Shown: one piece after another, positions 1-64,000 of the stretch | Numbering within the stretch: position 1 is the stretch's first letter | Layout: every line of letters begins with the position of its first letter | DNA from: Microterricola viridarii | GTDB lineage: Bacteria; Actinomycetota; Actinomycetes; Actinomycetales; Microbacteriaceae | Direction of reading: 5' to 3' | DNA length: 64,000 bases | NCBI RefSeq assembly: GCF_001542775.1 | Contig: NZ_CP014145.1 | Coordinates: 1,612,001 to 1,676,000, forward strand | Translations under genes and position numbers: made by a program | Notes under the pieces: model-generated | What the model saw: only the letters and a program-made list of their open reading frames with translations | Database searches by the model: none | Told to the model about the DNA's origin: nothing

Positions 1-591
1 AGCGGCATCGCGAGCTCAGCCGGCGTGTCGGTGCAGGCCCTGCTCGACGCCAACGGCCTCGGCTGGTCCAGCATCATCTACCCGGGCCAGACCCTCGCCC
101 TGCCCGGCGGCCCCGCGCTTGCCCCGGCCGTTCTGGTGCGCGAGAGCGCCCCCGCATCGTCGATTGTCGACAGCGATGCTGTGCCCCTCAGCAGCGAGAT
201 GCGCGAGAACGCACGCATCATCATCGACGTGGCCCGCTCCATCGGTGCCAGCGACGAGGCCATCGTCATCGCACTGGCCACCGCCGCCCAGGAGTCGACG
301 CTCCGCAACATCCACTACGGCGACCGCGACTCGCTCGGCTTGTTCCAGCAGCGCCCGAGCTACGGCTGGGGAACGCCGGAACAGCTGACGGACCCGGTCT
401 ACGCCACCCTCGCCTTCTTCGGCCAGGCGCCCAACGACAACGACATCGTGCCGCGGGGACTCTTCGACATCAACGGCTGGCAGTCGATGAGCCTCACCCA
501 GGCCGCCCAGGCCGTGCAGGTCTCGGCCCATCCGGACCTCTACGCCAACTGGGAGCACTCGGCACGCAGCTGGCTCGCCCAGCTCGGCTAG
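1..591 (+). CDS. LysM / lysozyme-like cell-wall protein, 3' part
   Basis: The reading frame is open from base 1, so the true start lies outside the window; 196 residues are visible. The first ~37 residues (VSVQALLDANGL ... IYPGQTLALPGG) look like the end of a LysM peptidoglycan-binding domain. After a short linker comes a domain with AAQESTL and GLFQQRPSYGWG. These motifs are shared by many exported actinobacterial proteins with a lysozyme-like fold, and the Glu of QES is the candidate catalytic residue. It is probably a secreted wall-binding hydrolase, but any signal peptide is upstream of the window. It ends 119 bp before the kinase gene, in the same direction. Activity is inferred from motifs only. 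Confidence 0.7.
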   Translation, partial: SGIASSAGVSVQALLDANGLGWSSIIYPGQTLALPGGPALAPAVLVRESAPASSIVDSDAVPLSSEMRENARIIIDVARSIGASDEAIVIALATAAQESTLRNIHYGDRDSLGLFQQRPSYGWGTPEQLTDPVYATLAFFGQAPNDNDIVPRGLFDINGWQSMSLTQAAQAVQVSAHPDLYANWEHSARSWLAQLG

Positions 592-698
592 GCAACCCAA
601 CCGACCTCTGCGGGCGATCTGGGCCCGCATCCGGTAACAACCCCATGTCAATGCGCCGCTTCACGGTGTTTTGTCGGGCTTTACCCGTGTGGACTTCC

Positions 699-704
699 TA
701 GACT
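699..704 (+). promoter_or_regulatory. -10 element (TAGACT) for leaderless kinase gene
   Basis: TAGACT lies exactly 6 bp before the GTG at 711, and no Shine-Dalgarno sequence precedes that GTG. This spacing would start transcription at or next to the start codon, giving a leaderless mRNA. No convincing -35 at normal spacing is visible; TTGTCG at 671-676 is too far upstream. Confidence 0.45.
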
Positions 705-710
705 TCAACG

Positions 711-2678
711 GTGAGCTCCACACCGAATGATCCGATGATCGGCCGTCTGATAGACGGCCGTTATCAGGTGCGCTCCCGCATCGCCCGTGGCGGCATGGCG
801 ACCGTCTACCTCGCCACCGACCTGCGCCTGGAGCGCCGCGTCGCGATCAAGATCATGCACGGCCACCTGGCCGACGACGACACGTTCAAGACCCGGTTCG
901 TGCAGGAGGCCCGCTCCGCCGCGCGCCTCGCCCACCCGAACGTTGTCAACGTGTTCGACCAGGGCCAGGACTCCGACATGGCCTACATGGTCATGGAGTA
1001 CCTGCCGGGCATCACGCTGCGCGATCTGCTCAAGGATTACGGCAAGCTCACCCCCGAGCAGACCATCGACATCGTCACCGCGGTACTGGGCGGCCTGGCC
1101 GCCGCTCACAAGGCTGGCATCGTGCACCGCGACCTGAAGCCAGAGAACGTGCTTCTGGCCGACGACGGCCGCATCAAGCTCGGTGACTTCGGCCTGGCGC
1201 GCGCCGCCAGCGCCAACACCGCGACCGGGCAGGCACTGCTCGGCACGATCGCCTACCTCTCCCCCGAGCTCGTCACTCGTGGCGTCGCAGACGCCCGCAG
1301 CGACATCTACGCACTCGGCATCATGATGTACGAGATGCTCACCGGCGAGCAGCCCTTCGTCGGCGAGGCGCCGATGCAGATCGCTTACCAGCACGCCAAC
1401 GACTCCGTGCCCGCACCGAGCCTCAAGGTGCCGAGCCTTCCCCACGAGCTCGACGAGCTGGTGCTCTGGGCCTCTGCGCGCGATCCGGAGGACCGCCCAC
1501 GGGATGCCGGCGCCATGCTCGAGCAACTGCTCGTGGTCACCGCTGGCATGCAGGGCACAGCCGAGCCGGGCGCGACAGAGGCCACCACGGTGATGCCCGG
1601 CCCCCTCGCGCCGACCATGGTGCTCTCCGGCGCTGCACTGGCCGGCGTCGACGACTTCGCCGGCTCCGACTCGGAGACCCAGATCATCGGGAGCGCCCGG
1701 CACCGCACAGGACCTGTCGACGCCGCCGACGCCGACGGCGCCGCGCAGCTGCGCGGCAAGGCCGCATCGCGTAAGCGCCGCGGCTATTGGCTGTTCGCGG
1801 CCATCGTGCTGCTGACCGGCCTCGCCGTCGGAACTGGCTGGTACTTCGGCTCCGGCCCGGGCTCCCGCGCCACCGTGCCCGACGTCACCGGCCAGAGCGT
1901 CGACAGTGCCGTCACCGACATCACTGCCGCCGGGCTCCAGGCAGCCGAGACCACCGCGAGTTGCTCCCACCCGAGCATCGCGCCGGAGCTGGTTGCCAGC
2001 ACGAAGCCGGCCGTGGGCAGCTCCCTGCCCCGCGGCGCCCTCGTCACAATCTGCGTCTCCACCGGCCCGGCCATCATTGACGTGCCCGCCGTGATCGGCC
2101 TGCCGGAGGCCGAGGCCCGCACCACGCTCGGGCCGCTGTTCGCCGTCGCCGAGGCCAGCGACGTCCGCTTCACGGATGAGCAGCCGGCCGGCGCCGTCAT
2201 CGCCCTGTTGGACGCGGACGGCAACGCCGTGGCCGCCACCGCCTACGAGCAGTCCCCCGTGACGCTCGTCGTCTCGGCCGGCCCGGTGCCCGACGTCGCA
2301 GGGAAGAGCGTCGACGACGCGACGAACACACTGAAGGCGGCGGGGCTCGAGGTCGAGACGACCGACCCCGTCTTCAATTCCACCGTGCCAGACGGCGTTG
2401 TGATCTCCGCATCGCCGCAGGCCGATGGCCCCGTGCGGGCCGGATCGACGATCGTGCTCTCGGTGTCGAAGGGCCCCGACCTAGTCGAGGTGCCCGACGT
2501 CGTCGGAATGAACCTCGGCGAGGCGATCCAGAAGCTGCGCGACGAGGGCTTCGTGGTCAGCTACAGCTTCCCCGACCTGCTCATCCCCGTCGCGAACGCG
2601 GTGTCGACAGACCCCGCCGCCGGCGAGCTCGTCGAGCGTGGCTCAGCCATCACGGTCAAGGGACAGGTCACGCTCTAG
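711..2678 (+). CDS. Transmembrane Ser/Thr protein kinase with PASTA domains (PknB/PknL type)
   Basis: 655-residue Hanks-type kinase. The glycine loop is at residues ~24-32 (ARGGMATVY), catalytic Lys47, HRD at 139-141 (HRDLKPEN) and DFG from Asp159, followed by a Thr-containing activation segment and an SPE motif. A juxtamembrane linker leads to one membrane segment at ~360-380. Four extracellular PASTA repeats follow (TVPDVTGQ, DVPAVIGL, PVPDVAGK, EVPDVVGM). PASTA domains bind peptidoglycan fragments, so the kinase probably senses wall state and phosphorylates cytoplasmic targets. One candidate target in this window is the GarA-type FHA protein at 16789-17292. Linkage to class II DAHP synthase and an acyltransferase resembles the pknL-aroG neighbourhood of mycobacteria, so PknL is a likely equivalent. 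An in-frame ATG at 735 is the alternative start. Confidence 0.95.
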   Translation: MSSTPNDPMIGRLIDGRYQVRSRIARGGMATVYLATDLRLERRVAIKIMHGHLADDDTFKTRFVQEARSAARLAHPNVVNVFDQGQDSDMAYMVMEYLPGITLRDLLKDYGKLTPEQTIDIVTAVLGGLAAAHKAGIVHRDLKPENVLLADDGRIKLGDFGLARAASANTATGQALLGTIAYLSPELVTRGVADARSDIYALGIMMYEMLTGEQPFVGEAPMQIAYQHANDSVPAPSLKVPSLPHELDELVLWASARDPEDRPRDAGAMLEQLLVVTAGMQGTAEPGATEATTVMPGPLAPTMVLSGAALAGVDDFAGSDSETQIIGSARHRTGPVDAADADGAAQLRGKAASRKRRGYWLFAAIVLLTGLAVGTGWYFGSGPGSRATVPDVTGQSVDSAVTDITAAGLQAAETTASCSHPSIAPELVASTKPAVGSSLPRGALVTICVSTGPAIIDVPAVIGLPEAEARTTLGPLFAVAEASDVRFTDEQPAGAVIALLDADGNAVAATAYEQSPVTLVVSAGPVPDVAGKSVDDATNTLKAAGLEVETTDPVFNSTVPDGVVISASPQADGPVRAGSTIVLSVSKGPDLVEVPDVVGMNLGEAIQKLRDEGFVVSYSFPDLLIPVANAVSTDPAAGELVERGSAITVKGQVTL

Positions 2679-2753
2679 CGGCCACGCCCGGTCAGACAGG
2701 CACGCGGTCATCACTCCCCGCGCGCCGTCCGCTCCGGCTGGAGCCGGCTGCCT

Positions 2754-2841
2754 GTAGCCGGTCGGCGGATGCGCGCCGCGACACGCCGGCGATCCGGGCG
2801 TGCCGGCGCATTAGAGGGCGCCGCATCCGCGGACTGGCTAC
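2754..2841. repeat. 88-bp palindrome-ended intergenic element, copy 1
   Basis: The element sits between the convergent kinase and DAHP synthase genes. Its left end GTAGCCGGTCGGCGGATGCG (2754-2773) and the complement of its right end (2822-2841) match at 18 of 20 positions. The interior has a second inverted repeat, CGCCGGC...GCCGGCG. Two other spacers (15214-15301 and 19851-19938) carry elements of identical length and end structure. It is described here as a dispersed repeat; no mobility gene is associated with it. Confidence 0.6.
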
Positions 2842-2878
2842 GAGCCGCGACACCGCCAACGAACGGCCGAGAGCCGAA

Positions 2879-2923
2879 ACGACGGATGCCGCGCCCCACA
2901 GTGTGGGTCGCGGCATCCGTCGT
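2879..2923. terminator. Bidirectional hairpin terminator, kinase/aroG spacer
   Basis: Perfect 15-bp arms (2879-2893 and 2909-2923, ACGACGGATGCCGCG and its complement) enclose a further short CCCAC/GTGGG stem. The hairpin lies between two convergent genes and lacks a clear T tract, so termination strength is inferred from stem length alone. Confidence 0.65.
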
Positions 2924-2938
2924 CGTGACGTGTAGCGA

Positions 2939-4315
2939 CTAGCGCTTGTCTGCGGCCAGCTCCTCTGCCACCAGGAACGCCAGCTCCAGCGACTGCATGT
3001 GGTTCAGGCGCGGGTCGCAGAGCGACTCGTAGCGCGTCGCCAGAGTGGCCTCATCGATGTGCTCGCTGCCGCCGAGGCACTCGGTGACGTCGTCACCGGT
3101 GAGCTCGACGTGGATGCCGCCGGGGTTCGTGCCGACGGCGCGGTGCGCCTCGAAGAAGCCCTTGACCTCGTCGACGACGTCGTCGAAACGACGCGTCTTG
3201 TAGCCGTTGGGGGTGGTGATGCCGTTGCCGTGCATGGGGTCGGTGACCCAGAGCGGCAGGGCGTCGCTGGCCTTGATGGCCTCGAGCAGCGGCGGCAGAG
3301 CCTCGCGGATCTTGCCTGCACCCATGCGGGTGATGAAGGTGAGGCGGCCGGGCTCGCGGTTCGGGTCGAGCTTGTCGACCAGGCGCAGCATGTCGTCGGT
3401 CGACGTGGTCGGGCCGAGCTTCACACCGATCGGGTTGCGTACGCGGCTGAGGAAGTCGACGTGGGCGCCGTCCAACTCGCGGGTGCGCTCACCGATCCAG
3501 ATGAAGTGCGATGAGGTGTTGTACGGCGTTCCCGTGCGCGAGTCGATGCGCGTCAAGGGGCGCTCGTAGTCCATCAGCAGGCCTTCGTGGCCGGTGTAGA
3601 ACTCGGTGCGCTTCAGCTCGTCGAAATCGGCGCCGCAGGCGGCCATGAAGCCGATCGCGCGGTCGATCTCCTTGGCCAGCTTCTCGTAGCGCTGGTTCGC
3701 CGGGTTGGCGGCGAAGCCCTGGTTCCAGCTGTGCACCTGGCGCAGGTCGGCGAAACCACCCTGTGTGAATGCACGGATCAGGTTCAGCGTCGACGCGGCC
3801 GTGTGGTAGCCCTTGATCAACCGCTGCGGGTCGGCCTGGCGCGACTCCGGCGTGAAGTCGTAGCCGTTGACGATGTCGCCGCGGTAGGCGGGCAGCGTTA
3901 CGTCGCCGCGAGTCTCGTTGTCGCTGGAGCGCGGCTTGGCGAACTGGCCGGCCATGCGGCCCATCTTCACGACGGGCATGGATGCGCCGTAGGTGAGTAC
4001 GACAGCCATCTGCAGCACGGTCTTGACCCGGTCACGGATCTGGTCGGCGGTCGCCCCGGCGAAGGTCTCGGCGCAGTCGCCGCCCTGCAACAGGAATGCC
4101 TTGCCCTGGGCCGCTGCGGCCAAACGGGTGCGCAGCTGGTCGACCTCGCCGGCGAACACCAGCGGGGGCAGCGTGGCCAGCTCGGCGGATGCCGCGGCGG
4201 TCGCCTCGGGGTCCTGCCAGTCTGGTTGCTGCTTGATGGGCAGGGTGCGCCAATAGTCCAGGCCGGCAATCACAGATGGATCTGCCAATACGACCGGTTC
4301 GGTGGGGTGTACCAC
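2939..4315 (-). CDS. aroG: Class II 3-deoxy-7-phosphoheptulonate synthase
   Basis: 458-residue plant-type (class II) DAHP synthase. It condenses phosphoenolpyruvate with erythrose 4-phosphate, the first committed step of the shikimate pathway to aromatic amino acids. Family hallmarks are LLQGGDCAETF, KMGRMAGQFAKPRS, a GHEGLLMDYE segment, WIGERTR, NPIGVKLGP and the C-terminal GGIHVELTGDDVTECLGG. The GTG at 4315 is chosen because AGGA lies just upstream and the protein then begins close to the conserved region. A longer frame back to 4393 adds 26 non-conserved residues. The gene is convergent with the kinase. The plsC gene at 4400-5089, on the same strand, lies 84 bp upstream. Confidence 0.95.
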   Translation of the reverse strand: MVHPTEPVVLADPSVIAGLDYWRTLPIKQQPDWQDPEATAAASAELATLPPLVFAGEVDQLRTRLAAAAQGKAFLLQGGDCAETFAGATADQIRDRVKTVLQMAVVLTYGASMPVVKMGRMAGQFAKPRSSDNETRGDVTLPAYRGDIVNGYDFTPESRQADPQRLIKGYHTAASTLNLIRAFTQGGFADLRQVHSWNQGFAANPANQRYEKLAKEIDRAIGFMAACGADFDELKRTEFYTGHEGLLMDYERPLTRIDSRTGTPYNTSSHFIWIGERTRELDGAHVDFLSRVRNPIGVKLGPTTSTDDMLRLVDKLDPNREPGRLTFITRMGAGKIREALPPLLEAIKASDALPLWVTDPMHGNGITTPNGYKTRRFDDVVDEVKGFFEAHRAVGTNPGGIHVELTGDDVTECLGGSEHIDEATLATRYESLCDPRLNHMQSLELAFLVAEELAADKR

Positions 4316-4399
4316 GGGACTATTCCTGTTTTCTCGAGGCGGCGTCAGATGACGCCGGAATGACCGACCGCCGGATGCGGCAGTCGAATGCAAATTAGC

Positions 4400-5089
4400 C
4401 TAGCGCGAATGCGAGGCCCGCTGCTCCTTGACGGAGCTGGCGTAGACGTCGTCGTAGACCTGGCCACTGAGGGAGCGCAACTCGTACATCAACTCGTCCG
4501 TCACAGAGCGCAACACAAAACGGTCGCCTTCCATGCCCTCGAACCGGCTGAAGTCCAGCGGCTCACCGATGATGATCCCGATGCGGCGGATTTTGGGCAG
4601 CCGCTTGCCGATCGGCATCACCTTCTCGGTGTCGATCATGGCGACGGGAATGATGGGGACTCCGGCCTCAAGCACCATCCTGGCAACGCCCGTGCGTCCG
4701 CGGTACAGCTTCGCGTCTGGGCTGCGCGTGCCCTCCGGGTAGATGCCGAGCAGCTCGCCGCGCCCGAGCACGCCGAGGCCGGTGTTCAGCGAGGCCTCTG
4801 AGGCCTTTCCACCGGAGCGGTCGATGGGCAGCTGACCCGACGCGGTGAAGAAGAACCGTGTCAGCGCGCCCTTCAGTCCCTTGCCGGTGAAGTACTCGCT
4901 CTTGGCGAGGAACGCCATGCGGCGCTCCACGATGAGCGGCAGGAAGATCGAGTCGATGAACGACAGATGGTTGGAGGCGAGGATCGCTCCCCCGGACTTC
5001 GGTACGTTCTCCAGGCCGACGACCCAAGGGCGGAACAACGCGAGCAGGATCGGCCCGATCACGATGTTCTTCATGATCCAGTAGAACAT
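4400..5089 (-). CDS. plsC: 1-acyl-sn-glycerol-3-phosphate acyltransferase (PlsC family)
   Basis: 229 residues. The HX4D catalytic motif is at His41-Asp46 (NHLSFID) and the acceptor-binding block is YPEGTRSPD. Members transfer an acyl chain to lysophosphatidic acid at the inner face of the membrane to make phosphatidic acid for phospholipid synthesis. The N-terminus (FYWIMKNIVIGPILLALFRP) is a probable membrane anchor. It lies 12 bp downstream of the ROK kinase gene on the same strand, so the two may be co-transcribed, with aroG next downstream. A second PlsC-like gene is at 19017. The acyl acceptor cannot be fixed from sequence alone. Confidence 0.9.
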   Translation of the reverse strand: MFYWIMKNIVIGPILLALFRPWVVGLENVPKSGGAILASNHLSFIDSIFLPLIVERRMAFLAKSEYFTGKGLKGALTRFFFTASGQLPIDRSGGKASEASLNTGLGVLGRGELLGIYPEGTRSPDAKLYRGRTGVARMVLEAGVPIIPVAMIDTEKVMPIGKRLPKIRRIGIIIGEPLDFSRFEGMEGDRFVLRSVTDELMYELRSLSGQVYDDVYASSVKEQRASHSR

Positions 5090-5101
5090 GGCGTCGCCTC
5101 T

Positions 5102-6049
5102 CTACTCCTGACCTGTGCTCAGCCTAGCGAGGTCGGCCGCGCCCACGACGCCGGCATCGTTGACGAGTTCTGCGACGAGGAACTTCGGCTCCGGGTGGAA
5201 GCCGCGCGCCGGCAGGTGGTCGAGGTACGCCGAACGTATGGGCTCGAGCAGCAGCTCGCCGGCCGAGGCCACGCCGCCGCCAAAGACGAATACCTGTGGG
5301 TCCAGCACCGCCGAGAGGCTGGCGCTGGCCTGGCCGAGCCAGTGACCGAGCTGGCGGAGGGCCGCCAGGGCCCCGCCGTCGCCAGCGACGATCAGCTCTG
5401 CGACATCCTCGCCACGCAGCTCGCCGCGCTGTGCGCGCACCTCGGCCAGCGTCTGGCCGATGCCGCCGGCATCCGCATACTCGTTGGCCATGCGCAGCAG
5501 CGCGCGGCCGGAGCCGTACTGCTCGATGCAGCCGTGCGCGCCACACCCGCAGGGCAGGCCGTCCGGCACCACACGGAGGTGGCCGAGCTCTGCGCCGACA
5601 CCGAAGCCACCGCGGAGCAGGCGGTCACGGCTGACGATGGCGCCGCCGACGCCGGTGCCGATCGTGAGCGTCACCATGTCGCTGTAGAGCCGGCCAGCGC
5701 CGTAGCGGAACTCGGCCCAGCCCGCGGCGTTGGCGTCGTTCTCGATCACGACGGGGAGGTCGAGGCGTGCCTCGAGCTTGGCCCGGAACGGCTCGTTGCG
5801 CCAGTTGATGTTGGGGGCGTAATAGACGGTGGACTGGGCGGCGTCGATGAAGCCGGCTGCCGCAACGCCGACGGCGGCGACCTGCTGGCCGGCGGAGAGG
5901 CCCTGGACCATGGCGACGACGGCGTCTTCGATCAGGCGCGGGTCACCCGCGGGGGTCGGCACGCGGTCGCTCTTCAGGATCGAGCCGAACTCGTCGACGA
6001 GTGCTCCGGCGATCTTCGTGCCGCCAATGTCGATTCCGATCGCGTGCAC
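5102..6049 (-). CDS. glk: ROK-family glucokinase
   Basis: 315 residues when started at the GTG at 6049, which has AAAGG at good spacing; the frame could extend 9 codons further to 6076. The N-terminal ATP-binding motif DIGGTK and the ROK zinc-binding cluster CGCGAHGCIEQYGSG are both intact, as is the sugar-binding ENDANAA segment. These are typical of actinobacterial glucokinases, which phosphorylate glucose with ATP (or polyphosphate in some members). The lack of an N-terminal helix-turn-helix argues against a ROK repressor. The upstream 189-bp spacer to the divergent acyl-CoA synthetase gene should hold promoters for both. Confidence 0.9.
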   Translation of the reverse strand: MHAIGIDIGGTKIAGALVDEFGSILKSDRVPTPAGDPRLIEDAVVAMVQGLSAGQQVAAVGVAAAGFIDAAQSTVYYAPNINWRNEPFRAKLEARLDLPVVIENDANAAGWAEFRYGAGRLYSDMVTLTIGTGVGGAIVSRDRLLRGGFGVGAELGHLRVVPDGLPCGCGAHGCIEQYGSGRALLRMANEYADAGGIGQTLAEVRAQRGELRGEDVAELIVAGDGGALAALRQLGHWLGQASASLSAVLDPQVFVFGGGVASAGELLLEPIRSAYLDHLPARGFHPEPKFLVAELVNDAGVVGAADLARLSTGQE

Positions 6050-6238
6050 GTGCCACAGCCTTTCGCAGAGTTTCAATTGGGTGCGGCATCCGCGAGTGCC
6101 AGATCAGGCGGCGGCGCGCACCAGATTAGAGTGTAATCCCATACGCATTCCGGGACGCCCGCCCCGGCCACATCGCGCGCCCTCCCGCTCGCGCCGATAG
6201 GGTGGGTTCTATACATTTCCGGTACCAAAGGAGTTGCC

Positions 6239-8065
6239 GTGCAAGAATTCTCAACACCCGCCCTCGTGGTGGCCGATCCTCAGGCCAATGTCACTGACCT
6301 CCTGATCCAGCGGGTTGCGGCCACCCCCGAGCTCGTGCTGTTCTCCCTACCCCAGGGCGACGGCTGGTCGCCGGTCACCGCAGCGGAGTTCCACCGCCAG
6401 GTCGTCGCGCTCGCCAAGGGCCTCGTCGCCGCCGGCATCCAGCCAGGCGACAAGATCGGCCTGATGAGCAAGACCCGCTACGAGTGGACGCTCATCGACT
6501 TCGCCACCTGGTTCGCCGGGGCCATCCTGGTGCCGATCTACGAGACCAGCTCCCCCACCCAGGTGCACTGGAACCTCACAGACTCCGGCGCCACCTCGCT
6601 GATTCTGGAGACTCCCGACCACTTCGCTCGCTTCGATGAGGTGCGCGCCGACCTGCCCGCCGTTGCCAACGTCTGGCAGGTCGACCTCGGTGACCTCGAC
6701 AAGCTGGTCGCCAGCGGCGTCGAAGTGCCGGATGCCGAGATCGAGCGCCGCCGCAACCTCGCCACTGGCGCCGACATGGCCACCCTCATCTACACCTCCG
6801 GCTCGACCGGCCGTCCGCGCGGCTGCGTGCTGACACACTCCAACTTCCTCGAGCTCTCCCGCAACGCCGCGGTCGCGCTCAGGGAGGTCTTGGAGGACCC
6901 GAACGGTGCATCCACGCTGCTCTTCATCACAACGGCGCACGTGTTTGCCCGCTTCATCACCGTGCTCTGCGTGCACGCCGGCGTGCGCGTCGGCCACCAG
7001 CCCGACACCCGGTTCCTGCTGCCGTCGATGGCCAGCTTCCAGCCCACCTTCCTGCTGGCGGTGCCGCGCGTGTTCGAGAAGGTCTACAACAGCTCGGAGC
7101 AGAAGGCCGAGGGCGCCGGCAAAGGCAAGATCTTCCGCAAAGCCGCGGATGTCGCCGTCGCTCACTCGAAGGCCAAGGAGGCCGGCCGCGTCGGCCTCGG
7201 CCTGGAACTGCAGTACCGCCTCTTCGACGCGCTCGTGCTGAAGAAGATCCGTGCCGCCCTCGGCGGCAAGGTGAAGTACGCCGTCTCGGGCTCCGCGCCG
7301 CTCGGCCAGCGCCTCGGCCACTTCTACCACTCGCTCGGCATTGTCATCCTCGAGGGCTACGGCCTGACCGAGACGACGGCTCCGGCCACGGTGAACCTGG
7401 CCACGAAGGCGAAGATCGGCACCGTCGGCCCGCCCCTCCCCGGCAACGCCGTGCGCATCGCCGAGGACGGCGAGGTTCTGGTCAAGGGCAGTTGCGTGTT
7501 CAAGGAGTACTGGAACAACCCGGAGGCCACCGCTGAGGCATTCACCGACGGCTGGTTGAAGACCGGCGACCTCGGCTCCTTCGACTCCGACGGCTTCCTG
7601 ACCATCACGGGCCGCAAGAAGGAGATCATCGTGACCGCCGGAGGCAAGAACGTTGCCCCGGCCGGCCTCGAGGACCCGATCCGCTCCAACCCTCTGGTTG
7701 GCCAGGTCGTCGTCGTCGGCGACCAGAAGCCGTTCATCTCGGCGCTGATCACCCTCGACCCCGAGATGCTGCCGGTCTGGCTGAACAACCATGGCGAGGA
7801 TGCCGCGATGACGCTCGAGGAGGCATGCGCCAACCCGGCCGTGCTGGCCGAGCTGCAGCGTGCCGTCGACGCCGCCAACGAGACAGTCTCGCGGGCGGAG
7901 TCGATCCGCAAGTTCCGTGTGCTGCCCCTCGAGCTGACGGAGGCCAGCGGCCACCTCACGCCGAAGCTCAGCATCAAGCGCAACATCGTGCTGGCGGACT
8001 TCGCCGGTGAGATCGACAGCATGTACTCCGGCGCTCCCGCCACGGAGGGCATCAGCGTGCAGTAA
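6239..8065 (+). CDS. fadD: Long-chain acyl-CoA synthetase (AMP-forming)
   Basis: 608-residue ANL-superfamily enzyme that activates fatty acids to acyl-CoA through an acyl-adenylate. The P-loop-like adenylation motif YTSGSTGRPRG is near residue 185. GYGLTETTAP is motif II, and the hinge region is WLKTGDLGSFDSDGFLTITGRKKEII. The GTG at 6239 has an excellent AAAGGAG ribosome binding site, preceded by a TATACA-like -10. The FadD15-like architecture, with an internal insertion and a C-terminus lacking a peroxisomal or membrane signal, fits a cytosolic enzyme. Neighbouring PlsC proteins would use its products for lipid synthesis, although a catabolic role is equally possible. Confidence 0.93.
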   Translation: MQEFSTPALVVADPQANVTDLLIQRVAATPELVLFSLPQGDGWSPVTAAEFHRQVVALAKGLVAAGIQPGDKIGLMSKTRYEWTLIDFATWFAGAILVPIYETSSPTQVHWNLTDSGATSLILETPDHFARFDEVRADLPAVANVWQVDLGDLDKLVASGVEVPDAEIERRRNLATGADMATLIYTSGSTGRPRGCVLTHSNFLELSRNAAVALREVLEDPNGASTLLFITTAHVFARFITVLCVHAGVRVGHQPDTRFLLPSMASFQPTFLLAVPRVFEKVYNSSEQKAEGAGKGKIFRKAADVAVAHSKAKEAGRVGLGLELQYRLFDALVLKKIRAALGGKVKYAVSGSAPLGQRLGHFYHSLGIVILEGYGLTETTAPATVNLATKAKIGTVGPPLPGNAVRIAEDGEVLVKGSCVFKEYWNNPEATAEAFTDGWLKTGDLGSFDSDGFLTITGRKKEIIVTAGGKNVAPAGLEDPIRSNPLVGQVVVVGDQKPFISALITLDPEMLPVWLNNHGEDAAMTLEEACANPAVLAELQRAVDAANETVSRAESIRKFRVLPLELTEASGHLTPKLSIKRNIVLADFAGEIDSMYSGAPATEGISVQ

Positions 8066-8171
8066 CAGCGTGCGTCTATGGAGCGGGTCGGTCACCTCGG
8101 TGGCCGGCCCGCTCTGTTGTTGGCGGTGCCCCGGGCATCGGCGGCCGCGCTGCGGTGTGCGGGCAGCCGTG

Positions 8172-8195
8172 GTTTTGACAGGCTCAACCAGCGGG
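8172..8195. repeat. TTTCGACAGGCTCAACC-family repeat, single copy
   Basis: GTTTTGACAGGCTCAACCAG followed by CGGG, in the convergent spacer between fadD and the lipoprotein gene. It is the same core as the repeats at 8765, 8863 and 15311. Confidence 0.6.
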
Positions 8196-8244
8196 AGTCC
8201 CCCGCCGGCCCGCCCAGGGCGTTGGGGCTTAGCCCCCATTCGGA

Positions 8245-8694
8245 CTATTTCAGTGTGAGCACAACCGCAGTCATGCCTGTCTCGGGGTAGGTACATGAGT
8301 ACGAGCCATAAATGTTCACCTCGGTTCCGCTCAACTCCGAGTCCACAGCAACGACGGCTACAGATGCTCTCATTCCGGCTTCTCCGCTGAATTCCAGCAC
8401 GCCACCGCGCTCATCTACGGAGGTGAACCCGGCCGCCAACAACCGTTCCACTGCTTCCTCGGCGTGCCCGGCTCCCTCCAAGCCGATCAATCTCTTGTGC
8501 ACGCTGCCGCTCGGGTTGATGAAACCCGGCACACGCGTGAAGTCACAGGCAATCTCACTGATGCTCGACAGCTCAAGCTCGTCGAGAACATCGTTCAACC
8601 TCACGATCCGCGGATCCGGACCCTGCGCACAGCCTGTCAGAACAGCGAGCAACCCGCTCGCCACAAGAATCACACTCACACGCCCCGGCCTCAC
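8245..8694 (-). CDS. Small secreted lipoprotein of unknown function
   Basis: 149 residues. Charged N-terminus, hydrophobic segment and lipobox LTGC with the lipidated cysteine at residue 22, so export and anchoring on the outer face of the membrane are expected. The mature part contains no domain I recognise. It has cysteines at CDFTRVPGF and near the C-terminus (YSCTYPE) that could form a disulfide. A GTG start at 8694 is preceded by GGGGG at suitable spacing. The gene is isolated between two spacers rich in the GGCTCAACC repeats. Function unknown. Confidence 0.75.
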   Translation of the reverse strand: MRPGRVSVILVASGLLAVLTGCAQGPDPRIVRLNDVLDELELSSISEIACDFTRVPGFINPSGSVHKRLIGLEGAGHAEEAVERLLAAGFTSVDERGGVLEFSGEAGMRASVAVVAVDSELSGTEVNIYGSYSCTYPETGMTAVVLTLK

Positions 8695-8764
8695 ATTTTC
8701 CCCCTTGGATAGCTACATGTGCAGGATCCGAGTATGCACGGAAAGTCCCGGCGCGGGTGTGACG

Positions 8765-8788
8765 TGTTTCGACAAGCTCAACCAACCG
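8765..8788. repeat. TTTCGACAAGCTCAACC-family repeat, single copy
   Basis: GTTTCGACAAGCTCAACCAA followed by CCGG, upstream of the lipoprotein gene. It differs from the 8863 copy by an A for G in the core. Confidence 0.6.
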
Positions 8789-8862
8789 GTACCGACGCAG
8801 CCCGTGCTCGTTTCCCCGGCGCGGCGCCCGGAACACCGGCGGAGCGCACGCGCGCACGGGGG

Positions 8863-8945
8863 TTTCGACAGGCTCAACCAGCGGGCCCAAGCTCAACCGG
8901 CGGGTCCAAGCTCAACCAGTGGGTACGGGCTCGAGCGGCGGGCGC
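8863..8945. repeat. TTTCGACAGGCTCAACC repeat expanded as 19-bp tandem units
   Basis: After the seed TTTCGAC, four 19-bp units run in register: 8870-8888, 8889-8907, 8908-8926 and a diverged unit at 8927-8945. Each has the form (A/G)(A/G)GCTCAACCNGYGGGNNC. The array lies just downstream of the def gene. It has no long identical spacers and no cas genes, so it is not a CRISPR array. Confidence 0.65.
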
Positions 8946-8958
8946 CGCGGCATCCGAC

Positions 8959-9450
8959 CTAGAACCAGGCGGACTCGCGCACCTGCTTCATCGCCAGGCG
9001 ACGACCGTCGCCGGTCAGCCGGTCCAGGTAGAGCTTCCCGTTGAGGTGGTCGGTCTCGTGCTGCAGCGCCTGCGCCATCAGCCCAGTGCCGGAGAGCTCG
9101 ACGGGCTTGCCGTCGAGGTCGATGCCGCTCACGCGGGCGTATGGGTAGCGCAGTGTGTCGTGCCAGAGCTCCGGCACCGACAGGCAGCCCTCGCCGACGA
9201 ACTCCGGCTCGCCGGAAAGCTCCTCGATGACGGGGTTCAGGATGTAGCCGACCTCGCCGTCGACGTTGTAGCTGAACGCGCGCAGGTTGACGCCGATCTG
9301 CGGGGCGGCGACGCCGGCCCGGCCGGGCAGCTTCACACTGTCAATCAGGTCTTGCACGAGCGAGCGCACCCGCGCGTCGATCACGGTGATCGGCTCGGAA
9401 ACGGTCTTCAGAACGGGGTCGCCGAAGAGGCGGATCTCACGAACGGTCAT
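8959..9450 (-). CDS. def: Peptide deformylase
   Basis: 163 residues, normal family length. It removes the formyl group from the N-terminal methionine of nascent proteins at the ribosome exit. All three deformylase motifs are intact: GVAAPQIG, EGCLSVP (metal-ligand Cys) and the metal-binding QHETDHLNG. It lies 6 bp downstream of the ParA/MinD-like ATPase gene on the same strand and is probably co-transcribed with it. The spacer after its stop carries the 19-bp repeat array. Confidence 0.96.
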   Translation of the reverse strand: MTVREIRLFGDPVLKTVSEPITVIDARVRSLVQDLIDSVKLPGRAGVAAPQIGVNLRAFSYNVDGEVGYILNPVIEELSGEPEFVGEGCLSVPELWHDTLRYPYARVSGIDLDGKPVELSGTGLMAQALQHETDHLNGKLYLDRLTGDGRRLAMKQVRESAWF

Positions 9451-9456
9451 GCGCTG

Positions 9457-10830
9457 TTACAGGGTCCTGTCGGTCGGCAGGCCCTCAACCACCAGCGCGG
9501 CGAGGGTGCGCGCGGAGTGGCGGGTCAGGGGCTTCAGGTCTTCGTAGTTGACGACGGAGCCGGCTGCCAGCTGCGGGTCGTAGGGAATGCGCACGATCTC
9601 GCGCACGCGCGACTGGAAGTGCGACTCGATCTCTTCGAGCTTGACCAGGTTGGTGCCCTGGGTGGCCGTGTTGATCGCGACGACCGCGTTGCGAACCAGG
9701 TCGCCGTAGCCGTTGGCCTCGAGCCAGGTGAGGGTCTCGGATGCCAGCCGCGCCTCGTCGACGCTGCCGCCGGAGACGATAACGATCGAGTCGGCGCGCT
9801 GCAGGGTGGCCCGCATGACGGAGTGCACGATGCCGGTTCCGCAGTCGGTGAGCACGATCGAGTAGAAGCGTGCGGCCAGGTCGGCGACGACGTTGTAGTC
9901 GTTCTCGTCGAAGGCCTCAGAGAGCATCGGGTCGGTGTCGGACGCGAGGATGTCGAGCCGCGTCTCGTCGCGGGAGACCAGCGAGGAGAAGTCGGTGAAG
10001 CCGGTGATGGTGTGCGCCTTGGTGACGACGTCGCGCACTGTGGCGCGGGTCTGCTTGGTGACGCGCTCCGACAGCGTGCCGCGGTCGGGGTTCGCGTCGA
10101 CGGCGATAATGCGGTCCTCGCGGGCATCGGCCAGAGCCATGCCGAGCAGGGTGGTGACGGTGGTCTTGCCGACGCCGCCCTTGCGCGTCAGGATCGGCAC
10201 GAAACGGGTGCCGCCGGTGAACTGCTTGGCGATGCGATCGGTCATGGCCTGTTCGGCCCGCACCTTCGCCGAGTCGCCGAGGTTCACGCCGTGGAACGTC
10301 GCGTTGTAGACGAACCGGTTCCAGCCGCCCTTGGGCGCCGGGCGGGTGCGCCGGTTGACCTCGAGCAGGCGGTCGGCGGTGAGCATGCCGGCATCCTCCG
10401 GCCCGTCGCCGCGCACGTTCGGGGTGGGCTCCTCGTAGCCGGTCGACGACGACATGTCGACGTGTGCGGAGCGCACCCGTTCGCGCCGGGACTGCTGCGC
10501 GGCTGTCGCGGCATCCGTCGCCAGCAGCTTGTCGTAGGGCGAGGCGGCGGCAGGTGCCGACGCCAGCGCCGAATAGCTGGAGCGGCGCAGCGGCGGCGTG
10601 ATGACCTCGACAGAGGTCGTCGTCGGGTCGGCCGACTCGACGAAACCGGGGTTGACGCCGGTCTCATCGATGGCGACGGCAGCCTCGTCCGCCGGCATGA
10701 CCCTGGCCGGTGCCGGCGGGAGATCCACCTGAATGCTCAGGCTCTCGGGCAGCGACGATGCAAGGCTGTCGATTGTTTCCGGCGGCAGCTCGCTGTTGTA
10801 CTCGTCGTTGCTCGTCTTCGTGTTGGGCAC
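9457..10830 (-). CDS. MinD/ParA-family ATPase with long disordered N-terminus
   Basis: 457 residues. About 200 N-terminal residues are low-complexity and acidic/Ala-rich without a recognisable fold. The ATPase core begins near residue 210 with the deviant Walker A TRKGGVGKTTVTT, followed by VDANPDRGTL and VLTDCGTG. Such proteins dimerise on ATP and often position cell-envelope or chromosomal cargo, but the cargo of this group is not known. It could also serve a specialised secretion system, as related ATPases occur near type VII loci, yet none is visible here. It lies 42 bp downstream of pyc and 6 bp upstream of def. Confidence 0.8.
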   Translation of the reverse strand: MPNTKTSNDEYNSELPPETIDSLASSLPESLSIQVDLPPAPARVMPADEAAVAIDETGVNPGFVESADPTTTSVEVITPPLRRSSYSALASAPAAASPYDKLLATDAATAAQQSRRERVRSAHVDMSSSTGYEEPTPNVRGDGPEDAGMLTADRLLEVNRRTRPAPKGGWNRFVYNATFHGVNLGDSAKVRAEQAMTDRIAKQFTGGTRFVPILTRKGGVGKTTVTTLLGMALADAREDRIIAVDANPDRGTLSERVTKQTRATVRDVVTKAHTITGFTDFSSLVSRDETRLDILASDTDPMLSEAFDENDYNVVADLAARFYSIVLTDCGTGIVHSVMRATLQRADSIVIVSGGSVDEARLASETLTWLEANGYGDLVRNAVVAINTATQGTNLVKLEEIESHFQSRVREIVRIPYDPQLAAGSVVNYEDLKPLTRHSARTLAALVVEGLPTDRTL

Positions 10831-10872
10831 GGTGTCTTTCCCCTTATTTCGCGCAGAACTAGCGGTTCAACC

Positions 10873-13800
10873 TTAGCGCGGTCGCACAACCACCAGGAGA
10901 TCGCCGGCATCCACCTGCTGCGTCTTGGGGATCGCGAGGCGCTCGATCACACCTGCGATGGGCGAGGTGATCGCGGCTTCCATCTTCATGGCCTCGATCG
11001 ACGCGACGGTCTGGCCGGCTGCAACCTCTGCACCCAGCTCGAGCTGCAGCGTGACGACGCCAGAGAACGGTGCGGCGATCTGGCCGGGCTGGGAGGCGTC
11101 GGCCTTCTCGGCGACCTTGGACTCGACGGTGATGCTGCGGTCGCGCACGAAGACGGGGCGCAGCTGGCCGTTGAGGATGGTCATGACGGTGCGCATGCCC
11201 TTGTCGTCTGCCTCGCCGATGGCCTCCAGGCCGGCGTAGAGGCGCACACCCTTCTCGATCTCGACGACGTGCTCGCCGCCGGGGCGCAGGCCGTAGAGGT
11301 AGTCGAGAGTGTCGACGCTGGAGAGGTCGCCGAACAGTTCGCGAATCTGCTCGAACTGGCGGGTCGGCGCGGGGAAGAGCAGGCGGTTGAGGGTTGCGCG
11401 GCGGGTCTCGCTGTCGCCCTCCAGACCGGCACGGTCTTCCGCGCTGATCTCGGTGACACCGACGCGCACGTTGCGCCCGGCCAGCACCTTGGTGCGGAAG
11501 GGCTCCGGCCAGCCGCCGGGCAGCTCACCGAGCTCGCCGGCCATGAAACCGATGACGGAGTCCGGCACGTCGTAGCGCTCCGGGTTGGCCTCGAAATCGG
11601 CCGGGTCGGCGCGCACCGCGGCCAGGTGCAGGGCGAGGTCGCCGACGACCTTCGACGACGGGGTCACCTTGGGGACCCGGCCGAGGATGGTGTTCGCGGC
11701 GGCGTACATGTCTTCAACCAGCTCGAAGTCGTCGGCCAGGCCGAGCGCGATCGCCTGCTGGCGCAGGTTGGAGAGCTGGCCGCCGGGGATCTCGTGCTTG
11801 TAGACGCGGCCGGTGGGGCCGGCCAGGCCGGACTCGAACGGGCGGTAGACCTGGCGCACGGCCTCCCAGTAGGGCTCGAGGTCCGAGACGGCCGAGAGCG
11901 AGATGCCGGTGTCCCGCTCGGTGTGCGCGAGCGCGGCAACGAGCGAGGAGGCGGAGGGCTGGCTGGTGGTGCCGGCCATGGGGGCGGATGCCACGTCGAC
12001 GGCGTCGGCGCCGGCACGGGCCGCCGCGAGCAGGGTCGCCAGCTGGCCACCGGGGGTGTCGTGGGTGTGCACGTGCACCGGCAGGTCGAAACGCTCGCGC
12101 AGGGCTCCGACGAGCTTCTCGGCGGCGGAGGGGCGCAGCAGTCCGGCCATGTCCTTGATGGCGAGGATGTGCGCGCCGGAGTCAACGATCTGCTCGGCCA
12201 GACGCAGGTAGTAGTCCAGCGTGTACAGGTTCTCGGCCGGGTCGAGCAGGTCGCCGGTGTAGCAGAGCGCCACCTCGGCGATCGCGTGGCCGGTCTCCAG
12301 CACGGAATCGATCGCGGGGCGCATCTGCGAGACGTCGTTGAGGGCGTCGAAGATGCGGAAGATGTCGACACCGGTCGCGGCGGCCTCACGCACGAAGGCG
12401 TCGGTCACCTCGGTCGGGTACGGCGTGTAGCCGACCGTGTTGCGGCCGCGCAGCAGCATCTGGATGTTGATGTTCGGCAGCGCCTCGCGCAGGGCGGCGA
12501 GGCGCTCCCACGGGTCTTCGCCGAGGAAGCGCAGGGCCACGTCGTAGGTGGCACCGCCCCAGGCCTCGACGGAGAGCAGTTCGGGGGTGAGCCGCGCCAC
12601 GTACGGCGCGACGCTGACCAGGTCACGCGTGCGCACCCGGGTCGCCAGCAGCGACTGGTGGGCGTCACGGAAGGTGGTGTCGGTCACGGCGAGGGCGGTC
12701 TGGGCGCGGAGGGCGGCGGCGAAGCCGACCGGGCCGAGCTCCTGCAGCTTCTGCCGGGACCCGGCGGGGGCCGGGACGCTGAGGTCGAGCTTGGGCAGCT
12801 TGTCGGCCGGGTGAACGAGCGACACGGGCTTGCCATTGGGCTGGTTGACGGTGACATCCGCCAGCCAGTTCAGGATCTTCGTTCCGCGGTCCTTGGAGAC
12901 GCGGCCACGCAGCAGCTGCGGGCGCTCGTCGATGAAGGAGGTGCTGAGGTCGCCGGCCGCGAACGACGGGTCCTCGAGCACGGCCTGCAGGAAGGAGATG
13001 TTGGTGGAGACGCCGCGGATGCGGAACTCGGCCAGGGCGCGCTTGGACCGGGCGACGGCCGCGGGGAAGTCGCGGCCCCGGCAGGTGAGCTTGGCCAGCA
13101 TGGAGTCGAAGTGCGGGCTGATCTGGGCGCCCGGGTTGATGGTTCCGCCGTCGAGGCGGATGCCGGCACCGCCCGGTGAGCGGTAGGTGGTGATCTTGCC
13201 GGTGTCCGGACGGAATCCGGCCGTCGGGTCCTCCGTGGTGATGCGGCACTGCAGTGCGGCGCCGCGCAGCTTGATGTCCTTCTGCTCGAGTCCGAGGTCG
13301 GCGAGGGTCTCGCCCGCCGCGATGCGGATCTGCGCCTGCACCAGGTCGACGTCCGTCACTTCTTCTGTGACGGTGTGCTCGACCTGGATGCGCGGGTTCA
13401 TCTCGATGAAGACGTGCTGGCCGGCACGCTCGCCGGCGGTGTCGAGCAGGAACTCGACGGTTCCGGCGTTGACGTAGTTGATGGACTTGGCGAAGGCGAT
13501 GGCGTCGGCGTAGAGCTCTGCACGCTTCTCGTCGCTCAGGTTCGGCGCCGGGGCGATCTCGACGACCTTCTGGTGGCGACGCTGCACGGAGCAGTCGCGC
13601 TCGAAGAGGTGGACGGTGCCGCCCTGACTGTCGGCGAGGATCTGCACCTCGATGTGGCGCGGGCGGAGAACGGCCTGCTCCAGGAACATGGTGGAGTCGC
13701 CGAAGGCGCTGTCGGCCTCGCGCATCGCCTCTTCGAGGGAGCCGCGCAGCTCGGCCTTGCTGTTGACACGGCGCATGCCGCGCCCGCCGCCGCCGGCGAC

Positions 13801-14277
13801 GGCCTTGGCAAAGATCGGGAAGCCGATGTCGTCGGCCTGCGAGAGCAGGAGCTCGACGTCGCGGGACGGCGGGGTGGAGCGCAGCACCGGCACGCCGGCG
13901 GCGATCGCGTACTCCTTGGCGGTGACCTTGTTGCCGGCCATCTCCAGTACTTCCTTGTGCGGGCCGATGAACGTGATGCCGTGGGCGCGCGCGGCGTCGG
14001 CAAGCTCAGGGTTCTCGGAGAGGAAGCCGTATCCGGGGTAGATGGCGTCTGCACCACTGTCGAGCGCGACACGGATGATCTCGTTGACATCGAGGTATGC
14101 GCGCACCGGGTGACCCGGCTCGCCGATCTGGTAGGCCTCGTCAGCCTTCAGCCGGTGCAGGGAGTTTCGGTCCTCATAAGGGAAGACCGCAACGGTCTTC
14201 GCACCGAGCTCTACTGCAGCGCGAAATGCACGAATGGCGATTTCGCCTCGATTGGCAACAAGGATCTTCTGGAACAT
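10873..14277 (-). CDS. pyc: Pyruvate carboxylase
   Basis: 1134 residues, full length for the single-chain enzyme that carboxylates pyruvate to oxaloacetate and replenishes the TCA cycle. Order of domains: ATP-grasp biotin carboxylase (residues ~1-450, GGGGRGMRRV and FIEMNPRIQVEHTVTEE), carboxyltransferase (~530-800, TTFRDAHQSLLATR), allosteric/PC-specific region, and C-terminal biotinyl domain with EAMKME and the biotinylated Lys1098. The ATG has GAAAGG at ideal spacing. A 76-bp spacer separates it from the divergent parA-like gene, so the two probably have back-to-back promoters. Confidence 0.98.
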   Translation of the reverse strand: MFQKILVANRGEIAIRAFRAAVELGAKTVAVFPYEDRNSLHRLKADEAYQIGEPGHPVRAYLDVNEIIRVALDSGADAIYPGYGFLSENPELADAARAHGITFIGPHKEVLEMAGNKVTAKEYAIAAGVPVLRSTPPSRDVELLLSQADDIGFPIFAKAVAGGGGRGMRRVNSKAELRGSLEEAMREADSAFGDSTMFLEQAVLRPRHIEVQILADSQGGTVHLFERDCSVQRRHQKVVEIAPAPNLSDEKRAELYADAIAFAKSINYVNAGTVEFLLDTAGERAGQHVFIEMNPRIQVEHTVTEEVTDVDLVQAQIRIAAGETLADLGLEQKDIKLRGAALQCRITTEDPTAGFRPDTGKITTYRSPGGAGIRLDGGTINPGAQISPHFDSMLAKLTCRGRDFPAAVARSKRALAEFRIRGVSTNISFLQAVLEDPSFAAGDLSTSFIDERPQLLRGRVSKDRGTKILNWLADVTVNQPNGKPVSLVHPADKLPKLDLSVPAPAGSRQKLQELGPVGFAAALRAQTALAVTDTTFRDAHQSLLATRVRTRDLVSVAPYVARLTPELLSVEAWGGATYDVALRFLGEDPWERLAALREALPNINIQMLLRGRNTVGYTPYPTEVTDAFVREAAATGVDIFRIFDALNDVSQMRPAIDSVLETGHAIAEVALCYTGDLLDPAENLYTLDYYLRLAEQIVDSGAHILAIKDMAGLLRPSAAEKLVGALRERFDLPVHVHTHDTPGGQLATLLAAARAGADAVDVASAPMAGTTSQPSASSLVAALAHTERDTGISLSAVSDLEPYWEAVRQVYRPFESGLAGPTGRVYKHEIPGGQLSNLRQQAIALGLADDFELVEDMYAAANTILGRVPKVTPSSKVVGDLALHLAAVRADPADFEANPERYDVPDSVIGFMAGELGELPGGWPEPFRTKVLAGRNVRVGVTEISAEDRAGLEGDSETRRATLNRLLFPAPTRQFEQIRELFGDLSSVDTLDYLYGLRPGGEHVVEIEKGVRLYAGLEAIGEADDKGMRTVMTILNGQLRPVFVRDRSITVESKVAEKADASQPGQIAAPFSGVVTLQLELGAEVAAGQTVASIEAMKMEAAITSPIAGVIERLAIPKTQQVDAGDLLVVVRPR

Positions 14278-14353
14278 GCAGGCCTTTCAGACGCCCCGGG
14301 CATTCAGCCGACGGTTAGGTTCTCTAAGACTAGTGAAGGTAACGTGTCTTCTT

Positions 14354-15169
14354 GTGCACGTTCTCTCTGTCAGCTCCCTCAAGGGTGGCGTCGGCAAGAC
14401 CACAGTGACTCTGGGTCTTGCATCGGCGGCCTTCGCGCGCGGCATCCGAACCCTCGTGGTGGATTTGGACCCTCAGTCCGACGTCTCCACAGGGATGGAT
14501 ATCCAAGTCGCGGGGCACCTCAACGTCGCCGACGTGCTTGCTTCTCCCAAAGAGAAGGTGGTGCGTTCTGCCATCGCGCCCTCCGGCTGGACCAAGGTCC
14601 GCGCCGGAAGCGTGATCGATGTCATGATCGGCAGCCCGTCTGCCATCAACTTCGACGGCCCACACCCGAGCATCCGCGATATCTGGAAACTCGAAGAAGC
14701 CCTCGCGAATGTTGAGAAAGATTACGAACTCGTTCTGATCGACTGCGCGCCATCGCTGAATGCGCTCACCAGGACCGCCTGGGCGGCCAGCGACCGAGTC
14801 GCCGTCGTCACCGAGCCCGGACTGTTCTCTGTGGCTGCGGCCGACCGCGCGCTGCGCGCCATTGAGGAGATCCGCCGCGGTCTCTCGCCGCGCCTGCAGC
14901 CGCTCGGCATCATCGTCAACCGCGCACGCACCGCGTCGCTGGAGCACCAGTTCCGCATCAAGGAGCTGCGCGACATGTTCGGTCCGCTGGTGCTCAGCCC
15001 CCAGCTGCCGGAGCGCACGTCGCTGCAGCAGGCTCAGGGCGCCGCCCAGCCGCTGCACATCTGGCCGGGCGACAGCGCCCAGGAGATGGCGCGCTATTTC
15101 GACCAGCTGCTCGACCGGGTGCTGCGCACCGCGAAGATCGAGAAGTACGCGGAGACGCCGGGACCGTAA
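14354..15169 (+). CDS. Orphan ParA-like ATPase (PldP-like)
   Basis: 271 residues from the GTG at 14354. The deviant Walker A SSLKGGVGKTTVT is near the N-terminus, followed by VVDLDPQSDVST and VLIDCAPSLN. There is no helix-turn-helix domain and no adjacent parB, so it is not the chromosome-partition ParA. Its position beside merR-ftsR-garA-pgsA and its size match the orphan ParA called PldP in Corynebacterium, which has been linked to division-site placement; that role is inferred here. GTG at 14333, just after TAAGACTA, is an alternative start. The stop is followed by 88-bp element copy 3. Confidence 0.82.
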   Translation: MHVLSVSSLKGGVGKTTVTLGLASAAFARGIRTLVVDLDPQSDVSTGMDIQVAGHLNVADVLASPKEKVVRSAIAPSGWTKVRAGSVIDVMIGSPSAINFDGPHPSIRDIWKLEEALANVEKDYELVLIDCAPSLNALTRTAWAASDRVAVVTEPGLFSVAAADRALRAIEEIRRGLSPRLQPLGIIVNRARTASLEHQFRIKELRDMFGPLVLSPQLPERTSLQQAQGAAQPLHIWPGDSAQEMARYFDQLLDRVLRTAKIEKYAETPGP

Positions 15170-15213
15170 CGGGCATTCGGGTGGATGACGCGGGTTATTG
15201 CGTCAGCGTGCCC

Positions 15214-15301
15214 GTAGCCGTTCTGCGGATGAGACGGCCGACACGCCGCAGGAACGCGCTCGCACAGGTCTTTTTCCGGCCCGCATCCGCGAACCGACAG
15301 A
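15214..15301. repeat. 88-bp palindrome-ended intergenic element, copy 3 (diverged)
   Basis: GTAGCCGTTCTGCGGATGAG at the left end and CGCATCCGC beginning 68 bp later, exactly the offset found in the copies at 2754 and 19851. The right terminus has decayed. It lies between the convergent parA-like and merR genes, directly before the 19-bp tandem array. Confidence 0.5.
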
Positions 15302-15310
15302 CGGTGCCCG

Positions 15311-15375
15311 GTTTCGACAGGCTCAACCAACGGATGCAGGCTCAACCAACGGATGCAGGCTCACCCAGCGGCGGC
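15311..15375. repeat. TTTCGACAGGCTCAACC repeat expanded as 19-bp tandem units
   Basis: After GTTTCGAC, two identical 19-bp units AGGCTCAACCAACGGATGC (15319-15337, 15338-15356) and a third diverged unit (15357-15375). Unit length and core are the same as at 8870-8945, 6.5 kb away. Confidence 0.7.
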
Positions 15376-15433
15376 GTCCAGCGTGTGACGTCCGTCGATC
15401 GAGGAGGCCGTCTACGGCCGTATCGAGATCCGG

Positions 15434-15982
15434 CTAGGAGATCTTCTTGCGGGTCGCTCGGCGGGCGGCGAGCTCGTCGCCGGCATCCGTCTGCACGTTG
15501 AGCTCGACCAGGCTGGTCTCCACCTCGCGCAGCACTTTGCCGACGGCGATGCCGAAGACACCCTGGCCGCGGCTGACGAGGTCGATGACCTCGTCGTCGG
15601 AGGTGCACAGGTAGACGCTGGCGCCGTCGCTCATCAACGTGGTCTGGGCGAGGTCGTTGACCCCGCTCTCGCGCAGCTGGTTGACAGCGGTGCGGATCTG
15701 CTGGAGCGAGATACCGGTGTCGAGCAGACGCTTGACGAGCTTGAGTACGAGGATGTCGCGGAAGCCGTAGAGGCGCTGCGTACCGGAGCCGGCCGCGCCG
15801 CGCACGGTGGGCTCGACGAGTTCGGTGCGGGCCCAATAGTCCAGCTGGCGGTAGCTGATGCCGGCGGCACGGGCCGCGACGGCACCGCGATAACCGGCAG
15901 AGTCATCGAGTTCGGGCAGGCCGTCGGTGAAGAGCAGACCGAGGTCGTAGCGGTCTTGCTCGCTTCGACTGAGTTCACTCAT
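15434..15982 (-). CDS. MerR-family transcriptional regulator
   Basis: 182 residues from the ATG at 15982, which has GAGAGG upstream; an upstream in-frame start at 15997 adds five residues. The MerR winged helix covers residues ~27-95 (GISYRQLDYWART, RLYGFRDILVLKLVKRLLDTGISLQQI), but the N-terminus precedes it by ~27 residues. It lacks the C-terminal metal-binding cysteines, so it is not a metal sensor. The C-terminal half (SDDEVIDLVSRGQGVFGIAVG) is the conserved ligand-free region of the second MerR gene that accompanies ftsR and garA in actinobacteria. Targets unknown. Confidence 0.88.
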   Translation of the reverse strand: MSELSRSEQDRYDLGLLFTDGLPELDDSAGYRGAVAARAAGISYRQLDYWARTELVEPTVRGAAGSGTQRLYGFRDILVLKLVKRLLDTGISLQQIRTAVNQLRESGVNDLAQTTLMSDGASVYLCTSDDEVIDLVSRGQGVFGIAVGKVLREVETSLVELNVQTDAGDELAARRATRKKIS

Positions 15983-16093
15983 GCGGTTGCCTCTCAAACG
16001 GTGTGGGGCGTCGTTCGCCCTACCAGTGCAACGCTACCGAGCGCGAGGCCCCCCGGCAACGACATCCGATCAACGGATTCGGCGTGTCGCGGG

Positions 16094-16789
16094 TCAGGAG
16101 GTCAGGCGACCGAGCGCGGATCGGATCAGGCTACTACGCACCACTGAGAGCTGACCGGCGATGTCGTGCGCGCGCTCAACGGCGTGGGCCCTGCTGGAGG
16201 CGTCTCGGCGGCGCGACAGGGGCGCGAGGGCGGACTCGATGAGGCCGAGTTCGCGCTCGGCGGCACCGCGGAAACCGCGCAGGTGGCGGGGCTCAATGCC
16301 GGAGCGCTGCAACTCGACCAGGGCGCGCACCACGCTGAGGGTGTCGTCGGTGTACACCTCGGAGGGCGAGACGAGGGAGGCTGCGATCGCGTCGTCGAGC
16401 AGTGTCGCGGAGGCTCCGGATTCCCGCAACAGCTCCTCGCGGGCGTAGCGGCGCACGGCCGAGAGCATGGAGGGCCCGGCCGTCGCACCGGGCAGCGCGG
16501 GCGCGCGACCGGCATCCAGCTCGTCCAGGTAACTGCGGATCACCTTGAGCGGCAGGTATTGGTCCCGCTGCATGGAGAGGATGAGCCGCAGCCGGTCGAG
16601 GTCGGCCGCGCAGAATTTGCGGTAGCCGGACTCGGTGCGGGCGGGTGAGACCAGCCCTTGCTCCTCGAGGAAGCGGAGCTTTGACGGGGTGAGTTCGGGG
16701 AACTCCGCGTTCAGCCTGGCCAGAACCTGCCCGATGCTCAGCATCGGCGCCGGCCCGGCGTTGCGAGCCCTGGCCGTGGAAGCGGGCAC
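16094..16789 (-). CDS. ftsR: MerR-like regulator FtsR
   Basis: 231 residues with a GTG start that overlaps the garA stop (TAGTG). The MerR-type DNA-binding domain (residues ~16-90: LSIGQVLARLNAEFPELTPSKLRFLEEQGL) is followed by YLPLKVIRSYLDEL and a helical C-terminal half. Sequence and synteny (garA/odhI directly upstream, merR next) match FtsR of Corynebacterium glutamicum, a reported activator of ftsZ. The name is transferred on that basis. Translational coupling to garA suggests coordinated synthesis. Confidence 0.8.
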   Translation of the reverse strand: MPASTARARNAGPAPMLSIGQVLARLNAEFPELTPSKLRFLEEQGLVSPARTESGYRKFCAADLDRLRLILSMQRDQYLPLKVIRSYLDELDAGRAPALPGATAGPSMLSAVRRYAREELLRESGASATLLDDAIAASLVSPSEVYTDDTLSVVRALVELQRSGIEPRHLRGFRGAAERELGLIESALAPLSRRRDASSRAHAVERAHDIAGQLSVVRSSLIRSALGRLTS

Positions 16790-17292
16790 TACTCGCTCGC
16801 CGCTTGGGCGAGGTCGAGCCGCGAGGCGTAGAACGTGAGACGGAACTTGCCCACCTGAACCTCGGCCCCGTCGCTGAGCAACGCGGTCTCGATGCGCACA
16901 CCGTCGAAGTAGGTGCCGTTCAGCGAGCCGAGGTCTTTGACCTCGAACGCGGTGCCGTGGCGCAGGAACTCTGCGTGCCGACGCGAGACGGTGACATCGT
17001 CGAGGAAGATGTCGGCATCCGGGTGGCGGCCGGCGCTCGTGACGTCGGCATCAAGGAGGAAGCGGGCCCCTGTATTGGGGCCACGGCGAACGATCAGAAT
17101 CGCGGATCCAGACGGGAGAGCGGCTATTGCATCCGCTTCTTCCTCGCTGATATCGCCGTCGATGGCCACAAGCTGCGCGGCCAGTTCGCGGCTGAAAGCC
17201 AGCGTCGTATCCACCAATTTTGCGTGCGCCTGCGTGTGGTTCAACGGCGCAGCACCCTCGGTGTTCGAGTTCTTCTGCTCGGAATCGCCCAC
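16789..17292 (-). CDS. garA: FHA-domain metabolic regulator GarA/OdhI
   Basis: 167 residues from the GTG at 17292, which has GGGGAGG five bases upstream. The N-terminal tail carries DTTLAF (residues 28-33), the equivalent of the ETT motif that PknB/PknG phosphorylate in GarA. The C-terminal FHA domain includes GRHPDADI, VSRRHAEF and LGSLNGTYFDG. The unphosphorylated protein is known to inhibit 2-oxoglutarate dehydrogenase and regulate glutamate metabolism; phosphorylation makes the FHA bind its own tail. The PASTA kinase at 711 is an obvious candidate kinase. The gene ends 1 nt into the ftsR start. Confidence 0.93.
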   Translation of the reverse strand: MGDSEQKNSNTEGAAPLNHTQAHAKLVDTTLAFSRELAAQLVAIDGDISEEEADAIAALPSGSAILIVRRGPNTGARFLLDADVTSAGRHPDADIFLDDVTVSRRHAEFLRHGTAFEVKDLGSLNGTYFDGVRIETALLSDGAEVQVGKFRLTFYASRLDLAQAASE

Positions 17293-17303
17293 GTTAACCT
17301 CCC

Positions 17304-17927
17304 CTATGGTTCCAGCGTATCGGATTGGCGGGGTACAACGGCACGGGGAAGCCGAATAACGCGCAGAGTTTCGATCAGGTAGATGGCGCCGGCCCACCAG
17401 TACAGGAAGGCTCCCCAGAGCGTGATCGCCCAGGCAACGGGCTGACTGAACGCGGCGATCTCCGGCACGGCCAGGCCGAGCATGATCAGCGGCAGGCCGA
17501 GGAAGAGCGCGAAGGTGGCCACCTTGCCGAGCAAGTGCACCGGCAGCGGGCCGAAGCCGTAGTTCGCCAGCACGACGCCGAGCACCAGCAACAGCACGTC
17601 GCGGCCGACGACGACCGCCACGATCCACCACGGCACGAGGTCGCGCCAGGCGAGCCCGATGATGGCGGCGAAGATGTACAGCCTGTCTGCCGCCGGGTCG
17701 AGCAGCTGGCCGAGCCTGCTCTGCTGGTTGAAGCGGCGCGCGATGTAGCCGTCGAGGAAGTCGGTGACGCTGGAGATGACGAGCACGACGAGCGCCGCGG
17801 CATCCTTGCCCTGGATCAACAAGACCAGGAAGACGGGCACCAGCAGCAGCCGGGCGAAACTCAACACGTTGGGCACCGTGAAGACTCGGTCACTCAGCTG
17901 TGCCTGCCCCGTGTTGTTCCCGCTCAC
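17304..17927 (-). CDS. pgsA: CDP-alcohol phosphatidyltransferase (PgsA-like)
   Basis: 207 residues, several membrane helices. The family signature DX2DGX2ARX8GX3DX3D is intact as DFLDGYIARR...GQLLDPAAD. Members exchange CMP on CDP-diacylglycerol for an alcohol; with this size and context, glycerol 3-phosphate (PGP synthase) or cardiolipin formation are the likely reactions. The GTG start has no Shine-Dalgarno but has TAGACT seven bases upstream, so it is probably leaderless. It is followed by garA after 11 bp and probably heads the garA-ftsR transcription unit. Confidence 0.88.
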   Translation of the reverse strand: MSGNNTGQAQLSDRVFTVPNVLSFARLLLVPVFLVLLIQGKDAAALVVLVISSVTDFLDGYIARRFNQQSRLGQLLDPAADRLYIFAAIIGLAWRDLVPWWIVAVVVGRDVLLLVLGVVLANYGFGPLPVHLLGKVATFALFLGLPLIMLGLAVPEIAAFSQPVAWAITLWGAFLYWWAGAIYLIETLRVIRLPRAVVPRQSDTLEP

Positions 17928-17934
17928 GTTCTCG

Positions 17935-17940
17935 AGTCTA
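17935..17940 (-). promoter_or_regulatory. -10 element (TAGACT) for pgsA, embedding the Nudix stop codon
   Basis: TAGACT is 7 bp before the pgsA GTG, and its first three bases are the TAG stop of the upstream Nudix gene. It is the same arrangement as at csrA (22888-22893). Confidence 0.45.
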
Positions 17941-18435
17941 TCCAGCTGCCGCGCCGGGCAACCGGAGGCGCAGCCGCGGCCACGCCGCCGCGAATCCCGG
18001 GTGCAGCGCGCGTTCGGCCACCAGCTCGGGCACGACCCACTCCAGCGCGATGCTCTCTGGATCGCTGATGACCGCCTCGAACGGGGTCACCACCTCGGCG
18101 ATGACGGTGGTGTAGCTCCACACGCCGCGGTCCAGCACGTAGTCGCCGAGCACCCGGACCGCGGTCGCCGGCACGCCAGCCTCCTCATTGGCCTCGCGCA
18201 GTGCGGCATCCGCCGCGCTCTCGCCCGCGTGCCGCGCGCCGCCCGGCAGTCCCCAAGTACCGCCGTGGTGGCTCCACTCGGCGCGGTGCTGCAGCAGCAC
18301 GCCCCGGTGCGGGTCGGCGACGAGCAGCCCGGCCGCGCCGAAACGGCCCCAGAACTTGCTGCCGTCCGGGCCGAAGACCCACGCGTCGCCGCTGTCGCGC
18401 GGCGCGGATGCCGGCGGGAACGATTTCAGGGTCAT
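17938..18435 (-). CDS. Nudix hydrolase
   Basis: 165 residues from the ATG at 18435, which has GGAGG at good spacing. The Nudix box GX5EX7REXXEEXGX is complete (GGARHAGESAADAALREANEEAGV spans it), so the Mg-dependent pyrophosphohydrolase site should work. The GTWGLPGG lead-in resembles MutT and ADP-ribose pyrophosphatase types, but the substrate cannot be told. The stop codon doubles as part of the -10 for pgsA. The S4 gene starts divergently 76 bp away. Confidence 0.88.
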   Translation of the reverse strand: MTLKSFPPASAPRDSGDAWVFGPDGSKFWGRFGAAGLLVADPHRGVLLQHRAEWSHHGGTWGLPGGARHAGESAADAALREANEEAGVPATAVRVLGDYVLDRGVWSYTTVIAEVVTPFEAVISDPESIALEWVVPELVAERALHPGFAAAWPRLRLRLPGAAAG

Positions 18436-18500
18436 GAGTGCCTCCGGGTCAAGGCTACGCTCCCCCGCGCCCCGGCCCGCTACACGGCGTAACGCTCCCC

Positions 18501-18506
18501 TAGGCT
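18501..18506 (+). promoter_or_regulatory. -10 element (TAGGCT) for the S4-domain gene
   Basis: TAGGCT lies 5 bp before the ATG at 18512 with no ribosome binding site between, consistent with a leaderless mRNA. Confidence 0.4.
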
Positions 18507-18511
18507 GGGGC

Positions 18512-18967
18512 ATGGCACAGGAGGGAACGGCGCGGGTCGACAGCTGGCTCTGGGCTGTGCGGCTGTTCAAGACGCGCTCGGCCGCGACGGCCGCCTGCCG
18601 AGCCGGGCACGTGCGCATCAACGGCGAACGGGTGAAGGCAGCGCAGGGCGTGCGCATCGGCGACGAGGTGCGCATCCGCATCGCCGGCTTCGACCGGATC
18701 GTCGAGGTGCGCCGACTGGTGGTCAAGCGGGTCGGCGCGGAGATCGCCGCCGAATGCATCATCGACAAGACTCCTCCCCCACCGCCGAAGTCGGAGCTGG
18801 CGCTGCTGCCAGTGCGCGACAGGGGCGCCGGGCGGCCCACCAAACGAGACCGCAGGGAGATCGAGAAGCTCCGCGGCGACCGCGACCTGGGCAGCGACCT
18901 GGGCAGCGACCTGGGCAGCGATCTGGGCAGCGATTTGCGCAGCGATTTGCGCAGCGAAAGAGAATAG
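18512..18967 (+). CDS. S4-domain RNA-binding protein (Hsp15-like)
   Basis: 151 residues. An S4 RNA-binding domain fills residues ~8-70 (RVDSWLWAVRLFKTRSAATAACRAG, VRINGERVKAAQGVRIGDEV), as in Hsp15/HslR, which rescues stalled 50S subunits carrying nascent chains. A proline run (TPPPPPKS) and a basic stretch (GRPTKRDRREIEKLRG) follow. The extreme C-terminus is four DLGS then two DLRS units encoded by a perfect-register 12-bp tandem repeat (18884-18955). The ATG at 18512 is chosen because it starts the conserved domain and follows a -10 element. Confidence 0.85.
   Translation: MAQEGTARVDSWLWAVRLFKTRSAATAACRAGHVRINGERVKAAQGVRIGDEVRIRIAGFDRIVEVRRLVVKRVGAEIAAECIIDKTPPPPPKSELALLPVRDRGAGRPTKRDRREIEKLRGDRDLGSDLGSDLGSDLGSDLRSDLRSERE
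18884..18955 (+). repeat. 12-bp coding tandem repeat, six units
   Basis: Six 12-bp units in frame at the 3' end of the S4 gene: three identical GACCTGGGCAGC, one GATCTGGGCAGC, two GATTTGCGCAGC, giving DLGS x4 and DLRS x2. The identity of adjacent units points to slippage, so unit number may vary between strains. Confidence 0.9.
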
Positions 18968-19004
18968 TCCTCATTACATGTCGATTACGGCATGCACCCG
19001 GACG

Positions 19005-19010
19005 TAAAGT
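19005..19010 (+). promoter_or_regulatory. -10 element (TAAAGT) for second PlsC-like gene
   Basis: TAAAGT lies exactly 6 bp before the ATG at 19017; no Shine-Dalgarno precedes that ATG. Confidence 0.4.
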
Positions 19011-19016
19011 TCAGAT

Positions 19017-19805
19017 ATGGCTACCCGACGCAGCGAACCAATTTATTCCAGCGCTGTCGCGGTGGGGCGAACGGTCTTCGCCGCCCTCCGGCTCAAGCGC
19101 GCGGTCACGGGCATCGAGCACGTGCCGAACGAGGGTGGCGCGATCCTCGCGATCACACACTTCGGCTACCTGGACTTCGCGCTGACCGAGTGGGTCATCT
19201 GGTGCCACAACCGCCGCAAGGTGCGGTTCATGGCCAAGGAGAGCGTCTTCGCCAAGCCCGTGATCGGCAGCTTGCTGCGCGGCATGCACCACATCCCGGT
19301 GAACATGAAGGCCGGCGCCGCCGCCTTCGACTCGGCCATCACCGCGCTGAAGTCGGGCGAGCTACTCGGTGTGTTCCCGGAAGCCGGCGTGAATGCCTCC
19401 TTCACGGTGCGCGATCTGAAGTCCGGCGCGGCCAGGCTCGCCGCCCAGTCCGGCGTCCCGATCATCCCCGTCGCCGTGTGGGGCGGCCACCGGGTGCTGA
19501 CCAAGAACCACAAGCCGACTCTGCGCGACGCCTACAAGACCCTGGTCAGCGTCACGTTCGCCCCGCCGATCACGGTGCGCCCGGACGACGACCCCGCCGA
19601 GGTCACCCAGGCGCTGCACGACCAGCTGCAGGGCATGGTCGACACGCTGCAGCGGGACTACCCGGTCGACGGCACCGGCCAGTGGTGGCAGCCGCGCCAC
19701 CTCGGCGGCACTGCGCCGACCCCGGAGGAGGCGGCCGCCGCGGATGCGGAGCGCAAGCTGCGGCGCGAGGCCGAGGCTGCGGAGCGGGCGAACAAGACCA
19801 AGTAA
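19017..19805 (+). CDS. PlsC-family acyltransferase (second copy)
   Basis: 262 residues. HX4D motif in THFGYLDF (His-Phe-Gly-Tyr-Leu-Asp) and the VFPEAGVNASF block in place of the usual FPEGTRS. GTR is therefore replaced by AGV, a divergence in the acceptor-phosphate region compared with the 4400-5089 paralogue. PVAVWGGHRVLTK follows. The C-terminal ~35 residues are Ala/Glu/Lys-rich and charged. It probably acylates a glycerophosphate-type acceptor, but the altered motif leaves the acceptor open. Similar proteins in Actinobacteria are annotated as 1-acylglycerol-3-phosphate acyltransferases. It is convergent with the GAPDH gene across 88-bp element copy 2. Confidence 0.85.
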   Translation: MATRRSEPIYSSAVAVGRTVFAALRLKRAVTGIEHVPNEGGAILAITHFGYLDFALTEWVIWCHNRRKVRFMAKESVFAKPVIGSLLRGMHHIPVNMKAGAAAFDSAITALKSGELLGVFPEAGVNASFTVRDLKSGAARLAAQSGVPIIPVAVWGGHRVLTKNHKPTLRDAYKTLVSVTFAPPITVRPDDDPAEVTQALHDQLQGMVDTLQRDYPVDGTGQWWQPRHLGGTAPTPEEAAAADAERKLRREAEAAERANKTK

Positions 19806-19850
19806 CCCAGCCGGGCCCGCAACCCAGCTGGGCCACACTTCGCGCGGCTC

Positions 19851-19938
19851 GTGGCCGGTCCGCGGATGCGAGCGCCGATCCGGCCTGAAAAATCGATTCA
19901 GTGCGCGATTCGGGGGCCCGCATCCGCTGACTGGCTAC
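19851..19938. repeat. 88-bp palindrome-ended intergenic element, copy 2
   Basis: The left end GTGGCCGGTCCGCGGATGCG (19851-19870) and the complement of the right end (19919-19938) match at 17 of 20 positions. The inner stem is CTGAA...TTCAG. The length and end offsets are identical to those of copies 1 and 3. It lies between the convergent acyltransferase and GAPDH genes. Confidence 0.6.
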
Positions 19939-19966
19939 GAACTCGGCGGTTGTGGCTTCCGCAGGC

Positions 19967-21421
19967 CTAGACCGCGGTGCGCGCCGGCAGCACGCGCGGG
20001 TGGCTCTCGGCCATCACCTCGAGCACTCGCACCACCTGGCAGCTGTAGCCGAACTCGTTGTCGTACCAGACGTAGAGGATCAGGTTCTTGTCGGTGGCGA
20101 TGGTGGCCAGACCGTCGACGATGCCGGCCCGGTGTGAGCCGACGAAGTCGCTCGAGACGACATCCGGCGAATCGATGAAGTCGATCTGCTGGCGCAGCGT
20201 CGAGCCGAGCGAGAGCTCACGCAGGTAGGCGTTGACCTCGTCGCGATCGGCGCTCGTCTCGAGCCGCAGGTTGAGGATGGCGAGCGACACGTTGGGGGTG
20301 GGTACCCGGATCGCGCTGCCGGTGAGCTTGCCGGCCAGCTCCGGCAGCGCCTTGGCGACGGCTTTGGCGGCTCCGGTCTCTGTGATCACCATGTTCAACG
20401 CCGCCGACCGCCCGCGGCGGTCACCGGAGTGGAAGTTGTCGATCAGGTTCTGGTCGTTCGTGAACGAGTGCACCGTCTCGACGTGGCCGTGCACGACGCC
20501 GTAGCGCTCGTTGATGGCCTTGAGCACGGGGGTGATGGCGTTGGTGGTGCAGGATGCCGCGGACAGGATCGTGTCGGAGGCTTCGATCACATCGTGGTTG
20601 ATGCCGTGCACGATGTTCTTCAGCTCGCCCTTGCCCGGCGCGGTGAGCAGCACGCGGGCGACGCCCGGGCAGGCGAGGTGCTGGCCGAGGCCTTCTGCAT
20701 CGCGCCAGCGGCCGGTGTTGTCGACGACGATGGCGTCGTGGATGCCGTACGCGGTGTAGTCGATCGTCGAGGGGTCGTTCGAGTAGATCACCTGGATCAG
20801 GGTGCCGTTGGCGAGGATGGTGTTGTTCTCCTCGTCGACGGTGATGGTGCCGTCGAACGCGCCGTGCACCGAGTCTCGGCGCAGCAGGCTGGCCCGCTTC
20901 AGCAGGTCGTTCGCCGAGCCCTTGCGCACGACGATGGCGCGCAGCTGGAGGCCGTCGCCGTGGCCCGCGTGCGCGATCAGGATGCGTGCGAGCAGGCGGC
21001 CGATGCGGCCGAAGCCGTAGAGCACGACGTCGGTGCCTCCGGCCGGGGCCGAGGCAGAGCCGCCGAGCACGGGGGCGAGCTCATCGCTGACGAACCCGGC
21101 GAGGTCGCGGCCGGCCCCGCGCTCCGCGTATCCGGTGACCAGACGGGCGATGTCAACGGATGCCGGGCCGGGCCGCAATGCCCGCAGCGCCTCGAGCACC
21201 CGGAGCGTGTCGTCGAGATCGAGCTCGGTGTCATCGACCTGCTTGGTGAACTTGTGCGCCTTGAGGATGCCGATGGCCGAGCGGTTGAGCAACCGCCGAC
21301 CGTGCACGGATGTCACCACCCCGTGGTCGCGGTACAGCGAGCCGATCAGCGGGATCATCGCCTCGGCTCGCTCCTCTCGACTGGTCCAGAGCGTGCGGTG
21401 GTCGTTGAAGTGCTGAGTCAC
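19967..21421 (-). CDS. gapB: Glyceraldehyde-3-phosphate dehydrogenase, long GapB type
   Basis: 484 residues, about 140 longer than classical GAPDH. The extra N-terminal region (residues ~1-125) precedes the Rossmann motif VVLYGFGRIGRLLARI. The catalytic Cys291 lies in SAASCTTNAITP and the substrate-binding part is VPTPNVSLAILNL. This long form matches GapB of Corynebacterium glutamicum, the NADP-preferring anabolic enzyme that works in gluconeogenesis. The cofactor preference here is inferred from that resemblance. GTG start with AAAGGA five bases upstream. Single gene with its own promoter (TAGAAT at 21492-21497). Confidence 0.9.
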   Translation of the reverse strand: MTQHFNDHRTLWTSREERAEAMIPLIGSLYRDHGVVTSVHGRRLLNRSAIGILKAHKFTKQVDDTELDLDDTLRVLEALRALRPGPASVDIARLVTGYAERGAGRDLAGFVSDELAPVLGGSASAPAGGTDVVLYGFGRIGRLLARILIAHAGHGDGLQLRAIVVRKGSANDLLKRASLLRRDSVHGAFDGTITVDEENNTILANGTLIQVIYSNDPSTIDYTAYGIHDAIVVDNTGRWRDAEGLGQHLACPGVARVLLTAPGKGELKNIVHGINHDVIEASDTILSAASCTTNAITPVLKAINERYGVVHGHVETVHSFTNDQNLIDNFHSGDRRGRSAALNMVITETGAAKAVAKALPELAGKLTGSAIRVPTPNVSLAILNLRLETSADRDEVNAYLRELSLGSTLRQQIDFIDSPDVVSSDFVGSHRAGIVDGLATIATDKNLILYVWYDNEFGYSCQVVRVLEVMAESHPRVLPARTAV

Positions 21422-21491
21422 GAAATTCCTTTGCGCGGCCAGCGTGGTGTGTGCACCGTGCCTGGCCTCGTTGCCTGATGGGACAACGATA

Positions 21492-21497
21492 ATTCTA
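21492..21497 (-). promoter_or_regulatory. -10 element (TAGAAT) upstream of gapB
   Basis: TAGAAT is followed by a ~70-nt leader with an AAAGGA ribosome binding site. TTGTTC 15 bp further upstream is a weak -35 candidate. Confidence 0.4.
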
Positions 21498-21554
21498 CGC
21501 AGCGGGACAGCCGAACAACCCCGCTTAGGCGCTCAGCGCACCGTTAAGAATCGC

Positions 21555-22598
21555 CTATTTTGACGTTTCGAGCAGTTCCCGCACGCGCAGGGCGACGGCG
21601 GTGCCGTAGAGCTCGATGCTGGACATCAGGTGCGCGTGCGGCAGCGTGCCGTTGCTGTACTTGAGGTCGAATCGGCTGGCGCCGAGGGCAATGACAGTCG
21701 CCGCGATCTTCTGCGCCACCGTCTCGGGCGAGCCGACGTAGAGCGCCCCGTCCGGGCCGGCGGAATCCTCGAACTGTTCACGGGTCATGGGTGGCCAGCC
21801 GCGCTCCCGGCCGATGCGCTGCTGCATCACCGCGTAGTGCGGCCACAGCTCCTCCCTGGCCTGCTCGTCGGTCTCGGCAATGTGGCCGGGCGAGTGGATG
21901 CCGACGGGTTGAACGGGCTGGCCGTACTGGGCGAGGGCACGGTGGTAGAGGTCAACGTAGGGGGCAAAGCGCACGGGGCTGCCGCCGATGATGGCGAGCA
22001 TCAAGGGCAGGCCGTGGCGGGCTGTGCGCACAACCGACTCCGGGCTGCCGCCGACACCGACCCAGCTGCGCAGCGTGCCCGAGTCGGTGTGCGGGTAGAC
22101 GTGCTGCTCGTTCAGGCCGGAGCGCACGGTGCCGTTCCAGGTGACAGGGCCCTGCTTGATGAGTTCGACGAAGAGGTCGAGCTTCTCCTCGAACAGCTCC
22201 TCGTAGCGATCCAGTGAGAGGCCGAACAGTGGGAACGACTCGGTGAATGAGCCCCGCCCGAGGATCACCTCCGCACGGCCGCCGGAGAGTCCGTCGAGCG
22301 TGGCGAAGCGCTGGTAGACCCGCACAGGGTCGTCGCTGCTCAGCACGGTGACCGCTGACCCGAGGTGGATCCGCTCGGTCTGACCCGCGATGGCCGCCAG
22401 CACCACCTCGGGGGCCGAGACGGCGAAGTCGGCACGGTGGTGCTCGCCGATGCCGATGAAGTCCAGCCCGACCTTGTCGGCCAGCACGCCCTGCTGCACG
22501 AGGTTGCGCAGCACTTCGCCCTGGGTGAGCGGGCGGCCGTCATCGCCGTTGGTGACATCGCCGAAGGTGTCGACGCCGAGCTCGATGGACCGTGCCAT
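21555..22598 (-). CDS. LLM-class flavin-dependent oxidoreductase
   Basis: 347 residues, bacterial-luciferase-like TIM barrel. Typical segments are GLDFIGIGEHHRADFAVSAPEVVLAAIAGQT, LGSAVTVLSSDDPVRVYQRFATLD, GRAEVILGRGSF and VGSPETVAQKI. Members use FMN or F420 to oxidise diverse organic substrates; nothing visible fixes the substrate. The ATG at 22598 has GGGAG upstream and lies 10 bp after the csrA stop, so the gene is probably read from the csrA promoter. That seems an accidental rather than functional link to flagella. The longer upstream frame overlaps csrA and is not needed. Confidence 0.88.
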   Translation of the reverse strand: MARSIELGVDTFGDVTNGDDGRPLTQGEVLRNLVQQGVLADKVGLDFIGIGEHHRADFAVSAPEVVLAAIAGQTERIHLGSAVTVLSSDDPVRVYQRFATLDGLSGGRAEVILGRGSFTESFPLFGLSLDRYEELFEEKLDLFVELIKQGPVTWNGTVRSGLNEQHVYPHTDSGTLRSWVGVGGSPESVVRTARHGLPLMLAIIGGSPVRFAPYVDLYHRALAQYGQPVQPVGIHSPGHIAETDEQAREELWPHYAVMQQRIGRERGWPPMTREQFEDSAGPDGALYVGSPETVAQKIAATVIALGASRFDLKYSNGTLPHAHLMSSIELYGTAVALRVRELLETSK

Positions 22599-22608
22599 GT
22601 CTGGCTCC

Positions 22609-22881
22609 CTACTCTGTCTGTGTTGCGGGCTCCGCAGCGGGCGCGGGGGCGAGCTTGCCGAGGCTGAGCACGAGGCGCTGTTCGTCGTCGGCACCGGATG
22701 CACCTGTGGCCTCCGCGTTGGCCTCCGCGACGGCCTGCACGACCTCGGAGCGCTGGATCTTGATGCCGCGCGGCGCGTCGACGCCGATGCGGATGCTGTC
22801 GCCGCGCGCGTCGAGCACGGTGATGACAATGTCGTCACCGATGAGGATCTTCTCCCCTGGTTTTCGCGTCAAAACTAGCAC
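22609..22881 (-). CDS. csrA: Carbon storage regulator CsrA (translational repressor)
   Basis: 90 residues. The conserved CsrA fold is residues 1-~50 (LVLTRKPGEKILIGDDI, SIRIGVDAPRGIKIQRSEV), with an unusually long Ala/Glu-rich C-terminal tail. CsrA dimers bind GGA in RNA hairpin loops and block ribosome binding. In Bacillus CsrA represses flagellin and FliW relieves it. Both partners occur in this window: fliW at 53700 and a flagellin leader with a GGA-loop hairpin at 49704-49719. It is the last gene of the minus-strand flagellar block. The GTG start has TAGGCT six bases upstream, suggesting an extra leaderless promoter inside the operon. Confidence 0.95.
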   Translation of the reverse strand: MLVLTRKPGEKILIGDDIVITVLDARGDSIRIGVDAPRGIKIQRSEVVQAVAEANAEATGASGADDEQRLVLSLGKLAPAPAAEPATQTE

Positions 22882-22887
22882 TGGTTC

Positions 22888-22893
22888 AGCCTA
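22888..22893 (-). promoter_or_regulatory. -10 element (TAGGCT) for csrA, embedding the flhF-like stop codon
   Basis: TAGGCT starts with the TAG stop of the flhF-like gene and ends 6 bp before the csrA GTG. GAAAGGA further upstream is too distant (about 12 bp) to be an ideal ribosome binding site. Confidence 0.4.
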
Positions 22894-23928
22894 TCCTTTC
22901 GAGTGCCAGAGCACGGGGAGGCCGAGAGCGCTGACGGAGCCCGGCGTCGCCGTCTCTGCCCCGCCGACGGCCACGATCCCGTGCACCTCCACCACTTCGC
23001 GGCAGGCGGCCACCCAGGCCGCCGTGTCCTCGTCTTTGCGGGAGACGTCGACGACGAGCCAGAGCTGGTCGGCCAGGAGGGCGGCCGCCGTGCCCAGTTG
23101 GCGCTCCCGCCGGCTGCTGGCTGCCACGTCGGCGCCTGCCCGGGCACCGTCGAGTTCGACGACGGCTATGCAGGCGGCGGCACGCTGCACACCGCGAGCC
23201 CGAGCGGCGGCGGCATCCCGGCGGTCGGTCACCCGGCGAAGCTCGCCGTGACCAGCGGCATCGTCGGCCGTTGCGGGCGCGCACAACGCGACCTCCGCAC
23301 CGTTCTCTGCGGCCCAGTCCGCCGCCACCCGCGCGGCGTCCGAGCGGGCACCGATGCAGAGCACCAGGTCGCCCGGGCTGGCCAGCAGCTCGGGCGGGGC
23401 GGTAGGGGCAGCCGAGCCCGCAGTGGCAACAGAGCGCACAGGGGCAACAATGGGCGCAGGGGCGACCGCACCAAGCTGGGCGGGAGGGGCCGGCGCGTAC
23501 GCGGCTGCCGCCGCCGCGATCGGCAGCAGCCCAGCAGTGGGCAGCTGCGGCACGTCGGCGAGCTGCGGGTTCGGCGGAACGATGTCACGCGTCATCTGCC
23601 GCAGCAGCGCCGCGAAGTCCGGCGTCGCGGTGGTGGGCTGCTCCACCGGGGCCAGCGGGGCGGCCAGCGCCGACTCGGCGGTGTCGGCATCCTCCAGCAA
23701 CGCGGCCAGGCCGACACGGGTCGGCAGGTCCAGGCTGTGCACTCCGGGGGTGCCGGTCTCCGGAAGTTCGACGGTGACCTCGAAGTGTTGTTTCGCGAAG
23801 AAGCCGCGGATGCCGCCGCTCACCACGCGCTCTGCGGCCACGATCCGGGCATGCCGGCCGTGCTCGGCCAACACCCGCTCGTGCAGCCCCTGCAGCGATG
23901 GCCCGTCAAGCTGCACTCGCCGTGACAC
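22891..23928 (-). CDS. Degenerate FlhF-like protein lacking the GTPase P-loop
   Basis: 345 residues from a GTG that overlaps the flhA 3' end by 23 bp (GTG at 23916 is possible). The N-terminus has the FlhF B-domain pattern (LHERVLAEHGRHARIVAAERV, SGGIRGFFAKQHFEVTVELPE). A Pro/Ala-rich linker covers residues ~100-180. The remaining ~165 residues sit where the SRP-type GTPase domain should be, but no GXXXXGKT is present: the expected position reads GDLVLCIGARSDAARVAADWA. Later segments (LLADQLWLVVDVSRK) look like remnants of the Rossmann core. FlhF sets flagellar number and place; this protein may keep a scaffold role without GTP binding. The assignment rests on position after flhA and the N-terminus. 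Confidence 0.6.
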   Translation of the reverse strand: MSRRVQLDGPSLQGLHERVLAEHGRHARIVAAERVVSGGIRGFFAKQHFEVTVELPETGTPGVHSLDLPTRVGLAALLEDADTAESALAAPLAPVEQPTTATPDFAALLRQMTRDIVPPNPQLADVPQLPTAGLLPIAAAAAAYAPAPPAQLGAVAPAPIVAPVRSVATAGSAAPTAPPELLASPGDLVLCIGARSDAARVAADWAAENGAEVALCAPATADDAAGHGELRRVTDRRDAAAARARGVQRAAACIAVVELDGARAGADVAASSRRERQLGTAAALLADQLWLVVDVSRKDEDTAAWVAACREVVEVHGIVAVGGAETATPGSVSALGLPVLWHSKG

Positions 23929-25948
23929 CGCGCACCACCCCCACGGTCTCGATCTCGACGTTGGCAGAGGTGACCTCCTGGTAGGAGAGCACGGCGACGC
24001 CGGTCTGCGGAGTGACCAGGCGGTGGATGGCCGGGCGGAGCGCCGGGGCGCACACAAGCACGGCACTGGCGCCTAGGGCATCCGCGTGGGCGAGTGAAAC
24101 GCGCAGTGATTCGATGACCTGCTCCATGCTGCGCTGGTCGAGCAGGATCTGGGTGCCCTGCTCGGCTGGGCGCAGGCCCTCGAGCATGCCCTGCTCCAGC
24201 GAGGGGTCGATCATGACAACGCGGAGGGTGCGGCCGTCGAGGTGCTTGGCGACGAGGGCCGGACCGAGCGCCTGCCTGGCGGATTCGATCAGCCCCTCCG
24301 GCTCGACGGACACCTTGGCGCGCAGCGAGAGCGCCTCGAAGATGCGCGGCAGATCGTTGATGGCGACCTGCTCGGCGAGCAGCCCCTGCAGCACCCGTTG
24401 CACCTCGGCCAGGCTGAGCAGGCCAGGGGTGAGCTCCTCGACGGCGGCGGGGTTCACCTGCTTGACGCCGTCACTGAGCACACGCACATCCTCGCGGCTG
24501 AGCAGCCGCGCGGCGTTGGCGGTGACAACGGAGGACAGGTGGGTGACGATCACAGACACCCGGTCGATCACGGTGGCACCGGCCATCTCTGCGCTGTGTC
24601 GCAGCTCGCTCGGCACCCACTTGCCCGGCAGGCCGAAAACGGGCTCGACGGTGGCGGTTCCGGGCAGCGCCTCGAGAGCGTCACCGAGGGCGAGCACCCG
24701 GCCGCCCGGTGCGATGCCGCGGGCCACCTCGACGCCGGCGATGCGGATCACATAGCAGGATGCCGGCAGCTCGATGCTGTCGCGGGTGCGCACGGGCGGC
24801 ACGACGATGCCGAGGTCCATGGCGATGGTGCGGCGCAGGGCCTTGACCCGGCCGAGCAGGTCGTCGGAGGCGCCGGAGACGACGTCGACGAGGTCGGGGG
24901 CGAGCAGGATCTCGAGAGCATGCACGCGCATCTGCTCGATCAGTTCCTCGGTGGTCTCGGCCATCGTCATGCCCTCAGGCGCCGGCTGGGCGGCGGCCTT
25001 CTCTTCCCGCGCCGTGCGCACCTTGACCTTCTGGGCAGCCCAGACCAGCAGAGCGCCGATCACGATAAACGGGATCATCGGCATCCCTGGGATCAGCGAC
25101 ATCACGATCGCGGCACAACCGGCAATCATGAGCGCGTTGCGCGACTGCGCCAGCTGGGTGCCCGCCGTGGTGCCCATGTCGGCGTCGGCGGTGGAGCGGG
25201 TGACGATCATGCCGGTCGAGACGGCCATCAGCAGGGCGGGGATCTGGGTGACCAGGCCGTCGCCGATGGTCAGCAGCGTGTAGGTGCTGACCGCGTCGCC
25301 CATCTCCATGCCGCGCTGGATCATGCCGATCGCGATGCCGCCGATGATGTTGATGACGATGATCAGGATGCCGGCGATGGCGTCACCCTTGACGAACTTG
25401 GACGCTCCGTCCATGGCGCCGTAGAAGTCGGCCTCGGAGGAGACCTCCGCGCGGCGTTCCCGCGCCTGGATGTCGCTGATCAGGCCGGCGTTCAGGTCGG
25501 CATCGATCGCCATCTGCTTGCCGGGCATGGCGTCGAGGGTGAAGCGGGCGCCGACCTCGGCCACGCGCTCAGCACCCTTGGTGACCACGACGAACTGGAT
25601 CACGACGAGGATCAGGAAGATGACGCTGCCGATGATGATGGAGCCGCCGACGGCGACGTGGCCGAAGGCCTCGATCACTTGGCCGGCGTAGCCCTCGCCC
25701 AGCACCAAGCGGGTGGAGGCGACGTTCAGGCCGAGCCGGAACAGCGTGACGGCCAGCAGCAGCGACGGGAACACCGAGAAGTCGAGCGGCTTCCTGATGA
25801 ACATCGTCGTGAGCAGGATCACGAGTGCCAACAGGATGTTGACGATGATCAGGATGTCGAGCAGCCACGCCGGCACGGGAACGACGAGCAGCAAGATGAT
25901 GCCGACGACCCCGATCGGCACGGCGAGTTTGGCAAGGTTGCGGTTCAT
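23906..25948 (-). CDS. flhA: Flagellar export gate protein FlhA
   Basis: 680 residues. The N-terminal half has about eight membrane helices (starting VPIGVVGIILLLVVPVPAWLLD) and the conserved FHIPEP-region relatives VASTRLVLGEGYAG and TLDAMPGKQMAIDADLNAG. The C-terminal cytosolic domain (residues ~340-680) contains REDVRVLSDGVKQVNPA. FlhA forms the nonameric gate ring of the flagellar type III export apparatus and docks chaperone-substrate complexes. ATG at 25948, 10 bp after the flhB stop. Complete, with no disruptions. Confidence 0.97.
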   Translation of the reverse strand: MNRNLAKLAVPIGVVGIILLLVVPVPAWLLDILIIVNILLALVILLTTMFIRKPLDFSVFPSLLLAVTLFRLGLNVASTRLVLGEGYAGQVIEAFGHVAVGGSIIIGSVIFLILVVIQFVVVTKGAERVAEVGARFTLDAMPGKQMAIDADLNAGLISDIQARERRAEVSSEADFYGAMDGASKFVKGDAIAGILIIVINIIGGIAIGMIQRGMEMGDAVSTYTLLTIGDGLVTQIPALLMAVSTGMIVTRSTADADMGTTAGTQLAQSRNALMIAGCAAIVMSLIPGMPMIPFIVIGALLVWAAQKVKVRTAREEKAAAQPAPEGMTMAETTEELIEQMRVHALEILLAPDLVDVVSGASDDLLGRVKALRRTIAMDLGIVVPPVRTRDSIELPASCYVIRIAGVEVARGIAPGGRVLALGDALEALPGTATVEPVFGLPGKWVPSELRHSAEMAGATVIDRVSVIVTHLSSVVTANAARLLSREDVRVLSDGVKQVNPAAVEELTPGLLSLAEVQRVLQGLLAEQVAINDLPRIFEALSLRAKVSVEPEGLIESARQALGPALVAKHLDGRTLRVVMIDPSLEQGMLEGLRPAEQGTQILLDQRSMEQVIESLRVSLAHADALGASAVLVCAPALRPAIHRLVTPQTGVAVLSYQEVTSANVEIETVGVVRGVTASAA

Positions 25949-25958
25949 AACCGGTCTT

Positions 25959-27062
25959 TCATCGTGCAGCCCCGGCGGGAGCGGCGAGTTGCGGATTGAT
26001 CGTGTGGGTACCGTGGCCGGCACCGCGCTTCTTGAGGGCCATGACGAAGGCGAGCACCCGGGCGACGGCGTTGTAGTGCTCGAGCGGGATCTCATGCCCG
26101 ATCTCGCACTCGGCGTGCAGCGCGCGCGCGAGCGGCACATCCTTGACGATCGGCACCCGGTGCGCGTCGGCCTCCTCGCGGATGCGGGTGGCGATGGTGC
26201 CCTGCCCCTTCGCCACGACGCGGGGCGCGGCCTTGCCCGCCTCGTAGCGCAGGGCGACGGCGATGTGGGTCGGGTTAACCAGCACCACGTCGGAGCCGGC
26301 GATCGAGGAGATCATGCGGTTGCGGCTCATGGCCAGCTGGCGGGCGCGGCGCTGCGACTTGATCATCGGGTCGCCGTCGCTGCGCTTGTGCTCGTCTTTG
26401 AGCTCCTGCTTCGTCATCCGCGTCTTCTTGCGGTTGCGCTTCATGACGACCATGATGTCGGCCGCGGCCAGCACCAGGCCGGCCACGACGGCGGACTGCA
26501 GCAACACGGTGGCACCGCTGCCGGCGGCGTCGAGCAGCGCGCTGACGGGCAGGCCGCCCGCGCTGCTGAGCACCGGCATCAGCCCCTGGATCACGAGGTA
26601 GAGCACGCCGCCGACGACGAGGGTCTTCAGCAGCGACTTCGCCCCCTCCCAGAGGGCCTGCATGCCGAACACCCGGCCGGCGCCCTTCACCAGGTTGAGC
26701 TGCTCGTACTTTCCGGTGAACTTGCGGAAGTGGATGCCGCCCTGGGCGGCCGCGCCGAGCAGGATCACGCCGACGGCGACCGCGAACAACGGCCCGATGG
26801 TGCCGAGCATCGAGCCGAGGCCCTGCACGAGCGTGTCGAGGGCCATCATCGGGTCGGGGGTGGCCACGATGGCGCGGAGGCTGAACATCTGCGATTCTGC
26901 GGCGGTCGTGCCGAGGGCGATGGTGGTCGGCAGCATGACGGCGACGGCGCCGACGCCCAGCCAGGCGCTCATGTCCTGGGAGCGGGTGAGCTGCCCCTTC
27001 TCGCGCACCTCTTTCATGCGCTTCGGGGTGGCTTGCTCGCTTCTCTCTGACGCGTCAGACAT
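25959..27062 (-). CDS. flhB: Flagellar export switch protein FlhB
   Basis: 367 residues. Four membrane helices in the first ~215 residues, then a cytosolic domain with the self-cleaving NPTH motif (residues 263-266, VLVNPTHIAVALRY). Cleavage between N and P switches export from rod/hook to filament substrates once FliK has measured the hook. The N-terminus is SERSEQATPKRMKEVREKGQ, typical for the family. Starts directly after the fliR stop (TAG, no gap) and is followed by flhA. Confidence 0.97.
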   Translation of the reverse strand: MSDASERSEQATPKRMKEVREKGQLTRSQDMSAWLGVGAVAVMLPTTIALGTTAAESQMFSLRAIVATPDPMMALDTLVQGLGSMLGTIGPLFAVAVGVILLGAAAQGGIHFRKFTGKYEQLNLVKGAGRVFGMQALWEGAKSLLKTLVVGGVLYLVIQGLMPVLSSAGGLPVSALLDAAGSGATVLLQSAVVAGLVLAAADIMVVMKRNRKKTRMTKQELKDEHKRSDGDPMIKSQRRARQLAMSRNRMISSIAGSDVVLVNPTHIAVALRYEAGKAAPRVVAKGQGTIATRIREEADAHRVPIVKDVPLARALHAECEIGHEIPLEHYNAVARVLAFVMALKKRGAGHGTHTINPQLAAPAGAAR

Positions 27063-27824
27063 CTACCTCACCTCCCGCATCAGGCCGAAGGCCTGGTTGG
27101 CGAGGGAGGAGATGACCTCGGGCAGCACCACGACGACCATGCCGGCCAGCAGCACGGTGAGCAGGATCTTGATCGGGAAGCTCAGCGCGAAGGCGTTCAG
27201 CGCCGGCGCGACACGGGTGAGCAGGCCGAGGCCGGCATCCGCCAAGAAGAGCACCACGAGCAGGGGCCCCGCGATCTGCACGGCAGCCAACACCATCTGG
27301 GAGAGACCGGTCACCAGCAGCTCTGCGCTGCCGGCGAGGTTCAGGCCGCCGCCGAGCGGGAGGTCGTCGTAGGAGCGCACGATGCCGCCGATGACGAGCT
27401 GGTAGGCGCCGGAGGCGAACATCAGGGCGAGCGCGGTCATCTGGAACAGCCGGGTGAACTGGGCGCCGTTGACCATCGACCCCGGGTCGAAAGCCTGCGC
27501 CATCTGGAAGCCGCCGAACATGTCGATCAGGCTGCCGGCGGTCTGCACGGCGGAGAAGACCAGCGACACCAGGAAACCGAGCATCGCGCCCACCAGCAGC
27601 TCCAGGGCGAGGGCGGTGAAAAAGGGGCCGGTGTCCAGGGGAACGTAGTCGGGTGTGACGCGGGGTGAGACGGCCAGCGCGAGGGCGATGCCGAGCATGG
27701 CCTTGACTCTGGCGGGGATCGCTTTGTACGAAAAGGGCGGCGCGATGAACAGGAACGCCGTCATCCGCACCGCCGCCAGCCCGACAGCCTCGAGCCAGCC
27801 GCCGTTCAGCGTCGCCCCGAACAT
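27063..27824 (-). CDS. fliR: Flagellar export membrane protein FliR
   Basis: 253 residues, six predicted membrane helices (for example LALALELLVGAMLGFLVSLVFSAVQTAG). FliR is one subunit of the FliP5-FliQ4-FliR1 export pore. The ATG overlaps the fliQ TGA by one base (TGATG), indicating translational coupling. Confidence 0.95.
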   Translation of the reverse strand: MFGATLNGGWLEAVGLAAVRMTAFLFIAPPFSYKAIPARVKAMLGIALALAVSPRVTPDYVPLDTGPFFTALALELLVGAMLGFLVSLVFSAVQTAGSLIDMFGGFQMAQAFDPGSMVNGAQFTRLFQMTALALMFASGAYQLVIGGIVRSYDDLPLGGGLNLAGSAELLVTGLSQMVLAAVQIAGPLLVVLFLADAGLGLLTRVAPALNAFALSFPIKILLTVLLAGMVVVVLPEVISSLANQAFGLMREVR

Positions 27825-28099
27825 CAGGCGTTCCCGGTGAGCATCGGGATCAGGGTGAAGAGGTGCTGGGTGAAGCTCACCATCTCGGAGATCATCCACT
27901 GGCCGGAGACGAACAGCGCGGCGCAGACGGCGATCGCCTTGGGCACGAAGGAGAGCGTGACCTCCTGGATCTGGGTGATCGACTGGAAGAGCGAGATCGT
28001 GAAACCGACGACGAGCGCGGTGATCAGAAGGGGCGCGGCGAGCTTGGCGGTGATGATCAGACTCGCCATGGCGATGTCGAGGACGGCTGCGGAATCCAT
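27824..28099 (-). CDS. fliQ: Flagellar export membrane protein FliQ
   Basis: 91 residues, two hydrophobic helices (ASLIITAKLAAPLLITALVVGF, FVPKAIAVCAALFVSGQWM) around the conserved SLFQSITQIQEVTLSFVPK. FliQ packs four copies around FliP/FliR in the export pore. Coupled on both sides by TGATG overlaps with fliP and fliR. Confidence 0.96.
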   Translation of the reverse strand: MDSAAVLDIAMASLIITAKLAAPLLITALVVGFTISLFQSITQIQEVTLSFVPKAIAVCAALFVSGQWMISEMVSFTQHLFTLIPMLTGNA

Positions 28100-28914
28100 C
28101 AGCCACCCCGATAACTGGTGATGAGGGCGGTGATGATGAGGCCCCAGCCGTCGACGAGGATGAACAGCAGGATCTTGAACGGCAGCGAGATCATCACGGG
28201 CGGCAGCATCATCATGCCCATCGACATCAGCACGGCCGAGACGACGAGGTCGATGACGAGGAACGGCACGAAGATGACGAAGCCGATGATGAAGGCGGCC
28301 CTCAGCTCGGAGATCATGAATGCCGGGATCAGCGTGGTCAGCGGCACGGCGGCGGCGTTCTCGGGGTTCGCCAGGCCGGCCGCGCGGGTCATCAGCGCGA
28401 TGTCCTCCTCGCGGGTGTGCGCGAGCATGAACGACGACAGCGGGCCGGATGCCGCCTCCAACGACTGCGAGAAGTCGATGGTGCCGGCGGTGAACGGCTG
28501 CACTGCCAGCTCGTTGATGTCGGTCAACACCGGGCTCATGATGAACAGCGAGAGGAACAGGGCGAGGCCGGCGAGCACCTGGTTCGGCGGGATCGTCGGC
28601 AGGGCGAGGGCGTTGCGGGTCATCGCGAGCACCACGAAGATCTTCGTGAACGACGACATCATCAGCAGCAGCGCCGGGGCGACCGAGAGCAGCGTGATGC
28701 CGATCAGGGTGACGACGGCCGAGGACGGTGTGCCGTTGGAGCCGTTGATCTCGACGGTGACGCCGCCGCCCGGGTCGCTCGGGGCCGTCGGCGGGGTGGG
28801 CAGCAGCGGCTCCCCCGGGTCGCCGGGCGCGGCAAGGGCATCGCTGATGCCGAACACGAGGTTGACTCCGACGAGCAGTGCGATGAGGCCGAGCGCGAAC
28901 GCCCAGCGGCGCAT
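28099..28914 (-). CDS. fliP: Flagellar export pore protein FliP
   Basis: 271 residues. Cleavable signal-like N-terminus (AFALGLIALLVGVNLVFGISDALAAPG) followed by a short Pro/Gly-rich segment unlike enterobacterial FliP. Then come the family core MMSSFTKIFVVLAMTRNAL, GLALFLSLFIMSPV and the C-terminal VDGWGLIITALITSY. It forms the pentameric base of the export pore. TAATG overlap with fliO upstream and TGATG with fliQ downstream. Confidence 0.97.
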   Translation of the reverse strand: MRRWAFALGLIALLVGVNLVFGISDALAAPGDPGEPLLPTPPTAPSDPGGGVTVEINGSNGTPSSAVVTLIGITLLSVAPALLLMMSSFTKIFVVLAMTRNALALPTIPPNQVLAGLALFLSLFIMSPVLTDINELAVQPFTAGTIDFSQSLEAASGPLSSFMLAHTREEDIALMTRAAGLANPENAAAVPLTTLIPAFMISELRAAFIIGFVIFVPFLVIDLVVSAVLMSMGMMMLPPVMISLPFKILLFILVDGWGLIITALITSYRGG

Positions 28915-29453
28915 TACCACCGGTCCCGAACGGCGGCGGCGGCCTGCTTCCACGTCTCGGGGGCGAGGATCGAGCCGGCCAGTCGGCCGGCGGGCGGCGT
29001 CGCGGCCGGGGTCTGGGTGGTGGCGCGCGTCTGGGTGGTGGAGGCGGAGAGGCCGGTGATGGGGCTCGGCGTGAGGAGTTCCTCCGGCTGGCCGGCCTCG
29101 GCCAGTACCTGGGCGAAGCGGGCGTGGCCCTGCTCGTCCGTTTCGTGCAGCTCGTATGGTTCGGCCGGGTCTGTTGCCGGGGCGGCATCCTGGGCCATCT
29201 CGGCGGTGTGCAGCACGGTGACTCCGTGCTCGGTCACGCCGAGCAGCAGGCGGTGGCCGTCGTGTTCGACGACGACGACGGATGCCTTGGCACCGACACT
29301 CTGCCGGCCGACGACGGCCAGGCTGGCGGCGTTGCGCGCTTTGCCCTTCGCACCGACCGCGCCGCGCGCGAAGCGTCGCTGCAGCAGCCACAGCAGTGCC
29401 AGGACGGCACCGAGGGAGAGCAGGACGCGCAGCGCGACGAAGAGGGTTTCCAC
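28914..29453 (-). CDS. fliO: Flagellar biosynthesis protein FliO
   Basis: 179 residues. One N-terminal membrane helix (ALRVLLSLGAVLALLWLLQRRF) and a small cytosolic beta domain (VVGRQSVGAKASVVVVEHDGHRLLLGVTEHGVTVL) that defines FliO. FliO assists FliP assembly. The C-terminal ~100 residues are long, acidic then Thr/Pro-rich, and variable. GTG start two bases after the fliN stop. Confidence 0.9.
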   Translation of the reverse strand: METLFVALRVLLSLGAVLALLWLLQRRFARGAVGAKGKARNAASLAVVGRQSVGAKASVVVVEHDGHRLLLGVTEHGVTVLHTAEMAQDAAPATDPAEPYELHETDEQGHARFAQVLAEAGQPEELLTPSPITGLSASTTQTRATTQTPAATPPAGRLAGSILAPETWKQAAAAVRDRW

Positions 29454-29455
29454 CG

Positions 29456-30205
29456 TTAGAGCGCGCCGTCCGCTACATCGAGGATGCGGGTGATGCGCAC
29501 GGCGTAGTCCTGGTCGACGACGACGATCTCACCGTGGGCGATCAGCCGGCCGTTCAGCAGCACGTCGGCGGGGGCACCGGCGGAGCGGTCCAGCTCGATC
29601 ACGGCGCCGGGCTCGATCGAGAGCACGTCGCGCACCGTCATCCGGGTGCGGCCGAGTTCGACGGTGAGCGCCATCTCGACGTTGTTGATGCGGCCGAGGC
29701 GACCGACGACGTCGGCGTCGGATGACGAGGTGCCTGCGGAGGGGGCCAGCACGGCCGTCTCGCGCACGCGGATCGCGAACCAGCCGATCGTCGTGTCCTC
29801 GCCGGCGTTGTCTCCGAGCAGCTCGAACACGACGGCCTCGTCATCACCGATGAGTCCGCTGGCGTCGCTCAGCGTGCTGGCGCCGAGGAGTCCGGTGCCG
29901 AGGGTTCCGGATGCCGCCTCGAGCGACGGGCGGAGCACGTCGGAGGTGGAGATCAAGGCGGAGTCGCTGCCGGCAGCACCGAATAGCGCTGCCCCATCGA
30001 GGATGGCGATGGCCAGGTCGGCCGATCGCGTTCCCACGAAGCTCGCCTGCACGGCCGAGGCGATTGCCGCAGCGGCCACGGCGGCATCGCTGCCGCTCAG
30101 GTCGCGGGCGATGACCGCGCGGGTGACACCGGGCAGCGGCAGCACCGCGAGCAGGGCGTCGACGGCGTTGCGCTCCAGCGTGCCGGCTTCAAGAGTATTC
30201 GTCAT
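29456..30205 (-). CDS. fliN: Flagellar motor switch protein FliN (long form)
   Basis: 249 residues. The C-terminal ~85 residues are the FliN/SpoA domain (NNVEMALTVELGRTRMTVRDVL, PGAVIELDRSAGAPADVLLNG, GEIVVVDQDYAVRITRIL). The ~160-residue N-terminal part is Ala-rich with no motif I recognise. It occupies the place of the CheC-like domain of Bacillus FliY, but I do not see the CheC active-site pattern. FliN makes the lower C-ring and accepts export cargo. ATGA overlap with fliM. Confidence 0.92.
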   Translation of the reverse strand: MTNTLEAGTLERNAVDALLAVLPLPGVTRAVIARDLSGSDAAVAAAAIASAVQASFVGTRSADLAIAILDGAALFGAAGSDSALISTSDVLRPSLEAASGTLGTGLLGASTLSDASGLIGDDEAVVFELLGDNAGEDTTIGWFAIRVRETAVLAPSAGTSSSDADVVGRLGRINNVEMALTVELGRTRMTVRDVLSIEPGAVIELDRSAGAPADVLLNGRLIAHGEIVVVDQDYAVRITRILDVADGAL

Positions 30206-31116
30206 CGTGTTGTCTCCTTGGTGCTCACAACGACACAGGCCAGGCGGGATCCGTTGACCCCCACAGCCGCGTCGGCAAGTTCGTGGCCATCGACGACGAG
30301 GTCGAGAGGGCGATGTTGGGAATGCGGAAGCTTGATGACGTCGCCGACGGCGAGGCCGAGCACGGCGCCGGGAAGCACGGGGGCCGGTGCCAGGCGCAGT
30401 GCGACGTCGACGGGGACGGTGCCCAGCTGCTGCTCGATCAAGGAGCGGGCGTTGTCGACAGAGCTGGTCGGGTTGGACTCGCCGAGCTGCGGCAGGATCA
30501 CGGCGGCGGGCACGGCGACGGTCGCCAGGGAGCGGTGCTCCCCCACGCGCACGGCGAAGCGCGCGACGATCATCAGCTCGGTGGTCGGGGCGGCCTGCGC
30601 GAACTGCGAGTTGTACTGGATGCCGTCGATCGAGATCTCATTGACCAGCAGCTCGCCGAGCGAGTAGCGGAGGTCTTCGAGCGCGTCATCCATCAGGCGG
30701 CGCACCAGCGCCTGCTCGATCTGGGTGAAGACGCGCTCTGGCAAATCTGCTTCACCGGTGCCGCCGACCATTCGCGCCACCCAGGAGAGGCCGGCCGAGG
30801 CCGGGAACTGCACAACGGCCTTTGCCGTGTTGCCCTCGATGGAGCAGAGCACCATCGCGGTGGTGGCGGGCAGGGCGGCCGCGTACTCGTCGTAGCTGTG
30901 CATCAGCACCTGCTCGCAGTTGACCTGGGAGAGAACGCGCACCTTGGCGGTGAGCTGGGTCGCCCACTGCCGGGCGAACGTCTCGAAGGCCAGCTCCAAG
31001 ACGCGCGAGTGCTCGCGGGCCAGCGTGGTCGGGCGACGGAAGTCGTAGACCTGGGCCGCGCCGGGGAACGCGGAGTCCGCGCGCTGCTGCTTATCTCTGA
31101 CCGTCACTGTTGCCAC
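30202..31116 (-). CDS. fliM: Flagellar motor switch protein FliM lacking the CheY-binding N-terminus
   Basis: 304 residues if started at the GTG at 31116. The middle CheC-like domain (residues ~35-215) and C-terminal SpoA domain (~225-290, VALRLAPAPVLPGAVLGLAVGDVIKL) are present, and VYDFRRPT matches the PYDP-type linker before the middle domain. The N-terminal motif that binds CheY-P (LSQxEIDALL) is absent, and the upstream frame contains neither such a motif nor a usual start codon. The sigma-28-type promoter at 31117-31143 abuts this GTG, so translation may instead start at the GTG at 31107 (VTVRDKQQ). Confidence 0.92.
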   Translation of the reverse strand: MATVTVRDKQQRADSAFPGAAQVYDFRRPTTLAREHSRVLELAFETFARQWATQLTAKVRVLSQVNCEQVLMHSYDEYAAALPATTAMVLCSIEGNTAKAVVQFPASAGLSWVARMVGGTGEADLPERVFTQIEQALVRRLMDDALEDLRYSLGELLVNEISIDGIQYNSQFAQAAPTTELMIVARFAVRVGEHRSLATVAVPAAVILPQLGESNPTSSVDNARSLIEQQLGTVPVDVALRLAPAPVLPGAVLGLAVGDVIKLPHSQHRPLDLVVDGHELADAAVGVNGSRLACVVVSTKETTR

Positions 31117-31143
31117 TATCGGCAGCGATCTGCGGCGCGTTAG
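31117..31143 (-). promoter_or_regulatory. Sigma-28/FliA-type promoter before fliM
   Basis: Read on the minus strand: CTAACGCG, 11 nt, TGCCGATA. Same layout as the sites before fliC, flgB, flbD and flgN. It lies in the 58-bp motB-fliM spacer, so fliM-csrA can be transcribed separately from flbD-motAB. Confidence 0.65.
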
Positions 31144-31174
31144 GCACCGGTGCGGCGATTTCTGCGAGCCGTGC

Positions 31175-31987
31175 CTAGCCGGCGACGGGCTCCTTCTTGG
31201 CGAGTGCCATGGGGATCAGTTCGCGCACCGATTCCGGCAGCTCGGAGAGCACGGCCACGTCGACGCGGCGGTTCACCGCGGCATCCTCTGGGCTGTCCCC
31301 CGTGCGTGCCGGCCGAGTGGAACCGTAGCCGACGGCGGAGATGTGGTCTCCAGGGAAACCGGCCGACTCGACCATGCGGCGCAGCACCTGTGTGGCGCGC
31401 CCGCCGGAGAGTTCCCAGTCGGTCGGGAAGGGGGTCGGGGAGCCGCGGTAGTCCGCGTGGCCCTCGACAGAGACGGCGTGTGCCGCGGAGGCCAGGATGG
31501 GGCCGATGGTGTCGACCACGGCGAGGGCGTTGCCCTGCAGTTGGATGCTGTTCGGCTGGAAGAACGTCTCCCAGCCGATCAGGCCGATGGTCAGGCCGCG
31601 CTGGTCGATCACGAAGGTCACGGTGTGCTCGAGGTTCTGGGTGGCCAAGGCAGAGCGCAGCTGCTCGCGCAGCTGGATCAGGCCGTCGACCTCCGCGGAG
31701 GCCAGGTCGGAGTCGGTGAAGCCGGCGCCTTGCTCGTCGACGAGGTCTTCCGGCACGACTACACCGGATGCCGTGTCCAGCTTGCCCACATCCACGCTGC
31801 CGAAGCCGGTGGCCAGGGAGTTCTTCAAGGCGATGAACTTGTCCTGGTCGACCGTCGACATCGCGAACAGCACGATGAACAGACACATCAACACGGTGAC
31901 CATGTCCATGTACGAGGCCATCCAGCGCTCGTCGACGTGCTCCTCGGTGGGCTCGGCGCGGCGCTTGCGGCCGGTGGACCGGCTCAT
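31175..31987 (-). CDS. motB: Flagellar stator protein MotB
   Basis: 270 residues. One membrane helix with the ion-binding Asp28 (ASYMDMVTVLMCLFIVLFAMS), a plug region, and an OmpA-like peptidoglycan-binding domain (VSVEGHADYRG, ISAVGYGSTRP, NRRVDVAV). With MotA it forms the proton- or sodium-driven stator. The residues visible around Asp28 do not decide which ion is used. ATGA overlap with motA. Confidence 0.96.
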   Translation of the reverse strand: MSRSTGRKRRAEPTEEHVDERWMASYMDMVTVLMCLFIVLFAMSTVDQDKFIALKNSLATGFGSVDVGKLDTASGVVVPEDLVDEQGAGFTDSDLASAEVDGLIQLREQLRSALATQNLEHTVTFVIDQRGLTIGLIGWETFFQPNSIQLQGNALAVVDTIGPILASAAHAVSVEGHADYRGSPTPFPTDWELSGGRATQVLRRMVESAGFPGDHISAVGYGSTRPARTGDSPEDAAVNRRVDVAVLSELPESVRELIPMALAKKEPVAG

Positions 31988-32778
31988 GCCGCTTCCGTCT
32001 CCGTCACCCGAGGCTCCTTGGCCCGACGGCTCGGCTCACGCGGGACCATCGCGCGCAGGCGATCGCCGAGCAGGCGGGGCTGGCTGCCGGCGTGGATGGC
32101 AAGGACGCCCTCCATCAGCAGCGTCATGCGCTCGACCTCGAGCTCGGCCAGGCGCTTCAGCCGGGTGCCGATCGGCAGGAAGATGAAGTTGGCGCTGAGC
32201 AGGCCCCAGAGGGTGGCGACGAAGGCGGTGGCGATCATCGGGCCGAGGGTGGCCGGGCTGTCCAGCTTCTCGAGCACGTGGATCAACGAGACCACCGTGC
32301 CGATGATGCCGATCGTCGGGGCGTAGCCGCCGACGCTGGTGAAGTAGCGGGCGGCGTTGCGGGCGCTGCGGTCGCTCGTGCTGATCTCGTCTTCCAGCAT
32401 GATCCGCAGCTCTTCGCCATCGGTGCCGTCGGCGACGCTCTGCAGCGCACGCTTGAGGAACTGGTCCGGCTCCTCCTCCGCCTGAATCTCGAGGGCGAGG
32501 AGCCCCTCTGAGCGCGCCGTCTCGGCCAGCGAGACGAGCTTGCCGATGGTGGCGTCTGGCTTCGTCGTGCGGCCGAGGAACGCGCTGGGCAGCGCCTTGA
32601 ACGCGGCAAGCGTGTCGCGGAGGGTGCCGCCGGCCATGCCGACGGCCATGCTGGCGCCGAGCACCAGGATCATGGGCGCCGGGAGCAGCACGGCTGTGAC
32701 GGCGGTGCCCTCCAGCGTCATCATGGCGAAGAGGGAGCCGAAGGCGACGACGAGCCCGAGGATGATTGCGATGTCCAC
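31984..32778 (-). CDS. motA: Flagellar stator protein MotA
   Basis: 264 residues, four membrane helices: two at the N-terminus (IAIILGLVVAFGSLFAMM, TAVLLPAPMILVLGASMAVGM) and two around residues ~155-205 (GGYAPTIGIIGTVVSLIHVLEKL, FVATLWGLLSANFIFLPI). A cytoplasmic loop with acidic and basic residues lies between them and contacts FliG. GTG start overlapping the flbD stop (TAGTG). Confidence 0.96.
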   Translation of the reverse strand: MDIAIILGLVVAFGSLFAMMTLEGTAVTAVLLPAPMILVLGASMAVGMAGGTLRDTLAAFKALPSAFLGRTTKPDATIGKLVSLAETARSEGLLALEIQAEEEPDQFLKRALQSVADGTDGEELRIMLEDEISTSDRSARNAARYFTSVGGYAPTIGIIGTVVSLIHVLEKLDSPATLGPMIATAFVATLWGLLSANFIFLPIGTRLKRLAELEVERMTLLMEGVLAIHAGSQPRLLGDRLRAMVPREPSRRAKEPRVTETEAA

Positions 32779-33038
32779 TAGTGCGTGTCTCCCGGCGTCG
32801 TCACGGGGCGGAGCACGGCGCGCGGCCGGGTGCTCTGCTCCTGCATCTCGGATGCCAGGTTGATGACGCGCGCGCGGTACTCCGTGATGCGGGTGATCAC
32901 CTCGGCCAAGGATTCGGTCACGATGTACTTGGCGCCGTCGAGCATGACCAGGGTCGTGTCGGGGCTCTCGTGGATGCGCTCGATCAGATCAGGGTTGATC
33001 GCGAATTGGCTGTCGTTGAGTCGGGTGACGACGATCAT
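32778..33038 (-). CDS. flbD: FlbD-family flagellar protein
   Basis: 86 residues. The family core is MIVVTRLNDSQFAINPDLIE, IHESPDTTLVMLDGAKYIV and a helical part ESLAEVITRITEYR. FlbD is a small conserved protein that often precedes motA in Gram-positive and spirochaete flagellar operons; its biochemical role is not settled. First gene of the flbD-motAB unit, 56 bp after a sigma-28-type -10. Confidence 0.92.
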   Translation of the reverse strand: MIVVTRLNDSQFAINPDLIERIHESPDTTLVMLDGAKYIVTESLAEVITRITEYRARVINLASEMQEQSTRPRAVLRPVTTPGDTH

Positions 33039-33093
33039 CGCCTCGCCTCGCTTCTGCAGAAGTTTTCACGGCCAAACGGCCGTCACGCTGCAC

Positions 33094-33120
33094 TATCGGC
33101 ACGACCCGGGCAGCGGTAAG
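33094..33120 (-). promoter_or_regulatory. Sigma-28/FliA-type promoter before flbD
   Basis: Minus strand: CTTACCGC, 11 nt, TGCCGATA. The -10 is identical to that before fliM; the -35 differs from the others at two core bases. Confidence 0.6.
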
Positions 33121-33135
33121 GCAGGCAGAAGCCAT

Positions 33136-33657
33136 TCAGTGCCGCGCGGCGTCGGCGTCGGCGGCGCGATCGTCCGCGCGCGCGAGCTGCGGGACGATGA
33201 TCCAGCCCACCACCAGGAGCAGGGCGACCGCGGCAGCGACGGTGATGCCCCAGACGCGGCCGAGCACGAAGTCGAAGATCAGAAGCGCGATGCCGACGAC
33301 GGTGACGGCGACCCCGACAAGCGTGAGCCGGGCGAATCGGTCGGCATACGCAACGACCATCTCCTTGGCACGCTTGCGGAAGAGGTACCGGTGCAGACTC
33401 ACTGGGGCCAAACCGACGATGGTCGTCAGCACCGAGGTGACGACGAGGCACAGATAGGTGGTGAGCTGGAAGGTGTCCAACTCGGTGAATCGAGATTGGA
33501 ACACCGCAGCAAGCAGGAATCCGGTGATGACTTGGGTGCCCGTCTGCACCACACGCAGTTCCTGGAGCAGTTCGTTCCAATTTCGGTCGAGCCGTTTACT
33601 GGAGAACCGCTCCCCCGCATCGGGGGAACCGCCATCGGGCTGTTCGTGCGCCACCAC
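33136..33657 (-). CDS. DUF6328-type membrane protein
   Basis: 173 residues from the GTG at 33657, which has GAGAGAG upstream; an ATG at 33696 overlapping the preceding gene is an alternative. RNWNELLQELRVVQTGTQVITGFLLAAVFQ is the family signature, followed by three or four membrane helices and a charged C-terminus rich in Asp and Arg. Function unknown. The gene has no flagellar counterpart. It lies immediately upstream of the flbD promoter, with a stop at 33136 only 16 bp from the -35, at one edge of the block that interrupts the flagellar locus. Confidence 0.78.
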   Translation of the reverse strand: MVAHEQPDGGSPDAGERFSSKRLDRNWNELLQELRVVQTGTQVITGFLLAAVFQSRFTELDTFQLTTYLCLVVTSVLTTIVGLAPVSLHRYLFRKRAKEMVVAYADRFARLTLVGVAVTVVGIALLIFDFVLGRVWGITVAAAVALLLVVGWIIVPQLARADDRAADADAARH

Positions 33658-33682
33658 ACCGCTCTCTCGGCCGCGGTGCGCT

Positions 33683-33835
33683 CTAGGCCGGGGCATTGTC
33701 GGGGTCCACCGTCGCGACGGTGTCCTCCTCGACCTCGTTGTCGGCGGTGAGGTCGTCGATGTCCTCTCCCGGCGCAGCCTGCTTGGCTCCATCAGAGTCG
33801 TCAGCAGCGATCTGGTCGTCTCGTCGATCGGTCAT
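33683..33835 (-). CDS. Small acidic protein, unknown function
   Basis: 50 residues from the ATG at 33835, which has AAGGAG eight bases upstream, a better start than the in-frame one at 33868. Very acidic (many Asp/Glu: DDQIAADDSDG, GEDIDDLTADNEVEEDTV) and predicted disordered. No membrane segment. It ends just before the DUF6328 gene on the same strand. The good ribosome binding site supports it as a real gene, but no function can be suggested. Confidence 0.55.
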   Translation of the reverse strand: MTDRRDDQIAADDSDGAKQAAPGEDIDDLTADNEVEEDTVATVDPDNAPA

Positions 33836-33889
33836 TGTGCCATCTCCTTGTGTTCGGATGTCGGGCAATCCACGTGCGGCAGCACGGGC

Positions 33890-34156
33890 TTAGTGGTGTC
33901 GAAGCATCTCGATGAGCTCACCCTTGCGTTTGCCCGAGTAGCCCCGAATCCCCAGCTCTTTGGCGCGCGTGCGCAGCTCAGGTACGGTGCGGTCGTCGTA
34001 GTCCTCGGCCTCGCCACCTCGGCGCCCGACGGCACCGCGGCCGCTCTTCGCTGCGGCGTTGGAGATGCGCGCCGCCTTCTCTTTTGACGCGCCGTCAGCG
34101 CGGAGAGCCTCATACATCTCCGGGTCTTTCAGGCTCGGATTCGTGGTTCCTGGCAT
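33890..34156 (-). CDS. Rho-N/SAP-like small protein (DUF7218-like)
   Basis: 88 residues, ATG with AAGGGAGA at good spacing. The N-terminus SLKDPEMYEALRADGASKEKAARISNAAA is a conserved module of short actinobacterial proteins. The C-terminus TVPELRTRAKELGIRGYSGKRKGELIEML is a Rho-termination-factor N-terminal/SAP-like helix-loop-helix that often binds nucleic acids. The basic middle (KSGRGAVGRRGG) would suit DNA or RNA contact. Such proteins often sit beside stress genes and Ku/LigD or ChaB-like genes; here it is near topoisomerase IB. Confidence 0.75.
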   Translation of the reverse strand: MPGTTNPSLKDPEMYEALRADGASKEKAARISNAAAKSGRGAVGRRGGEAEDYDDRTVPELRTRAKELGIRGYSGKRKGELIEMLRHH

Positions 34157-34404
34157 GGCAGTTCTCCCTTCCGTCTCTCACGGTACGACCCGAAGACAAG
34201 CCGAACGAGGGGCTTGACAGGCACACCTTCGCGTGGATATCGGCGAGACCCGCGACTTCCAAGTAGCACAGGAGAGCTTCGCGTTCAACCCCCTGCGTGG
34301 CAGCCCGCTGGCGAACTAACGTGGTGCTTCGTCATCGAGCCTCGTGGGGTGACCGACACCAGATACGTAGGCCACGGAACTCTCAGTAGGACGGATCAAG
34401 GAAC

Positions 34405-34668
34405 ATGCACAACATGGCCGAACAGGCGTCACGGACCAATCCAAGGCTCACCCTCGCTGTCGCCAAGGGGCCAGGCACCATCGGGGCCAGCGACGTGATC
34501 AGTGCAGTGCGGCCGGAGCTTGATGGCCGCACCCCCGCAGCTGTGAAGAGCATCCTGCGCGAGCAGCTCAACCAGTTCAGTGTCGAGGTCTCCGACAGCG
34601 AGCTCCAGCGGGTTGCAACGGACATCGCGACAGCGGGGCTCGCCCGGGTGCTGGCAACGGCCGGCTGA
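34405..34668 (+). CDS. Hypothetical protein
   Basis: 87 residues with ATG at 34405 or 34414; AAGGA lies two bases before the first and eleven before the second, so the start is unsettled. Sequence (RLTLAVAKGPGTIGASDVISAVRPELDG, VKSILREQLNQFSVEVSDSELQRVATDIATAG) suggests a small mixed alpha/beta or helical protein without membrane segments or catalytic motifs. I do not recognise it. The 248 bp before it hold no other feature I can support. Confidence 0.5.
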   Translation: MHNMAEQASRTNPRLTLAVAKGPGTIGASDVISAVRPELDGRTPAAVKSILREQLNQFSVEVSDSELQRVATDIATAGLARVLATAG

Positions 34669-34773
34669 CGCCGGAGGCGTACCCCCGAGAGCGCCCACTG
34701 AAACTCAACCCACGACACACACCCAGCGAAAAACACCCAGCGAAACTCTTTAGCCGAATGGATGGAGCGTGCC

Positions 34774-35064
34774 ATGAACGACTTTAAGCTGCCTGCCGAT
34801 GAGGGCTCGAACACCCAAGATGAGCCCGTGATGGAGCAGGATGCGGTCACCGATCGGGAGAAACTGGATGGGATTGCCGCCCAGACCGTCGCCGATCTCG
34901 GAACGCACGACCTGCGCCACGTCCATGCTGTTGTTTTTGAGCGGAGCACCGAGTCCGGGTTGCACGTTTCCCCCGGCGAACTGGTGGATGCCGTGGGCGC
35001 CGCAGCCCGCGAGAAGGACGCTTCCTTCTCCGTGCCCGCCTCCACCGACCGCGACACCGACTGA
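34774..35064 (+). CDS. Hypothetical protein
   Basis: 96 residues; the ATG at 34774 is preferred over 34762 because GGAG lies seven bases upstream. Acidic N-terminus (NDFKLPADEGSN...EPVMEQD) then a compact part (KLDGIAAQTVADLGTHDLRHVHAVVFE, VSPGELVDAVGAAAREK). No known family recognised. It ends 6 bp before the topoisomerase IB start and probably shares its transcript. Confidence 0.5.
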   Translation: MNDFKLPADEGSNTQDEPVMEQDAVTDREKLDGIAAQTVADLGTHDLRHVHAVVFERSTESGLHVSPGELVDAVGAAAREKDASFSVPASTDRDTD

Positions 35065-35070
35065 CCCGCC

Positions 35071-36045
35071 ATGCCCCGCCTGCGCACGGTCGACCCCGCC
35101 ACGCCGGGCTGGAGCTTGGTCCGCGCCGGCGACGACGTCACCATCGTGGACCAACAGGGTTCAGTACTCGCGGACGAAGAGGTCGCTGAGCGAGTCGACG
35201 CACTGCGCATTCCGCCCGCCTGGACCGATGTCTGGATCGCACCCCACGCGAATGCGCACATCCAGGTGGTCGGCACCGACGAGGCCGGGAGACGCCAATA
35301 CCTCTATCACGAGCAGTGGCAGCGCAGGCAGGCGAAGCGGAAGTACGACAGGGCTCTGGACCTGGCAGCCAGACTTCCCGCCGCGCGGCGGGTGGTCACC
35401 CGGGACCTGCGCGCGGACGGGCAAAGCAGGGCGCGGGCGCTGGCCGTGGCATTCCGTTTGTTGGACAGCGCCTACCTGCGCGTCGGGAGCGAACGCTACG
35501 CGAAGCGGCACGGCAGCAGGGGGCTGACGACGCTGCTCGGCTCCGATGCGCACGTCTCCGGCGACACCGTGCTCCTCGCATTCACCGGCAAGAGTGCCGT
35601 CGACTGGTCATCGCGGACGACGGACCCCGATCTCGCCCGCGCGGTGCGAACGCTGAAAAGGCGCGGGCCAGACGCCCATCTGCTCGCCTGGCAGGACGAC
35701 TCCGGCTGGCATCCGCTGCGCGCCGACGAGGTGAACGAGTACGTGCGGGAGCGCACGCAAGGCGACTTCACGGCGAAGGATTTCCGCACGCTGCACGGCA
35801 CCATCACGGCCGCGCAGTCACTCGCGGCGCAGGGCCGGCAGCCGAGCGCGGCGGCCAGGCGGCGGGCCGCAACGGAGGCGAGCCGGGTCACCGCCGAGGC
35901 GCTCGGCAACACGCCGACGGTTGCGCGCGCCACCTACATCGACCCCCGCGTGTTCGACCGGTTCCGTGAGGGGCGTGTGCTCCAGACGAACGGGCTGGCA
36001 CCGGAGTCGGCACTCAGGCTGTTGCTGCTCGGCGACAACGCCTGA
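35071..36045 (+). CDS. DNA topoisomerase IB (poxvirus-like)
   Basis: 324 residues. N-terminal domain (RIPPAWTDVWIAPHANAHIQVVGTDEAGRRQYLYHEQW) and catalytic tyrosine-recombinase-like domain are both present. The catalytic Tyr289 lies in RATYIDPRVF, the family's C-terminal motif, and basic active-site residues are in LGSDAHVSGDTVLLAFTGKS and the DFTAKDFRTLHGT helix. It nicks one DNA strand through a 3'-phosphotyrosine and relaxes supercoils. Such genes are scattered in soil bacteria with a patchy distribution typical of transfer. Convergent with flgE, separated by a perfect hairpin. Confidence 0.92.
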   Translation: MPRLRTVDPATPGWSLVRAGDDVTIVDQQGSVLADEEVAERVDALRIPPAWTDVWIAPHANAHIQVVGTDEAGRRQYLYHEQWQRRQAKRKYDRALDLAARLPAARRVVTRDLRADGQSRARALAVAFRLLDSAYLRVGSERYAKRHGSRGLTTLLGSDAHVSGDTVLLAFTGKSAVDWSSRTTDPDLARAVRTLKRRGPDAHLLAWQDDSGWHPLRADEVNEYVRERTQGDFTAKDFRTLHGTITAAQSLAAQGRQPSAAARRRAATEASRVTAEALGNTPTVARATYIDPRVFDRFREGRVLQTNGLAPESALRLLLLGDNA

Positions 36046-36073
36046 GGCGGACCGCGGCAGGGCTTAATCAGGT

Positions 36074-36106
36074 GCGGAGGCCAGAATCTGAGATTCTGGC
36101 CTCCGC
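36074..36106. terminator. Perfect 15-bp hairpin between topoisomerase IB and flgE
   Basis: GCGGAGGCCAGAATC, loop TGA, then its exact complement. Located 26 bp before the flgE stop on one side and 28 bp after the topoisomerase stop on the other. No T tract; presumably a bidirectional terminator that also ends the fliC-flgE side transcript. Confidence 0.7.
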
Positions 36107-36132
36107 AGGCGACGCGCGCCGCGTTCTGGGCG

Positions 36133-37302
36133 TTAGCGCTTCAGGTTGGTGAGCTCCTGCAGCACCTCGTCGGAGGTGGTGATGATGCGGGCGTTCGCCT
36201 GGAAGCCACGCTGGGCGACGATCAGGTTGGTGAACTCCTGCGAGAGGTCGACGTTCGACATCTCGAGCTGGCCGCCGGCGAGCACGCCGAGGCCGTCGCC
36301 GCCGGGAACGCCGTATGCCGCGTTGCCCGAGTTGACGGTGGCGCGGTATCCGGAGGATCCGGCCTTCTCGAGGCCGCCAGGGTTGGCGAAGGTGGCCAGC
36401 GCCACGCGGGCGATGGGCTCCTTCGCGCCGTTGCTGAACAGGCCGACGAGCGTGCCGTCCTTGGAGAGGGTGAAGGATTCCAGCGTGCCGGCCTGGCGGC
36501 CGTTCTGCCCCTCGATGGCGACAGTGCTGAGCGTGGCGTAGCCGGTGATACCGGCCAGGTCGACGGTGATGCCGCCGAGCACGAGCGGCGTTGCACCGGT
36601 CTGCACGCCGTTGGTGAAGCTGAGCGTGCCCGTGACGGGTGCGCCGCCCGCGGTGCCGGAGACGTCCCAACCGGCGGCCGTCTTGGTGAAGGTGAGGCTC
36701 AGGGTGCCCGGCTTGCCGTCGGCGCCGTACACCGGCACGTCGCGGACGAGCGCGGTGCCGTCGGCGGCGTCGGAGGGCAGGTTGCCGCCGACGGATGCGG
36801 CGGTGGTCGCCACGGCGGGGGAAACACCCTTCAACGGCAGGCTGATGGTGCCGACGGCACCGCCGGTGGGGACCTGGCCGTTCACGGCGTTCCAGCCCTG
36901 CACGAGGGAGCCGTCGGGCGCGGTCAGTCGGCCGTCGGCGTCGAGCTCGAAGGCGCCGGCGCGGGTGTAGCGGGTCTCGCCGCCGATGCTGGTGACGAAG
37001 AAGCCGTCGCCCGCGATCATCATGTCGGTCGCCCGGCCGGTCGCCTGGGCGGAGCCCTGGGTGAAGTTGGTCGAGATGCCGGCGACCTGCACGCCGAGTC
37101 CGACCTGCGATGGGTTGGTGCCACCGGTCTGCGCCTGCGGGCCACCTGCACCCTGGGTGAGCTGGGAGAGCGTGTCCTGGAACTGCACGGCAGAACCCTT
37201 GAATGCGGTGGTGTTGACGTTGGCGATGTTGTTGCCGGTGACGTCGAGCATGGTCTGGTGCGAGCGGAGGCCGGAGATTCCGGAGTAGAGCGAGCGAAGC
37301 AT
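36133..37302 (-). CDS. flgE: Flagellar hook protein FlgE
   Basis: 389 residues. N-terminal rod/hook signature LRSLYSGISGLRSHQTMLDVTGNNIANVNTTAFKG, a VAGDGFFV-like segment (MIAGDGFFV), and the C-terminal ANARIITTSDEVLQELTNLKR that forms the inner D0 coiled coil. It polymerises into the hook outside the cell after export. No flgF or flgG (distal rod) gene is found in the window. 75 bp downstream of flgD. In compact flagellar loci flbD commonly follows flgE; here a 3-kb unrelated block lies between. Confidence 0.95.
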   Translation of the reverse strand: MLRSLYSGISGLRSHQTMLDVTGNNIANVNTTAFKGSAVQFQDTLSQLTQGAGGPQAQTGGTNPSQVGLGVQVAGISTNFTQGSAQATGRATDMMIAGDGFFVTSIGGETRYTRAGAFELDADGRLTAPDGSLVQGWNAVNGQVPTGGAVGTISLPLKGVSPAVATTAASVGGNLPSDAADGTALVRDVPVYGADGKPGTLSLTFTKTAAGWDVSGTAGGAPVTGTLSFTNGVQTGATPLVLGGITVDLAGITGYATLSTVAIEGQNGRQAGTLESFTLSKDGTLVGLFSNGAKEPIARVALATFANPGGLEKAGSSGYRATVNSGNAAYGVPGGDGLGVLAGGQLEMSNVDLSQEFTNLIVAQRGFQANARIITTSDEVLQELTNLKR

Positions 37303-37377
37303 GTGTTGGCCTTTCGGTGGAAGTGTCGGCGGTCAGACGGCGGCGGCTGCGCCGGGATTTGCGGGGTCGGTGGGCAG

Positions 37378-37842
37378 CTAGCTGGGCTCCTTCGGAGCCG
37401 GTGGGCTGACGGGCGGGGTGGTCGCCGGCGGGGCGGTGACGCTGGCGATCACGTCGAGCGGGATGTTCTTGCCGCCGACGGAGACAGTGGGTACAGCACC
37501 GGTGTACGAGACGGACTCGGCGATGCCGGTGATGGTGTCGCCCTTCGCATCCACATAGGTGACCTGCTGGCCGACGAGTGCGGCGGCGGCCGAGCGCATC
37601 TGCAGCGAGAAGCCTTCCGCGCTGGTGACGGCGAGCTCGTTCATCTTCTCCATCATCGCCAGCTGGGTGGTCTGCTGGATCATCTGGCCGGTGTCCATCG
37701 GCGAGCTCGGGTCCTGGTTCTGCAGCTGGGTGACCAGCAGCGACATGAACACCTCACCGTCCATGTCCTGCTTGGGCGCCCGGACGGGGGCGTTGGTGTA
37801 GATGCCACCGCGGTTTGCGGTGGTGACGGGGTCAATCGGCAC
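37378..37842 (-). CDS. flgD: Flagellar hook cap protein FlgD
   Basis: 154 residues, short form. The N-terminal FlgD domain is clear (MDGEVFMSLLVTQLQNQDPSSPMDTGQMIQQTTQLAMMEKMNEL), followed by a small domain (AAALVGQQVTYVDAKGDTITG) and a Pro-rich tail. It caps the growing hook and helps FlgE insert. GTG start 11 bp after fliK. Confidence 0.93.
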   Translation of the reverse strand: MPIDPVTTANRGGIYTNAPVRAPKQDMDGEVFMSLLVTQLQNQDPSSPMDTGQMIQQTTQLAMMEKMNELAVTSAEGFSLQMRSAAAALVGQQVTYVDAKGDTITGIAESVSYTGAVPTVSVGGKNIPLDVIASVTAPPATTPPVSPPAPKEPS

Positions 37843-37853
37843 GGGGTCCTCTT

Positions 37854-39350
37854 CTATGCGATCAGATCGAAGTGCGGGTGGGCGGATGCAGCAGAGGCTG
37901 CGAGGAGTTCGGCGTCGCTGGCATGCTCATCGGCCTGCAACGCCCCCAGGGTGCGGGGGGCTGCGTCGGCCGGCTCGGCGGGGGCGGTGCCGTTCTGCCC
38001 TGGGCCGTGCTGGCCCTGCTGGTTCTGGCCTGCGCCGCCCTGGCCGGGCTGGTTCTGGGCGGCCGTGTGCGGGCCGGGCTGCTGCTGGCCTGGGGCGTTC
38101 TGCCCCGCCTGCCCGCCCTGCCTGGTGGGTGCATCGTCTGCGGAGAGGGCGAGGCTTGCATGCAGGCCGGTGCCGGCGAGGTCCCGGCGCAGCTCGCCGA
38201 GGATGCCGCGCACGGCATCCCTGGCCACGTCCGTCGGGGTGAAGAGCTCGATGCGGAGCTGGTCGCCGGCGACGACCGCCTGCACCGTGACCGGGCCCAG
38301 GCGTTCCGGGTTCACGGTGATCGTCATGTGGTGCGTTCCGTCACCGGCCGCCGCGAGGGTGAACAGCGGCCGGGCCAGTTGCGCGGCCAGCGGTGCCGGC
38401 TGGGCGGCCACGCCGGGCTGGGCGACGGTGGCCGTGCTCGTGAGCGCCGAGTTGGTGACCGCGCTCGGGGCGAGCGCCGCCGCGGGCGCGACGACGGGGG
38501 CGTTCTGGCTGCTGCCCTCGAGTGGGGCACCGCCGGCCGACGGCAGCGACGCGGGCCGGGCGGCCTGCGCGGCGGGCGTCGCGGCCGGGTTCGCACTGCC
38601 CTGCGCAGTGGGGTTGCTACCGGCGTTGGCCGTGAAGTTGGCGGTGGCTGCGGTCGCGATCGGCGCGACCGGGCGCGGCTCGCCCGGCACAACATCCGCC
38701 GCAATCGGGGCGGCGGGTGTGGCTGTGGTTGACACGAGGGCGACGGCACCGCGGGGGCCGCCGGTGTGCACGGCGGGGGCGGTTGCCCCGGCGGCCGCAA
38801 GTGGAGCCGCCGCGGCGCTGCCGGTCTGTGCACTCTGGGCGGTCTGTGCACTCTGGGCGGCCTGTGCAGTCTGAACGGCCTGCGCAGTCTGGGCTGCTGC
38901 ATCGAGCTGCGCGGCGACGGCCGGCACCGCAGCGGGGGCTGTGGCGAGACCGGCGGTCGGCTGCGCTGCACCGGCGGCACCGGCCGCCGCAACGGCGGTC
39001 GTGCCCTGGCCGAGCGGCGCTGCTTCTGGCACGCTCGGGGTGCCGGCCGTCACGGCAGGGGCGATCGTGGACGCCGCAGCGAAAGCGCCCCAGAAGCCGC
39101 TGGCCTGCGCGACGCCCGGCGTCTCCGCAGCGGGAACGCTCGACTGGGCGCCCGCATCCGCAGCGTTGTCGGCGCCGGTCTCTGCACCGGCATCGCCGGC
39201 CGGGTCCTGTTCGCGCGCGGCGGGGCCGCGGCCGCCCACGAGCGTGGCCAGCGCCGCACCGAAGCCGGCGCCGGCGTCGGTCGTGCCGGGAGAGGATGCC
39301 GGGGCGGCGGCACGGGCGGGTGCGGCCACGCTGATCAGAGGCATGCTCAT
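37854..39350 (-). CDS. fliK: Flagellar hook-length control protein FliK
   Basis: 498 residues. The first ~370 residues are Ala/Pro/Thr-rich, low-complexity and presumably extended, suiting a molecular ruler. The C-terminal substrate-switch domain (MTITVNPERLGPVTVQAVV, LRIELFTPTDVARDAVRGILGELRRDLAG) is diagnostic. It ends with a Gln/Gly-rich tail. FliK is secreted during hook growth and triggers FlhB to change export specificity. ATGA overlap with the NlpC/P60 gene upstream. Confidence 0.9.
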   Translation of the reverse strand: MSMPLISVAAPARAAAPASSPGTTDAGAGFGAALATLVGGRGPAAREQDPAGDAGAETGADNAADAGAQSSVPAAETPGVAQASGFWGAFAAASTIAPAVTAGTPSVPEAAPLGQGTTAVAAAGAAGAAQPTAGLATAPAAVPAVAAQLDAAAQTAQAVQTAQAAQSAQTAQSAQTGSAAAAPLAAAGATAPAVHTGGPRGAVALVSTTATPAAPIAADVVPGEPRPVAPIATAATANFTANAGSNPTAQGSANPAATPAAQAARPASLPSAGGAPLEGSSQNAPVVAPAAALAPSAVTNSALTSTATVAQPGVAAQPAPLAAQLARPLFTLAAAGDGTHHMTITVNPERLGPVTVQAVVAGDQLRIELFTPTDVARDAVRGILGELRRDLAGTGLHASLALSADDAPTRQGGQAGQNAPGQQQPGPHTAAQNQPGQGGAGQNQQGQHGPGQNGTAPAEPADAAPRTLGALQADEHASDAELLAASAASAHPHFDLIA

Positions 39351-40078
39351 CGGGTGCCCCCGCCCAGCATTGCAGCGCGGGCCGCGGCGAGCAGTGATTC
39401 GTTCATGGTGGAGGAGTTCGTTTGCTGGCCGGTGATCGAGCCGAGCAGTGCCTGCAGGTCGAGTCGCTGCCCGGGGATGGCGCCGCTGCCGAGCGACGCC
39501 GTGTTGGCTGTCTCGGTCGGCACAATGCGGCGGATGGTGACGATGTCCGACTCGTCGAACCAGCGGTCGACGTAGCTGACGGTGCGGCCCTCATAGGGGG
39601 CGTGAATCACCTTGTTGTCGCCGGCGTAGATGACGATGTGCTCGGCGTTGTCGGTGACGATGAGGTCGCCCGGCTGGGCCTCGGCGAGCGACGCGACCGG
39701 GGTTCCCGCGGTCATCTGGCCGGAGACCAGGCGGGGAACCTCGATGCCGAGGTCGGCGTAGACGCGCTGCACGAGCCCCGAGCAGTCCATGCCGTTGGCG
39801 TCTTCGCCGCCGAAGACGTAAGGCACGCCGATGTACTTCATGGCGGCATCCTTGACGGCGGTGCCGGTGACACCCTCGCTGCCGGCGACACCGCTGCTCT
39901 GCGCCGCACCGGCACTGCTCAGTGCCTTGTTCAGCAGCGCCGAGAAATCGGTGTTCGCGGCCCCTGCGGTGGTGTCTGCTGTGGAGGCGGCGCGCGCGGT
40001 TGACGCGCCGCTCAGCTGCTCGATCGTGGTGCGGATCGTCTGGATCCGGCCGATCGCCTCGGTCATGGCCGCGGTCAT
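39347..40078 (-). CDS. NlpC/P60 peptidoglycan hydrolase embedded in the flagellar operon
   Basis: 243 residues. NlpC/P60 domain at residues ~72-185 with catalytic Cys99 (MDCSGLVQ), His147 (EHIVIYAG) and a third-position His159 (VIHAPY). No Sec or Tat signal peptide: the N-terminus (MTAAMTEAIGRIQTIRTTIEQLSG) is a soluble amphipathic segment like those of flagellar rod proteins. It is overlapped by ATGA junctions with fliJ and fliK. It is therefore probably exported through the flagellar apparatus and cuts peptide crosslinks to let the rod pass. That is the job done by the FlgJ muramidase in Proteobacteria; no flgJ is present here. Confidence 0.88.
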   Translation of the reverse strand: MTAAMTEAIGRIQTIRTTIEQLSGASTARAASTADTTAGAANTDFSALLNKALSSAGAAQSSGVAGSEGVTGTAVKDAAMKYIGVPYVFGGEDANGMDCSGLVQRVYADLGIEVPRLVSGQMTAGTPVASLAEAQPGDLIVTDNAEHIVIYAGDNKVIHAPYEGRTVSYVDRWFDESDIVTIRRIVPTETANTASLGSGAIPGQRLDLQALLGSITGQQTNSSTMNESLLAAARAAMLGGGTR

Positions 40079-40533
40079 CGTGCCTCCCCCTCTGTCGTGC
40101 CGTGCCCGGCGCTCGTGCGCTGCCAGGCAGCTCCGGCAAGTTCGTCGAGCACGATCTGCTCTGCGTGAAGCTCTTCTACGGCCACGTTCTCGGCGTGGCG
40201 GTCGGCCAGCTTCTCGATGCTCAGCGTGCTGCGGCGGGCCTCGGAGTACTCCTGCTGCGCCTCCTCTGCACGACGTTGGCGTTCGAGGGTGACGGCGCCG
40301 AGCTCTGCCACCATGCTGCGGGCGGATGCCCGTGCGGCGGCGATCCCGTGCAGCGCGCCGAGCGTCTCCGGCGTGGCCGGCGAATCGCCGAGCCCGGCCC
40401 GGGCTGCCGCCTCCCTGGCGGCGCTCTCGCGCCGGCCGGCGTTGGCGGCGGCGAGGCTGCCCGCTGCCTGGTCTTGCTCCAGGCGTCGAAGACGCAGCAG
40501 CCCATCCAGTGCGAATGCTCGCGTCATGGTCAT
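40075..40533 (-). CDS. fliJ: Flagellar export protein FliJ
   Basis: 152 residues, almost wholly alpha-helical coiled coil rich in Ala, Arg and Glu (FALDGLLRLRRLEQDQAAGSLAAAN at the N-terminus, LADRHAENVAVEELHAEQIVLDELA). FliJ is the stalk that inserts in the FliI ring and couples ATP hydrolysis and proton flow to export. Placement between fliI and the hydrolase, with ATGA overlaps on both sides, fixes the call more than sequence does. Confidence 0.82.
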   Translation of the reverse strand: MTMTRAFALDGLLRLRRLEQDQAAGSLAAANAGRRESAAREAAARAGLGDSPATPETLGALHGIAAARASARSMVAELGAVTLERQRRAEEAQQEYSEARRSTLSIEKLADRHAENVAVEELHAEQIVLDELAGAAWQRTSAGHGTTEGEAR

Positions 40534-41885
40534 ACCCCCAACAGTCGGCTCAGGCGGGCCAGTGCGGCCCAGGCGTCATCCGCGGTCGTTTGATCGCTCA
40601 TGCTTTGCTGCAGGAAGGCGTTGATCTCGCCCTCGTGGTCGACGGCGGCGTCCACCAGCGGGTTCGTCCCGCGGCGGTAGGCCCCGACATCGAGCAGGTC
40701 TTGTGCGGAACGGCGGGCGGAGAGCGCCCGGCGCAGCACCGTGGCGTGTTCGCGGCGTTCCGGCGTCGTCACCCGGCCGGCGACGCGAGAGACGGATCCC
40801 AGCGCGTCGATGGAGGGGAAGTGCCCGATGACGGCGAGTTTGCGGTCCAGCACGACGTGGCCGTCCAGGATCGAGCGGGCGGAGTCGGCGATCGGCTCGT
40901 TGTGGTCGTCGCCGTCGACGAGCACCGTGTACATGCCGGTGACGGAGCCGCGCTCGCCCGTTCCCGCACGCTCCAGAAGCTGGGCGAGCACAGAGAACGT
41001 CGAGGGCGGGTAGCCCCGGGTGGCCGGCGGCTCCCCCACCGAGAGGCCGATCTCGCGCTGGGCCATGGCGACCCGGGTCAGCGAGTCCATCATCAGCATG
41101 ACGTCGTTGCCCTGCTCGCGGAACGACTCCGCGATGCGGGTTGCGACGAAGGCGGCGCGCAGGCGCATCAGGGCGGGCTCGTCGGAGGTGGACACGACCA
41201 CGATGGCGCGGGCCAGGCCCTCAGGGCCGAGGTCGTCCTCGAGGAACTCGCGCACCTCGCGGCCACGCTCGCCGATCAGGGCGATGACGCTGATCTGGGC
41301 GTCGGTGCCGCGGGCGATCATGCTGAGAAGCGAGGATTTTCCGACGCCGGAGCCGGCGAACAGGCCGAGGCGCTGACCCTTGCCGACGGTGGTCAAGGTG
41401 TCGAGCGCGCGCACGCCGAGTTGCAGCGGGGTGTCGATGCGCGCCCGGTGCATCGCGGAGGGAGCCTCGTTGTGCAGGGAAACGTAGCCGTCGACCTGCA
41501 GCGGACCCTTGCCGTCGATCGGCCGGCCGAGGCCGTCGAGCACCCGGCCGAACAGACCGGTGCCCGTTGGCACGCGCACGGGCTGGTTGCGGGAGCGCAC
41601 CGGCGTGCCGACCTTGATGCCGGCCATGCGGCCGAGCGGCATGCAGCGGATGCCGCCGCGTGTGGAAGCGACGACCTCGGCCTCGATGGGAGCGTCGCCC
41701 GCGGCGTCCCCGCCGCCCAGGGTGACCAGGTCGCCGATGGCGCAGTCCAGCCCAACGACCTCGATGCCGAGGCCCACGATCGAAGACACCAAACCGCTGC
41801 GCTCCGGCGCGGCGGCAAGCCTCGCCGCGCGGAGGCGGGCGGTCAGGGCGCCGGACACGGGAGCCTCACGGGTGGCGGCGCTCAC
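40530..41885 (-). CDS. fliI: Flagellum-specific ATPase FliI
   Basis: 451 residues, F1-beta-like ATPase. Walker A GLFAGSGVGKSSLL around residue 175, Walker B region VMLMMDSLTRVAMAQREIGL, and GYPPSTFSVLAQLLERAG. It energises loading of export substrates with FliH and FliJ. GTG start with a GTGA overlap with fliH. Confidence 0.97.
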   Translation of the reverse strand: MSAATREAPVSGALTARLRAARLAAAPERSGLVSSIVGLGIEVVGLDCAIGDLVTLGGGDAAGDAPIEAEVVASTRGGIRCMPLGRMAGIKVGTPVRSRNQPVRVPTGTGLFGRVLDGLGRPIDGKGPLQVDGYVSLHNEAPSAMHRARIDTPLQLGVRALDTLTTVGKGQRLGLFAGSGVGKSSLLSMIARGTDAQISVIALIGERGREVREFLEDDLGPEGLARAIVVVSTSDEPALMRLRAAFVATRIAESFREQGNDVMLMMDSLTRVAMAQREIGLSVGEPPATRGYPPSTFSVLAQLLERAGTGERGSVTGMYTVLVDGDDHNEPIADSARSILDGHVVLDRKLAVIGHFPSIDALGSVSRVAGRVTTPERREHATVLRRALSARRSAQDLLDVGAYRRGTNPLVDAAVDHEGEINAFLQQSMSDQTTADDAWAALARLSRLLGV

Positions 41886-42538
41886 ATCGGCTCCGCGAGG
41901 AGGGCGAGTTTGGCGCGGCGCAGGGCGCTGTCGATGCGAGCGTCGACGAGCCCGTCTGCGAACACGGCAACGGAGTCACCGCGGAAGAGCGTGGGGTCGG
42001 CCTGCACGGTGAGGCCTTCCGGGAGCTGGCCGGTCTCGCGCAGCAGCGCGAGGTCGTCCTGTTGCAGGCGCACGATGAGCTCGGGGTGGGTGGTCTCTGC
42101 CGCCAGGGCACCGAGCACTCGCTGCAGTGCGGCGCTCGCGCCGCGCTGCTCGTCGCGGAGTTCCAGGCCGATGACGGCCTCCGCGAGCTCGAGGGCGGCG
42201 GACACCAGCGTGTCATCGCTCTGCTCCAACAGCGGCAGCGCCGTGCGCTGCACGGCGGCGATGGCTGTGTCCAGCACCGCGCGGGCGGCGTCCAGCCGGG
42301 CCAGCGCCTCCGCCGCGATGACAGCCTGCGCCGCCTCGAGTTCGGCCAGCCGCACGCGGGCCGCGGCATCCGCCTGACGGAGCCCCTCGGCGTAGCCAGC
42401 CGCGTGGCCGCGCACGCTGGCGCGCTCTGAGATCAGGGCCAGCGCTGCCGGGGACAAAGCCCCCGTCGCACCGGTTCCAGCGCCGTCCACGCTCGGGAAG
42501 GCGATGGCCGCGAAGCCGTCGTCAATCGAGGTACGCAT
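41882..42538 (-). CDS. fliH: Flagellar assembly protein FliH
   Basis: 218 residues, divergent as is usual for FliH. Long Ala-rich helical part (ALALISERASVRGHAAGYAEGLRQADAAARVRLAELEAAQAV), then the C-terminal domain (VQADPTLFRGDSVAVFADGLVDARIDSALRRAKLALL) that binds FliI and resembles V/F-type ATPase stalk subunits. Starts 17 bp inside the end of fliG. Confidence 0.88.
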   Translation of the reverse strand: MRTSIDDGFAAIAFPSVDGAGTGATGALSPAALALISERASVRGHAAGYAEGLRQADAAARVRLAELEAAQAVIAAEALARLDAARAVLDTAIAAVQRTALPLLEQSDDTLVSAALELAEAVIGLELRDEQRGASAALQRVLGALAAETTHPELIVRLQQDDLALLRETGQLPEGLTVQADPTLFRGDSVAVFADGLVDARIDSALRRAKLALLAEPM

Positions 42539-43544
42539 CGTCGTCTCCCCGGGTCACGGTGATCTGGCCATCCGCTTCGAGGGTGCGGATGGCGCGGACG
42601 ACCTCGGCGCGGGCCTCCTCGACCTGCGAGAGGCGCAGCGGTCCCGTGGAGAGGATCTCGTCGTCGAGCACGTCGCGGTTGCGCTCGGACATGTTGCTGC
42701 GGATCATCTCCGACACCGGCTCCGACGCGCCCTTCATGGCGACGGCCAAGACGCGGACGTCGATGCCGCGCAACAGCTGCTGCACATCGCGTCGTTCCAG
42801 TCGCACGATGTCCTCGAACGTGAGCATGCGCGAGCGCAGCTCCTCGGCCAGTACCGGGTCGCGCAGTTCCAGGCCTTCGAGCACGGCACGCTCGGTGGCG
42901 AGGTCGGAGCGGTTGATGATCTCGACGAGGGGCTGGATGCCGCCGACGACGTCGAAGCTGTCGCGGGAGGAGACGACGGCGCCCGTGCGCAGCTTGAGGG
43001 TGTCGGCGAGGATCCGCACGGCTTCCGGGGTGGCCACGCCCATGGTGGCGATGCACTGGGCCACGTCGGTGCGGGCGGATTCCTCGAATCCGGCGAGCAC
43101 GGCAGAGGCGTGCTCCGGCCGGAGGTGGGCGAGCACGAGGGCAGCGGTCTGCGGCAGCTCATCGGAGAGCAGCGCCTGCACGTGGCTGGACTCCGCGGCA
43201 TCCAGGAACTCGAAGGCCCGGCCGGCCATGGTGGAGGCCACGCGGCTCATCACCCCGGCTGCCTTCTCGGCGCCGAAAGACGCCTCAAGCAGGCCGACCG
43301 CGAAGTCGCGCCCGCCGCGGGTCTGGTGCAGGCCGCGGGTGGCCAGCGTGTGGAACTCGGCGAGCGTCTGCTCGGCGACCTGGGCATCGACGCGACGCAG
43401 CCGGATGATCTCGCCGGCGATCTCCTCCGCCTCGTGCTCGTCGAACTGCTTCATCACGGCGGCCGCGCGCAGCGGGTCCATGTTCATCAACACGACGGCG
43501 GCCTTCTGCGCACCGCTCAGCGTTGCACCCTTGGCGACGTTCAT
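42522..43544 (-). CDS. fliG: Flagellar motor switch protein FliG
   Basis: 340 residues with the three armadillo-like domains. The N-terminus GAQKAAVVLMNMDPLRAAAVMKQFDEHEAEEI binds FliF. The C-terminal torque helix has the conserved charged pattern LRSRMLTFEDIVRLERRDVQQLLRGI and RNMSERNRDVLDDEI-like residues that interact with MotA. ATGA overlap with fliF. Confidence 0.96.
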   Translation of the reverse strand: MNVAKGATLSGAQKAAVVLMNMDPLRAAAVMKQFDEHEAEEIAGEIIRLRRVDAQVAEQTLAEFHTLATRGLHQTRGGRDFAVGLLEASFGAEKAAGVMSRVASTMAGRAFEFLDAAESSHVQALLSDELPQTAALVLAHLRPEHASAVLAGFEESARTDVAQCIATMGVATPEAVRILADTLKLRTGAVVSSRDSFDVVGGIQPLVEIINRSDLATERAVLEGLELRDPVLAEELRSRMLTFEDIVRLERRDVQQLLRGIDVRVLAVAMKGASEPVSEMIRSNMSERNRDVLDDEILSTGPLRLSQVEEARAEVVRAIRTLEADGQITVTRGDDDAYLD

Positions 43545-45127
43545 ACCGATGCCTTGTCATCCATGAGCGCCCGCAGGTACTCGGCGGTCTTCTTGGGGTC
43601 CCGCTCTGCAAGTCGCTCGATCTCGGAGCGGGTGCGGTCGGCATCCGGTGCGACGGGCAGCACCTCGGTCTCCAGCTCCAGCGGCACGGTCGGGGCCTGC
43701 AGCATCAGGGGGTGCTCCGGCACCTCCAGCGCCTGACGGGCTGCCTCGAGTTCTGCCTCGTCGACGGCCTCGCGGCGGGCGCGCCGCGAGCGGCTCACCA
43801 GCACCGCGGCCAGGACGATCAGCAGGAGCGCGGTGAGGGCGATGATCGCGGTCCGCACGATCTCGGTGAGCTGCTCGCCGGCGGCCGCGTCCTTGGCGTC
43901 GGTGAGCGCCTGCTGTGCCGCGGCTGCCCCACTGGCGTCGAAGGTCATGTACTCGACGGTGACCGTGTCACCACGGGCCACGTCAATGCCGGCCGCGGCC
44001 GAGACGAGCGCCCGCAGGTTGCGGATGTTCACGGTTCCGGGAACGTCGTCGTTGACGGCGACGGAGACCGACTGGCGGCTGAGCGTGCCGGCCGGGATCG
44101 TGCGCGTCTCGGTGACCTTGTCGATCGCGTTGTTGCGGGTGACCGACTCGGAGTTGTACGTGCCGTCGCCGCCCGTGCCGCCCGGCACAGCGATGTTGTC
44201 CGGCCCGAGCACCCCGGCCCCGGCTCCGCCGGTTCCGGTGTAGGTCTCTGTGTCGCGGGATTCGTTCAGTGACGTGATCGTCTCCGGCGCGGTGAACGTC
44301 TCAGCGGTGCGCTCGGCCGATTCGGTGCTGACGTCGGCGGCGACGACGACGGTGGCGTTTCCGGCGCCGACGACCTTGTCGAGCATCGTCTGCACGGAGT
44401 CGCGCACGCGGGTCTCATAGTCGCTGGCGAGTTTGCCCGCTCCGCCGGTCGGGCCGCCGCCGACGGCGGAGAGCACGGTGCCGGCCGAGTCGATCACGGC
44501 GACGTCCGTCGACTTCATGCCCTCGATCGATGCCGAGGTGAGGTGCACGATCGCCTGCACCTGGTCTGCGCCGAGCGTGACGCCGCGGTTGGTCTCAATG
44601 AACACGGATGCCGTCGGCGCCTCCTTCTCGGCGGCGAAGACGGTCTCCTGCGGGATGGCGAGGCGCACAGACGCGGTCTTCACGCCGGTCAGCGCGCCGA
44701 TCGTCGCGGCGAGCTCGCCCTCGAGGGCCCGCTTGTAGGTCACGGACTGCTGGAACTCGGAGGTGGTGACGCCCATCTTGTCGAGCAGCGAGTATCCCCC
44801 GCTGCTCGAGCTCGGCAGCCCGGCCGCGGCGGCCTTGAGGCGCTGAGCGTAGACGTCGTCCTGCGGCACGAGGATGCTGGAGCCGCCATCGCTGAGCTGG
44901 TACTGGATGGAGTCGGACTGGAGCTGCTCGACGATCGCACTCGCGTCGGCGGCCTGCAGGCCGGTGAACAGCGGGGCGTATGACGGCCGGCTGAGCCAGA
45001 TGCCCAGGCCGGCGACGCCGAGCACCAGCACGGCGACGGCGAGCAGCGCGATCGTGCGCTGTGCGACGGTGAATTCGCGCAGACCTGCGGTGAAGCGCTG
45101 CAGCGCGGAGGTGACCTGCCGCGGCAT
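43541..45127 (-). CDS. fliF: Flagellar MS-ring protein FliF
   Basis: 528 residues. Membrane helices at ~24-46 (IALLAVAVLVLGVAGLGIWL) and ~435-455 (IIALTALLLIVLAAVLV) flank the periplasm-side ring-building domains (SPLFTGL-type start, GVKTASVRLAIPQETVF). The C-terminal cytoplasmic tail (RSEIERLAERDPKKTAEYLRALM) binds FliG. It forms the MS ring on which the motor and export apparatus assemble. TAATG overlap with fliE. Confidence 0.97.
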   Translation of the reverse strand: MPRQVTSALQRFTAGLREFTVAQRTIALLAVAVLVLGVAGLGIWLSRPSYAPLFTGLQAADASAIVEQLQSDSIQYQLSDGGSSILVPQDDVYAQRLKAAAAGLPSSSSGGYSLLDKMGVTTSEFQQSVTYKRALEGELAATIGALTGVKTASVRLAIPQETVFAAEKEAPTASVFIETNRGVTLGADQVQAIVHLTSASIEGMKSTDVAVIDSAGTVLSAVGGGPTGGAGKLASDYETRVRDSVQTMLDKVVGAGNATVVVAADVSTESAERTAETFTAPETITSLNESRDTETYTGTGGAGAGVLGPDNIAVPGGTGGDGTYNSESVTRNNAIDKVTETRTIPAGTLSRQSVSVAVNDDVPGTVNIRNLRALVSAAAGIDVARGDTVTVEYMTFDASGAAAAQQALTDAKDAAAGEQLTEIVRTAIIALTALLLIVLAAVLVSRSRRARREAVDEAELEAARQALEVPEHPLMLQAPTVPLELETEVLPVAPDADRTRSEIERLAERDPKKTAEYLRALMDDKASV

Positions 45128-45447
45128 TAGGCCTGCATCCTCATGATCTCGTTGAAGGCGTCGACACCCTTGTTGCGCACGGCGGCGACGAGTTCGACGG
45201 TCACCTGTGCCCTGGTCGACGCGATCGTGGCGGCGTGGATGTCGGTGAGGTCACCGGTGACGGCGCGCAGGGAGAGCTCGCTCGATGCGGTCTGCACCTG
45301 CTGCATGTTCTCGACGGCGCCGCTGAGCGCCGTGGCGAACCCGGCTCCCCCGCTGGCCGCCGGTGCGGCGGCCTGGTCGATGTAGCCGCTCGGACGCACG
45401 CCCTGAACCGCTCCAGCGCCGATTGCGTCAATGGGTCCGATGGGCAT
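45127..45447 (-). CDS. fliE: Flagellar hook-basal body junction protein FliE
   Basis: 106 residues. Helical C-terminus (VTGDLTDIHAATIASTRAQVTVELVAAVRNKGVDAFNEIMRMQ) is the family signature. It joins the MS ring to the rod and is the first exported substrate. ATG at 45447 overlaps the flgC TAA; a longer upstream frame inside flgC is spurious. Confidence 0.95.
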   Translation of the reverse strand: MPIGPIDAIGAGAVQGVRPSGYIDQAAAPAASGGAGFATALSGAVENMQQVQTASSELSLRAVTGDLTDIHAATIASTRAQVTVELVAAVRNKGVDAFNEIMRMQA

Positions 45448-45836
45448 TAGCCACGTCCGATCTGGAGGGCTGCCTGGTAGCTCTCCTTGGCTCTGTCGAC
45501 GACAGCGGCGTTGGCCTGGTAGCCGCGCTGCGCCATGATCAGCTGCCCCATCTGGGCGCCGAGGTCGATCTCTGGGTAGCGCACGTATCCGTTGGCGTCG
45601 GCCAGCGGGTGCTCTGGATCGTGCACCATGCGGCCCTCTGCGTCGCCGAGCGCGGTGCCCGCGACGAAGACGCCGCCGTCGGCACCTTCCTGGGCGAGCA
45701 CGTAGCGCTCCTGGAACGCGGCACCGTCTGTCGAGGTGACGGTGTTGATGTTGGCGATGTTGTCGGAGATCGCGTCGAGCCACTTGCGGTGCACGTTCAG
45801 GGCCGAGCCGGCGATTCCAATTGCGTCAAAAGTCAT
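45447..45836 (-). CDS. flgC: Proximal rod protein FlgC
   Basis: 129 residues. N-terminal IAGSALNVHRKWLDAISDNIANINTVTS and C-terminal YPEIDLGAQMGQLIMAQRGYQANAAVVDRAKE are typical rod signatures. 14 bp after flgB. ATG start preceded by CGGGGGAGCGGG as ribosome binding region. Confidence 0.95.
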   Translation of the reverse strand: MTFDAIGIAGSALNVHRKWLDAISDNIANINTVTSTDGAAFQERYVLAQEGADGGVFVAGTALGDAEGRMVHDPEHPLADANGYVRYPEIDLGAQMGQLIMAQRGYQANAAVVDRAKESYQAALQIGRG

Positions 45837-45850
45837 GTCCCGCTCCCCCG

Positions 45851-46192
45851 TTAGTTGCTTCTCATCGCGCTGCGCACACTCGTGAACTGGCCCTCGATCG
45901 CCCGTGAGGCGAACTGGAAGCGCAGCACGGTGTCGATGTTCGAGAGCGTCTCGGTATCGAGGTTGACGTTGTTGCCGTTGAGCTTCGTCGGCTCGAGTGA
46001 GCGCTCCGTCGTGGCGTCAGCGTGCCCGTCACCACGGGCGATCGAGCTGGCCAGTGCGCCCTCGAATGCAACCCGCTTGGCCGTGTAGCCGGCGGTGTTG
46101 ATGTTGGCGATGTTGTCTGCGATGGTGCGTTGGCGCAGGGCCAGGCCATCCAGAGCGCTGGAGATCGCGGAGAAGCTCACGGAATCGAACAC
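45851..46192 (-). CDS. flgB: Proximal rod protein FlgB
   Basis: 113 residues. SSALDGLALRQRTIADNIANINTAGYTAKRVAFE and the C-terminal LSNIDTVLRFQFASRAIEGQFTSVRSAM match FlgB. GTG start with AAGGA six bases upstream. First gene of the long flgB-flgE operon, with a 77-nt leader from the sigma-28-type promoter at 46276-46302. Confidence 0.95.
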   Translation of the reverse strand: MFDSVSFSAISSALDGLALRQRTIADNIANINTAGYTAKRVAFEGALASSIARGDGHADATTERSLEPTKLNGNNVNLDTETLSNIDTVLRFQFASRAIEGQFTSVRSAMRSN

Positions 46193-46275
46193 ATTCGTCC
46201 TTCATGACGGCGATGCGAGTGACAGGTGGCCGATCCGTGGCCGAAGGAGGCGAGCAATCCGTGCTCATAACTCAC

Positions 46276-46302
46276 AATCGGCCGCTCGGGTCGATCCGTT
46301 AG
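46276..46302 (-). promoter_or_regulatory. Sigma-28/FliA-type promoter before flgB
   Basis: Minus strand: CTAACGGA, 11 nt, GGCCGATT. The -35 is identical to that of fliC and the -10 nearly so. This drives the basal-body operon, which in enterobacteria is instead under FlhDC and sigma-70. Confidence 0.72.
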
Positions 46303-46308
46303 TGTTCG

Positions 46309-46346
46309 CGCGCACGCAATTGTTGTGCGCGCACAATTCGTGCGCG
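46309..46346. promoter_or_regulatory. Large palindrome abutting the flgB promoter
   Basis: Arms CGCGCACGCAATTGT (46309-46323) and ACAATTCGTGCGCG (46333-46346) are complementary except for one extra C, and the centre holds a perfect 14-bp palindrome TTGTGCGCGCACAA (46323-46336). It is 6 bp upstream of the -35 and 8 bp after the fliT-like stop. It could be an operator for a dimeric regulator or a terminator of the fliC-fliT transcript. Confidence 0.55.
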
Positions 46347-46354
46347 GGCCGGGC

Positions 46355-46720
46355 TCAGCCGGAGACGTCGAGGTAGACGGATGACGCGGCCGCGCGCGGG
46401 CGCGGCACGGAGCGCAGCGCCTCGAGGTGCCGCAGCACGTCGGCGCGCTCGGCGAGCAGCTCGGCCTCGCGCTCGTTCTGCCGTTGGTAGAGGGCGTCGG
46501 CGCGTTCGCGCAGGGATTCGGGGAGCACGGGCAGCTGAGCGGGAGCGCTCCACATGCCGCTGCCGGCAAAGGAGACATGGCTCGCGTCGTCGCCGACGCT
46601 GTCGGCCGGGCCGAGCTCGGCCTCCGATTCGGCGGCCGGCTCGATCTCCAGCTCGGATTCCAGCTCGGTCAGGACGCGTGCCCAGAGTTCCTCGGCCACC
46701 TCCGTCGCGCGGGCCGGCAC
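46355..46720 (-). CDS. FliT-like small flagellar protein (tentative)
   Basis: 121 residues from the GTG at 46720; a TTG at 46738 overlapping fliS is another option. Acidic middle (LTELESELEIEPAAESEAELG) and a helical C-terminus (LPESLRERADALYQRQNEREAELLAERADVLRHLEAL). Position directly after fliS and the helical character fit FliT, the chaperone of FliD, but similarity is too weak to be sure. It could equally be an unrelated operon member. Confidence 0.5.
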   Translation of the reverse strand: MPARATEVAEELWARVLTELESELEIEPAAESEAELGPADSVGDDASHVSFAGSGMWSAPAQLPVLPESLRERADALYQRQNEREAELLAERADVLRHLEALRSVPRPRAAASSVYLDVSG

Positions 46721-46730
46721 GCTCTGCGGT

Positions 46731-47297
46731 CTAGGCAATGCCGATCGCTCCCGTGCCCGTGGCGGACGGTCCGGCCGGCAGGATGGCCGCGGCATCGTGC
46801 CAGGCCAGCCGCAGCGGCTCGAGCAGCGCGATGGATTCGCGGGTGCGGGCGATGTCGCGGTGGATGTTGGCCATGACGAGGGCGTTGGTGACGTACGTGT
46901 ACAGCGCCAGCAGGCCGTCGGCGCCGTCCCAGACGTCGAGCTTCAGCGACCCGCTCAGCTCGGCCAGGATGGCCTGGGCGTGCTGCAGCTGTTCGCTCGC
47001 GACGCCCCAGTTCTCGACCGACTGCGCCTGCTCCGCCCGGTTGAGGTCGAGCAGCAGCCGGTCGTAGAGCATGGTGAGCAGCCGCACCGGCGTCGCCGAC
47101 AGCACGGCGTCGCGGTTGAGTTGCGCAGCACGGTCGGCGGCGCCGCGCTCTGCGGCCGGTCGGCGCAGCGGCACCGGCATCGCCGCGCCGGCGAGCTGGC
47201 CGAGCGGGGTGACGGGCGCCAGGCCCGCTGCGGGTGCGGCCGGGGGCGTGACGTCGACGGGCTGTGCGGCAGTCTCGGGGGTGACGATCAGCTTCAC
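46731..47297 (-). CDS. fliS: Flagellin export chaperone FliS
   Basis: 188 residues, longer than usual because of ~55 Pro/Ala-rich N-terminal residues. The FliS core begins around residue 58 (AQLNRDAVLSATPVRLLTMLYDRLLLDLNRAEQA) and continues with the four-helix bundle (LYTYVTNALVMANIHRDIARTRESIALLEPLRLAW). It binds the flagellin C-terminus in the cytosol. ATGA overlap with fliD. Confidence 0.93.
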   Translation of the reverse strand: MKLIVTPETAAQPVDVTPPAAPAAGLAPVTPLGQLAGAAMPVPLRRPAAERGAADRAAQLNRDAVLSATPVRLLTMLYDRLLLDLNRAEQAQSVENWGVASEQLQHAQAILAELSGSLKLDVWDGADGLLALYTYVTNALVMANIHRDIARTRESIALLEPLRLAWHDAAAILPAGPSATGTGAIGIA

Positions 47298-48670
47298 TGC
47301 GAGTTCCCGGAGTTCAGGCCGGCCAGCTGCGAGCCGATCCAGGAGGACTGCGCGTTCAGCTTGCTGAGCTGCACCTCGAGCGCCGAGTAGGTGCGCTTGA
47401 GGGTGTCCTCTCGCAACGCCAGGCGGCGGTCCCAGTCTGCGATCTGGGTGGTGATGTCCTTGGAGAGGGCCGTCTGCCCGGTGATCTTCGCCGTGATCTG
47501 GCCGTCGTACTTGTCGGAGGCGAGGCGGGCGGCCTCCTCAAGGCGGGTCGTGATCACGGTGAGCGCGTTCTGCGTGGCCGCCGGGTCTGCGGCCAGTGAC
47601 TTCGCGAACTTCTCGGCGTCGAACTCCATCCGGCCGCCCTTGGTGATGCTGATGCCGAACTCGGACGGCGAGCGGCCGTTGATGGGTGCGGATGCCGCAT
47701 TCATCAGCTTCTGCTCGGCATCGCGCACGGTGCTGTCGGAGCTGAACACGCCGCCCGTCACGACGGGCTTGCCGTCGGCGCCCGTCGTTGTCGTGAGCGT
47801 GCGCTTCGTTGCGATGAAGTCGAAGATCTCGTTGAGCTTGCCGATGAGCGTCTCGGCGACCTTGCCGATGGCCTTGTCGTCACGGGCGACGGTGACAGTG
47901 ATCGGCGTCGCGCTCGTAGCGGTGACGGCCACGCTGATGCCGGGCACCAGGTCCGTGAAGGTGTTGCTGCTTGACGTGATGGTCTGCGCGGCGGCCGTGC
48001 CCTTCCAGAGGGTGACCTCGGCGTTCTCGGCGCTGCGGATCGTGGTGGCGGTCAGCTGGCCGGCGGTGCCGGCGGTGACGGCCGCCTTGGTGCCGTCGTA
48101 GACGGTGAATGCGCCTGCTGTTCCCGACTCCTTGGCCGTGAGCTGCAGGCGGTAGAGGGTGTCGCCGGTCACGGCGTCAACACCGGAGGCGACACGAGTG
48201 GCCTGCACACCGGCATCCGCGGCGTTGATGGCCGAGACGACGTCGAACAGCGACGACGACTCAGCGGTGATCTCGGTCAGCGTGCCGTCGGCCGACTTGA
48301 CGGTGAGCACGGGCGGGTCAGTCGGCCAGGTGGCCATGGCGTCGGTCACGAGCTGCTGCGATTGCGCCAGCTTCTCGACGGTGACATCGAGCTGCGTGGC
48401 CCCGGCACCCTTGCTGACCGTGACGGTGGCGGACTTGTCGGAGCTGCTGGCCGTGTAGAGGTCGAGGGCGTCCGGCTTCATGCCGTTCTTGCCCAGCTCC
48501 GCGAGGGCCGCGACCGAGCTGTTCAAGGTCTGGAGCGACTTGAGGTAGTTCTGCGTGGAGACGTACTTGTTCTGCAGGAGGTTCTGCGGGATCGCCTCGA
48601 CAGCCATCAACGACTTGATGAGATCCGCGGTGTTGAGCCCGCTGACGAGTCCGCCGAGAGAGATTCCCAT
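47294..48670 (-). CDS. fliD: Flagellar filament cap protein FliD
   Basis: 458 residues. N-terminal GLVSGLNTADLIKSLMAVEAIPQNLLQNKY and C-terminal coiled coil (LALREDTLKRTYSALEVQLSKLNAQSSWIGSQLAGL) match FliD; the Thr/Ala-rich middle is the exposed domain. It caps the filament and folds incoming flagellin. Separated from fliC by a strong terminator, but no sigma-28-type site is seen before it, so readthrough or an unseen promoter must serve it. Confidence 0.95.
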   Translation of the reverse strand: MGISLGGLVSGLNTADLIKSLMAVEAIPQNLLQNKYVSTQNYLKSLQTLNSSVAALAELGKNGMKPDALDLYTASSSDKSATVTVSKGAGATQLDVTVEKLAQSQQLVTDAMATWPTDPPVLTVKSADGTLTEITAESSSLFDVVSAINAADAGVQATRVASGVDAVTGDTLYRLQLTAKESGTAGAFTVYDGTKAAVTAGTAGQLTATTIRSAENAEVTLWKGTAAAQTITSSSNTFTDLVPGISVAVTATSATPITVTVARDDKAIGKVAETLIGKLNEIFDFIATKRTLTTTTGADGKPVVTGGVFSSDSTVRDAEQKLMNAASAPINGRSPSEFGISITKGGRMEFDAEKFAKSLAADPAATQNALTVITTRLEEAARLASDKYDGQITAKITGQTALSKDITTQIADWDRRLALREDTLKRTYSALEVQLSKLNAQSSWIGSQLAGLNSGNSQ

Positions 48671-48732
48671 GAGTTCTGCCTTCGCGTTTCGACTGTCGCG
48701 CGTTCCTGCCGCGCGGGTGGATACTGCACGAG

Positions 48733-48776
48733 GGCCGGTGCGGGGCGAGACAGGTCTGTCACGCCCGGCACCGGCC
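48733..48776 (-). terminator. Strong hairpin after fliC
   Basis: Long near-perfect palindrome: GGCCGGTGC...GCACCGGCC arms with inner GACAG/CTGTC, about 20 base pairs in total. It lies 57 bp after the fliC stop. It would attenuate transcription into fliD and help make flagellin mRNA more abundant. Confidence 0.75.
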
Positions 48777-48832
48777 GTCGTTGTGTAGCGATGCTCTACT
48801 GCTGGTCAGATGCGGCGTGTTGCCGCGCCTGG

Positions 48833-49669
48833 CTAGCGGAGGAGCTGGAGAACGCCCTGGTTGGACTGGTTCGCCTGCGCGAGCATGGCGGTACCGGCCT
48901 GCGACAGCACGTTCGAGCGGGTGTACTTGACCATCTCGGACGCCATGTCGGTGTCGCGGATGCGCGACTCGGCAGCCGAGAGGTTCTCCTTCGACACGTT
49001 GAGGCTCTTGATGGTCGACTCGAAGCGGTTCTGCTGCGCACCGAGGTCGGCGCGAGCGGTCGAGACCGCGGTGATGTGTCCGTCGAGGGCCGTGATCGTT
49101 GCCAGCGCAGCGGTCTTGTCGGCGAAGCCGGCAGTGGCGAGCGTGGTAACAGCCGCACCGATCGTCGAGACGTTGGTGAGGTTGACCGCGATCTGGTCCT
49201 CAGCGGCAACGCCGCCGGCGCCGACCTGGAAGGTCAGGCTGGCGTTGGAGCCATCGAGCAGCTTGATGCCGTTGAAGTTGGTCGACGCACCGATACGCGT
49301 GAGCTCTGCACCCAGCGCGGTGACCTCGGTTGCGATGGCCTCACGCGACTTCGCGTTGTTCGAGTCGTTGCCGGACTGCACGGCGAGGTCACGAACGCGC
49401 TGCAGGATGGAGTGCACCTCGGTCAGGGCGCCTTCAGCGGTCTGGATGACGCTGATGCCGTCCTGTGCGTTGCGAGCGGCGACCGTGAGGCCACCGACCT
49501 GCGAACGCAGACCCTCGGAGATCGCGAGACCAGCTGCATCGTCGGCCGCACGGTTGATACGCAGACCACTGGAGAGCTTCTCCAGCGACTTCGACAGGTC
49601 GTTCTGCGTGATGGACAGGTTGCGGTACGAGTTGTTGGCCGCAATGTTGGTGTTGATCTGCATACCCAT
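48833..49669 (-). CDS. fliC: Flagellin
   Basis: 278 residues, a short flagellin with conserved D0/D1 ends (MQINTNIAANNSYRNLSITQNDLSKSLEKLSSGLRINRAADDAAGLAISE; C-terminal NVLSQAGTAMLAQANQSNQGVLQLLR) and little exposed D2/D3 domain. ATG at 49669 with GGAGGA seven bases upstream. Transcribed from a sigma-28-type promoter with a ~55-nt leader that contains two candidate CsrA sites. Only flagellin gene in the window. Confidence 0.98.
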   Translation of the reverse strand: MGMQINTNIAANNSYRNLSITQNDLSKSLEKLSSGLRINRAADDAAGLAISEGLRSQVGGLTVAARNAQDGISVIQTAEGALTEVHSILQRVRDLAVQSGNDSNNAKSREAIATEVTALGAELTRIGASTNFNGIKLLDGSNASLTFQVGAGGVAAEDQIAVNLTNVSTIGAAVTTLATAGFADKTAALATITALDGHITAVSTARADLGAQQNRFESTIKSLNVSKENLSAAESRIRDTDMASEMVKYTRSNVLSQAGTAMLAQANQSNQGVLQLLR

Positions 49670-49676
49670 GATGAAT

Positions 49677-49719
49677 TCCTCCGTGAGTGGGTTTCGGTAC
49701 ACCGGCCCATCCGTGGGCC
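49677..49719 (-). promoter_or_regulatory. Candidate CsrA-binding leader of flagellin mRNA
   Basis: In the RNA, GGCCCA-CGGA-UGGGCC (49719 down to 49704) folds into a 6-bp hairpin with GGA in the tetraloop, the classic CsrA target. A second GGA is in ACGGAGGA, the ribosome binding site (49677-49684). This spacing of one upstream hairpin site and one overlapping the ribosome binding site mirrors the hag leader of Bacillus subtilis. Confidence 0.6.
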
Positions 49720-49731
49720 AGTACTTTGCAC

Positions 49732-49758
49732 AATCGACCGACCGGAGGCATCCGTTAG
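49732..49758 (-). promoter_or_regulatory. Sigma-28/FliA-type promoter before fliC
   Basis: Minus strand: CTAACGGA, 11 nt, GGTCGATT. It shares its -35 exactly with the flgB site. Expected transcription start is near 49725. Confidence 0.7.
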
Positions 49759-49791
49759 CGAGTCACGGAAAATTCTTGCCCGTGCGGGTGG

Positions 49792-50604
49792 CTAGCCGAC
49801 GTTGCTGATCAGCGAGGGAGCAGTGGCGGCCCGCGCGCCCTGGCCGAGGTGCTCCTCGAAGCGCGAGAGGTAGGCGACGCGGCGGGTCGCTGTGAGCTTG
49901 GGGTCCGGCACGCTCTGCACCTCTGCGTCGTCCGAGTAGCGCTCACCCAGCCCGTCGCGGATCAGCCGGAGCGCCTCTGAGCGCTGCTGCGAGACGGCGG
50001 AGTGGGTGATGCCCAGGTCTTCGGCGATCTCCTTGACGGTCCTGTCGTCGAAGTAGATGGCGCGCACAATCATGGCCATCCGCTCCGGCAGGGCGTCGAC
50101 GGCTGCGGTGACGAAGCGCTGCCGCTCGTCCAGCAGCAGGGACTCCTCCGGCGAGGTCATCTCGGAGACGAGGTATTCCGCCGTGCTGTCGTCGATGGTG
50201 GTGACGGTACGCGCCGCATCGGAGAGGGCGGCAGCCGCGGTCTCCCGGTCGACGCCGAGCGCTGCGGCCAGTTCATCGACGTTGGGAACCCGGCCGAGCG
50301 TGGCCGTCAACGTCTCGCGAGCGGAGACCGTCTCGGTGATCCGCTTGCGGGCGGAGCGCGTCGCCCAGTCGCTGGAGCGCATCTCATCGGCAAACGCGCC
50401 GAGGATGCGGGTGCGGGCGTAGGCACCGAACGGTATCCCCCGCTCGACATCGAAGTTGTCGGCGCACGTCACCAGCGCGAGCGCGCCGGCAGCGGCGAGG
50501 TCGTCCCGAGAGAGGTGACTTGCCCTGGCACAGACGTCGTTCACCAGGTAGCCGACAAGCGGCAGGTTGGCGACGACGAGATCATTGCGGTCCGCACGAT
50601 TCAC
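49792..50604 (-). CDS. fliA: Flagellar sigma factor (FliA/WhiG-type sigma-28)
   Basis: 270 residues from the GTG at 50604. Region 2 includes LPLVGYLVNDVCARASHLSRDDLAAAGALALVTCADNFDVERGIPFGAYARTRILGAFADEMR with the SSDWATRSAR 2.4/3.0 segment. Region 3 is VPNVDELAAALGVDRETAAAAL and region 4 LPERMAMIVRAIYFDDRTVKEIAEDLGITHSAVSQQRSEALRLIRD. This matches the sigma-28 group. No anti-sigma FlgM gene is recognisable nearby. It is 65 bp upstream of the fliC promoter in the same direction, and is the obvious reader of the five sites listed here. Confidence 0.92.
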   Translation of the reverse strand: MNRADRNDLVVANLPLVGYLVNDVCARASHLSRDDLAAAGALALVTCADNFDVERGIPFGAYARTRILGAFADEMRSSDWATRSARKRITETVSARETLTATLGRVPNVDELAAALGVDRETAAAALSDAARTVTTIDDSTAEYLVSEMTSPEESLLLDERQRFVTAAVDALPERMAMIVRAIYFDDRTVKEIAEDLGITHSAVSQQRSEALRLIRDGLGERYSDDAEVQSVPDPKLTATRRVAYLSRFEEHLGQGARAATAPSLISNVG

Positions 50605-50816
50605 AAATATCAATTCCTGCAATTGTGGCAGCGTGCAGGGTTCACGTACCGGTTTGGACGATTGACGCGGGTAATCGGGTCAGTTCCTCGGGTGTTCCAA
50701 CGCTAACAATGCATGGGGCTCGACACGCGGGGGAATGTCCCCCAATGAGGGTGTCCTCCAAAGTGACGACCCCCGTTCGGGGCCGCGCCCTTTCACGAAG
50801 GCCTCAGGCCCCGTCA

Positions 50817-50843
50817 CTAACATGAAAGCTTGGCCTGCCGACA
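50817..50843 (+). promoter_or_regulatory. Sigma-28/FliA-type promoter before flgN
   Basis: Plus strand: CTAACATG, 11 nt, TGCCGACA. It drives flgN-flgK-flgL-fliW. The rest of the 50605-50903 spacer holds several GC-rich hairpins (for example GGGGGAATGTCCCCC) but no gene. Confidence 0.6.
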
Positions 50844-50903
50844 GTGGTTGGGAACCGAAAAAGTTTCCCTGCTTCCGGCAGTACCCGATTGAAAGGCGAG
50901 CCA

Positions 50904-51389
50904 GTGGGCGTCAACGAACTCTCTGCCGTGCTGTGGCGCGAAAGGGAACTTCTCGAGCTGCTGCTGTTCAAGCTTGAGGAGGAGCAGCTGCTGCTCACCG
51001 CGGGCAAGTCTCGCTGGGTCGGCCACGCCAGCCGTGAGATCGAACAGGTGATGGTGCGCCTGCGCGACATCGCACTCAGCCGCTCCGTTGAAGTAACCAG
51101 CGTCGGCACTGAGTGGGCCTGCGCCGAAGATGCCACGCTGCGCGAGATCATTGCGGCCGCACCCGCCGGTCCGTGGCAGGACATCTTCGCAGCGCACCTC
51201 ACCGCGCTGACCGAACTCACCGTGCAGATCCGCGACATCCGCGATGTGAACGAGCAGTTCCTGCGCACCGCCGTGCGCAGCGTGCAGGAGACGCTCGCCG
51301 GCGTGGAAGCGGCCTCGGGAACCTACGACTCGAGCGGCGCTGCCCAGCACGCCCACGCGTCATCCATGCTCTTCGACGAGAAACTGTGA
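50904..51389 (+). CDS. flgN: Flagellar hook-associated chaperone FlgN
   Basis: 161 residues from the GTG at 50904 (AAAGG upstream); the longer frame to 50844 would start inside the promoter. Helical FlgN signature (VNELSAVLWRERELLELLLFKLEEEQLLLTAGKSRWVGHASREIEQVM). It protects FlgK and FlgL before export, which fits its place directly before them. Stop 10 bp before flgK. Confidence 0.9.
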   Translation: MGVNELSAVLWRERELLELLLFKLEEEQLLLTAGKSRWVGHASREIEQVMVRLRDIALSRSVEVTSVGTEWACAEDATLREIIAAAPAGPWQDIFAAHLTALTELTVQIRDIRDVNEQFLRTAVRSVQETLAGVEAASGTYDSSGAAQHAHASSMLFDEKL

Positions 51390-51399
51390 GCCAACGCAC

Positions 51400-52815
51400 G
51401 TGAGTACTTTCAGCGGATTGAACACGGCTTACCGCGGACTCGCGGCCGCCAAGGCCGGCATCGACGTCTCCGGTCAGAACATCGCCAACGCCCGCACAGA
51501 GGGGTACACCAGGCAGCGCCTGACCACCTCGGCGATCGGTGGTCCGACCATGGCCGGCAAGTTCTCGGTCGGCGTCCGCCCGGGCGGCGGCGTCAACATC
51601 GACGGGATCGCCCGCCTGGGCGACATGCACTTGGATGCCCGCGTGCGCGCCTCGGCCGCCGTCTCCGGTTTCAGCGCGGTGCGCGCCGGCGTGTTCTCCG
51701 GCCTCGAGGCCGTGCTGCACGAGCCGGGCCCCAACGGCATCTCGACCCAGCTGCAGAGCTTCTGGGCCTCCTGGCAAGAGCTCTCCAACAGCGCGGGTGA
51801 GGGCGCCCAGTCCGGTCTGCTGCTGCAGCAGTCCCAGGTGCTCGCCCAGCAGATCTCCTCCACCTACACCGAGTTCGACAACCAGTGGACCCAGGTGCGC
51901 GGTGAAGTGCGCGACCTCGCAGCAGAGCTCAACGGCGCAGCGAGCCAGCTCGCCGACCTGAACGGACGCATCCGCCAGGCGACGGCGTCCGGCGGCTCGG
52001 TGAACGAACTGCTCGACCAGCGCAATCTGCTCACCACGACGATCGCCGCCATCGCCGGCGGCACGGTGCGGGATGCCGGCGACGGCACCATCGACGTCTA
52101 CATCGGCGGCAACGCCCTCGTCACCGGCACCACGGCGCGCGTGGTCAACGTGGTCGGCTCGAACACTATGGCCGGCGCGGATGCCGCACCGGTCACGCTC
52201 GAGTGGGCGCACCGCCCCGGCACCGCGATCTCCCTCGACGGGGGCGAACTGGCCGGTGCGGTCTCGACGCTGGCGCCCGCCTCGAGCGGCGGAGCCATCG
52301 CCAAGGCCGCGGCCTCGCTCAACGACTTCGCCCTGAAGCTCGCGGATGCCGTGAACACCGTGCACCGCACCGGCGTCAGCTCCGACGGCAGCACCAACCT
52401 CGAATTCTTCGCGTTTGCCGCTGGCAAGCCGGCCGCGCAGGGCCTCACGGTCGTGCCCACCGGCGCGGCGGGCATCGCGACCGGCGGCCCCGGCCTCGGC
52501 AACAGCGACGGCAGCATCGCCGACAAGATCTCGCAGCTGGGCGTCGGCCCCGGCTCACCGGATTCCGTCTGGTCGAACTTCGTCGTCGAACTCGGCATCG
52601 CCACACGCTCAGAGAAGCGTCAGGCCGATCTGGCCGCGTTGGCCACCACCTCGGCCGTCGGGATGCAGTTGGCGAACGCATCCGTCGACCTCGATGAGGA
52701 GAACGTGAGCCTGCTCATGTACCAGCACGCCTATCAGGGCGCGGCGCGCGTGATGACGGCCGTCGACGAGATGCTCGATGTGCTGATCAACCGCACCGGG
52801 CTCGTGGGAAGGTAA
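51400..52815 (+). CDS. flgK: Hook-associated protein FlgK (HAP1)
   Basis: 471 residues. N-terminal FSGLNTAYRGLAAAKAGIDVSGQNIANARTEGYTRQRL and C-terminal LDEENVSLLMYQHAYQGAARVMTAVDEMLDVLINRTG are the FlgK ends that form the junction coiled coil. LQSFWASWQELSNSAGEGAQ is also characteristic. It joins hook and filament with FlgL. GTG start with only a weak ribosome binding site, perhaps coupled to flgN. Confidence 0.95.
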   Translation: MSTFSGLNTAYRGLAAAKAGIDVSGQNIANARTEGYTRQRLTTSAIGGPTMAGKFSVGVRPGGGVNIDGIARLGDMHLDARVRASAAVSGFSAVRAGVFSGLEAVLHEPGPNGISTQLQSFWASWQELSNSAGEGAQSGLLLQQSQVLAQQISSTYTEFDNQWTQVRGEVRDLAAELNGAASQLADLNGRIRQATASGGSVNELLDQRNLLTTTIAAIAGGTVRDAGDGTIDVYIGGNALVTGTTARVVNVVGSNTMAGADAAPVTLEWAHRPGTAISLDGGELAGAVSTLAPASSGGAIAKAAASLNDFALKLADAVNTVHRTGVSSDGSTNLEFFAFAAGKPAAQGLTVVPTGAAGIATGGPGLGNSDGSIADKISQLGVGPGSPDSVWSNFVVELGIATRSEKRQADLAALATTSAVGMQLANASVDLDEENVSLLMYQHAYQGAARVMTAVDEMLDVLINRTGLVGR

Positions 52816-52818
52816 GCA

Positions 52819-53703
52819 ATGATCTCCAGAGTCACCCAACAGACCACGTTGCTCACGGCGCAGCGCAACCTGCAGGCGAACGCAGCACAGCTGGCCAAGC
52901 TGCAGGACCAGGCGTCTACGCGCAAGGCGTTCTCGCGCGCATCCGAAGACCCGAGCGGCGCCGCCGACGCGCTCCGTATTCGGGCGCAGCAGCGGGCCAA
53001 CGACCAGCACAGCCGCAACGTCAACAACGGCCTCGGCTGGGTCACCACCCTCGACTCGACGCTCACCGAGGTCAACGACGTGATGAAGCGCGTGCGCGAC
53101 CTCACCGTGCAGGGCGCCAACGACGGATCGCTCTCCGCCACCGCCAAGGAAGCGATCGCCGTCGAGCTGGACAGCTTGAAAGACCACCTGCTCGGCCTCG
53201 CGAACACGCAGTACCTGGGCCGCACCGTCTTCGCCGGCAACTCGAGTGACGGCGTCGCGTTCAACCCCGACTACAGCTTCACCGGAGCGCCGGGCAGCGA
53301 AGTGAACCGCCGTGTCGGCCCCGACACGACGGTGCGCGTGGACGGCGACGGTTCCGCCGTCTTCGGCGAGGGGGCGACCTCGGTCTTCGCCCTCATCGAG
53401 GGCATCGCCGCCGACCTCCGCGGCGGCACCAACATCGGCGCCCGCCTGGGCGACATCGACCAGCGCATGAGCGCCGTTCGCACCGAACACTCCGCGGTCG
53501 GCAGCCGCCACGCACTCATCATGCGCGCCGAGGAGGCAGTCATGGACAAAACCGTTTCGTTCGAGGCACAACGCGCCGCGGTCGAGGACATCGAACTCAG
53601 CCGCATCATCCTGGACCTCAAAGCCCAGGAGATCACCTACCAGGCCGCGCTGGGCGTCACCGCCCGCGTGCTGCAGCCGACGCTGATGGACTTCCTGCGA
53701 TGA
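52819..53703 (+). CDS. flgL: Hook-associated protein FlgL (HAP3)
   Basis: 294 residues. MISRVTQQTTLLTAQRNLQANAAQLAKLQDQAST and RASEDPSGAADALRIRAQQ are the N-terminal FlgL signature; the C-terminal VEDIELSRIILDLKAQEITYQAALGVTARVLQPTLMDFL is flagellin-like. Three bases after flgK; ATGA overlap with fliW. Confidence 0.95.
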   Translation: MISRVTQQTTLLTAQRNLQANAAQLAKLQDQASTRKAFSRASEDPSGAADALRIRAQQRANDQHSRNVNNGLGWVTTLDSTLTEVNDVMKRVRDLTVQGANDGSLSATAKEAIAVELDSLKDHLLGLANTQYLGRTVFAGNSSDGVAFNPDYSFTGAPGSEVNRRVGPDTTVRVDGDGSAVFGEGATSVFALIEGIAADLRGGTNIGARLGDIDQRMSAVRTEHSAVGSRHALIMRAEEAVMDKTVSFEAQRAAVEDIELSRIILDLKAQEITYQAALGVTARVLQPTLMDFLR

Positions 53704-54068
53704 GCACTCTGAACTTCATCGCCTCGCCTCCCGGCTTCGAGCCGAGCCTGCAGTTCGCCTTCACCCCGGTGGATGGCTCGACCGGGCTCTACACGCTGGC
53801 CGCGACGGATGACGAGGCACGACGTGTCTTCGTCGTCGACGCCGCCATCTACCTGCAGGACTACTCGCCGAGCCTGAACACCGCTCAGGCCGAGGCGCTG
53901 GGCCTGACCTCCGGCGCGGACGCCCAGGTCTACGTCGTGGCCAACGCCGCGGCATCCGGAACCACCGTCAACCTGCTGGCCCCCGTCGTGGTGAACTCGG
54001 TCACGAACGCGGCCGCCCAGTTCATCCTCGACGGCGACTGGCCGCTGCGCGCGCCCCTCGGCGCCTAG
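53700..54068 (+). CDS. fliW: Flagellar assembly factor FliW (CsrA antagonist)
   Basis: 122 residues. The family core is seen as SPPGFEPSLQFAFTPVDGSTGLYTL, the RRVFVVDAAIYLQDY segment and especially TTVNLLAPVVVNSVTNAAAQF near the C-terminus. FliW binds either flagellin or CsrA. Free FliW inactivates CsrA by an allosteric contact and so releases flagellin translation. It is the last gene of the flgN-flgK-flgL-fliW operon, 31 kb from csrA on the other strand, whereas in Bacillus fliW and csrA are adjacent. Confidence 0.88.
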   Translation: MSTLNFIASPPGFEPSLQFAFTPVDGSTGLYTLAATDDEARRVFVVDAAIYLQDYSPSLNTAQAEALGLTSGADAQVYVVANAAASGTTVNLLAPVVVNSVTNAAAQFILDGDWPLRAPLGA

Positions 54069-54101
54069 CCCCCTCCGCGCTACCGCATCGAGCCACCAAA
54101 A

Positions 54102-54131
54102 AACGTACCAAGACGCCGGTCTTGGTACGTT
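54102..54131. terminator. Bidirectional terminator between fliW and glutathione peroxidase
   Basis: AACGTACCAAGAC, loop GCCG, and its exact 13-nt complement. An A run precedes the stem (54098-54103), so in the minus direction the hairpin is followed by a T run: a textbook intrinsic terminator for the peroxidase gene that also serves fliW. Confidence 0.88.
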
Positions 54132-54177
54132 CTTTGGCGAGTGGATGACGCCGGCCGGGAGTTCCCGGCGGGTTGGC

Positions 54178-54705
54178 TCAGGACGCGGGCGGAGCCTCTG
54201 CCGGTTCCGCGTCGACGGTGCGGGCGGGCAGGCCCGCCTCGATCGCGGCAATCACGGCCGGGTCGTCGGGCGTGACCGCCGACCGGAAGCGCGTGATCGC
54301 GCCGTCGGCGCCGATCACAAACTTCTCGAAGTTCCAGCGCACGCGACCCGTCTTGCCACCGGTGTCCGGCACATCGTGCAGCTCGTTGTAGAGCGGATGC
54401 GCGTGACGACCGTTGACCTTGACCTTCTCCATGAGGGGGAACGTCACGCCGTAGTTGATCGAGCAGAAATCCTGGATCTTGTCGGCATTGCCCGGCTCCT
54501 GCCCGGCGAACTGGTTGCAGGGGAAGCCGACGATGGTCAGCCCCTGCTCGCCATACTTCTCGTGCAGGGCCTCCAGCTGGGTGTACTGCGGAGTAAAGCC
54601 ACACTTGGACGCCACGTTCACGACGAGCAGGGCACCGTCGCCGAACTCGGCAAGCGTTGTGCTGCGACCGTCAAGGGTGGTCACGGGGATCTCACGAATG
54701 TTCAC
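54178..54705 (-). CDS. Glutathione-peroxidase-family thiol peroxidase
   Basis: 175 residues. NVASKCGFTPQYTQLEALHEKY contains the peroxidatic Cys35 (no selenocysteine). GFPCNQFAGQEPG supplies the Gln and probably the resolving Cys, and RVRWNFEKF the Trp/Asn. Bacterial members mostly use thioredoxin rather than glutathione to reduce peroxides. The C-terminal ~15 residues (Ala/Pro/Glu-rich) are variable. The GTG start has no ribosome binding site and TACGCT six bases upstream, so it is probably leaderless. Confidence 0.93.
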   Translation of the reverse strand: MNIREIPVTTLDGRSTTLAEFGDGALLVVNVASKCGFTPQYTQLEALHEKYGEQGLTIVGFPCNQFAGQEPGNADKIQDFCSINYGVTFPLMEKVKVNGRHAHPLYNELHDVPDTGGKTGRVRWNFEKFVIGADGAITRFRSAVTPDDPAVIAAIEAGLPARTVDAEPAEAPPAS

Positions 54706-54711
54706 AGGCTC

Positions 54712-54717
54712 AGCGTA
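54712..54717 (-). promoter_or_regulatory. -10 element (TACGCT) for glutathione peroxidase gene
   Basis: TACGCT ends exactly 6 bp before the GTG at 54705, as in the other leaderless genes of this window. Confidence 0.4.
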
Positions 54718-54743
54718 CGCGGATTCACCATCCGGAGGGCCAA

Positions 54744-55220
54744 TCATTCGCCGTTGTAGGCAGCTTCCAAGACTGCGATGTCCAGCTTCGTCATCGTCAG
54801 CATCGCCTGCATCGCGCGCCCAGCCTTGGCCGGGTCGGGGTCGGAGAGCAGCTCGCCCAGCCGGGGCGGCACGATCTGCCAAGAGATGCCGTATTTGTCG
54901 GTGAGCCAGCCACACTGCCCCGGCTCTCCCCCATCGGCGGTGAGCGCGCCCCAGAGGCGGTCGATGTCTGCCTGCGTCTGTGCACTCACCGAGAGCGAGA
55001 TGGCCGCGCTGGGCCCGGGCGCCGGCGCACCGTTGATCGCCTGCATCTCCAGCCCGTCGAGCGTGAACTCGACGGCCAGCGCCGTGCCGGCCGGCATCGG
55101 GCCGCCCTCGCCGTAGCGCGTCACCGTGTTGATGCGCGAGTTCTCGAAGACCGACGCGTACAGCGTGGCGGCATCCTCTGCTTGGCTGTCGAACCACAGG
55201 CACGGTTTGATGGAGTTCAT
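54744..55220 (-). CDS. VOC-superfamily PhnB-like protein
   Basis: 158 residues. Opening SIKPCLWFDSQAEDAATLYASVFENSRI and later AVEFTLDGLEMQAINGAP and CGWLTDKYGISWQIVPPRLGELLSDPDP are typical of the PhnB/3-demethylubiquinone-methyltransferase-like (glyoxalase-fold) group. Despite the older name these are not proven methyltransferases; no SAM motif is present. ATG at 55220 with GAGGTGAG upstream. Substrate unknown. 38 bp upstream of the peroxidase gene, same strand, but that gene appears to have its own promoter. Confidence 0.85.
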   Translation of the reverse strand: MNSIKPCLWFDSQAEDAATLYASVFENSRINTVTRYGEGGPMPAGTALAVEFTLDGLEMQAINGAPAPGPSAAISLSVSAQTQADIDRLWGALTADGGEPGQCGWLTDKYGISWQIVPPRLGELLSDPDPAKAGRAMQAMLTMTKLDIAVLEAAYNGE

Positions 55221-55387
55221 AGCTCTGCTCACCTCGTTGTGACTGGCCCCGACCGGGGCCGTGCGCTGGCAGCCTCGCCGGGCTTTCACAAGGCCGTTAA
55301 ACAGGCTACGCCGCCCCGCGTGGCCGCGCAGATAAATCTGCGAGCCAGGCGAGGCGGCGCGTGCCGGTTGCGGTGGGCGGATGCGGG

Positions 55388-56320
55388 TTAGTACCAGCCC
55401 TGCGACTCCGAGGTGTCCCACGCGCCGCATGGGGTGCCGTAGCGGCCCGAGATGTAGCCGAGGCCCCAGGTGATCTGGGTTGCCGGGTTGGTCTGCCAGT
55501 CAGCTCCGGCCGAGGCCATCTTGCTTCCGGGCAGAGCCTGCGGGATGCCGGCTGCGCCGCTCGAGGCGTTGTAGGCGTTGATGTTCCAGCCGGACTCCTT
55601 GTTCCAGAGGGCGACGAGGCAACCGAACTGGTCATCGCCCCAGCCGTACTGGGAGGCCATCAGGTCACGGGCGATCGCCTGGGCGCCGCTCGGGTCAGAC
55701 GGAGCGGAGGGGCGGGACCCGCCGGACGAGGAGGAGCCGGAGTCGGACGCAGCGTTCTTCGCGGCTTCTGCCTCAGCGGCAGCCGCTGCGGCAGCTGCCT
55801 CGGCGGCGGCCTGTGCAGCGACCTGCTCGGCGGCGACACGGTCGACCTCGGCCAGCGCGGCCTGAACGCCGACCGTCTTGCCCTTGGTGGTGTCCACGAG
55901 CTCGAACACCCGGTCGGGTGCGAGGAGCTCGAAGTTCGACAGGGCTGCAACAGAGGAGGCGAGATCGCCGGCATCCGTCTTGCCCGAGGCGGCCGCAATC
56001 ACGGTGTTGGCCTCGTCGATGGTTGTCGACGCGGCTCGTGCGGCGTGCGCCGAGGCGATGGTCGAGTACGCGTCCAGCTGCTCGTGGGCGAAGCCAGAGG
56101 CGTTGTTCATGGCGGTCGTGGCGGCGATGCGCTCGTTCTGGGCGACAACCGAGGATTGCACAACGAAACCGGTTCCTGCGACGGCGCTGATGGCGATGAC
56201 GGCTCCCGCGACGAGCAGCTTATTGCGGCCGCGACGGCGGTTCCGGATCTGGGCCCTGGTGACACCGGGCTCGATCGTGGGCTTTTCTGGGCGAATCGTT
56301 GAAGAGTTGAAGTTAGGCAT
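55388..56320 (-). CDS. Membrane-anchored lytic transglycosylase-like protein
   Basis: 310 residues. A basic N-terminus (RNRRRGRNK) and hydrophobic segment (LLVAGAVIAISAVAGTGFVV) form a signal anchor. A long Ala-rich helical region (~60-200) contains an uninterrupted Ala/Glu stretch. A Ser/Gly linker leads to a C-terminal lysozyme-like domain (QFGCLVALWNKESGWNINAYN) with Glu of NKESGWN as candidate catalytic residue and two cysteines (FGC, TPCGAW) able to pair. It probably cleaves glycan strands outside the cell. ATG at 56320 is chosen at the start of the conserved region. Confidence 0.82.
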   Translation of the reverse strand: MPNFNSSTIRPEKPTIEPGVTRAQIRNRRRGRNKLLVAGAVIAISAVAGTGFVVQSSVVAQNERIAATTAMNNASGFAHEQLDAYSTIASAHAARAASTTIDEANTVIAAASGKTDAGDLASSVAALSNFELLAPDRVFELVDTTKGKTVGVQAALAEVDRVAAEQVAAQAAAEAAAAAAAAEAEAAKNAASDSGSSSSGGSRPSAPSDPSGAQAIARDLMASQYGWGDDQFGCLVALWNKESGWNINAYNASSGAAGIPQALPGSKMASAGADWQTNPATQITWGLGYISGRYGTPCGAWDTSESQGWY

Positions 56321-56819
56321 GACTTTCACAAGGCGAACCGCTCGAGATCGTGCTGAGAGCGACTCTTGTCGGGAACGTCCCGGGCGGGGGCCCCGGGCGA
56401 AGTTGCAAGTATGCACACGCTGTCTGGACGAGTCCTCCTCATGATCTGGCAATGTCCTCCGAATCTGTTTCCGTCTTTTTCACTGCCCCGGGGCCCGAAA
56501 AGGCGTCGCAGCCGCGCGTGCTGCACACCGGCTACGCTGGCCAGATGAGCGCAACCTCGGCACAGATATCCGGCGCCGCGCGGCCGAATAAAGGCGTGCT
56601 GACCAGCGGTTTGCCAAATTCGCCCGGAGTGGGCGGCCGTGTTCACCCGCGCCGGCCAGGCGCTGGCCCCCGCGTCGCGACCGTCAAACGGGGCGCGAGG
56701 CCAGGGCGCCTTCCCGGCGGCATCCACTTGCGCGGCCGTTGCGGCGAAATTAAGCCAACTTTGAGGCGGTACAGAGCGGTACACGGGGCGGTTGCCGTCT
56801 GCCAGAGGGAGGGTGCCCG
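56321..56819. other. 500-bp divergent intergenic region
   Basis: Between the transglycosylase-like and SGNH hydrolase genes. No convincing gene. It holds a GC-rich inverted repeat (CCCGGGC...GCCCCGGG-like, 56379-56398) and, before the SGNH gene, two GCGGTACA direct repeats one helical turn apart (56766-56773, 56776-56783). I looked for a c-di-AMP riboswitch upstream of the hydrolase and did not find its conserved core. Confidence 0.5.
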
Positions 56820-57611
56820 ATGAATCCGCGCCCGCTCGGCCACGCCGTTCTCGACGTGGTGCAGGCAGTTCCGGCCGCCGCCGAAGCGTGGGCGCTGCTG
56901 CGCCGGATCCCCCGGTTGCCGGAGGCCTCCGGGCCCCGGCGCGGCCTGGCCGGTGGCCCTGTTGGAGCTGGGGCGCAGTCGCCCGCCATCACACTGCTGG
57001 TGCTGGGCGAGTCGACGGCCGCGGGAGTGGGCGCGCCGACACAGGAGTCCGCACTCGGCGGCCGCCTCGCCGAGGCGTTTGCCGCCCGCAGCGGCCATCC
57101 CGTGCGCTGGCAGGTGGCCGGTCAGAACGGCGCGACAATCCGCCGCATCCGCCACCGCCTGCTGGCAGAGGCCGATGAAGCCCCGATCGACGTGGCCGTG
57201 ATCGCGGCCGGCGCCAATGACGTGATGAGAGGGCGCAGCACCTCCGAATGGGAGGAGCACCTGCGCGCGATCGCTGGCAACGTGCGGGGTGCCGCCGGAG
57301 GCGGCGAGACTCTCGTCGTGTTGACCGGCGTTCCGCCGTTCTCGCACTGCCCCGCCTTGCGCCGCCCGCTCCGCGACTACCTTGCGCGTCGAGCGGCACG
57401 GATCGACGCCCGCTCGGCCGAGCTCTGCCGTGAGCTGGGGATCCTCTTCCTCCCGTTCATCGAAGGCGAAATGGAGCTGGGCGACGACTTCTTCGCGGAG
57501 GACCAGTTCCACCCGTCGGCGACGGGCTATGCGCTCTGGGCCGAATACATCGCCGCCCACATTGCTGACCGGCTGCGCGACGACACTGAGAGCAGGACCG
57601 GCACCGGCTAG
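56820..57611 (+). CDS. SGNH/GDSL-family hydrolase
   Basis: 263 residues. SGNH blocks in order: LLVLGESTAAGVG (nucleophile Ser), VAGQNGATI (block II Gly), AAGANDVM (block III Asn) and DQFHPSATGYALWA (Asp/His). Members hydrolyse esters of acyl lipids or sugar acetates. There is no clear signal peptide, so it is probably cytosolic. ATG at 56820 with GGAGG eight bases upstream. It ends one base before the stop of the convergent frameshifted gene. Confidence 0.9.
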   Translation: MNPRPLGHAVLDVVQAVPAAAEAWALLRRIPRLPEASGPRRGLAGGPVGAGAQSPAITLLVLGESTAAGVGAPTQESALGGRLAEAFAARSGHPVRWQVAGQNGATIRRIRHRLLAEADEAPIDVAVIAAGANDVMRGRSTSEWEEHLRAIAGNVRGAAGGGETLVVLTGVPPFSHCPALRRPLRDYLARRAARIDARSAELCRELGILFLPFIEGEMELGDDFFAEDQFHPSATGYALWAEYIAAHIADRLRDDTESRTGTG

Positions 57612-57612
57612 C

Positions 57613-58136
57613 TCACGCCTCGGGGTCGCGGGCCACGCCCGGTTGAAGCCGCAGCCGGAACAGCCGCACCCTGCGCCCCGACTCCCGCTCGTAACCGCGG
57701 TAGCCCGGCCACTGCGCCTCGATGCGCTGCCACGCCTGCTCGCGTTCGGCCGCGCCGAGCAGTTCGGCGTGCACCGGCACGCGCCGCCCGCGCACCGTGA
57801 TCGCGGCATCCGGACGGGCCAGCAGGTTGTAGCTCCACGCCGGGTGCTTGTCGCGGGCGAAACTCGTGCCCGCGACGAGCGCACTCCCCGGCCATCCGGC
57901 GTGTACATGAGCTCGGTGTCGCGCGGGGCACCGGTCTTCGCGCCGGTGCTGTGCAGCAGCAATGACGGAACGAGCAGACCGCTCAGCTGCATACGCCCAC
58001 CGCTCAGCGCGGTGACCACGCGCTCCAGCACGGGCAGGACGGTCGGAGCCGCCCAGCGGAACGCGCGGGTGTGCGTGAGCGGCGCGACCACGCTGCGAAC
58101 GATCTGCACGACGGTGATCTTCTCAACTGGGGCCAT
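57613..58136 (-). pseudogene. Deazaflavin-dependent nitroreductase-family gene with a frameshift
   Basis: Translation from the ATG at 58136 gives a normal start (APVEKITVVQIVRSVVAPLTHTR, LSGLLVPSLLLHSTGAKTGAPRDTELMYTPDG), then leaves the family sequence. The continuation (ALVAGTSFARDKHPAWSYN ... RRVPVHAELLGAAEREQAW, ending GVARDPEA) is in another frame and stops at 57613. Adding one base in the four-C run at 57886-57889 (GGGG in the gene) restores a ~174-residue protein of the F420-binding nitroreductase family (DUF385-like). Either a real inactivating deletion or a homopolymer sequencing error. Confidence 0.8.
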
Positions 58137-58206
58137 GCAGGCATTCTGCCGGGGCAGACTGGATCTGCGAAAGGCTTTCGAGCGGCGGATGCCGCGGCAC
58201 GGCCAC

Positions 58207-59043
58207 TCAGCAGCCGGGCCCCTCCGGCTGCTCGAGGCAGTTGCCGGCTACCAGCACTGTCGTTGCCGACTTCACGGCCACCGGCGAGGCGGCCCCCGCG
58301 ACGCGGATGCTGCCCGCAATCGAGTGCCATGCTCCCCCACCGAACCGGTACTCGGCCGCGAGCTCGACGGCGACCGTCGCGGCGAAGTCACCGCGCGTCG
58401 TGTAGACGTGGCTGGTGCTCGTCTCCGCGAACTCCGCCACCCCGGTTGCACTCCAGCTCGCGCCCCCGGAGGCGCTGTACCGCGTGCTCCCGTCGCCGTA
58501 GTCCCAGGCGTAGCCGGCGGGAGTGAAGCGCACCTCGGCCGGGAAGTTCAGCAGGCGCCCGGCGATGACCTCGACGGATGCCGCCGCCACGAAGTTCGTC
58601 GGCAGCCCGCGCACCGCCCACCCGGCCGGCTCCATCGCGAGCGTCGGTGCGGAGGCCCGGAACGAGGCGATGTCGCTCCAGGTCACCACGAGCTCTGGAT
58701 CGCAGACATCCGGTGCATCCCGGCACTCCGGCGGCTGACCGTTGTCGTTGGCCGGCGTCTCCTCGGCGCCCAGCACAGGCGGGGTCTGGGCGTCCGTGCC
58801 GCCCCCAACGCTCTCGAAGCCGTCGCCTCCGGCTCCCCCGCCTGACACGTTCTCGCCCTGCCCGATGAGGTCCACGCCGTCGGGAGTGAGGCCGGCGTCA
58901 ACGTCGGGGCAGCCTCCCAGCGCGTAGTCAAGTTCCGTGCATGTTGAGGCATCAGCGGGTGATCCAGCGGGGAAGACAGTCATGGCCACAATCACTAGGG
59001 CTCCCACAACTGCACCGATGCCACGCGAAACAGATTTCAACAC
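58207..59043 (-). CDS. Secreted protein with PKD-like region, unknown function
   Basis: 278 residues from the GTG at 59043; an ATG at 59061 has AAGGAG but only two bases away. N-terminal signal peptide (RGIGAVVGALVIVAMTVFPAGSPADA) with cleavage expected after ADA. A Cys-containing Gly/Asp-rich stretch follows, then VRFTPAGYAWDYGDGSTRYSASGGASW and TSTSHVYTTRGDFAATVAVE, which are hallmarks of a PKD-like beta domain, and a C-terminal CLEQPEGPGC pair. It overlaps the end of the lipoprotein gene and is probably co-expressed with it. Confidence 0.72.
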   Translation of the reverse strand: MLKSVSRGIGAVVGALVIVAMTVFPAGSPADASTCTELDYALGGCPDVDAGLTPDGVDLIGQGENVSGGGAGGDGFESVGGGTDAQTPPVLGAEETPANDNGQPPECRDAPDVCDPELVVTWSDIASFRASAPTLAMEPAGWAVRGLPTNFVAAASVEVIAGRLLNFPAEVRFTPAGYAWDYGDGSTRYSASGGASWSATGVAEFAETSTSHVYTTRGDFAATVAVELAAEYRFGGGAWHSIAGSIRVAGAASPVAVKSATTVLVAGNCLEQPEGPGC

Positions 59044-59624
59044 ACGCCCGTTCCCGCCCATGGCTCCTTGGTTGCGAGAATCAACTCATCTGCAGTTGAG
59101 CCAGCAATGAACCCAACGACGAAGGCCAAATCAGCAGGTCTATTCGGCGCCGTTCGCGACAGGCCACCCGCATCGACGACATCGACGCCGGCATAATTCA
59201 CACAAACGTAGGCCGAGACCACAGTGGATCCAGGTCCGGGATTCGGATTGTGGGCTTGCAACTCGAATCGGCTGAACGCCGTCTCTCCCACATACCGCAG
59301 GCCTTCTTCACGTGCTCGCTCGAATCCTTCCATTTCGTGTTCGAAGAAAGCCGGGGATACGAATGGGACTAGTCGCTCGGGCTTCACACCGCCACTTGCA
59401 AGAATCTCATCGCTAGCAGCGAGGTAAGCCGCATAAGCCGCCTCCGCTGCGGCGAGCGCCTCCTCGTCCGTGGCGAAGAGGGGTGCGGCGGCATCCGGGG
59501 TCTCAGTCGGGGACGGCACCGGCAGCGGCGCATTCACACAGCCGGTGAGAAGCCCCGCCAGAAGCGCTGCGGCGAGCGCGCACACCGCACTCGTTACCCC
59601 TGAGCGCGCCCGTCGTGGATGCAT
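59037..59624 (-). CDS. Lipoprotein of unknown function
   Basis: 195 residues from the ATG at 59624. Signal peptide with lipobox LTGC (Cys29), then Pro/Thr-rich linker. The soluble domain includes EEALAAAEAAYAAYLAASDEIL and ETAFSRFELQAHNPNPGPGSTVVSAYVCVNYAGVDVVDA, resembling the NTF2-like domain seen in several actinobacterial lipoproteins. Function unknown. Translation probably starts at the 5' end of the mRNA, since TACGGT lies six bases upstream; an ATG at 59642 would fall inside the promoter. Overlaps the next secreted-protein gene by 7 bp or more. Confidence 0.75.
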   Translation of the reverse strand: MHPRRARSGVTSAVCALAAALLAGLLTGCVNAPLPVPSPTETPDAAAPLFATDEEALAAAEAAYAAYLAASDEILASGGVKPERLVPFVSPAFFEHEMEGFERAREEGLRYVGETAFSRFELQAHNPNPGPGSTVVSAYVCVNYAGVDVVDAGGLSRTAPNRPADLAFVVGFIAGSTADELILATKEPWAGTGVC

Positions 59625-59630
59625 GCGATC

Positions 59631-59661
59631 ACCGTAGGGCAAATCGACCTTGCACCGTCAA
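59631..59661 (-). promoter_or_regulatory. Promoter of the lipoprotein gene (TTGACG ... TACGGT)
   Basis: TTGACG at 59661-59656 and TACGGT at 59636-59631 with a 19-bp spacer; the -10 ends 6 bp before the ATG at 59624, predicting a leaderless mRNA. Confidence 0.5.
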
Positions 59662-59663
59662 AG

Positions 59664-59672
59664 TTATCCACA
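59664..59672 (+). promoter_or_regulatory. Consensus DnaA box TTATCCACA
   Basis: Exact match to the strong 9-bp DnaA box, 3 bp upstream of the -35 of the lipoprotein promoter. It is isolated, so it is not an origin; DnaA-linked regulation is a guess. Confidence 0.4.
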
Positions 59673-59694
59673 TGTGGTGCCCGGGTACACGAAA

Positions 59695-59723
59695 GGCGGG
59701 GCCCGGCTCAGCCGGACCCCGCC
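59695..59723 (-). terminator. Terminator after the FMO gene
   Basis: 13-bp stem GGCGGGG(T)CCGGC / GCCGG(G)CCCCGCC (one G-U pair), loop TGA, followed on the minus strand by TTTCG. Lies 41 bp after the FMO stop. Confidence 0.75.
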
Positions 59724-59763
59724 TCCCCCCTACAGAGCTACATGGGAGCTTCCTACCATTCAG

Positions 59764-61161
59764 CTACACGCTGGACGGCGCCTTGCCCCCTGAGACAATC
59801 ACCTTGATGACGTCGGTCTTCGGGTGACCGAGGTAGCGATCCAGGCTGTCGTCGAGCTCCTGCAGCCACGGCGTGTGGTGCACAGCGCTCATGGTGCCGG
59901 TCATCACTGAGGGGTAGACGGCATCCCGGTAGGTCAGGATGTTCTCCTTCTTGTCCTTCTTCCATTCCAGGAAGATGCGCACGACCTCGTCCAGGTCGAA
60001 CATGGGGTAGTCGCTCTGCTCGATCAAGTCGCGGATGTAGTCAGCCTGGAAGCGCACTTCGGCGTTGCTGTCCTCCAGCGCACGGAAGCGTGTCAACCAC
60101 CGGTCGATGTCGGCGCGCTGTGCTGCGGCATCCGGCAGCTTCGCATCGCCGAGGATCACGTCGCGCACGTACCAGGCCTGAGCGTCGAACATGTTGAAGG
60201 TGAACCACTGGTCCTGGGCACCCAGGTAGAACAGCTTGTTGTTCGCCTCGCTGACGACTCCCCGGTACAGGGTGTCGGGATACAGGTTGTTCGGTGAGTC
60301 CAGCGAGAGGTCGCTGGGCAGGTACGGGTAGTGGTGCAGGTACCCGGTACACAGGATGACGGCATCGAAGCGCTTCGAGGTGCCGTCGACGAAGTGCGCG
60401 ACCGAGCCGTCGAAACGTTCGATCAGGGGAACCTCGGTCATGTCCTCTGGCCAGTCGAAGCCCATCGGCTTGGTGCGGTAGCTCAGGGTCACCGAGCGGG
60501 CGCCCATCTTGTAGGCCTGGATGCCGATGTCCTCGGCGGAGTAGCTCGCGCCGATCAGGAGCACGTCCTTGTCGGCGAGGCTCTCTGCGCCACGGAAGTC
60601 GTGGGCGTGACGGAGCGTGCCGGGGAACGTCTCGATCCCGGTGAAATCGGGAACGTTGGGGAAGCTGAAGTGACCGGAGCCGACGATCACGTGGTCGAAC
60701 TCGCTGCTCTCGGTGGTGCGGGCGACCAAATCCTCGACCGTGACGGTGAAGGTCTCTGTCTCTGCGTTGTACTGCACCCAGCGCACGGCGGTGGAGAACC
60801 GCACGTGCTTCTTCACATCGCTCTGCTCTGCCCGGCCGCTGATGTAATCCCAGAGCACGGCGCGCGGCGGGTAGGAGCTGATCGGGCGGCCGAAGTGCTC
60901 ATCGAAGGTGTACTCGGCGAACTCGAGGGCCTCCTTGGGCCCGTTGGACCACAGGTTGCGGTACATGCTGGAGTGCACCGGCTCCCCGTGAGCGTCGATG
61001 CCCGTGCGCCAGTTGAAGTTCCACTGTCCGCCCCAGTCGCTCTGCTTCTCGAAGCAGACGATCTCGGGGATCTCCCGGCCCTGTTCCCGTGCCGAGTCAA
61101 AGGCCCTAAGCTGAGCCATACCGCTCGGCCCGGCTCCAATAATTGCGATGCGCTTCTGCAA
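59764..61161 (-). CDS. tmm: Flavin-containing monooxygenase, trimethylamine monooxygenase-like
   Basis: 465 residues. FAD motif GAGPSG (9-14), FMO signature FPGTLRHAHDF (179-189), NADPH motif around GASYSAED (204-211) with Tyr207, plus SMYRNLWSNGPKEALEFAEYTF and GAQDQWFTFNMFDAQAWYVRD. These long segments closely resemble bacterial Tmm, which oxidises trimethylamine to its N-oxide, rather than Baeyer-Villiger enzymes. TTG start with GAGAGGA six bases upstream. It stands alone with its own terminator and has no neighbouring TMAO-pathway genes. The substrate is inferred from resemblance. Confidence 0.8.
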   Translation of the reverse strand: MQKRIAIIGAGPSGMAQLRAFDSAREQGREIPEIVCFEKQSDWGGQWNFNWRTGIDAHGEPVHSSMYRNLWSNGPKEALEFAEYTFDEHFGRPISSYPPRAVLWDYISGRAEQSDVKKHVRFSTAVRWVQYNAETETFTVTVEDLVARTTESSEFDHVIVGSGHFSFPNVPDFTGIETFPGTLRHAHDFRGAESLADKDVLLIGASYSAEDIGIQAYKMGARSVTLSYRTKPMGFDWPEDMTEVPLIERFDGSVAHFVDGTSKRFDAVILCTGYLHHYPYLPSDLSLDSPNNLYPDTLYRGVVSEANNKLFYLGAQDQWFTFNMFDAQAWYVRDVILGDAKLPDAAAQRADIDRWLTRFRALEDSNAEVRFQADYIRDLIEQSDYPMFDLDEVVRIFLEWKKDKKENILTYRDAVYPSVMTGTMSAVHHTPWLQELDDSLDRYLGHPKTDVIKVIVSGGKAPSSV

Positions 61162-61370
61162 ACTGTTCCTCTCCGGCCTTGCGGCCTTCGCCTGTCCTTG
61201 TCAATCAGAATTGCCCACGGGCAGAAATTGGGCAGGCGCAACGGCCTACTCCCCGTGAAGTGTTGGTCACCAGAGGCCAGTCGCAGAATGTGTGCAACAC
61301 GGATGCCGTGTGGGATGACCGCGAGGATACGCGGCCCAGCTACTCAAGGTTAACAGGGCCGGCTTTACGA

Positions 61371-61390
61371 GCCTGTGTGCGTACACAGGC
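61371..61390. promoter_or_regulatory. Operator-like inverted repeat in the FMO/ABC-F spacer
   Basis: GCCTGTGT, 4 nt, ACACAGGC: a perfect 8-bp dyad in the ~420-bp divergent spacer. The rest of 61162-61477 shows no other feature I can support. Confidence 0.45.
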
Positions 61391-61477
61391 GGAACAGATA
61401 GCCTCCCGGGCGGCTTGCATCCCCTACCGCGCCACTGGCACACTGGGGAAGTCTTGTTGCCAAGGAAAGGTAGGGAC

Positions 61478-61519
61478 ATGAGGACATTCGAGGGTTTCGC
61501 GCCGCACCCCGCGCGCTGA
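61478..61519 (+). CDS. Leader peptide of the ABC-F gene
   Basis: A 13-codon frame, MRTFEGFAPHPAR, with a strong AAGGAAAGG ribosome binding region seven to fifteen bases upstream. It ends 64 bp before the ABC-F start and 22 bp before a hairpin that sequesters the ABC-F ribosome binding site. Short uORFs in this position sense ribosome-targeting antibiotics ahead of many ABC-F and erm genes; here the role is inferred from arrangement. Confidence 0.6.
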   Translation: MRTFEGFAPHPAR

Positions 61520-61541
61520 CAATCGTCGATTCGCCGTCCTC

Positions 61542-61580
61542 GGCTCCGGTTTCAGCGCGTCCGCTGAACACTCTGGAGTC
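61542..61580 (+). promoter_or_regulatory. Hairpin masking the ABC-F ribosome binding site
   Basis: GGCTCC (61542-61547) pairs with GGAGUC (61575-61580), covering the GGAG Shine-Dalgarno at 61575-61578. Above it, TTCAGCG (61551-61557) pairs with CGCTGAA (61562-61568) around a 4-nt loop. Ribosome stalling in the leader would have to disturb this fold or an alternative pairing to open the start site. Confidence 0.55.
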
Positions 61581-61583
61581 TGC

Positions 61584-63257
61584 ATGCCTACCAATACCCC
61601 CTCATCCGTCACCGCGTCATCTGTCACGGCGTCAGCTGTAACCCTGAACAACGTCTCGTTCGCGTGGCCGGACGGCACCCCCGCGTTCTCTGCCCTGAGC
61701 GGCAGCTTCGGCAGCGGCCGCACCGGGCTGGTCGGCAGCAACGGCGCGGGCAAATCAACCCTGCTGAAGCTGATCGCCGGGCTGCTCACCCCGGCCACCG
61801 GGCACATCGGCGCGCCCGCTGACATCGGCTACCTGCCACAGGCCCTCACCCTCGACGCCTCGGTCACGGTGGCCGGTCTGCTCGGCATCGCCGACAAACT
61901 CGCCGCCCTGCACGCCATCGAGCACGGCGACGTCGCCGAAGAGCACTTCGAGGTGCTGGGCGACGACTGGGATCTGGAGACGCGCGCCGCCGAGGCGTTG
62001 CGGGCGATCGGGCTATCGGCCGCCGATCTGGAGCGCAGGGTCGCGCAGCTCTCTGGCGGCGAGGCGATGCTCGTCGCGATCACGGGCCTGCGGCTGCGCC
62101 GTACCGCCGTCACCCTGCTCGATGAGCCCAGCAACAACCTCGACCGCGCGGCGCGGGCCCGGCTGCTCACCCTTCTGCGCTCCTGGCCGGGAACGCTGCT
62201 CGTCGTCAGCCACGACACCGCGCTGCTGGAGTGCATGCAGCAGACGGCCGAACTGCACGCCGGAGAGCTCACCGTCTTCGGCGGGCCGTACAGCGCCTGG
62301 CGCGAGCACCAGGGCGTGCAGCAGGCCGCCGCCGCGCAGTCGGTGCGCACGGCCGAGCAACGGTTGAAGGCCGAGAAGCGCCAGCGGGTCGTGGCCGAGA
62401 CGGCCCTAGCCCGCCGGGCGCGCACCGCGCAGAAGAACTACGACAACCGCACCGCGGCCAAGATCGTGATGCACCAGAAGGCGTCGAACGCCCAGGTCTC
62501 GGCCGGCAAGCTGCGCAGTGGCGGCGACGACCGGGTGCAGGAGGCCCAGGGGGCGCTGGATGCCGCCGCATCCCGGATGCGAGCAGAGGAGAGCATCCAC
62601 CTCGAGCTGCCGGACCCGGGTGTTCCGGCTGGACGGGGCATCGCGGAGCTCTCCTCTGCCAGCGGCACCACCGTGTATCTGCGGGGCCCGGAACGCGTGG
62701 CGCTCGTCGGCGCAAATGGCGTCGGCAAGTCGATGCTGCTCGAGGCGCTGGTCAATGGGCACGCCTCGCTCGATCTCGCAGCGGCTGCCGACCGCGCCGG
62801 CGGGAGGCTGCTGACCGAACGGGTCGGCTACCTCAGCCAACGCCTCGACGGCCTCGACGATGACGCCAGTGCCATCGAGAATGTGCGCGCCGTGGCATCC
62901 GGCGCGTCAGAGAGTGTCATCCGCAACCGACTGGCCCGACTGCTGTTGCGGGGCGACAGCGTGCACCGGCCGGTGCGCACCCTCTCCGGCGGGGAACGCT
63001 TCCGGGTGGCGCTGGCCCGGCTACTCTTCGCCGAGCCGCCCGCGCAGCTGCTGGTGCTGGACGAGCCGACGAACAACCTCGATCTGCAGACCGTCGACCA
63101 GCTCGTTGGTGCGTTGCGGAGCTATCGCGGCGCGCTGCTGGTCGTCAGCCACGACGACGCCTTCCTCGGCCGGCTGGCGCTGGACCGCGTGCTGGAGCTC
63201 AGCTCAGACGGCTCGGTGCGTGAGATCGCGGACGGCGTCGCCGGTCTAGTCGGCTGA
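61584..63257 (+). CDS. ABC-F subfamily ATPase, possible ribosome-protection protein
   Basis: 557 residues, two ABC ATPase domains and no membrane helices. The first has Walker A GSNGAGKST, signature LSGGE, Walker B VTLLDEPSNNLD; the second has GANGVGKS, LSGGERFRVALARLL and LVLDEPTNNLD. They are joined by a ~80-residue basic helical linker (RTAEQRLKAEKRQRVVAETALARRARTAQK). In ABC-F proteins this linker reaches into the ribosomal E site and peptidyl-transferase centre. The leader peptide and masked ribosome binding site suggest drug-inducible expression. It overlaps the convergent MmcQ-like gene by 12 bp. Confidence 0.9.
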   Translation: MPTNTPSSVTASSVTASAVTLNNVSFAWPDGTPAFSALSGSFGSGRTGLVGSNGAGKSTLLKLIAGLLTPATGHIGAPADIGYLPQALTLDASVTVAGLLGIADKLAALHAIEHGDVAEEHFEVLGDDWDLETRAAEALRAIGLSAADLERRVAQLSGGEAMLVAITGLRLRRTAVTLLDEPSNNLDRAARARLLTLLRSWPGTLLVVSHDTALLECMQQTAELHAGELTVFGGPYSAWREHQGVQQAAAAQSVRTAEQRLKAEKRQRVVAETALARRARTAQKNYDNRTAAKIVMHQKASNAQVSAGKLRSGGDDRVQEAQGALDAAASRMRAEESIHLELPDPGVPAGRGIAELSSASGTTVYLRGPERVALVGANGVGKSMLLEALVNGHASLDLAAAADRAGGRLLTERVGYLSQRLDGLDDDASAIENVRAVASGASESVIRNRLARLLLRGDSVHRPVRTLSGGERFRVALARLLFAEPPAQLLVLDEPTNNLDLQTVDQLVGALRSYRGALLVVSHDDAFLGRLALDRVLELSSDGSVREIADGVAGLVG

Positions 63258-63605
63258 ACCGCGCGGCGCTCGCGGCACCTTCGGGCGCACCAGGGCGTGG
63301 CTGTCGTTGACCAGCTGCTCCACCAGCTGGTTCTCGAGCGTGCCGTCCAGCACGATCGTGATCCAATGCTTCTTGTTCAGGTGGTAGCCGGGCGTGATGT
63401 GCTGCGGGTACTCCTCGCGGAGTGCCCGGCCCTCCTCCGGGTCGACCTTGACCGAGACGGTGAGCGGCGCGGCATCCAGAACGCTCAGGGCGAAGATCTT
63501 GTCGTTGCCGCTCGTCTTGAACACGGTCGTCTGCTCGCCGAAGGGGTAGGTTTCGATCGCCTGAGGCAGGCTGAGGCAGAATGCGGCGAGCTCGTGCGGG
63601 GTCAT
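63246..63605 (-). CDS. MmcQ/YjbR-family protein
   Basis: 119 residues from the ATG at 63605 (a GTG at 63611 is possible). TPHELAAFCLSLPQAIETYPFGEQTTVFKTSGNDKIFAL and GYHLNKKHWITIVLDG are the family pattern: a double-wing, CyaY-like fold with a proposed DNA-binding role. TAAGCT seven bases upstream suggests a leaderless mRNA. Its last 12 bp overlap the ABC-F gene end to end. Confidence 0.88.
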   Translation of the reverse strand: MTPHELAAFCLSLPQAIETYPFGEQTTVFKTSGNDKIFALSVLDAAPLTVSVKVDPEEGRALREEYPQHITPGYHLNKKHWITIVLDGTLENQLVEQLVNDSHALVRPKVPRAPRGSAD

Positions 63606-63742
63606 AAGCACAAGCTTAGGCAGCGTTCACGGGCCGCGACACGCGCTCGACGCGCGCCCGGCTCCTGCGCATTTGCCCCGATAGTGTGGTTTCAGGCATG
63701 ATTCTGTCAATGGGCGCGCTGTGAGCGACTACCGTTGAGGTT

Positions 63743-64000
63743 ATGACGTCTTCTGACACCACTATGCCCGGCGAGGCTGAGACCGCCCCCGCCACCCTTA
63801 CTTTTTCCGAGCTTGGGCTCGATGACTCCGTACTCAAGGCCCTGAAGGACGTCGGCTACGAGACCCCGTCCGCCATCCAGGCCGCGACCATCCCGCCGCT
63901 GCTCGAGGGCCGCGACGTGCTCGGCACCGCCCAGACCGGCACCGGCAAGACCGCTGCGTTTGCGCTGCCCATCCTTTCGCAGCTCGACATCTCGCAGAAG
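63743..64000 (+). CDS. DEAD-box RNA helicase, 5' part
   Basis: 86 residues visible before the window ends. After an acidic/Thr-rich leader come [31 protein letters not shown] (Q motif) and [16 protein letters not shown] (motif I). It unwinds RNA in ribosome assembly, mRNA decay or cold adaptation; which DeaD/CsdA/RhlE subgroup cannot be told from this fragment. The ATG has GAGG close upstream and TACCGT seven bases before it. Confidence 0.92.

Follow-up and report, generated by a model that had tools for sequence, protein, structure and literature searches.

In Actinoplanes missouriensis, Jang et al. (2016) reportedly found CTCA-N15-17-GCCGAA at 11 mapped starts and suggested that one sigma factor serves the flagellar cluster. 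The textbook sigma-28 promoter has a spacing of N15 between the TAA(C) position and GCCGATA. Its -35 and -10 boxes are given as TAAA and GCCGATAA (PMC8325347). CsrA of Bacillus subtilis occludes the hag Shine-Dalgarno sequence (PMC6529632), and in the flaA leader of Campylobacter jejuni two neighbouring stem-loops each carry a GGA in the loop, the two being spaced 21 nt apart (PMC4894983). Because deletion of csrA alone left several bound flagellar targets of C. jejuni unchanged, CsrA binding need not mean control (PMC4894983). FlgM is described as absent from later actinobacterial classes (PMC10746217).

Comparison of the flagellar cluster of Microterricola viridarii with those of its relatives makes it, in our judgement, quite probable that FliA fires all operons at once and that CsrA and FliW, acting on leaders, order their translation. 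We analysed a 64,000-nt window (NZ_CP014145.1, positions 1,612,001 to 1,676,000), checking gene names with Pfam and NCBIfam. A sequence-only reading of this DNA had placed 27-mers in an 8-11-8 layout before fliC, flgB, fliM, flbD and flgN, and all five are present. On the minus strand, the fliC promoter (49758-49732; CTAACGGA/TGCCTCCGGTC/GGTCGATT, then GT) would drive fliC, then fliD and fliS; the flgB promoter (46302-46276; CTAACGGA/TCGACCCGAGC/GGCCGATT, then GT) precedes flgB-flgC-fliE-fliF-fliG-fliH-fliI-fliJ-(NlpC/P60)-fliK...flgE; the fliM promoter (31143-31117; CTAACGCG/CCGCAGATCGC/TGCCGATA) precedes fliM-fliN-fliP-fliR-flhB-flhA-(unassigned ORF)-csrA; and the flbD promoter (33120-33094; CTTACCGC/TGCCCGGGTCG/TGCCGATA) precedes flbD-motA-motB. 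The flgN promoter lies on the plus strand (50817-50843; CTAACATG/AAAGCTTGGCC/TGCCGACA), ahead of flgN-flgK-flgL-fliW. As that reading had it, the -35 box is identical in fliC and flgB and the -10 box in fliM and flbD; a feature it had missed is the GT found directly 3' of the -10 box at all five sites, which thus share the form CTAAC-type, N15, GCCGAT(A/T)GT-type. The -10 boxes of the five sites are close to GCCGATAA (GCCGATA twice, GCCGATT, GTCGATT and GCCGACA), whereas none has the -35 TAAA, four having TAAC (in one case as TAACA) and one TTAC. Relative to the textbook promoter, then, the -10 and the N15 spacing are the same, and TAAC for TAAA and the GT after the -10 are different (PMC8325347).

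With at most one mismatch, CTAAC-N15-GCCGATAGT has six matches across the 3.69 Mb of the genome, namely four of the five flagellar sites (the fliC site has two mismatches) and two elsewhere; two sites outside the flagellar cluster have a closely matching counterpart in a sister genome. With up to 3 mismatches the genome holds 90 matches, against 277 for the reversed control, and a shorter form of the motif with up to 2 mismatches gives 97 against 153; since matches with 2-3 mismatches are thus rarer than in the control, they were given no weight. A loose scan of the window yielded 17 matches where 6.3 were expected. The deciding evidence for the promoters is comparative, across genomes. We examined 30 Microbacteriaceae, taken from 45 FliA-positive relatives with a preference for contiguous clusters, and called a site at an operon head when at most 3 of 14 positions mismatched. 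Sites stand at the same five heads in 24-29 of 28-30 relatives each (fliC, 29/30; flgB, 26/29; fliM, 24/28; flbD, 27/28; flgN, 26/29), the reversed control giving 0-1. Of 17 other flagellar genes, 16 have a site in at most two genomes, and motA has one in 4/28. The earlier reading of these sites as sigma-28-type promoters is supported; the motif is not exclusively flagellar. Genomes G016 and G097, both FliA-positive, have no recognisable promoter site at flgB or fliM, and G068 has none at fliM. Profile searches for MCP and CheW, which would mark a chemotaxis branch of the regulon, gave no match.

The fliA gene itself (49792..50622, minus strand) encodes a sigma factor in which Pfam sigma-70 regions 2, 3 (25.6 against a cut-off of 25.3) and 4 are all matched, with ITHSAVSQQRSE as its region 4.2 helix. 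Its best NCBIfam match is FliA_WhiG, yet at 132.6 bits this falls below the curated cut-off of 189.6; this shortfall could point to another sigma factor that reads the motif while FliA simply co-occurs. Such an arrangement is hardly credible in view of the single FliA match in the genome (E<=1e-10) and of the way in which the number of sites tracks the presence of FliA: 172 sites were counted in 46 FliA-positive genomes, where the reversed control gives 18, and 13 in 104 FliA-negative genomes, where it gives 50. At least one site is found in 45 of the 46, the exception being G016, which has no strict match in its genome.

The recognition helix and the -35 box also change together. The helix HSA(V/I)SQ occurs in 31/31 family genomes, each of which has 2-5 CTAAC-type operon heads (at most 1 of 11 positions mismatched), and all 16 genomes of other families with an SR(V/I)SQ-type helix have at least one CTCAG-type head and no CTAAC-type head at up to one mismatch, in a directed scan that detects those two -35 forms only. 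One genome from outside the family, G442, combines HSAVSQQ with CTAAC. This table omits G261, in which a different sigma factor was matched, and G504, from which the helix was not recovered. A de novo motif search returned a CTCAG motif in two of five non-family groups; the runs on groups f4/f5, f36/f24/f20 and f2/f9 settled on coding or other sequence and gave no promoter. The CTCAG found de novo agrees with the Actinoplanes motif. The -35 would accordingly seem to be peculiar to Microbacteriaceae and to be recognised by a changed helix in region 4.2, with HSAVSQ instead of ESRVSQ. The earlier proposal of a lineage-specific -35 thus stands, the TAAC of these sites differing both from the textbook TAAA and from the CTCAG of most other Actinomycetia sampled, and it is matched by the changed FliA region 4.2. 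So does the proposal that one sigma factor serves the rod, MS ring, switch, export ATPase and hook, the stator, the C-ring and export gate, the hook-associated proteins and the filament. Because the sites are kept, follow FliA and have a -35 that covaries with the helix, we regard one sigma factor for all flagellar operons and a lineage-specific -35 as well supported by comparison. A. missouriensis is likewise reported to use a single FliA-family sigma factor for every flagellar operon in its cluster; the -35 CTAAC and the region 4.2 HSAVSQ set the present locus apart from it. HSAVSQ with CTAAC and ESRVSQ with CTCAG offer a natural pair for the study of sigma-factor specificity.

The probable start codon of fliM is a GTG (31105..31107, minus strand) only 7 nt after GCCGATAGT; another GTG, at 31116, would fall upstream of the predicted transcript. 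Of 26 genomes, 25 place a GTG or ATG 7 nt beyond GCCGATAGT and one places it at 6 nt, and the fliM message looks leaderless or nearly so. The distance from the box to the first hairpin of the flgB leader is the same 7 nt in 20/28 leaders. Together, the fliM start codon and the usual base of the flgB hairpin point to a predicted 5' end at about the 8th base after GCCGATAGT, so that the 6-8 nt proposed earlier is slightly short.

The flgB leader (46225..46269, minus strand) forms two GGA-loop hairpins, GAGCA-CGGAT-TGCTC and GGCC-ACGGATC-GGCC, beginning at the predicted mRNA 5' end and constituting a predicted site for a CsrA dimer. At least two such hairpins are found in 28/28 family flgB leaders that have a promoter, against 1% of shuffles; the 28 omit G016 and G097, in which the promoter site is absent, and G035, in which the stretch ends before flgB. 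The GGA-to-GGA distance is 22-24 nt in 20/28, a count that, like the hairpin offset, rests on simple patterns with a few mis-hits. In other families, at least two hairpins occur upstream of flgB in 14/18 genomes, and for fliM, fliF, flgE, fliD, flhB and flgN in 0 or 1 each; counts of one hairpin in the 130-nt scan of these families have a high background (fliM, 11/19). A covariance model of the flgB leader finds 46/46 FliA-positive genomes, 18 of them outside the training set, and 1/104 FliA-negative ones, and in the M. viridarii genome the flgB leader is its only match at E<=0.01 (E 7.4e-9). Five of 10 flgB pairs have changed on both sides (13/500 shuffles), and the covariation score is 0.088 against 0.052 (0/500 shuffles), with helix 2 nearly invariant. 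In the flgB alignment, to which the set of 18 non-family leaders contributed 13 picked for a recognisable first hairpin, further pair types are not above shuffles (221/500), which keep relatedness in. Positions 20000-56000 of the window have no Rfam match at E<=1. An RNA leader without an Rfam match is thus conserved over the sampled actinobacterial families, and it would bring the basal body itself under CsrA control.

In the fliC leader, a hairpin (49697..49724, minus strand; GTACTGGCCC-ACGGAT-GGGCCGGTGTAC) forms a predicted CsrA site, and a second GGA lies in the Shine-Dalgarno sequence ACGGAGGA (49677..49684, minus strand), upstream of the fliC ATG at 49669. The second flgB hairpin resembles the fliC hairpin. 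Six of 8 fliC pairs have changed on both sides, as reached by 1/500 shuffles, and the covariation score is 0.300 against 0.139 (0/500 shuffles), in an alignment of 27 of 30 fliC leaders that favours those in one register because G103 and G002, whose hairpins lie further downstream, were left out, as was one duplicate reference; fliC hairpins pass a strict test in 24/30 genomes only. Hairpins at flbD are modestly enriched overall (16/29 against 18% of shuffles), occurring in some relatives and in neither this genome nor its two sister genomes. GGA ranks first among the 64 trinucleotides in the loops of flgB, fliC and flbD, although in flgB it ties with GAT and ATC when one loop is counted and leads when two are. 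The leaders of flgB (28/28) and of fliC in this genome therefore share with known CsrA leaders GGA in loops and two sites that a dimer could bridge, with binding predicted.

The post-start palindromes might instead act as DNA, serving as operators through which a repressor controls flgB and fliC, given that the near-palindromic GAGCACGGATCGCTC and GGCCACGGATCGGCC lie close to +1 and that the fliC hairpin resembles GGCCACGGATCGGCC. We consider this very unlikely, as the fliC stem changes with compensation around an invariant loop GGA and as the GGA is oriented on one strand. It is less easy to set aside an ordinary single-sigma FliA regulon as in Actinoplanes, in which promoters alone matter and the hairpins do no more than shield mRNA 5' ends: five conserved promoters account for the whole cluster, the hairpins begin exactly at, or close to, the predicted 5' end, and the CsrA sites are predictions. 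Still, the loop GGA is in sense orientation (TCC occurs 0 times in flgB loops, 0 times in fliC and once in flbD) while the fliC stem covaries, flgB has two hairpins where family fliM leaders have none and flgN leaders a background number, and the cluster also contains csrA and fliW. On balance we think this explanation unlikely and prefer an RNA-based layer of control by CsrA.

The csrA gene (22609..22881, minus strand) is the probable end of the fliM operon, about 10 nt downstream of an unassigned conserved ORF that follows flhA (22891-24066, minus strand). It encodes 90 aa and retains L4 and R44, residues that are important in CsrA. We found csrA in 21/31 regions, the other 10 being judged to end early or to miss the place. 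A sigma-28 site of its own for csrA was considered and rejected (1/21 within 3 mismatches, control 0/21), and we infer that csrA is co-transcribed with the fliM unit. The distal gene of the flgN unit is fliW (53700..54068, plus strand), by homology a CsrA antagonist; fliW and csrA thus end two separate units, neither of them that of flgB or fliC. A profile search for FlgM (PF04316) found it in 0/150 family genomes and in 3/14 control genomes, which suggests, as far as such a search goes, that the usual secretion checkpoint on transcription is missing.

The hairpins, their positions and the gene order can be read directly from the window, and the promoter part of the model draws on site conservation, the FliA dependence of site number and the covariation of helix and -35. 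FliA would transcribe all flagellar structural operons together from five CTAAC-N15-GCCGATAGT-type promoters and, without FlgM, assembly order would be set at translation rather than transcription. A CsrA dimer would bridge GGA-loop hairpins at, or a few bases from, the 5' ends of the flgB and fliC mRNAs; CsrA would probably be encoded at the far end of the fliM message, which, being apparently leaderless, would offer it no leader to bind and so escape it; and FliW, from the flgN-flgK-flgL-fliW unit, would sequester CsrA once flagellin is exported. Binding, repression and relief by FliW are modelled here on B. subtilis and C. jejuni. The flat hierarchy suggested earlier appears to hold at transcription; at the level of the message, a post-transcriptional tier, which we propose is supplied by CsrA and FliW, is likely because the flgB and fliC messages carry CsrA-type hairpins. 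What is new here is this second, RNA-leader layer over a single-sigma programme. If the model is right, CsrA would act at the start of flagellar assembly and not on the filament alone.

In common with the FliW-CsrA-Hag system of B. subtilis, the locus has csrA, fliW and a fliC leader with a GGA hairpin and a Shine-Dalgarno GGA; it differs in that the flgB rod/MS-ring operon carries the best-conserved leader, csrA and fliW are in separate units and FlgM was not found (PMC6529632). In C. jejuni, CsrA acts mainly on flagellin, with flgB hardly enriched (0.7-1.6x), whereas here flgB has a tandem element; the GGA spacing of 21 nt in flaA compares with 22-24 nt here in those 20/28 flgB leaders (PMC4894983). 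Neither leaders of the CsrA type nor a leaderless fliM is known to feature in the A. missouriensis work. Our literature search found no report of flagellar genes with CsrA leaders in Actinobacteria and none of leaderless flagellar messages, which is weak evidence of absence. More tentatively, and with somewhat less than even confidence, we suggest that in flagellated Actinomycetia, in which FlgM is missing, one sigma factor fires all operons and order is mainly post-transcriptional, with a CsrA dimer on the 5'-terminal tandem hairpins of flgB, and likewise on flagellin, blocking translation until FliW frees it, while the leaderless switch/export-gate message, which probably encodes CsrA as well, escapes, and that the flgB double hairpin is a class-wide, undescribed CsrA-responsive leader. 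The model gives a solution, open to testing, to the problem of how assembly is ordered in flagellated Actinobacteria that have neither FlgM nor tiered promoters.

The sequence-only reading had also cast fliA as the master of the hierarchy. This seems mistaken: no sigma-28 site precedes fliA in 28/30 relatives, and with a site in 2/30 only, a sigma-28 promoter of its own was rejected, which makes FliA probably not the top. A de novo search of the region preceding fliA found a palindrome in 17-20 of 31 genomes, and M. viridarii has two there, CCCCGAACGGGG (50771-50782) and ACCCTCATTGGGGG (50739-50752), which form a candidate operator. The CCCC-N5-GGGG form of the palindrome also occurs upstream of flgB in 6/30 genomes and of flgN in 19/30; flgN and fliA share one intergenic region.

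The window spans positions 1612001-1676000 of a genome that consists of one 3.69 Mb contig. In a scan with FliA, Microterricola pindariensis was the closest named record (90%), which places the genome in the Microbacteriaceae and probably in Microterricola. With gene names assigned by Pfam and NCBIfam and operon membership inferred from gene orientation and spacing, the flagellar cluster comprises five units, each headed by a sigma-28-type site: fliC-fliD-fliS; flgB-flgC-fliE-fliF-fliG-fliH-fliI-fliJ-NlpC/P60-fliK...flgE; flbD-motA-motB; fliM-fliN-fliP-fliR-flhB-flhA-ORF 22891-24066-csrA; and, on the plus strand, flgN-flgK-flgL-fliW. All five sites have the layout described in the sequence-only reading, i.e., two 8-mers separated by 11 bp, and GT directly follows each of them. 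Scanning the whole genome for CTAAC-N15-GCCGATAGT with at most one mismatch yields six sites, those of fliM, flbD, flgB and flgN and two outside the cluster; the fliC site is reached only at two mismatches. When as many as three mismatches are allowed, its reversed control outnumbers the motif (277 vs 90), and we therefore gave weight to near-perfect matches only.

FliA orthologues (>230 bits) are present in 46 of 150 Microbacteriaceae genomes, including the present one, whose FliA scores under the NCBIfam cut-off. The cluster was fetched from 30 of the 45 FliA-containing relatives, and for 22 flagellar genes the preceding 350 nt were searched, allowing up to 3 of 14 mismatches. Sites were found upstream of fliC in 29/30 relatives, flgB in 26/29, fliM in 24/28, flbD in 27/28 and flgN in 26/29, with the reversed pattern occurring once for flbD and never for the other four. 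Among non-head genes, a site precedes motA in 4/28 relatives, fliA in 2/30 and fliS in 1/30; no site was found in the 350 nt upstream of flgK, fliD, flgE, fliF, flgC, fliG, fliI, motB, fliN, fliP, flhB, flhA, flgL or fliW, for which the reversed pattern reaches at most 2. Over all 150 genomes, a strict pattern gives 172 matches in the 46 genomes with FliA, where its reversed control gives 18; the 104 genomes without FliA have 13 matches, against 50 for the control.

The -35 box had been proposed to be lineage-specific, and comparison with other families bears this out. In a directed scan, all 31 family genomes have the FliA recognition helix HSA(V/I)SQ and 2-5 CTAAC-type operon heads each, within one mismatch, and a single CTCAG-type head was found in all of them together. 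Outside the family, sixteen genomes whose helix is of the SR(V/I)SQ type (read separately for two of them) have 1-5 CTCAG-type heads and none of the CTAAC type, and G442, from another family of the same order, has HSAVSQQ together with CTAAC; two genomes (G261 and G504) were not usable in this comparison. De novo motif searches were run on five groups from outside the family; two of these returned CTCAG...GCCGAT, and the other three yielded no promoter. That helix and -35 box change together supports FliA as the predicted reader of the five-site motif. A 2016 study by Jang reportedly found that the Actinoplanes flagellar cluster uses CTCA-N15-17-GCCGAA. A passage in PMC8325347 states that WhiG-like flagellar sigma factors direct these genes. 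Because of these two precedents, a single-sigma flagellar programme is already known.

Two offsets point to a transcription start at the eighth base after GCCGATAGT. The fliM start codon (GTG/ATG) lies exactly 7 nt past GCCGATAGT in 25 of the 26 members of the family that have a fliM site (present genome included) and 6 nt past it in the remaining one, and the first hairpin of the flgB leader begins at offset 7 in 20 of 28 leaders and at 8-10 in the other 8. The fliM message would then be leaderless or nearly so. At least two GGA-loop hairpins are found in the flgB leader of 28/28 family genomes with a flgB site (1% of shuffles), and at least one in the leaders of fliC (24/30; shuffles 11%), flbD (16/29; 18%) and flgN (4/30; 10%); fliM has none (0/26; 4%). 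The flbD leaders of this genome and two sister genomes have no such hairpin. GGA ranks top of all 64 trinucleotides in the flgB, fliC and flbD loops (for flgB, it shares the lead with GAT and ATC for one loop and is ahead of both for two), and TCC occurs 0, 0 and 1 times, respectively. In the fliC stem, 6/8 pairs show changes on both sides, a number reached by 1/500 shuffles, and the covariation score exceeds all 500; the flgB stems have such changes in 5/10 pairs (reached by 13/500 shuffles), a nearly invariant helix 2 and an ordinary number of pair types (221/500), with a score again above all 500.

A covariance model of the flgB hairpin pair, trained on 28 leaders from the family and 13 from other families, has a single match in this genome (E 7.4e-9). 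It matches all 46 genomes with FliA, including 18 that had no part in the training, and 1 of the 104 without (G123, E 8e-4); four of the 46 matches are weak (G016, G066, G114 and G040; E 3.5e-5 to 0.003). The place of the match was checked in two of the 18 (G016 and G097) and is ∼30 nt upstream of the flgB match; in these two genomes the flgB and fliM sites have diverged, yet the flgB leader is still detected. In other families, at least two hairpins are present in 14/18 flgB upstream regions and in 0-1 each for fliM, fliF, flgE, fliD, flhB and flgN, single hairpins being common by chance (fliM, 11/19). An Rfam search of window positions 20000-56000 gave no match at E<=1. G110 (stretch L103) carries inside the cluster, at a distance of ∼5.5 kb from the flgB leader, a second copy of promoter-like site plus double-hairpin leader in a single unit, which suggests that site and leader travel together; G035 and G069 each have a second strong model match (the sequence was seen for G110 only).

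The genome has one csrA match, 10 nt past ORF 22891-24066, which follows flhA, and no sigma-28 site of its own was found upstream of it. Of 31 regions from the family, 21 contain a csrA match, which in 18 cases lies ∼1 kb beyond that of flhA; for the remaining 10, the fetched stretch is judged to end too early or to miss the csrA place. The last gene of the flgN unit is fliW. FlgM was found in 0/150 family genomes, and its loss in later actinobacterial classes is described in PMC10746217. In B. subtilis, as a passage in PMC6529632 has it, CsrA covers the hag Shine-Dalgarno sequence and FliW takes CsrA off. In the C. jejuni flaA leader, according to a passage in PMC4894983, 21 nt separate two stem-loops with GGA; the flgB leader resembles this arrangement, but here the paired stem-loops sit on the rod/MS-ring operon. 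We propose, from sequence comparison, that FliA would turn on all five units at once; that CsrA, whose probable source is the putatively leaderless fliM message, would bridge paired GGA sites and so repress flgB and fliC translation; and that FliW, co-made with the hook-associated proteins, would take CsrA off as flagellin is exported. Short palindromes at 50739-50782, between fliA and flgN, are a candidate operator for a fliA regulator; upstream of fliA, CCCC-N5-GGGG is present in 17/31 genomes and [CA]CC[CTA]-N4-TGGGG in 20/31.

ORF 22891-24066 (minus strand), between flhA and csrA, gave no match in a Pfam search; its translation matches stretches from 24/31 family genomes, as does an overlapping antisense frame, and it partly overlaps flhA. 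Between flgE and flbD lie a DUF6328 gene (33136-33792, minus strand) and other ORFs without assignment. A whole-genome profile search gave no chemoreceptor (PF00015) or CheW (PF01584) domain match, so that the flagella apparently operate without a chemosensory system; section 8 of PMC10746217 reports the same for 14 of the 69 actinobacterial species with flagella. Elsewhere in the genome, a strict sigma-28-type site, CTCAC...GCCGATAGT, is located at 3557547-3557575 (plus strand; stretch L203, 6548-6576), ∼75 nt upstream of the gene for a protein of 1051 aa that is predicted to be secreted and has Peptidase_M66, TagA and ricin-lectin domains, and the sister genome G129 has a similar site ahead of a gene start resembling that of this protein. 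An exact match to the promoter consensus at 2944884-2944912 (minus strand; stretch L202) lies antisense to a TrkA-domain gene, ∼25 nt beyond its stop codon, where it could possibly drive an antisense or small RNA; G129 has an exact site at the equivalent place.
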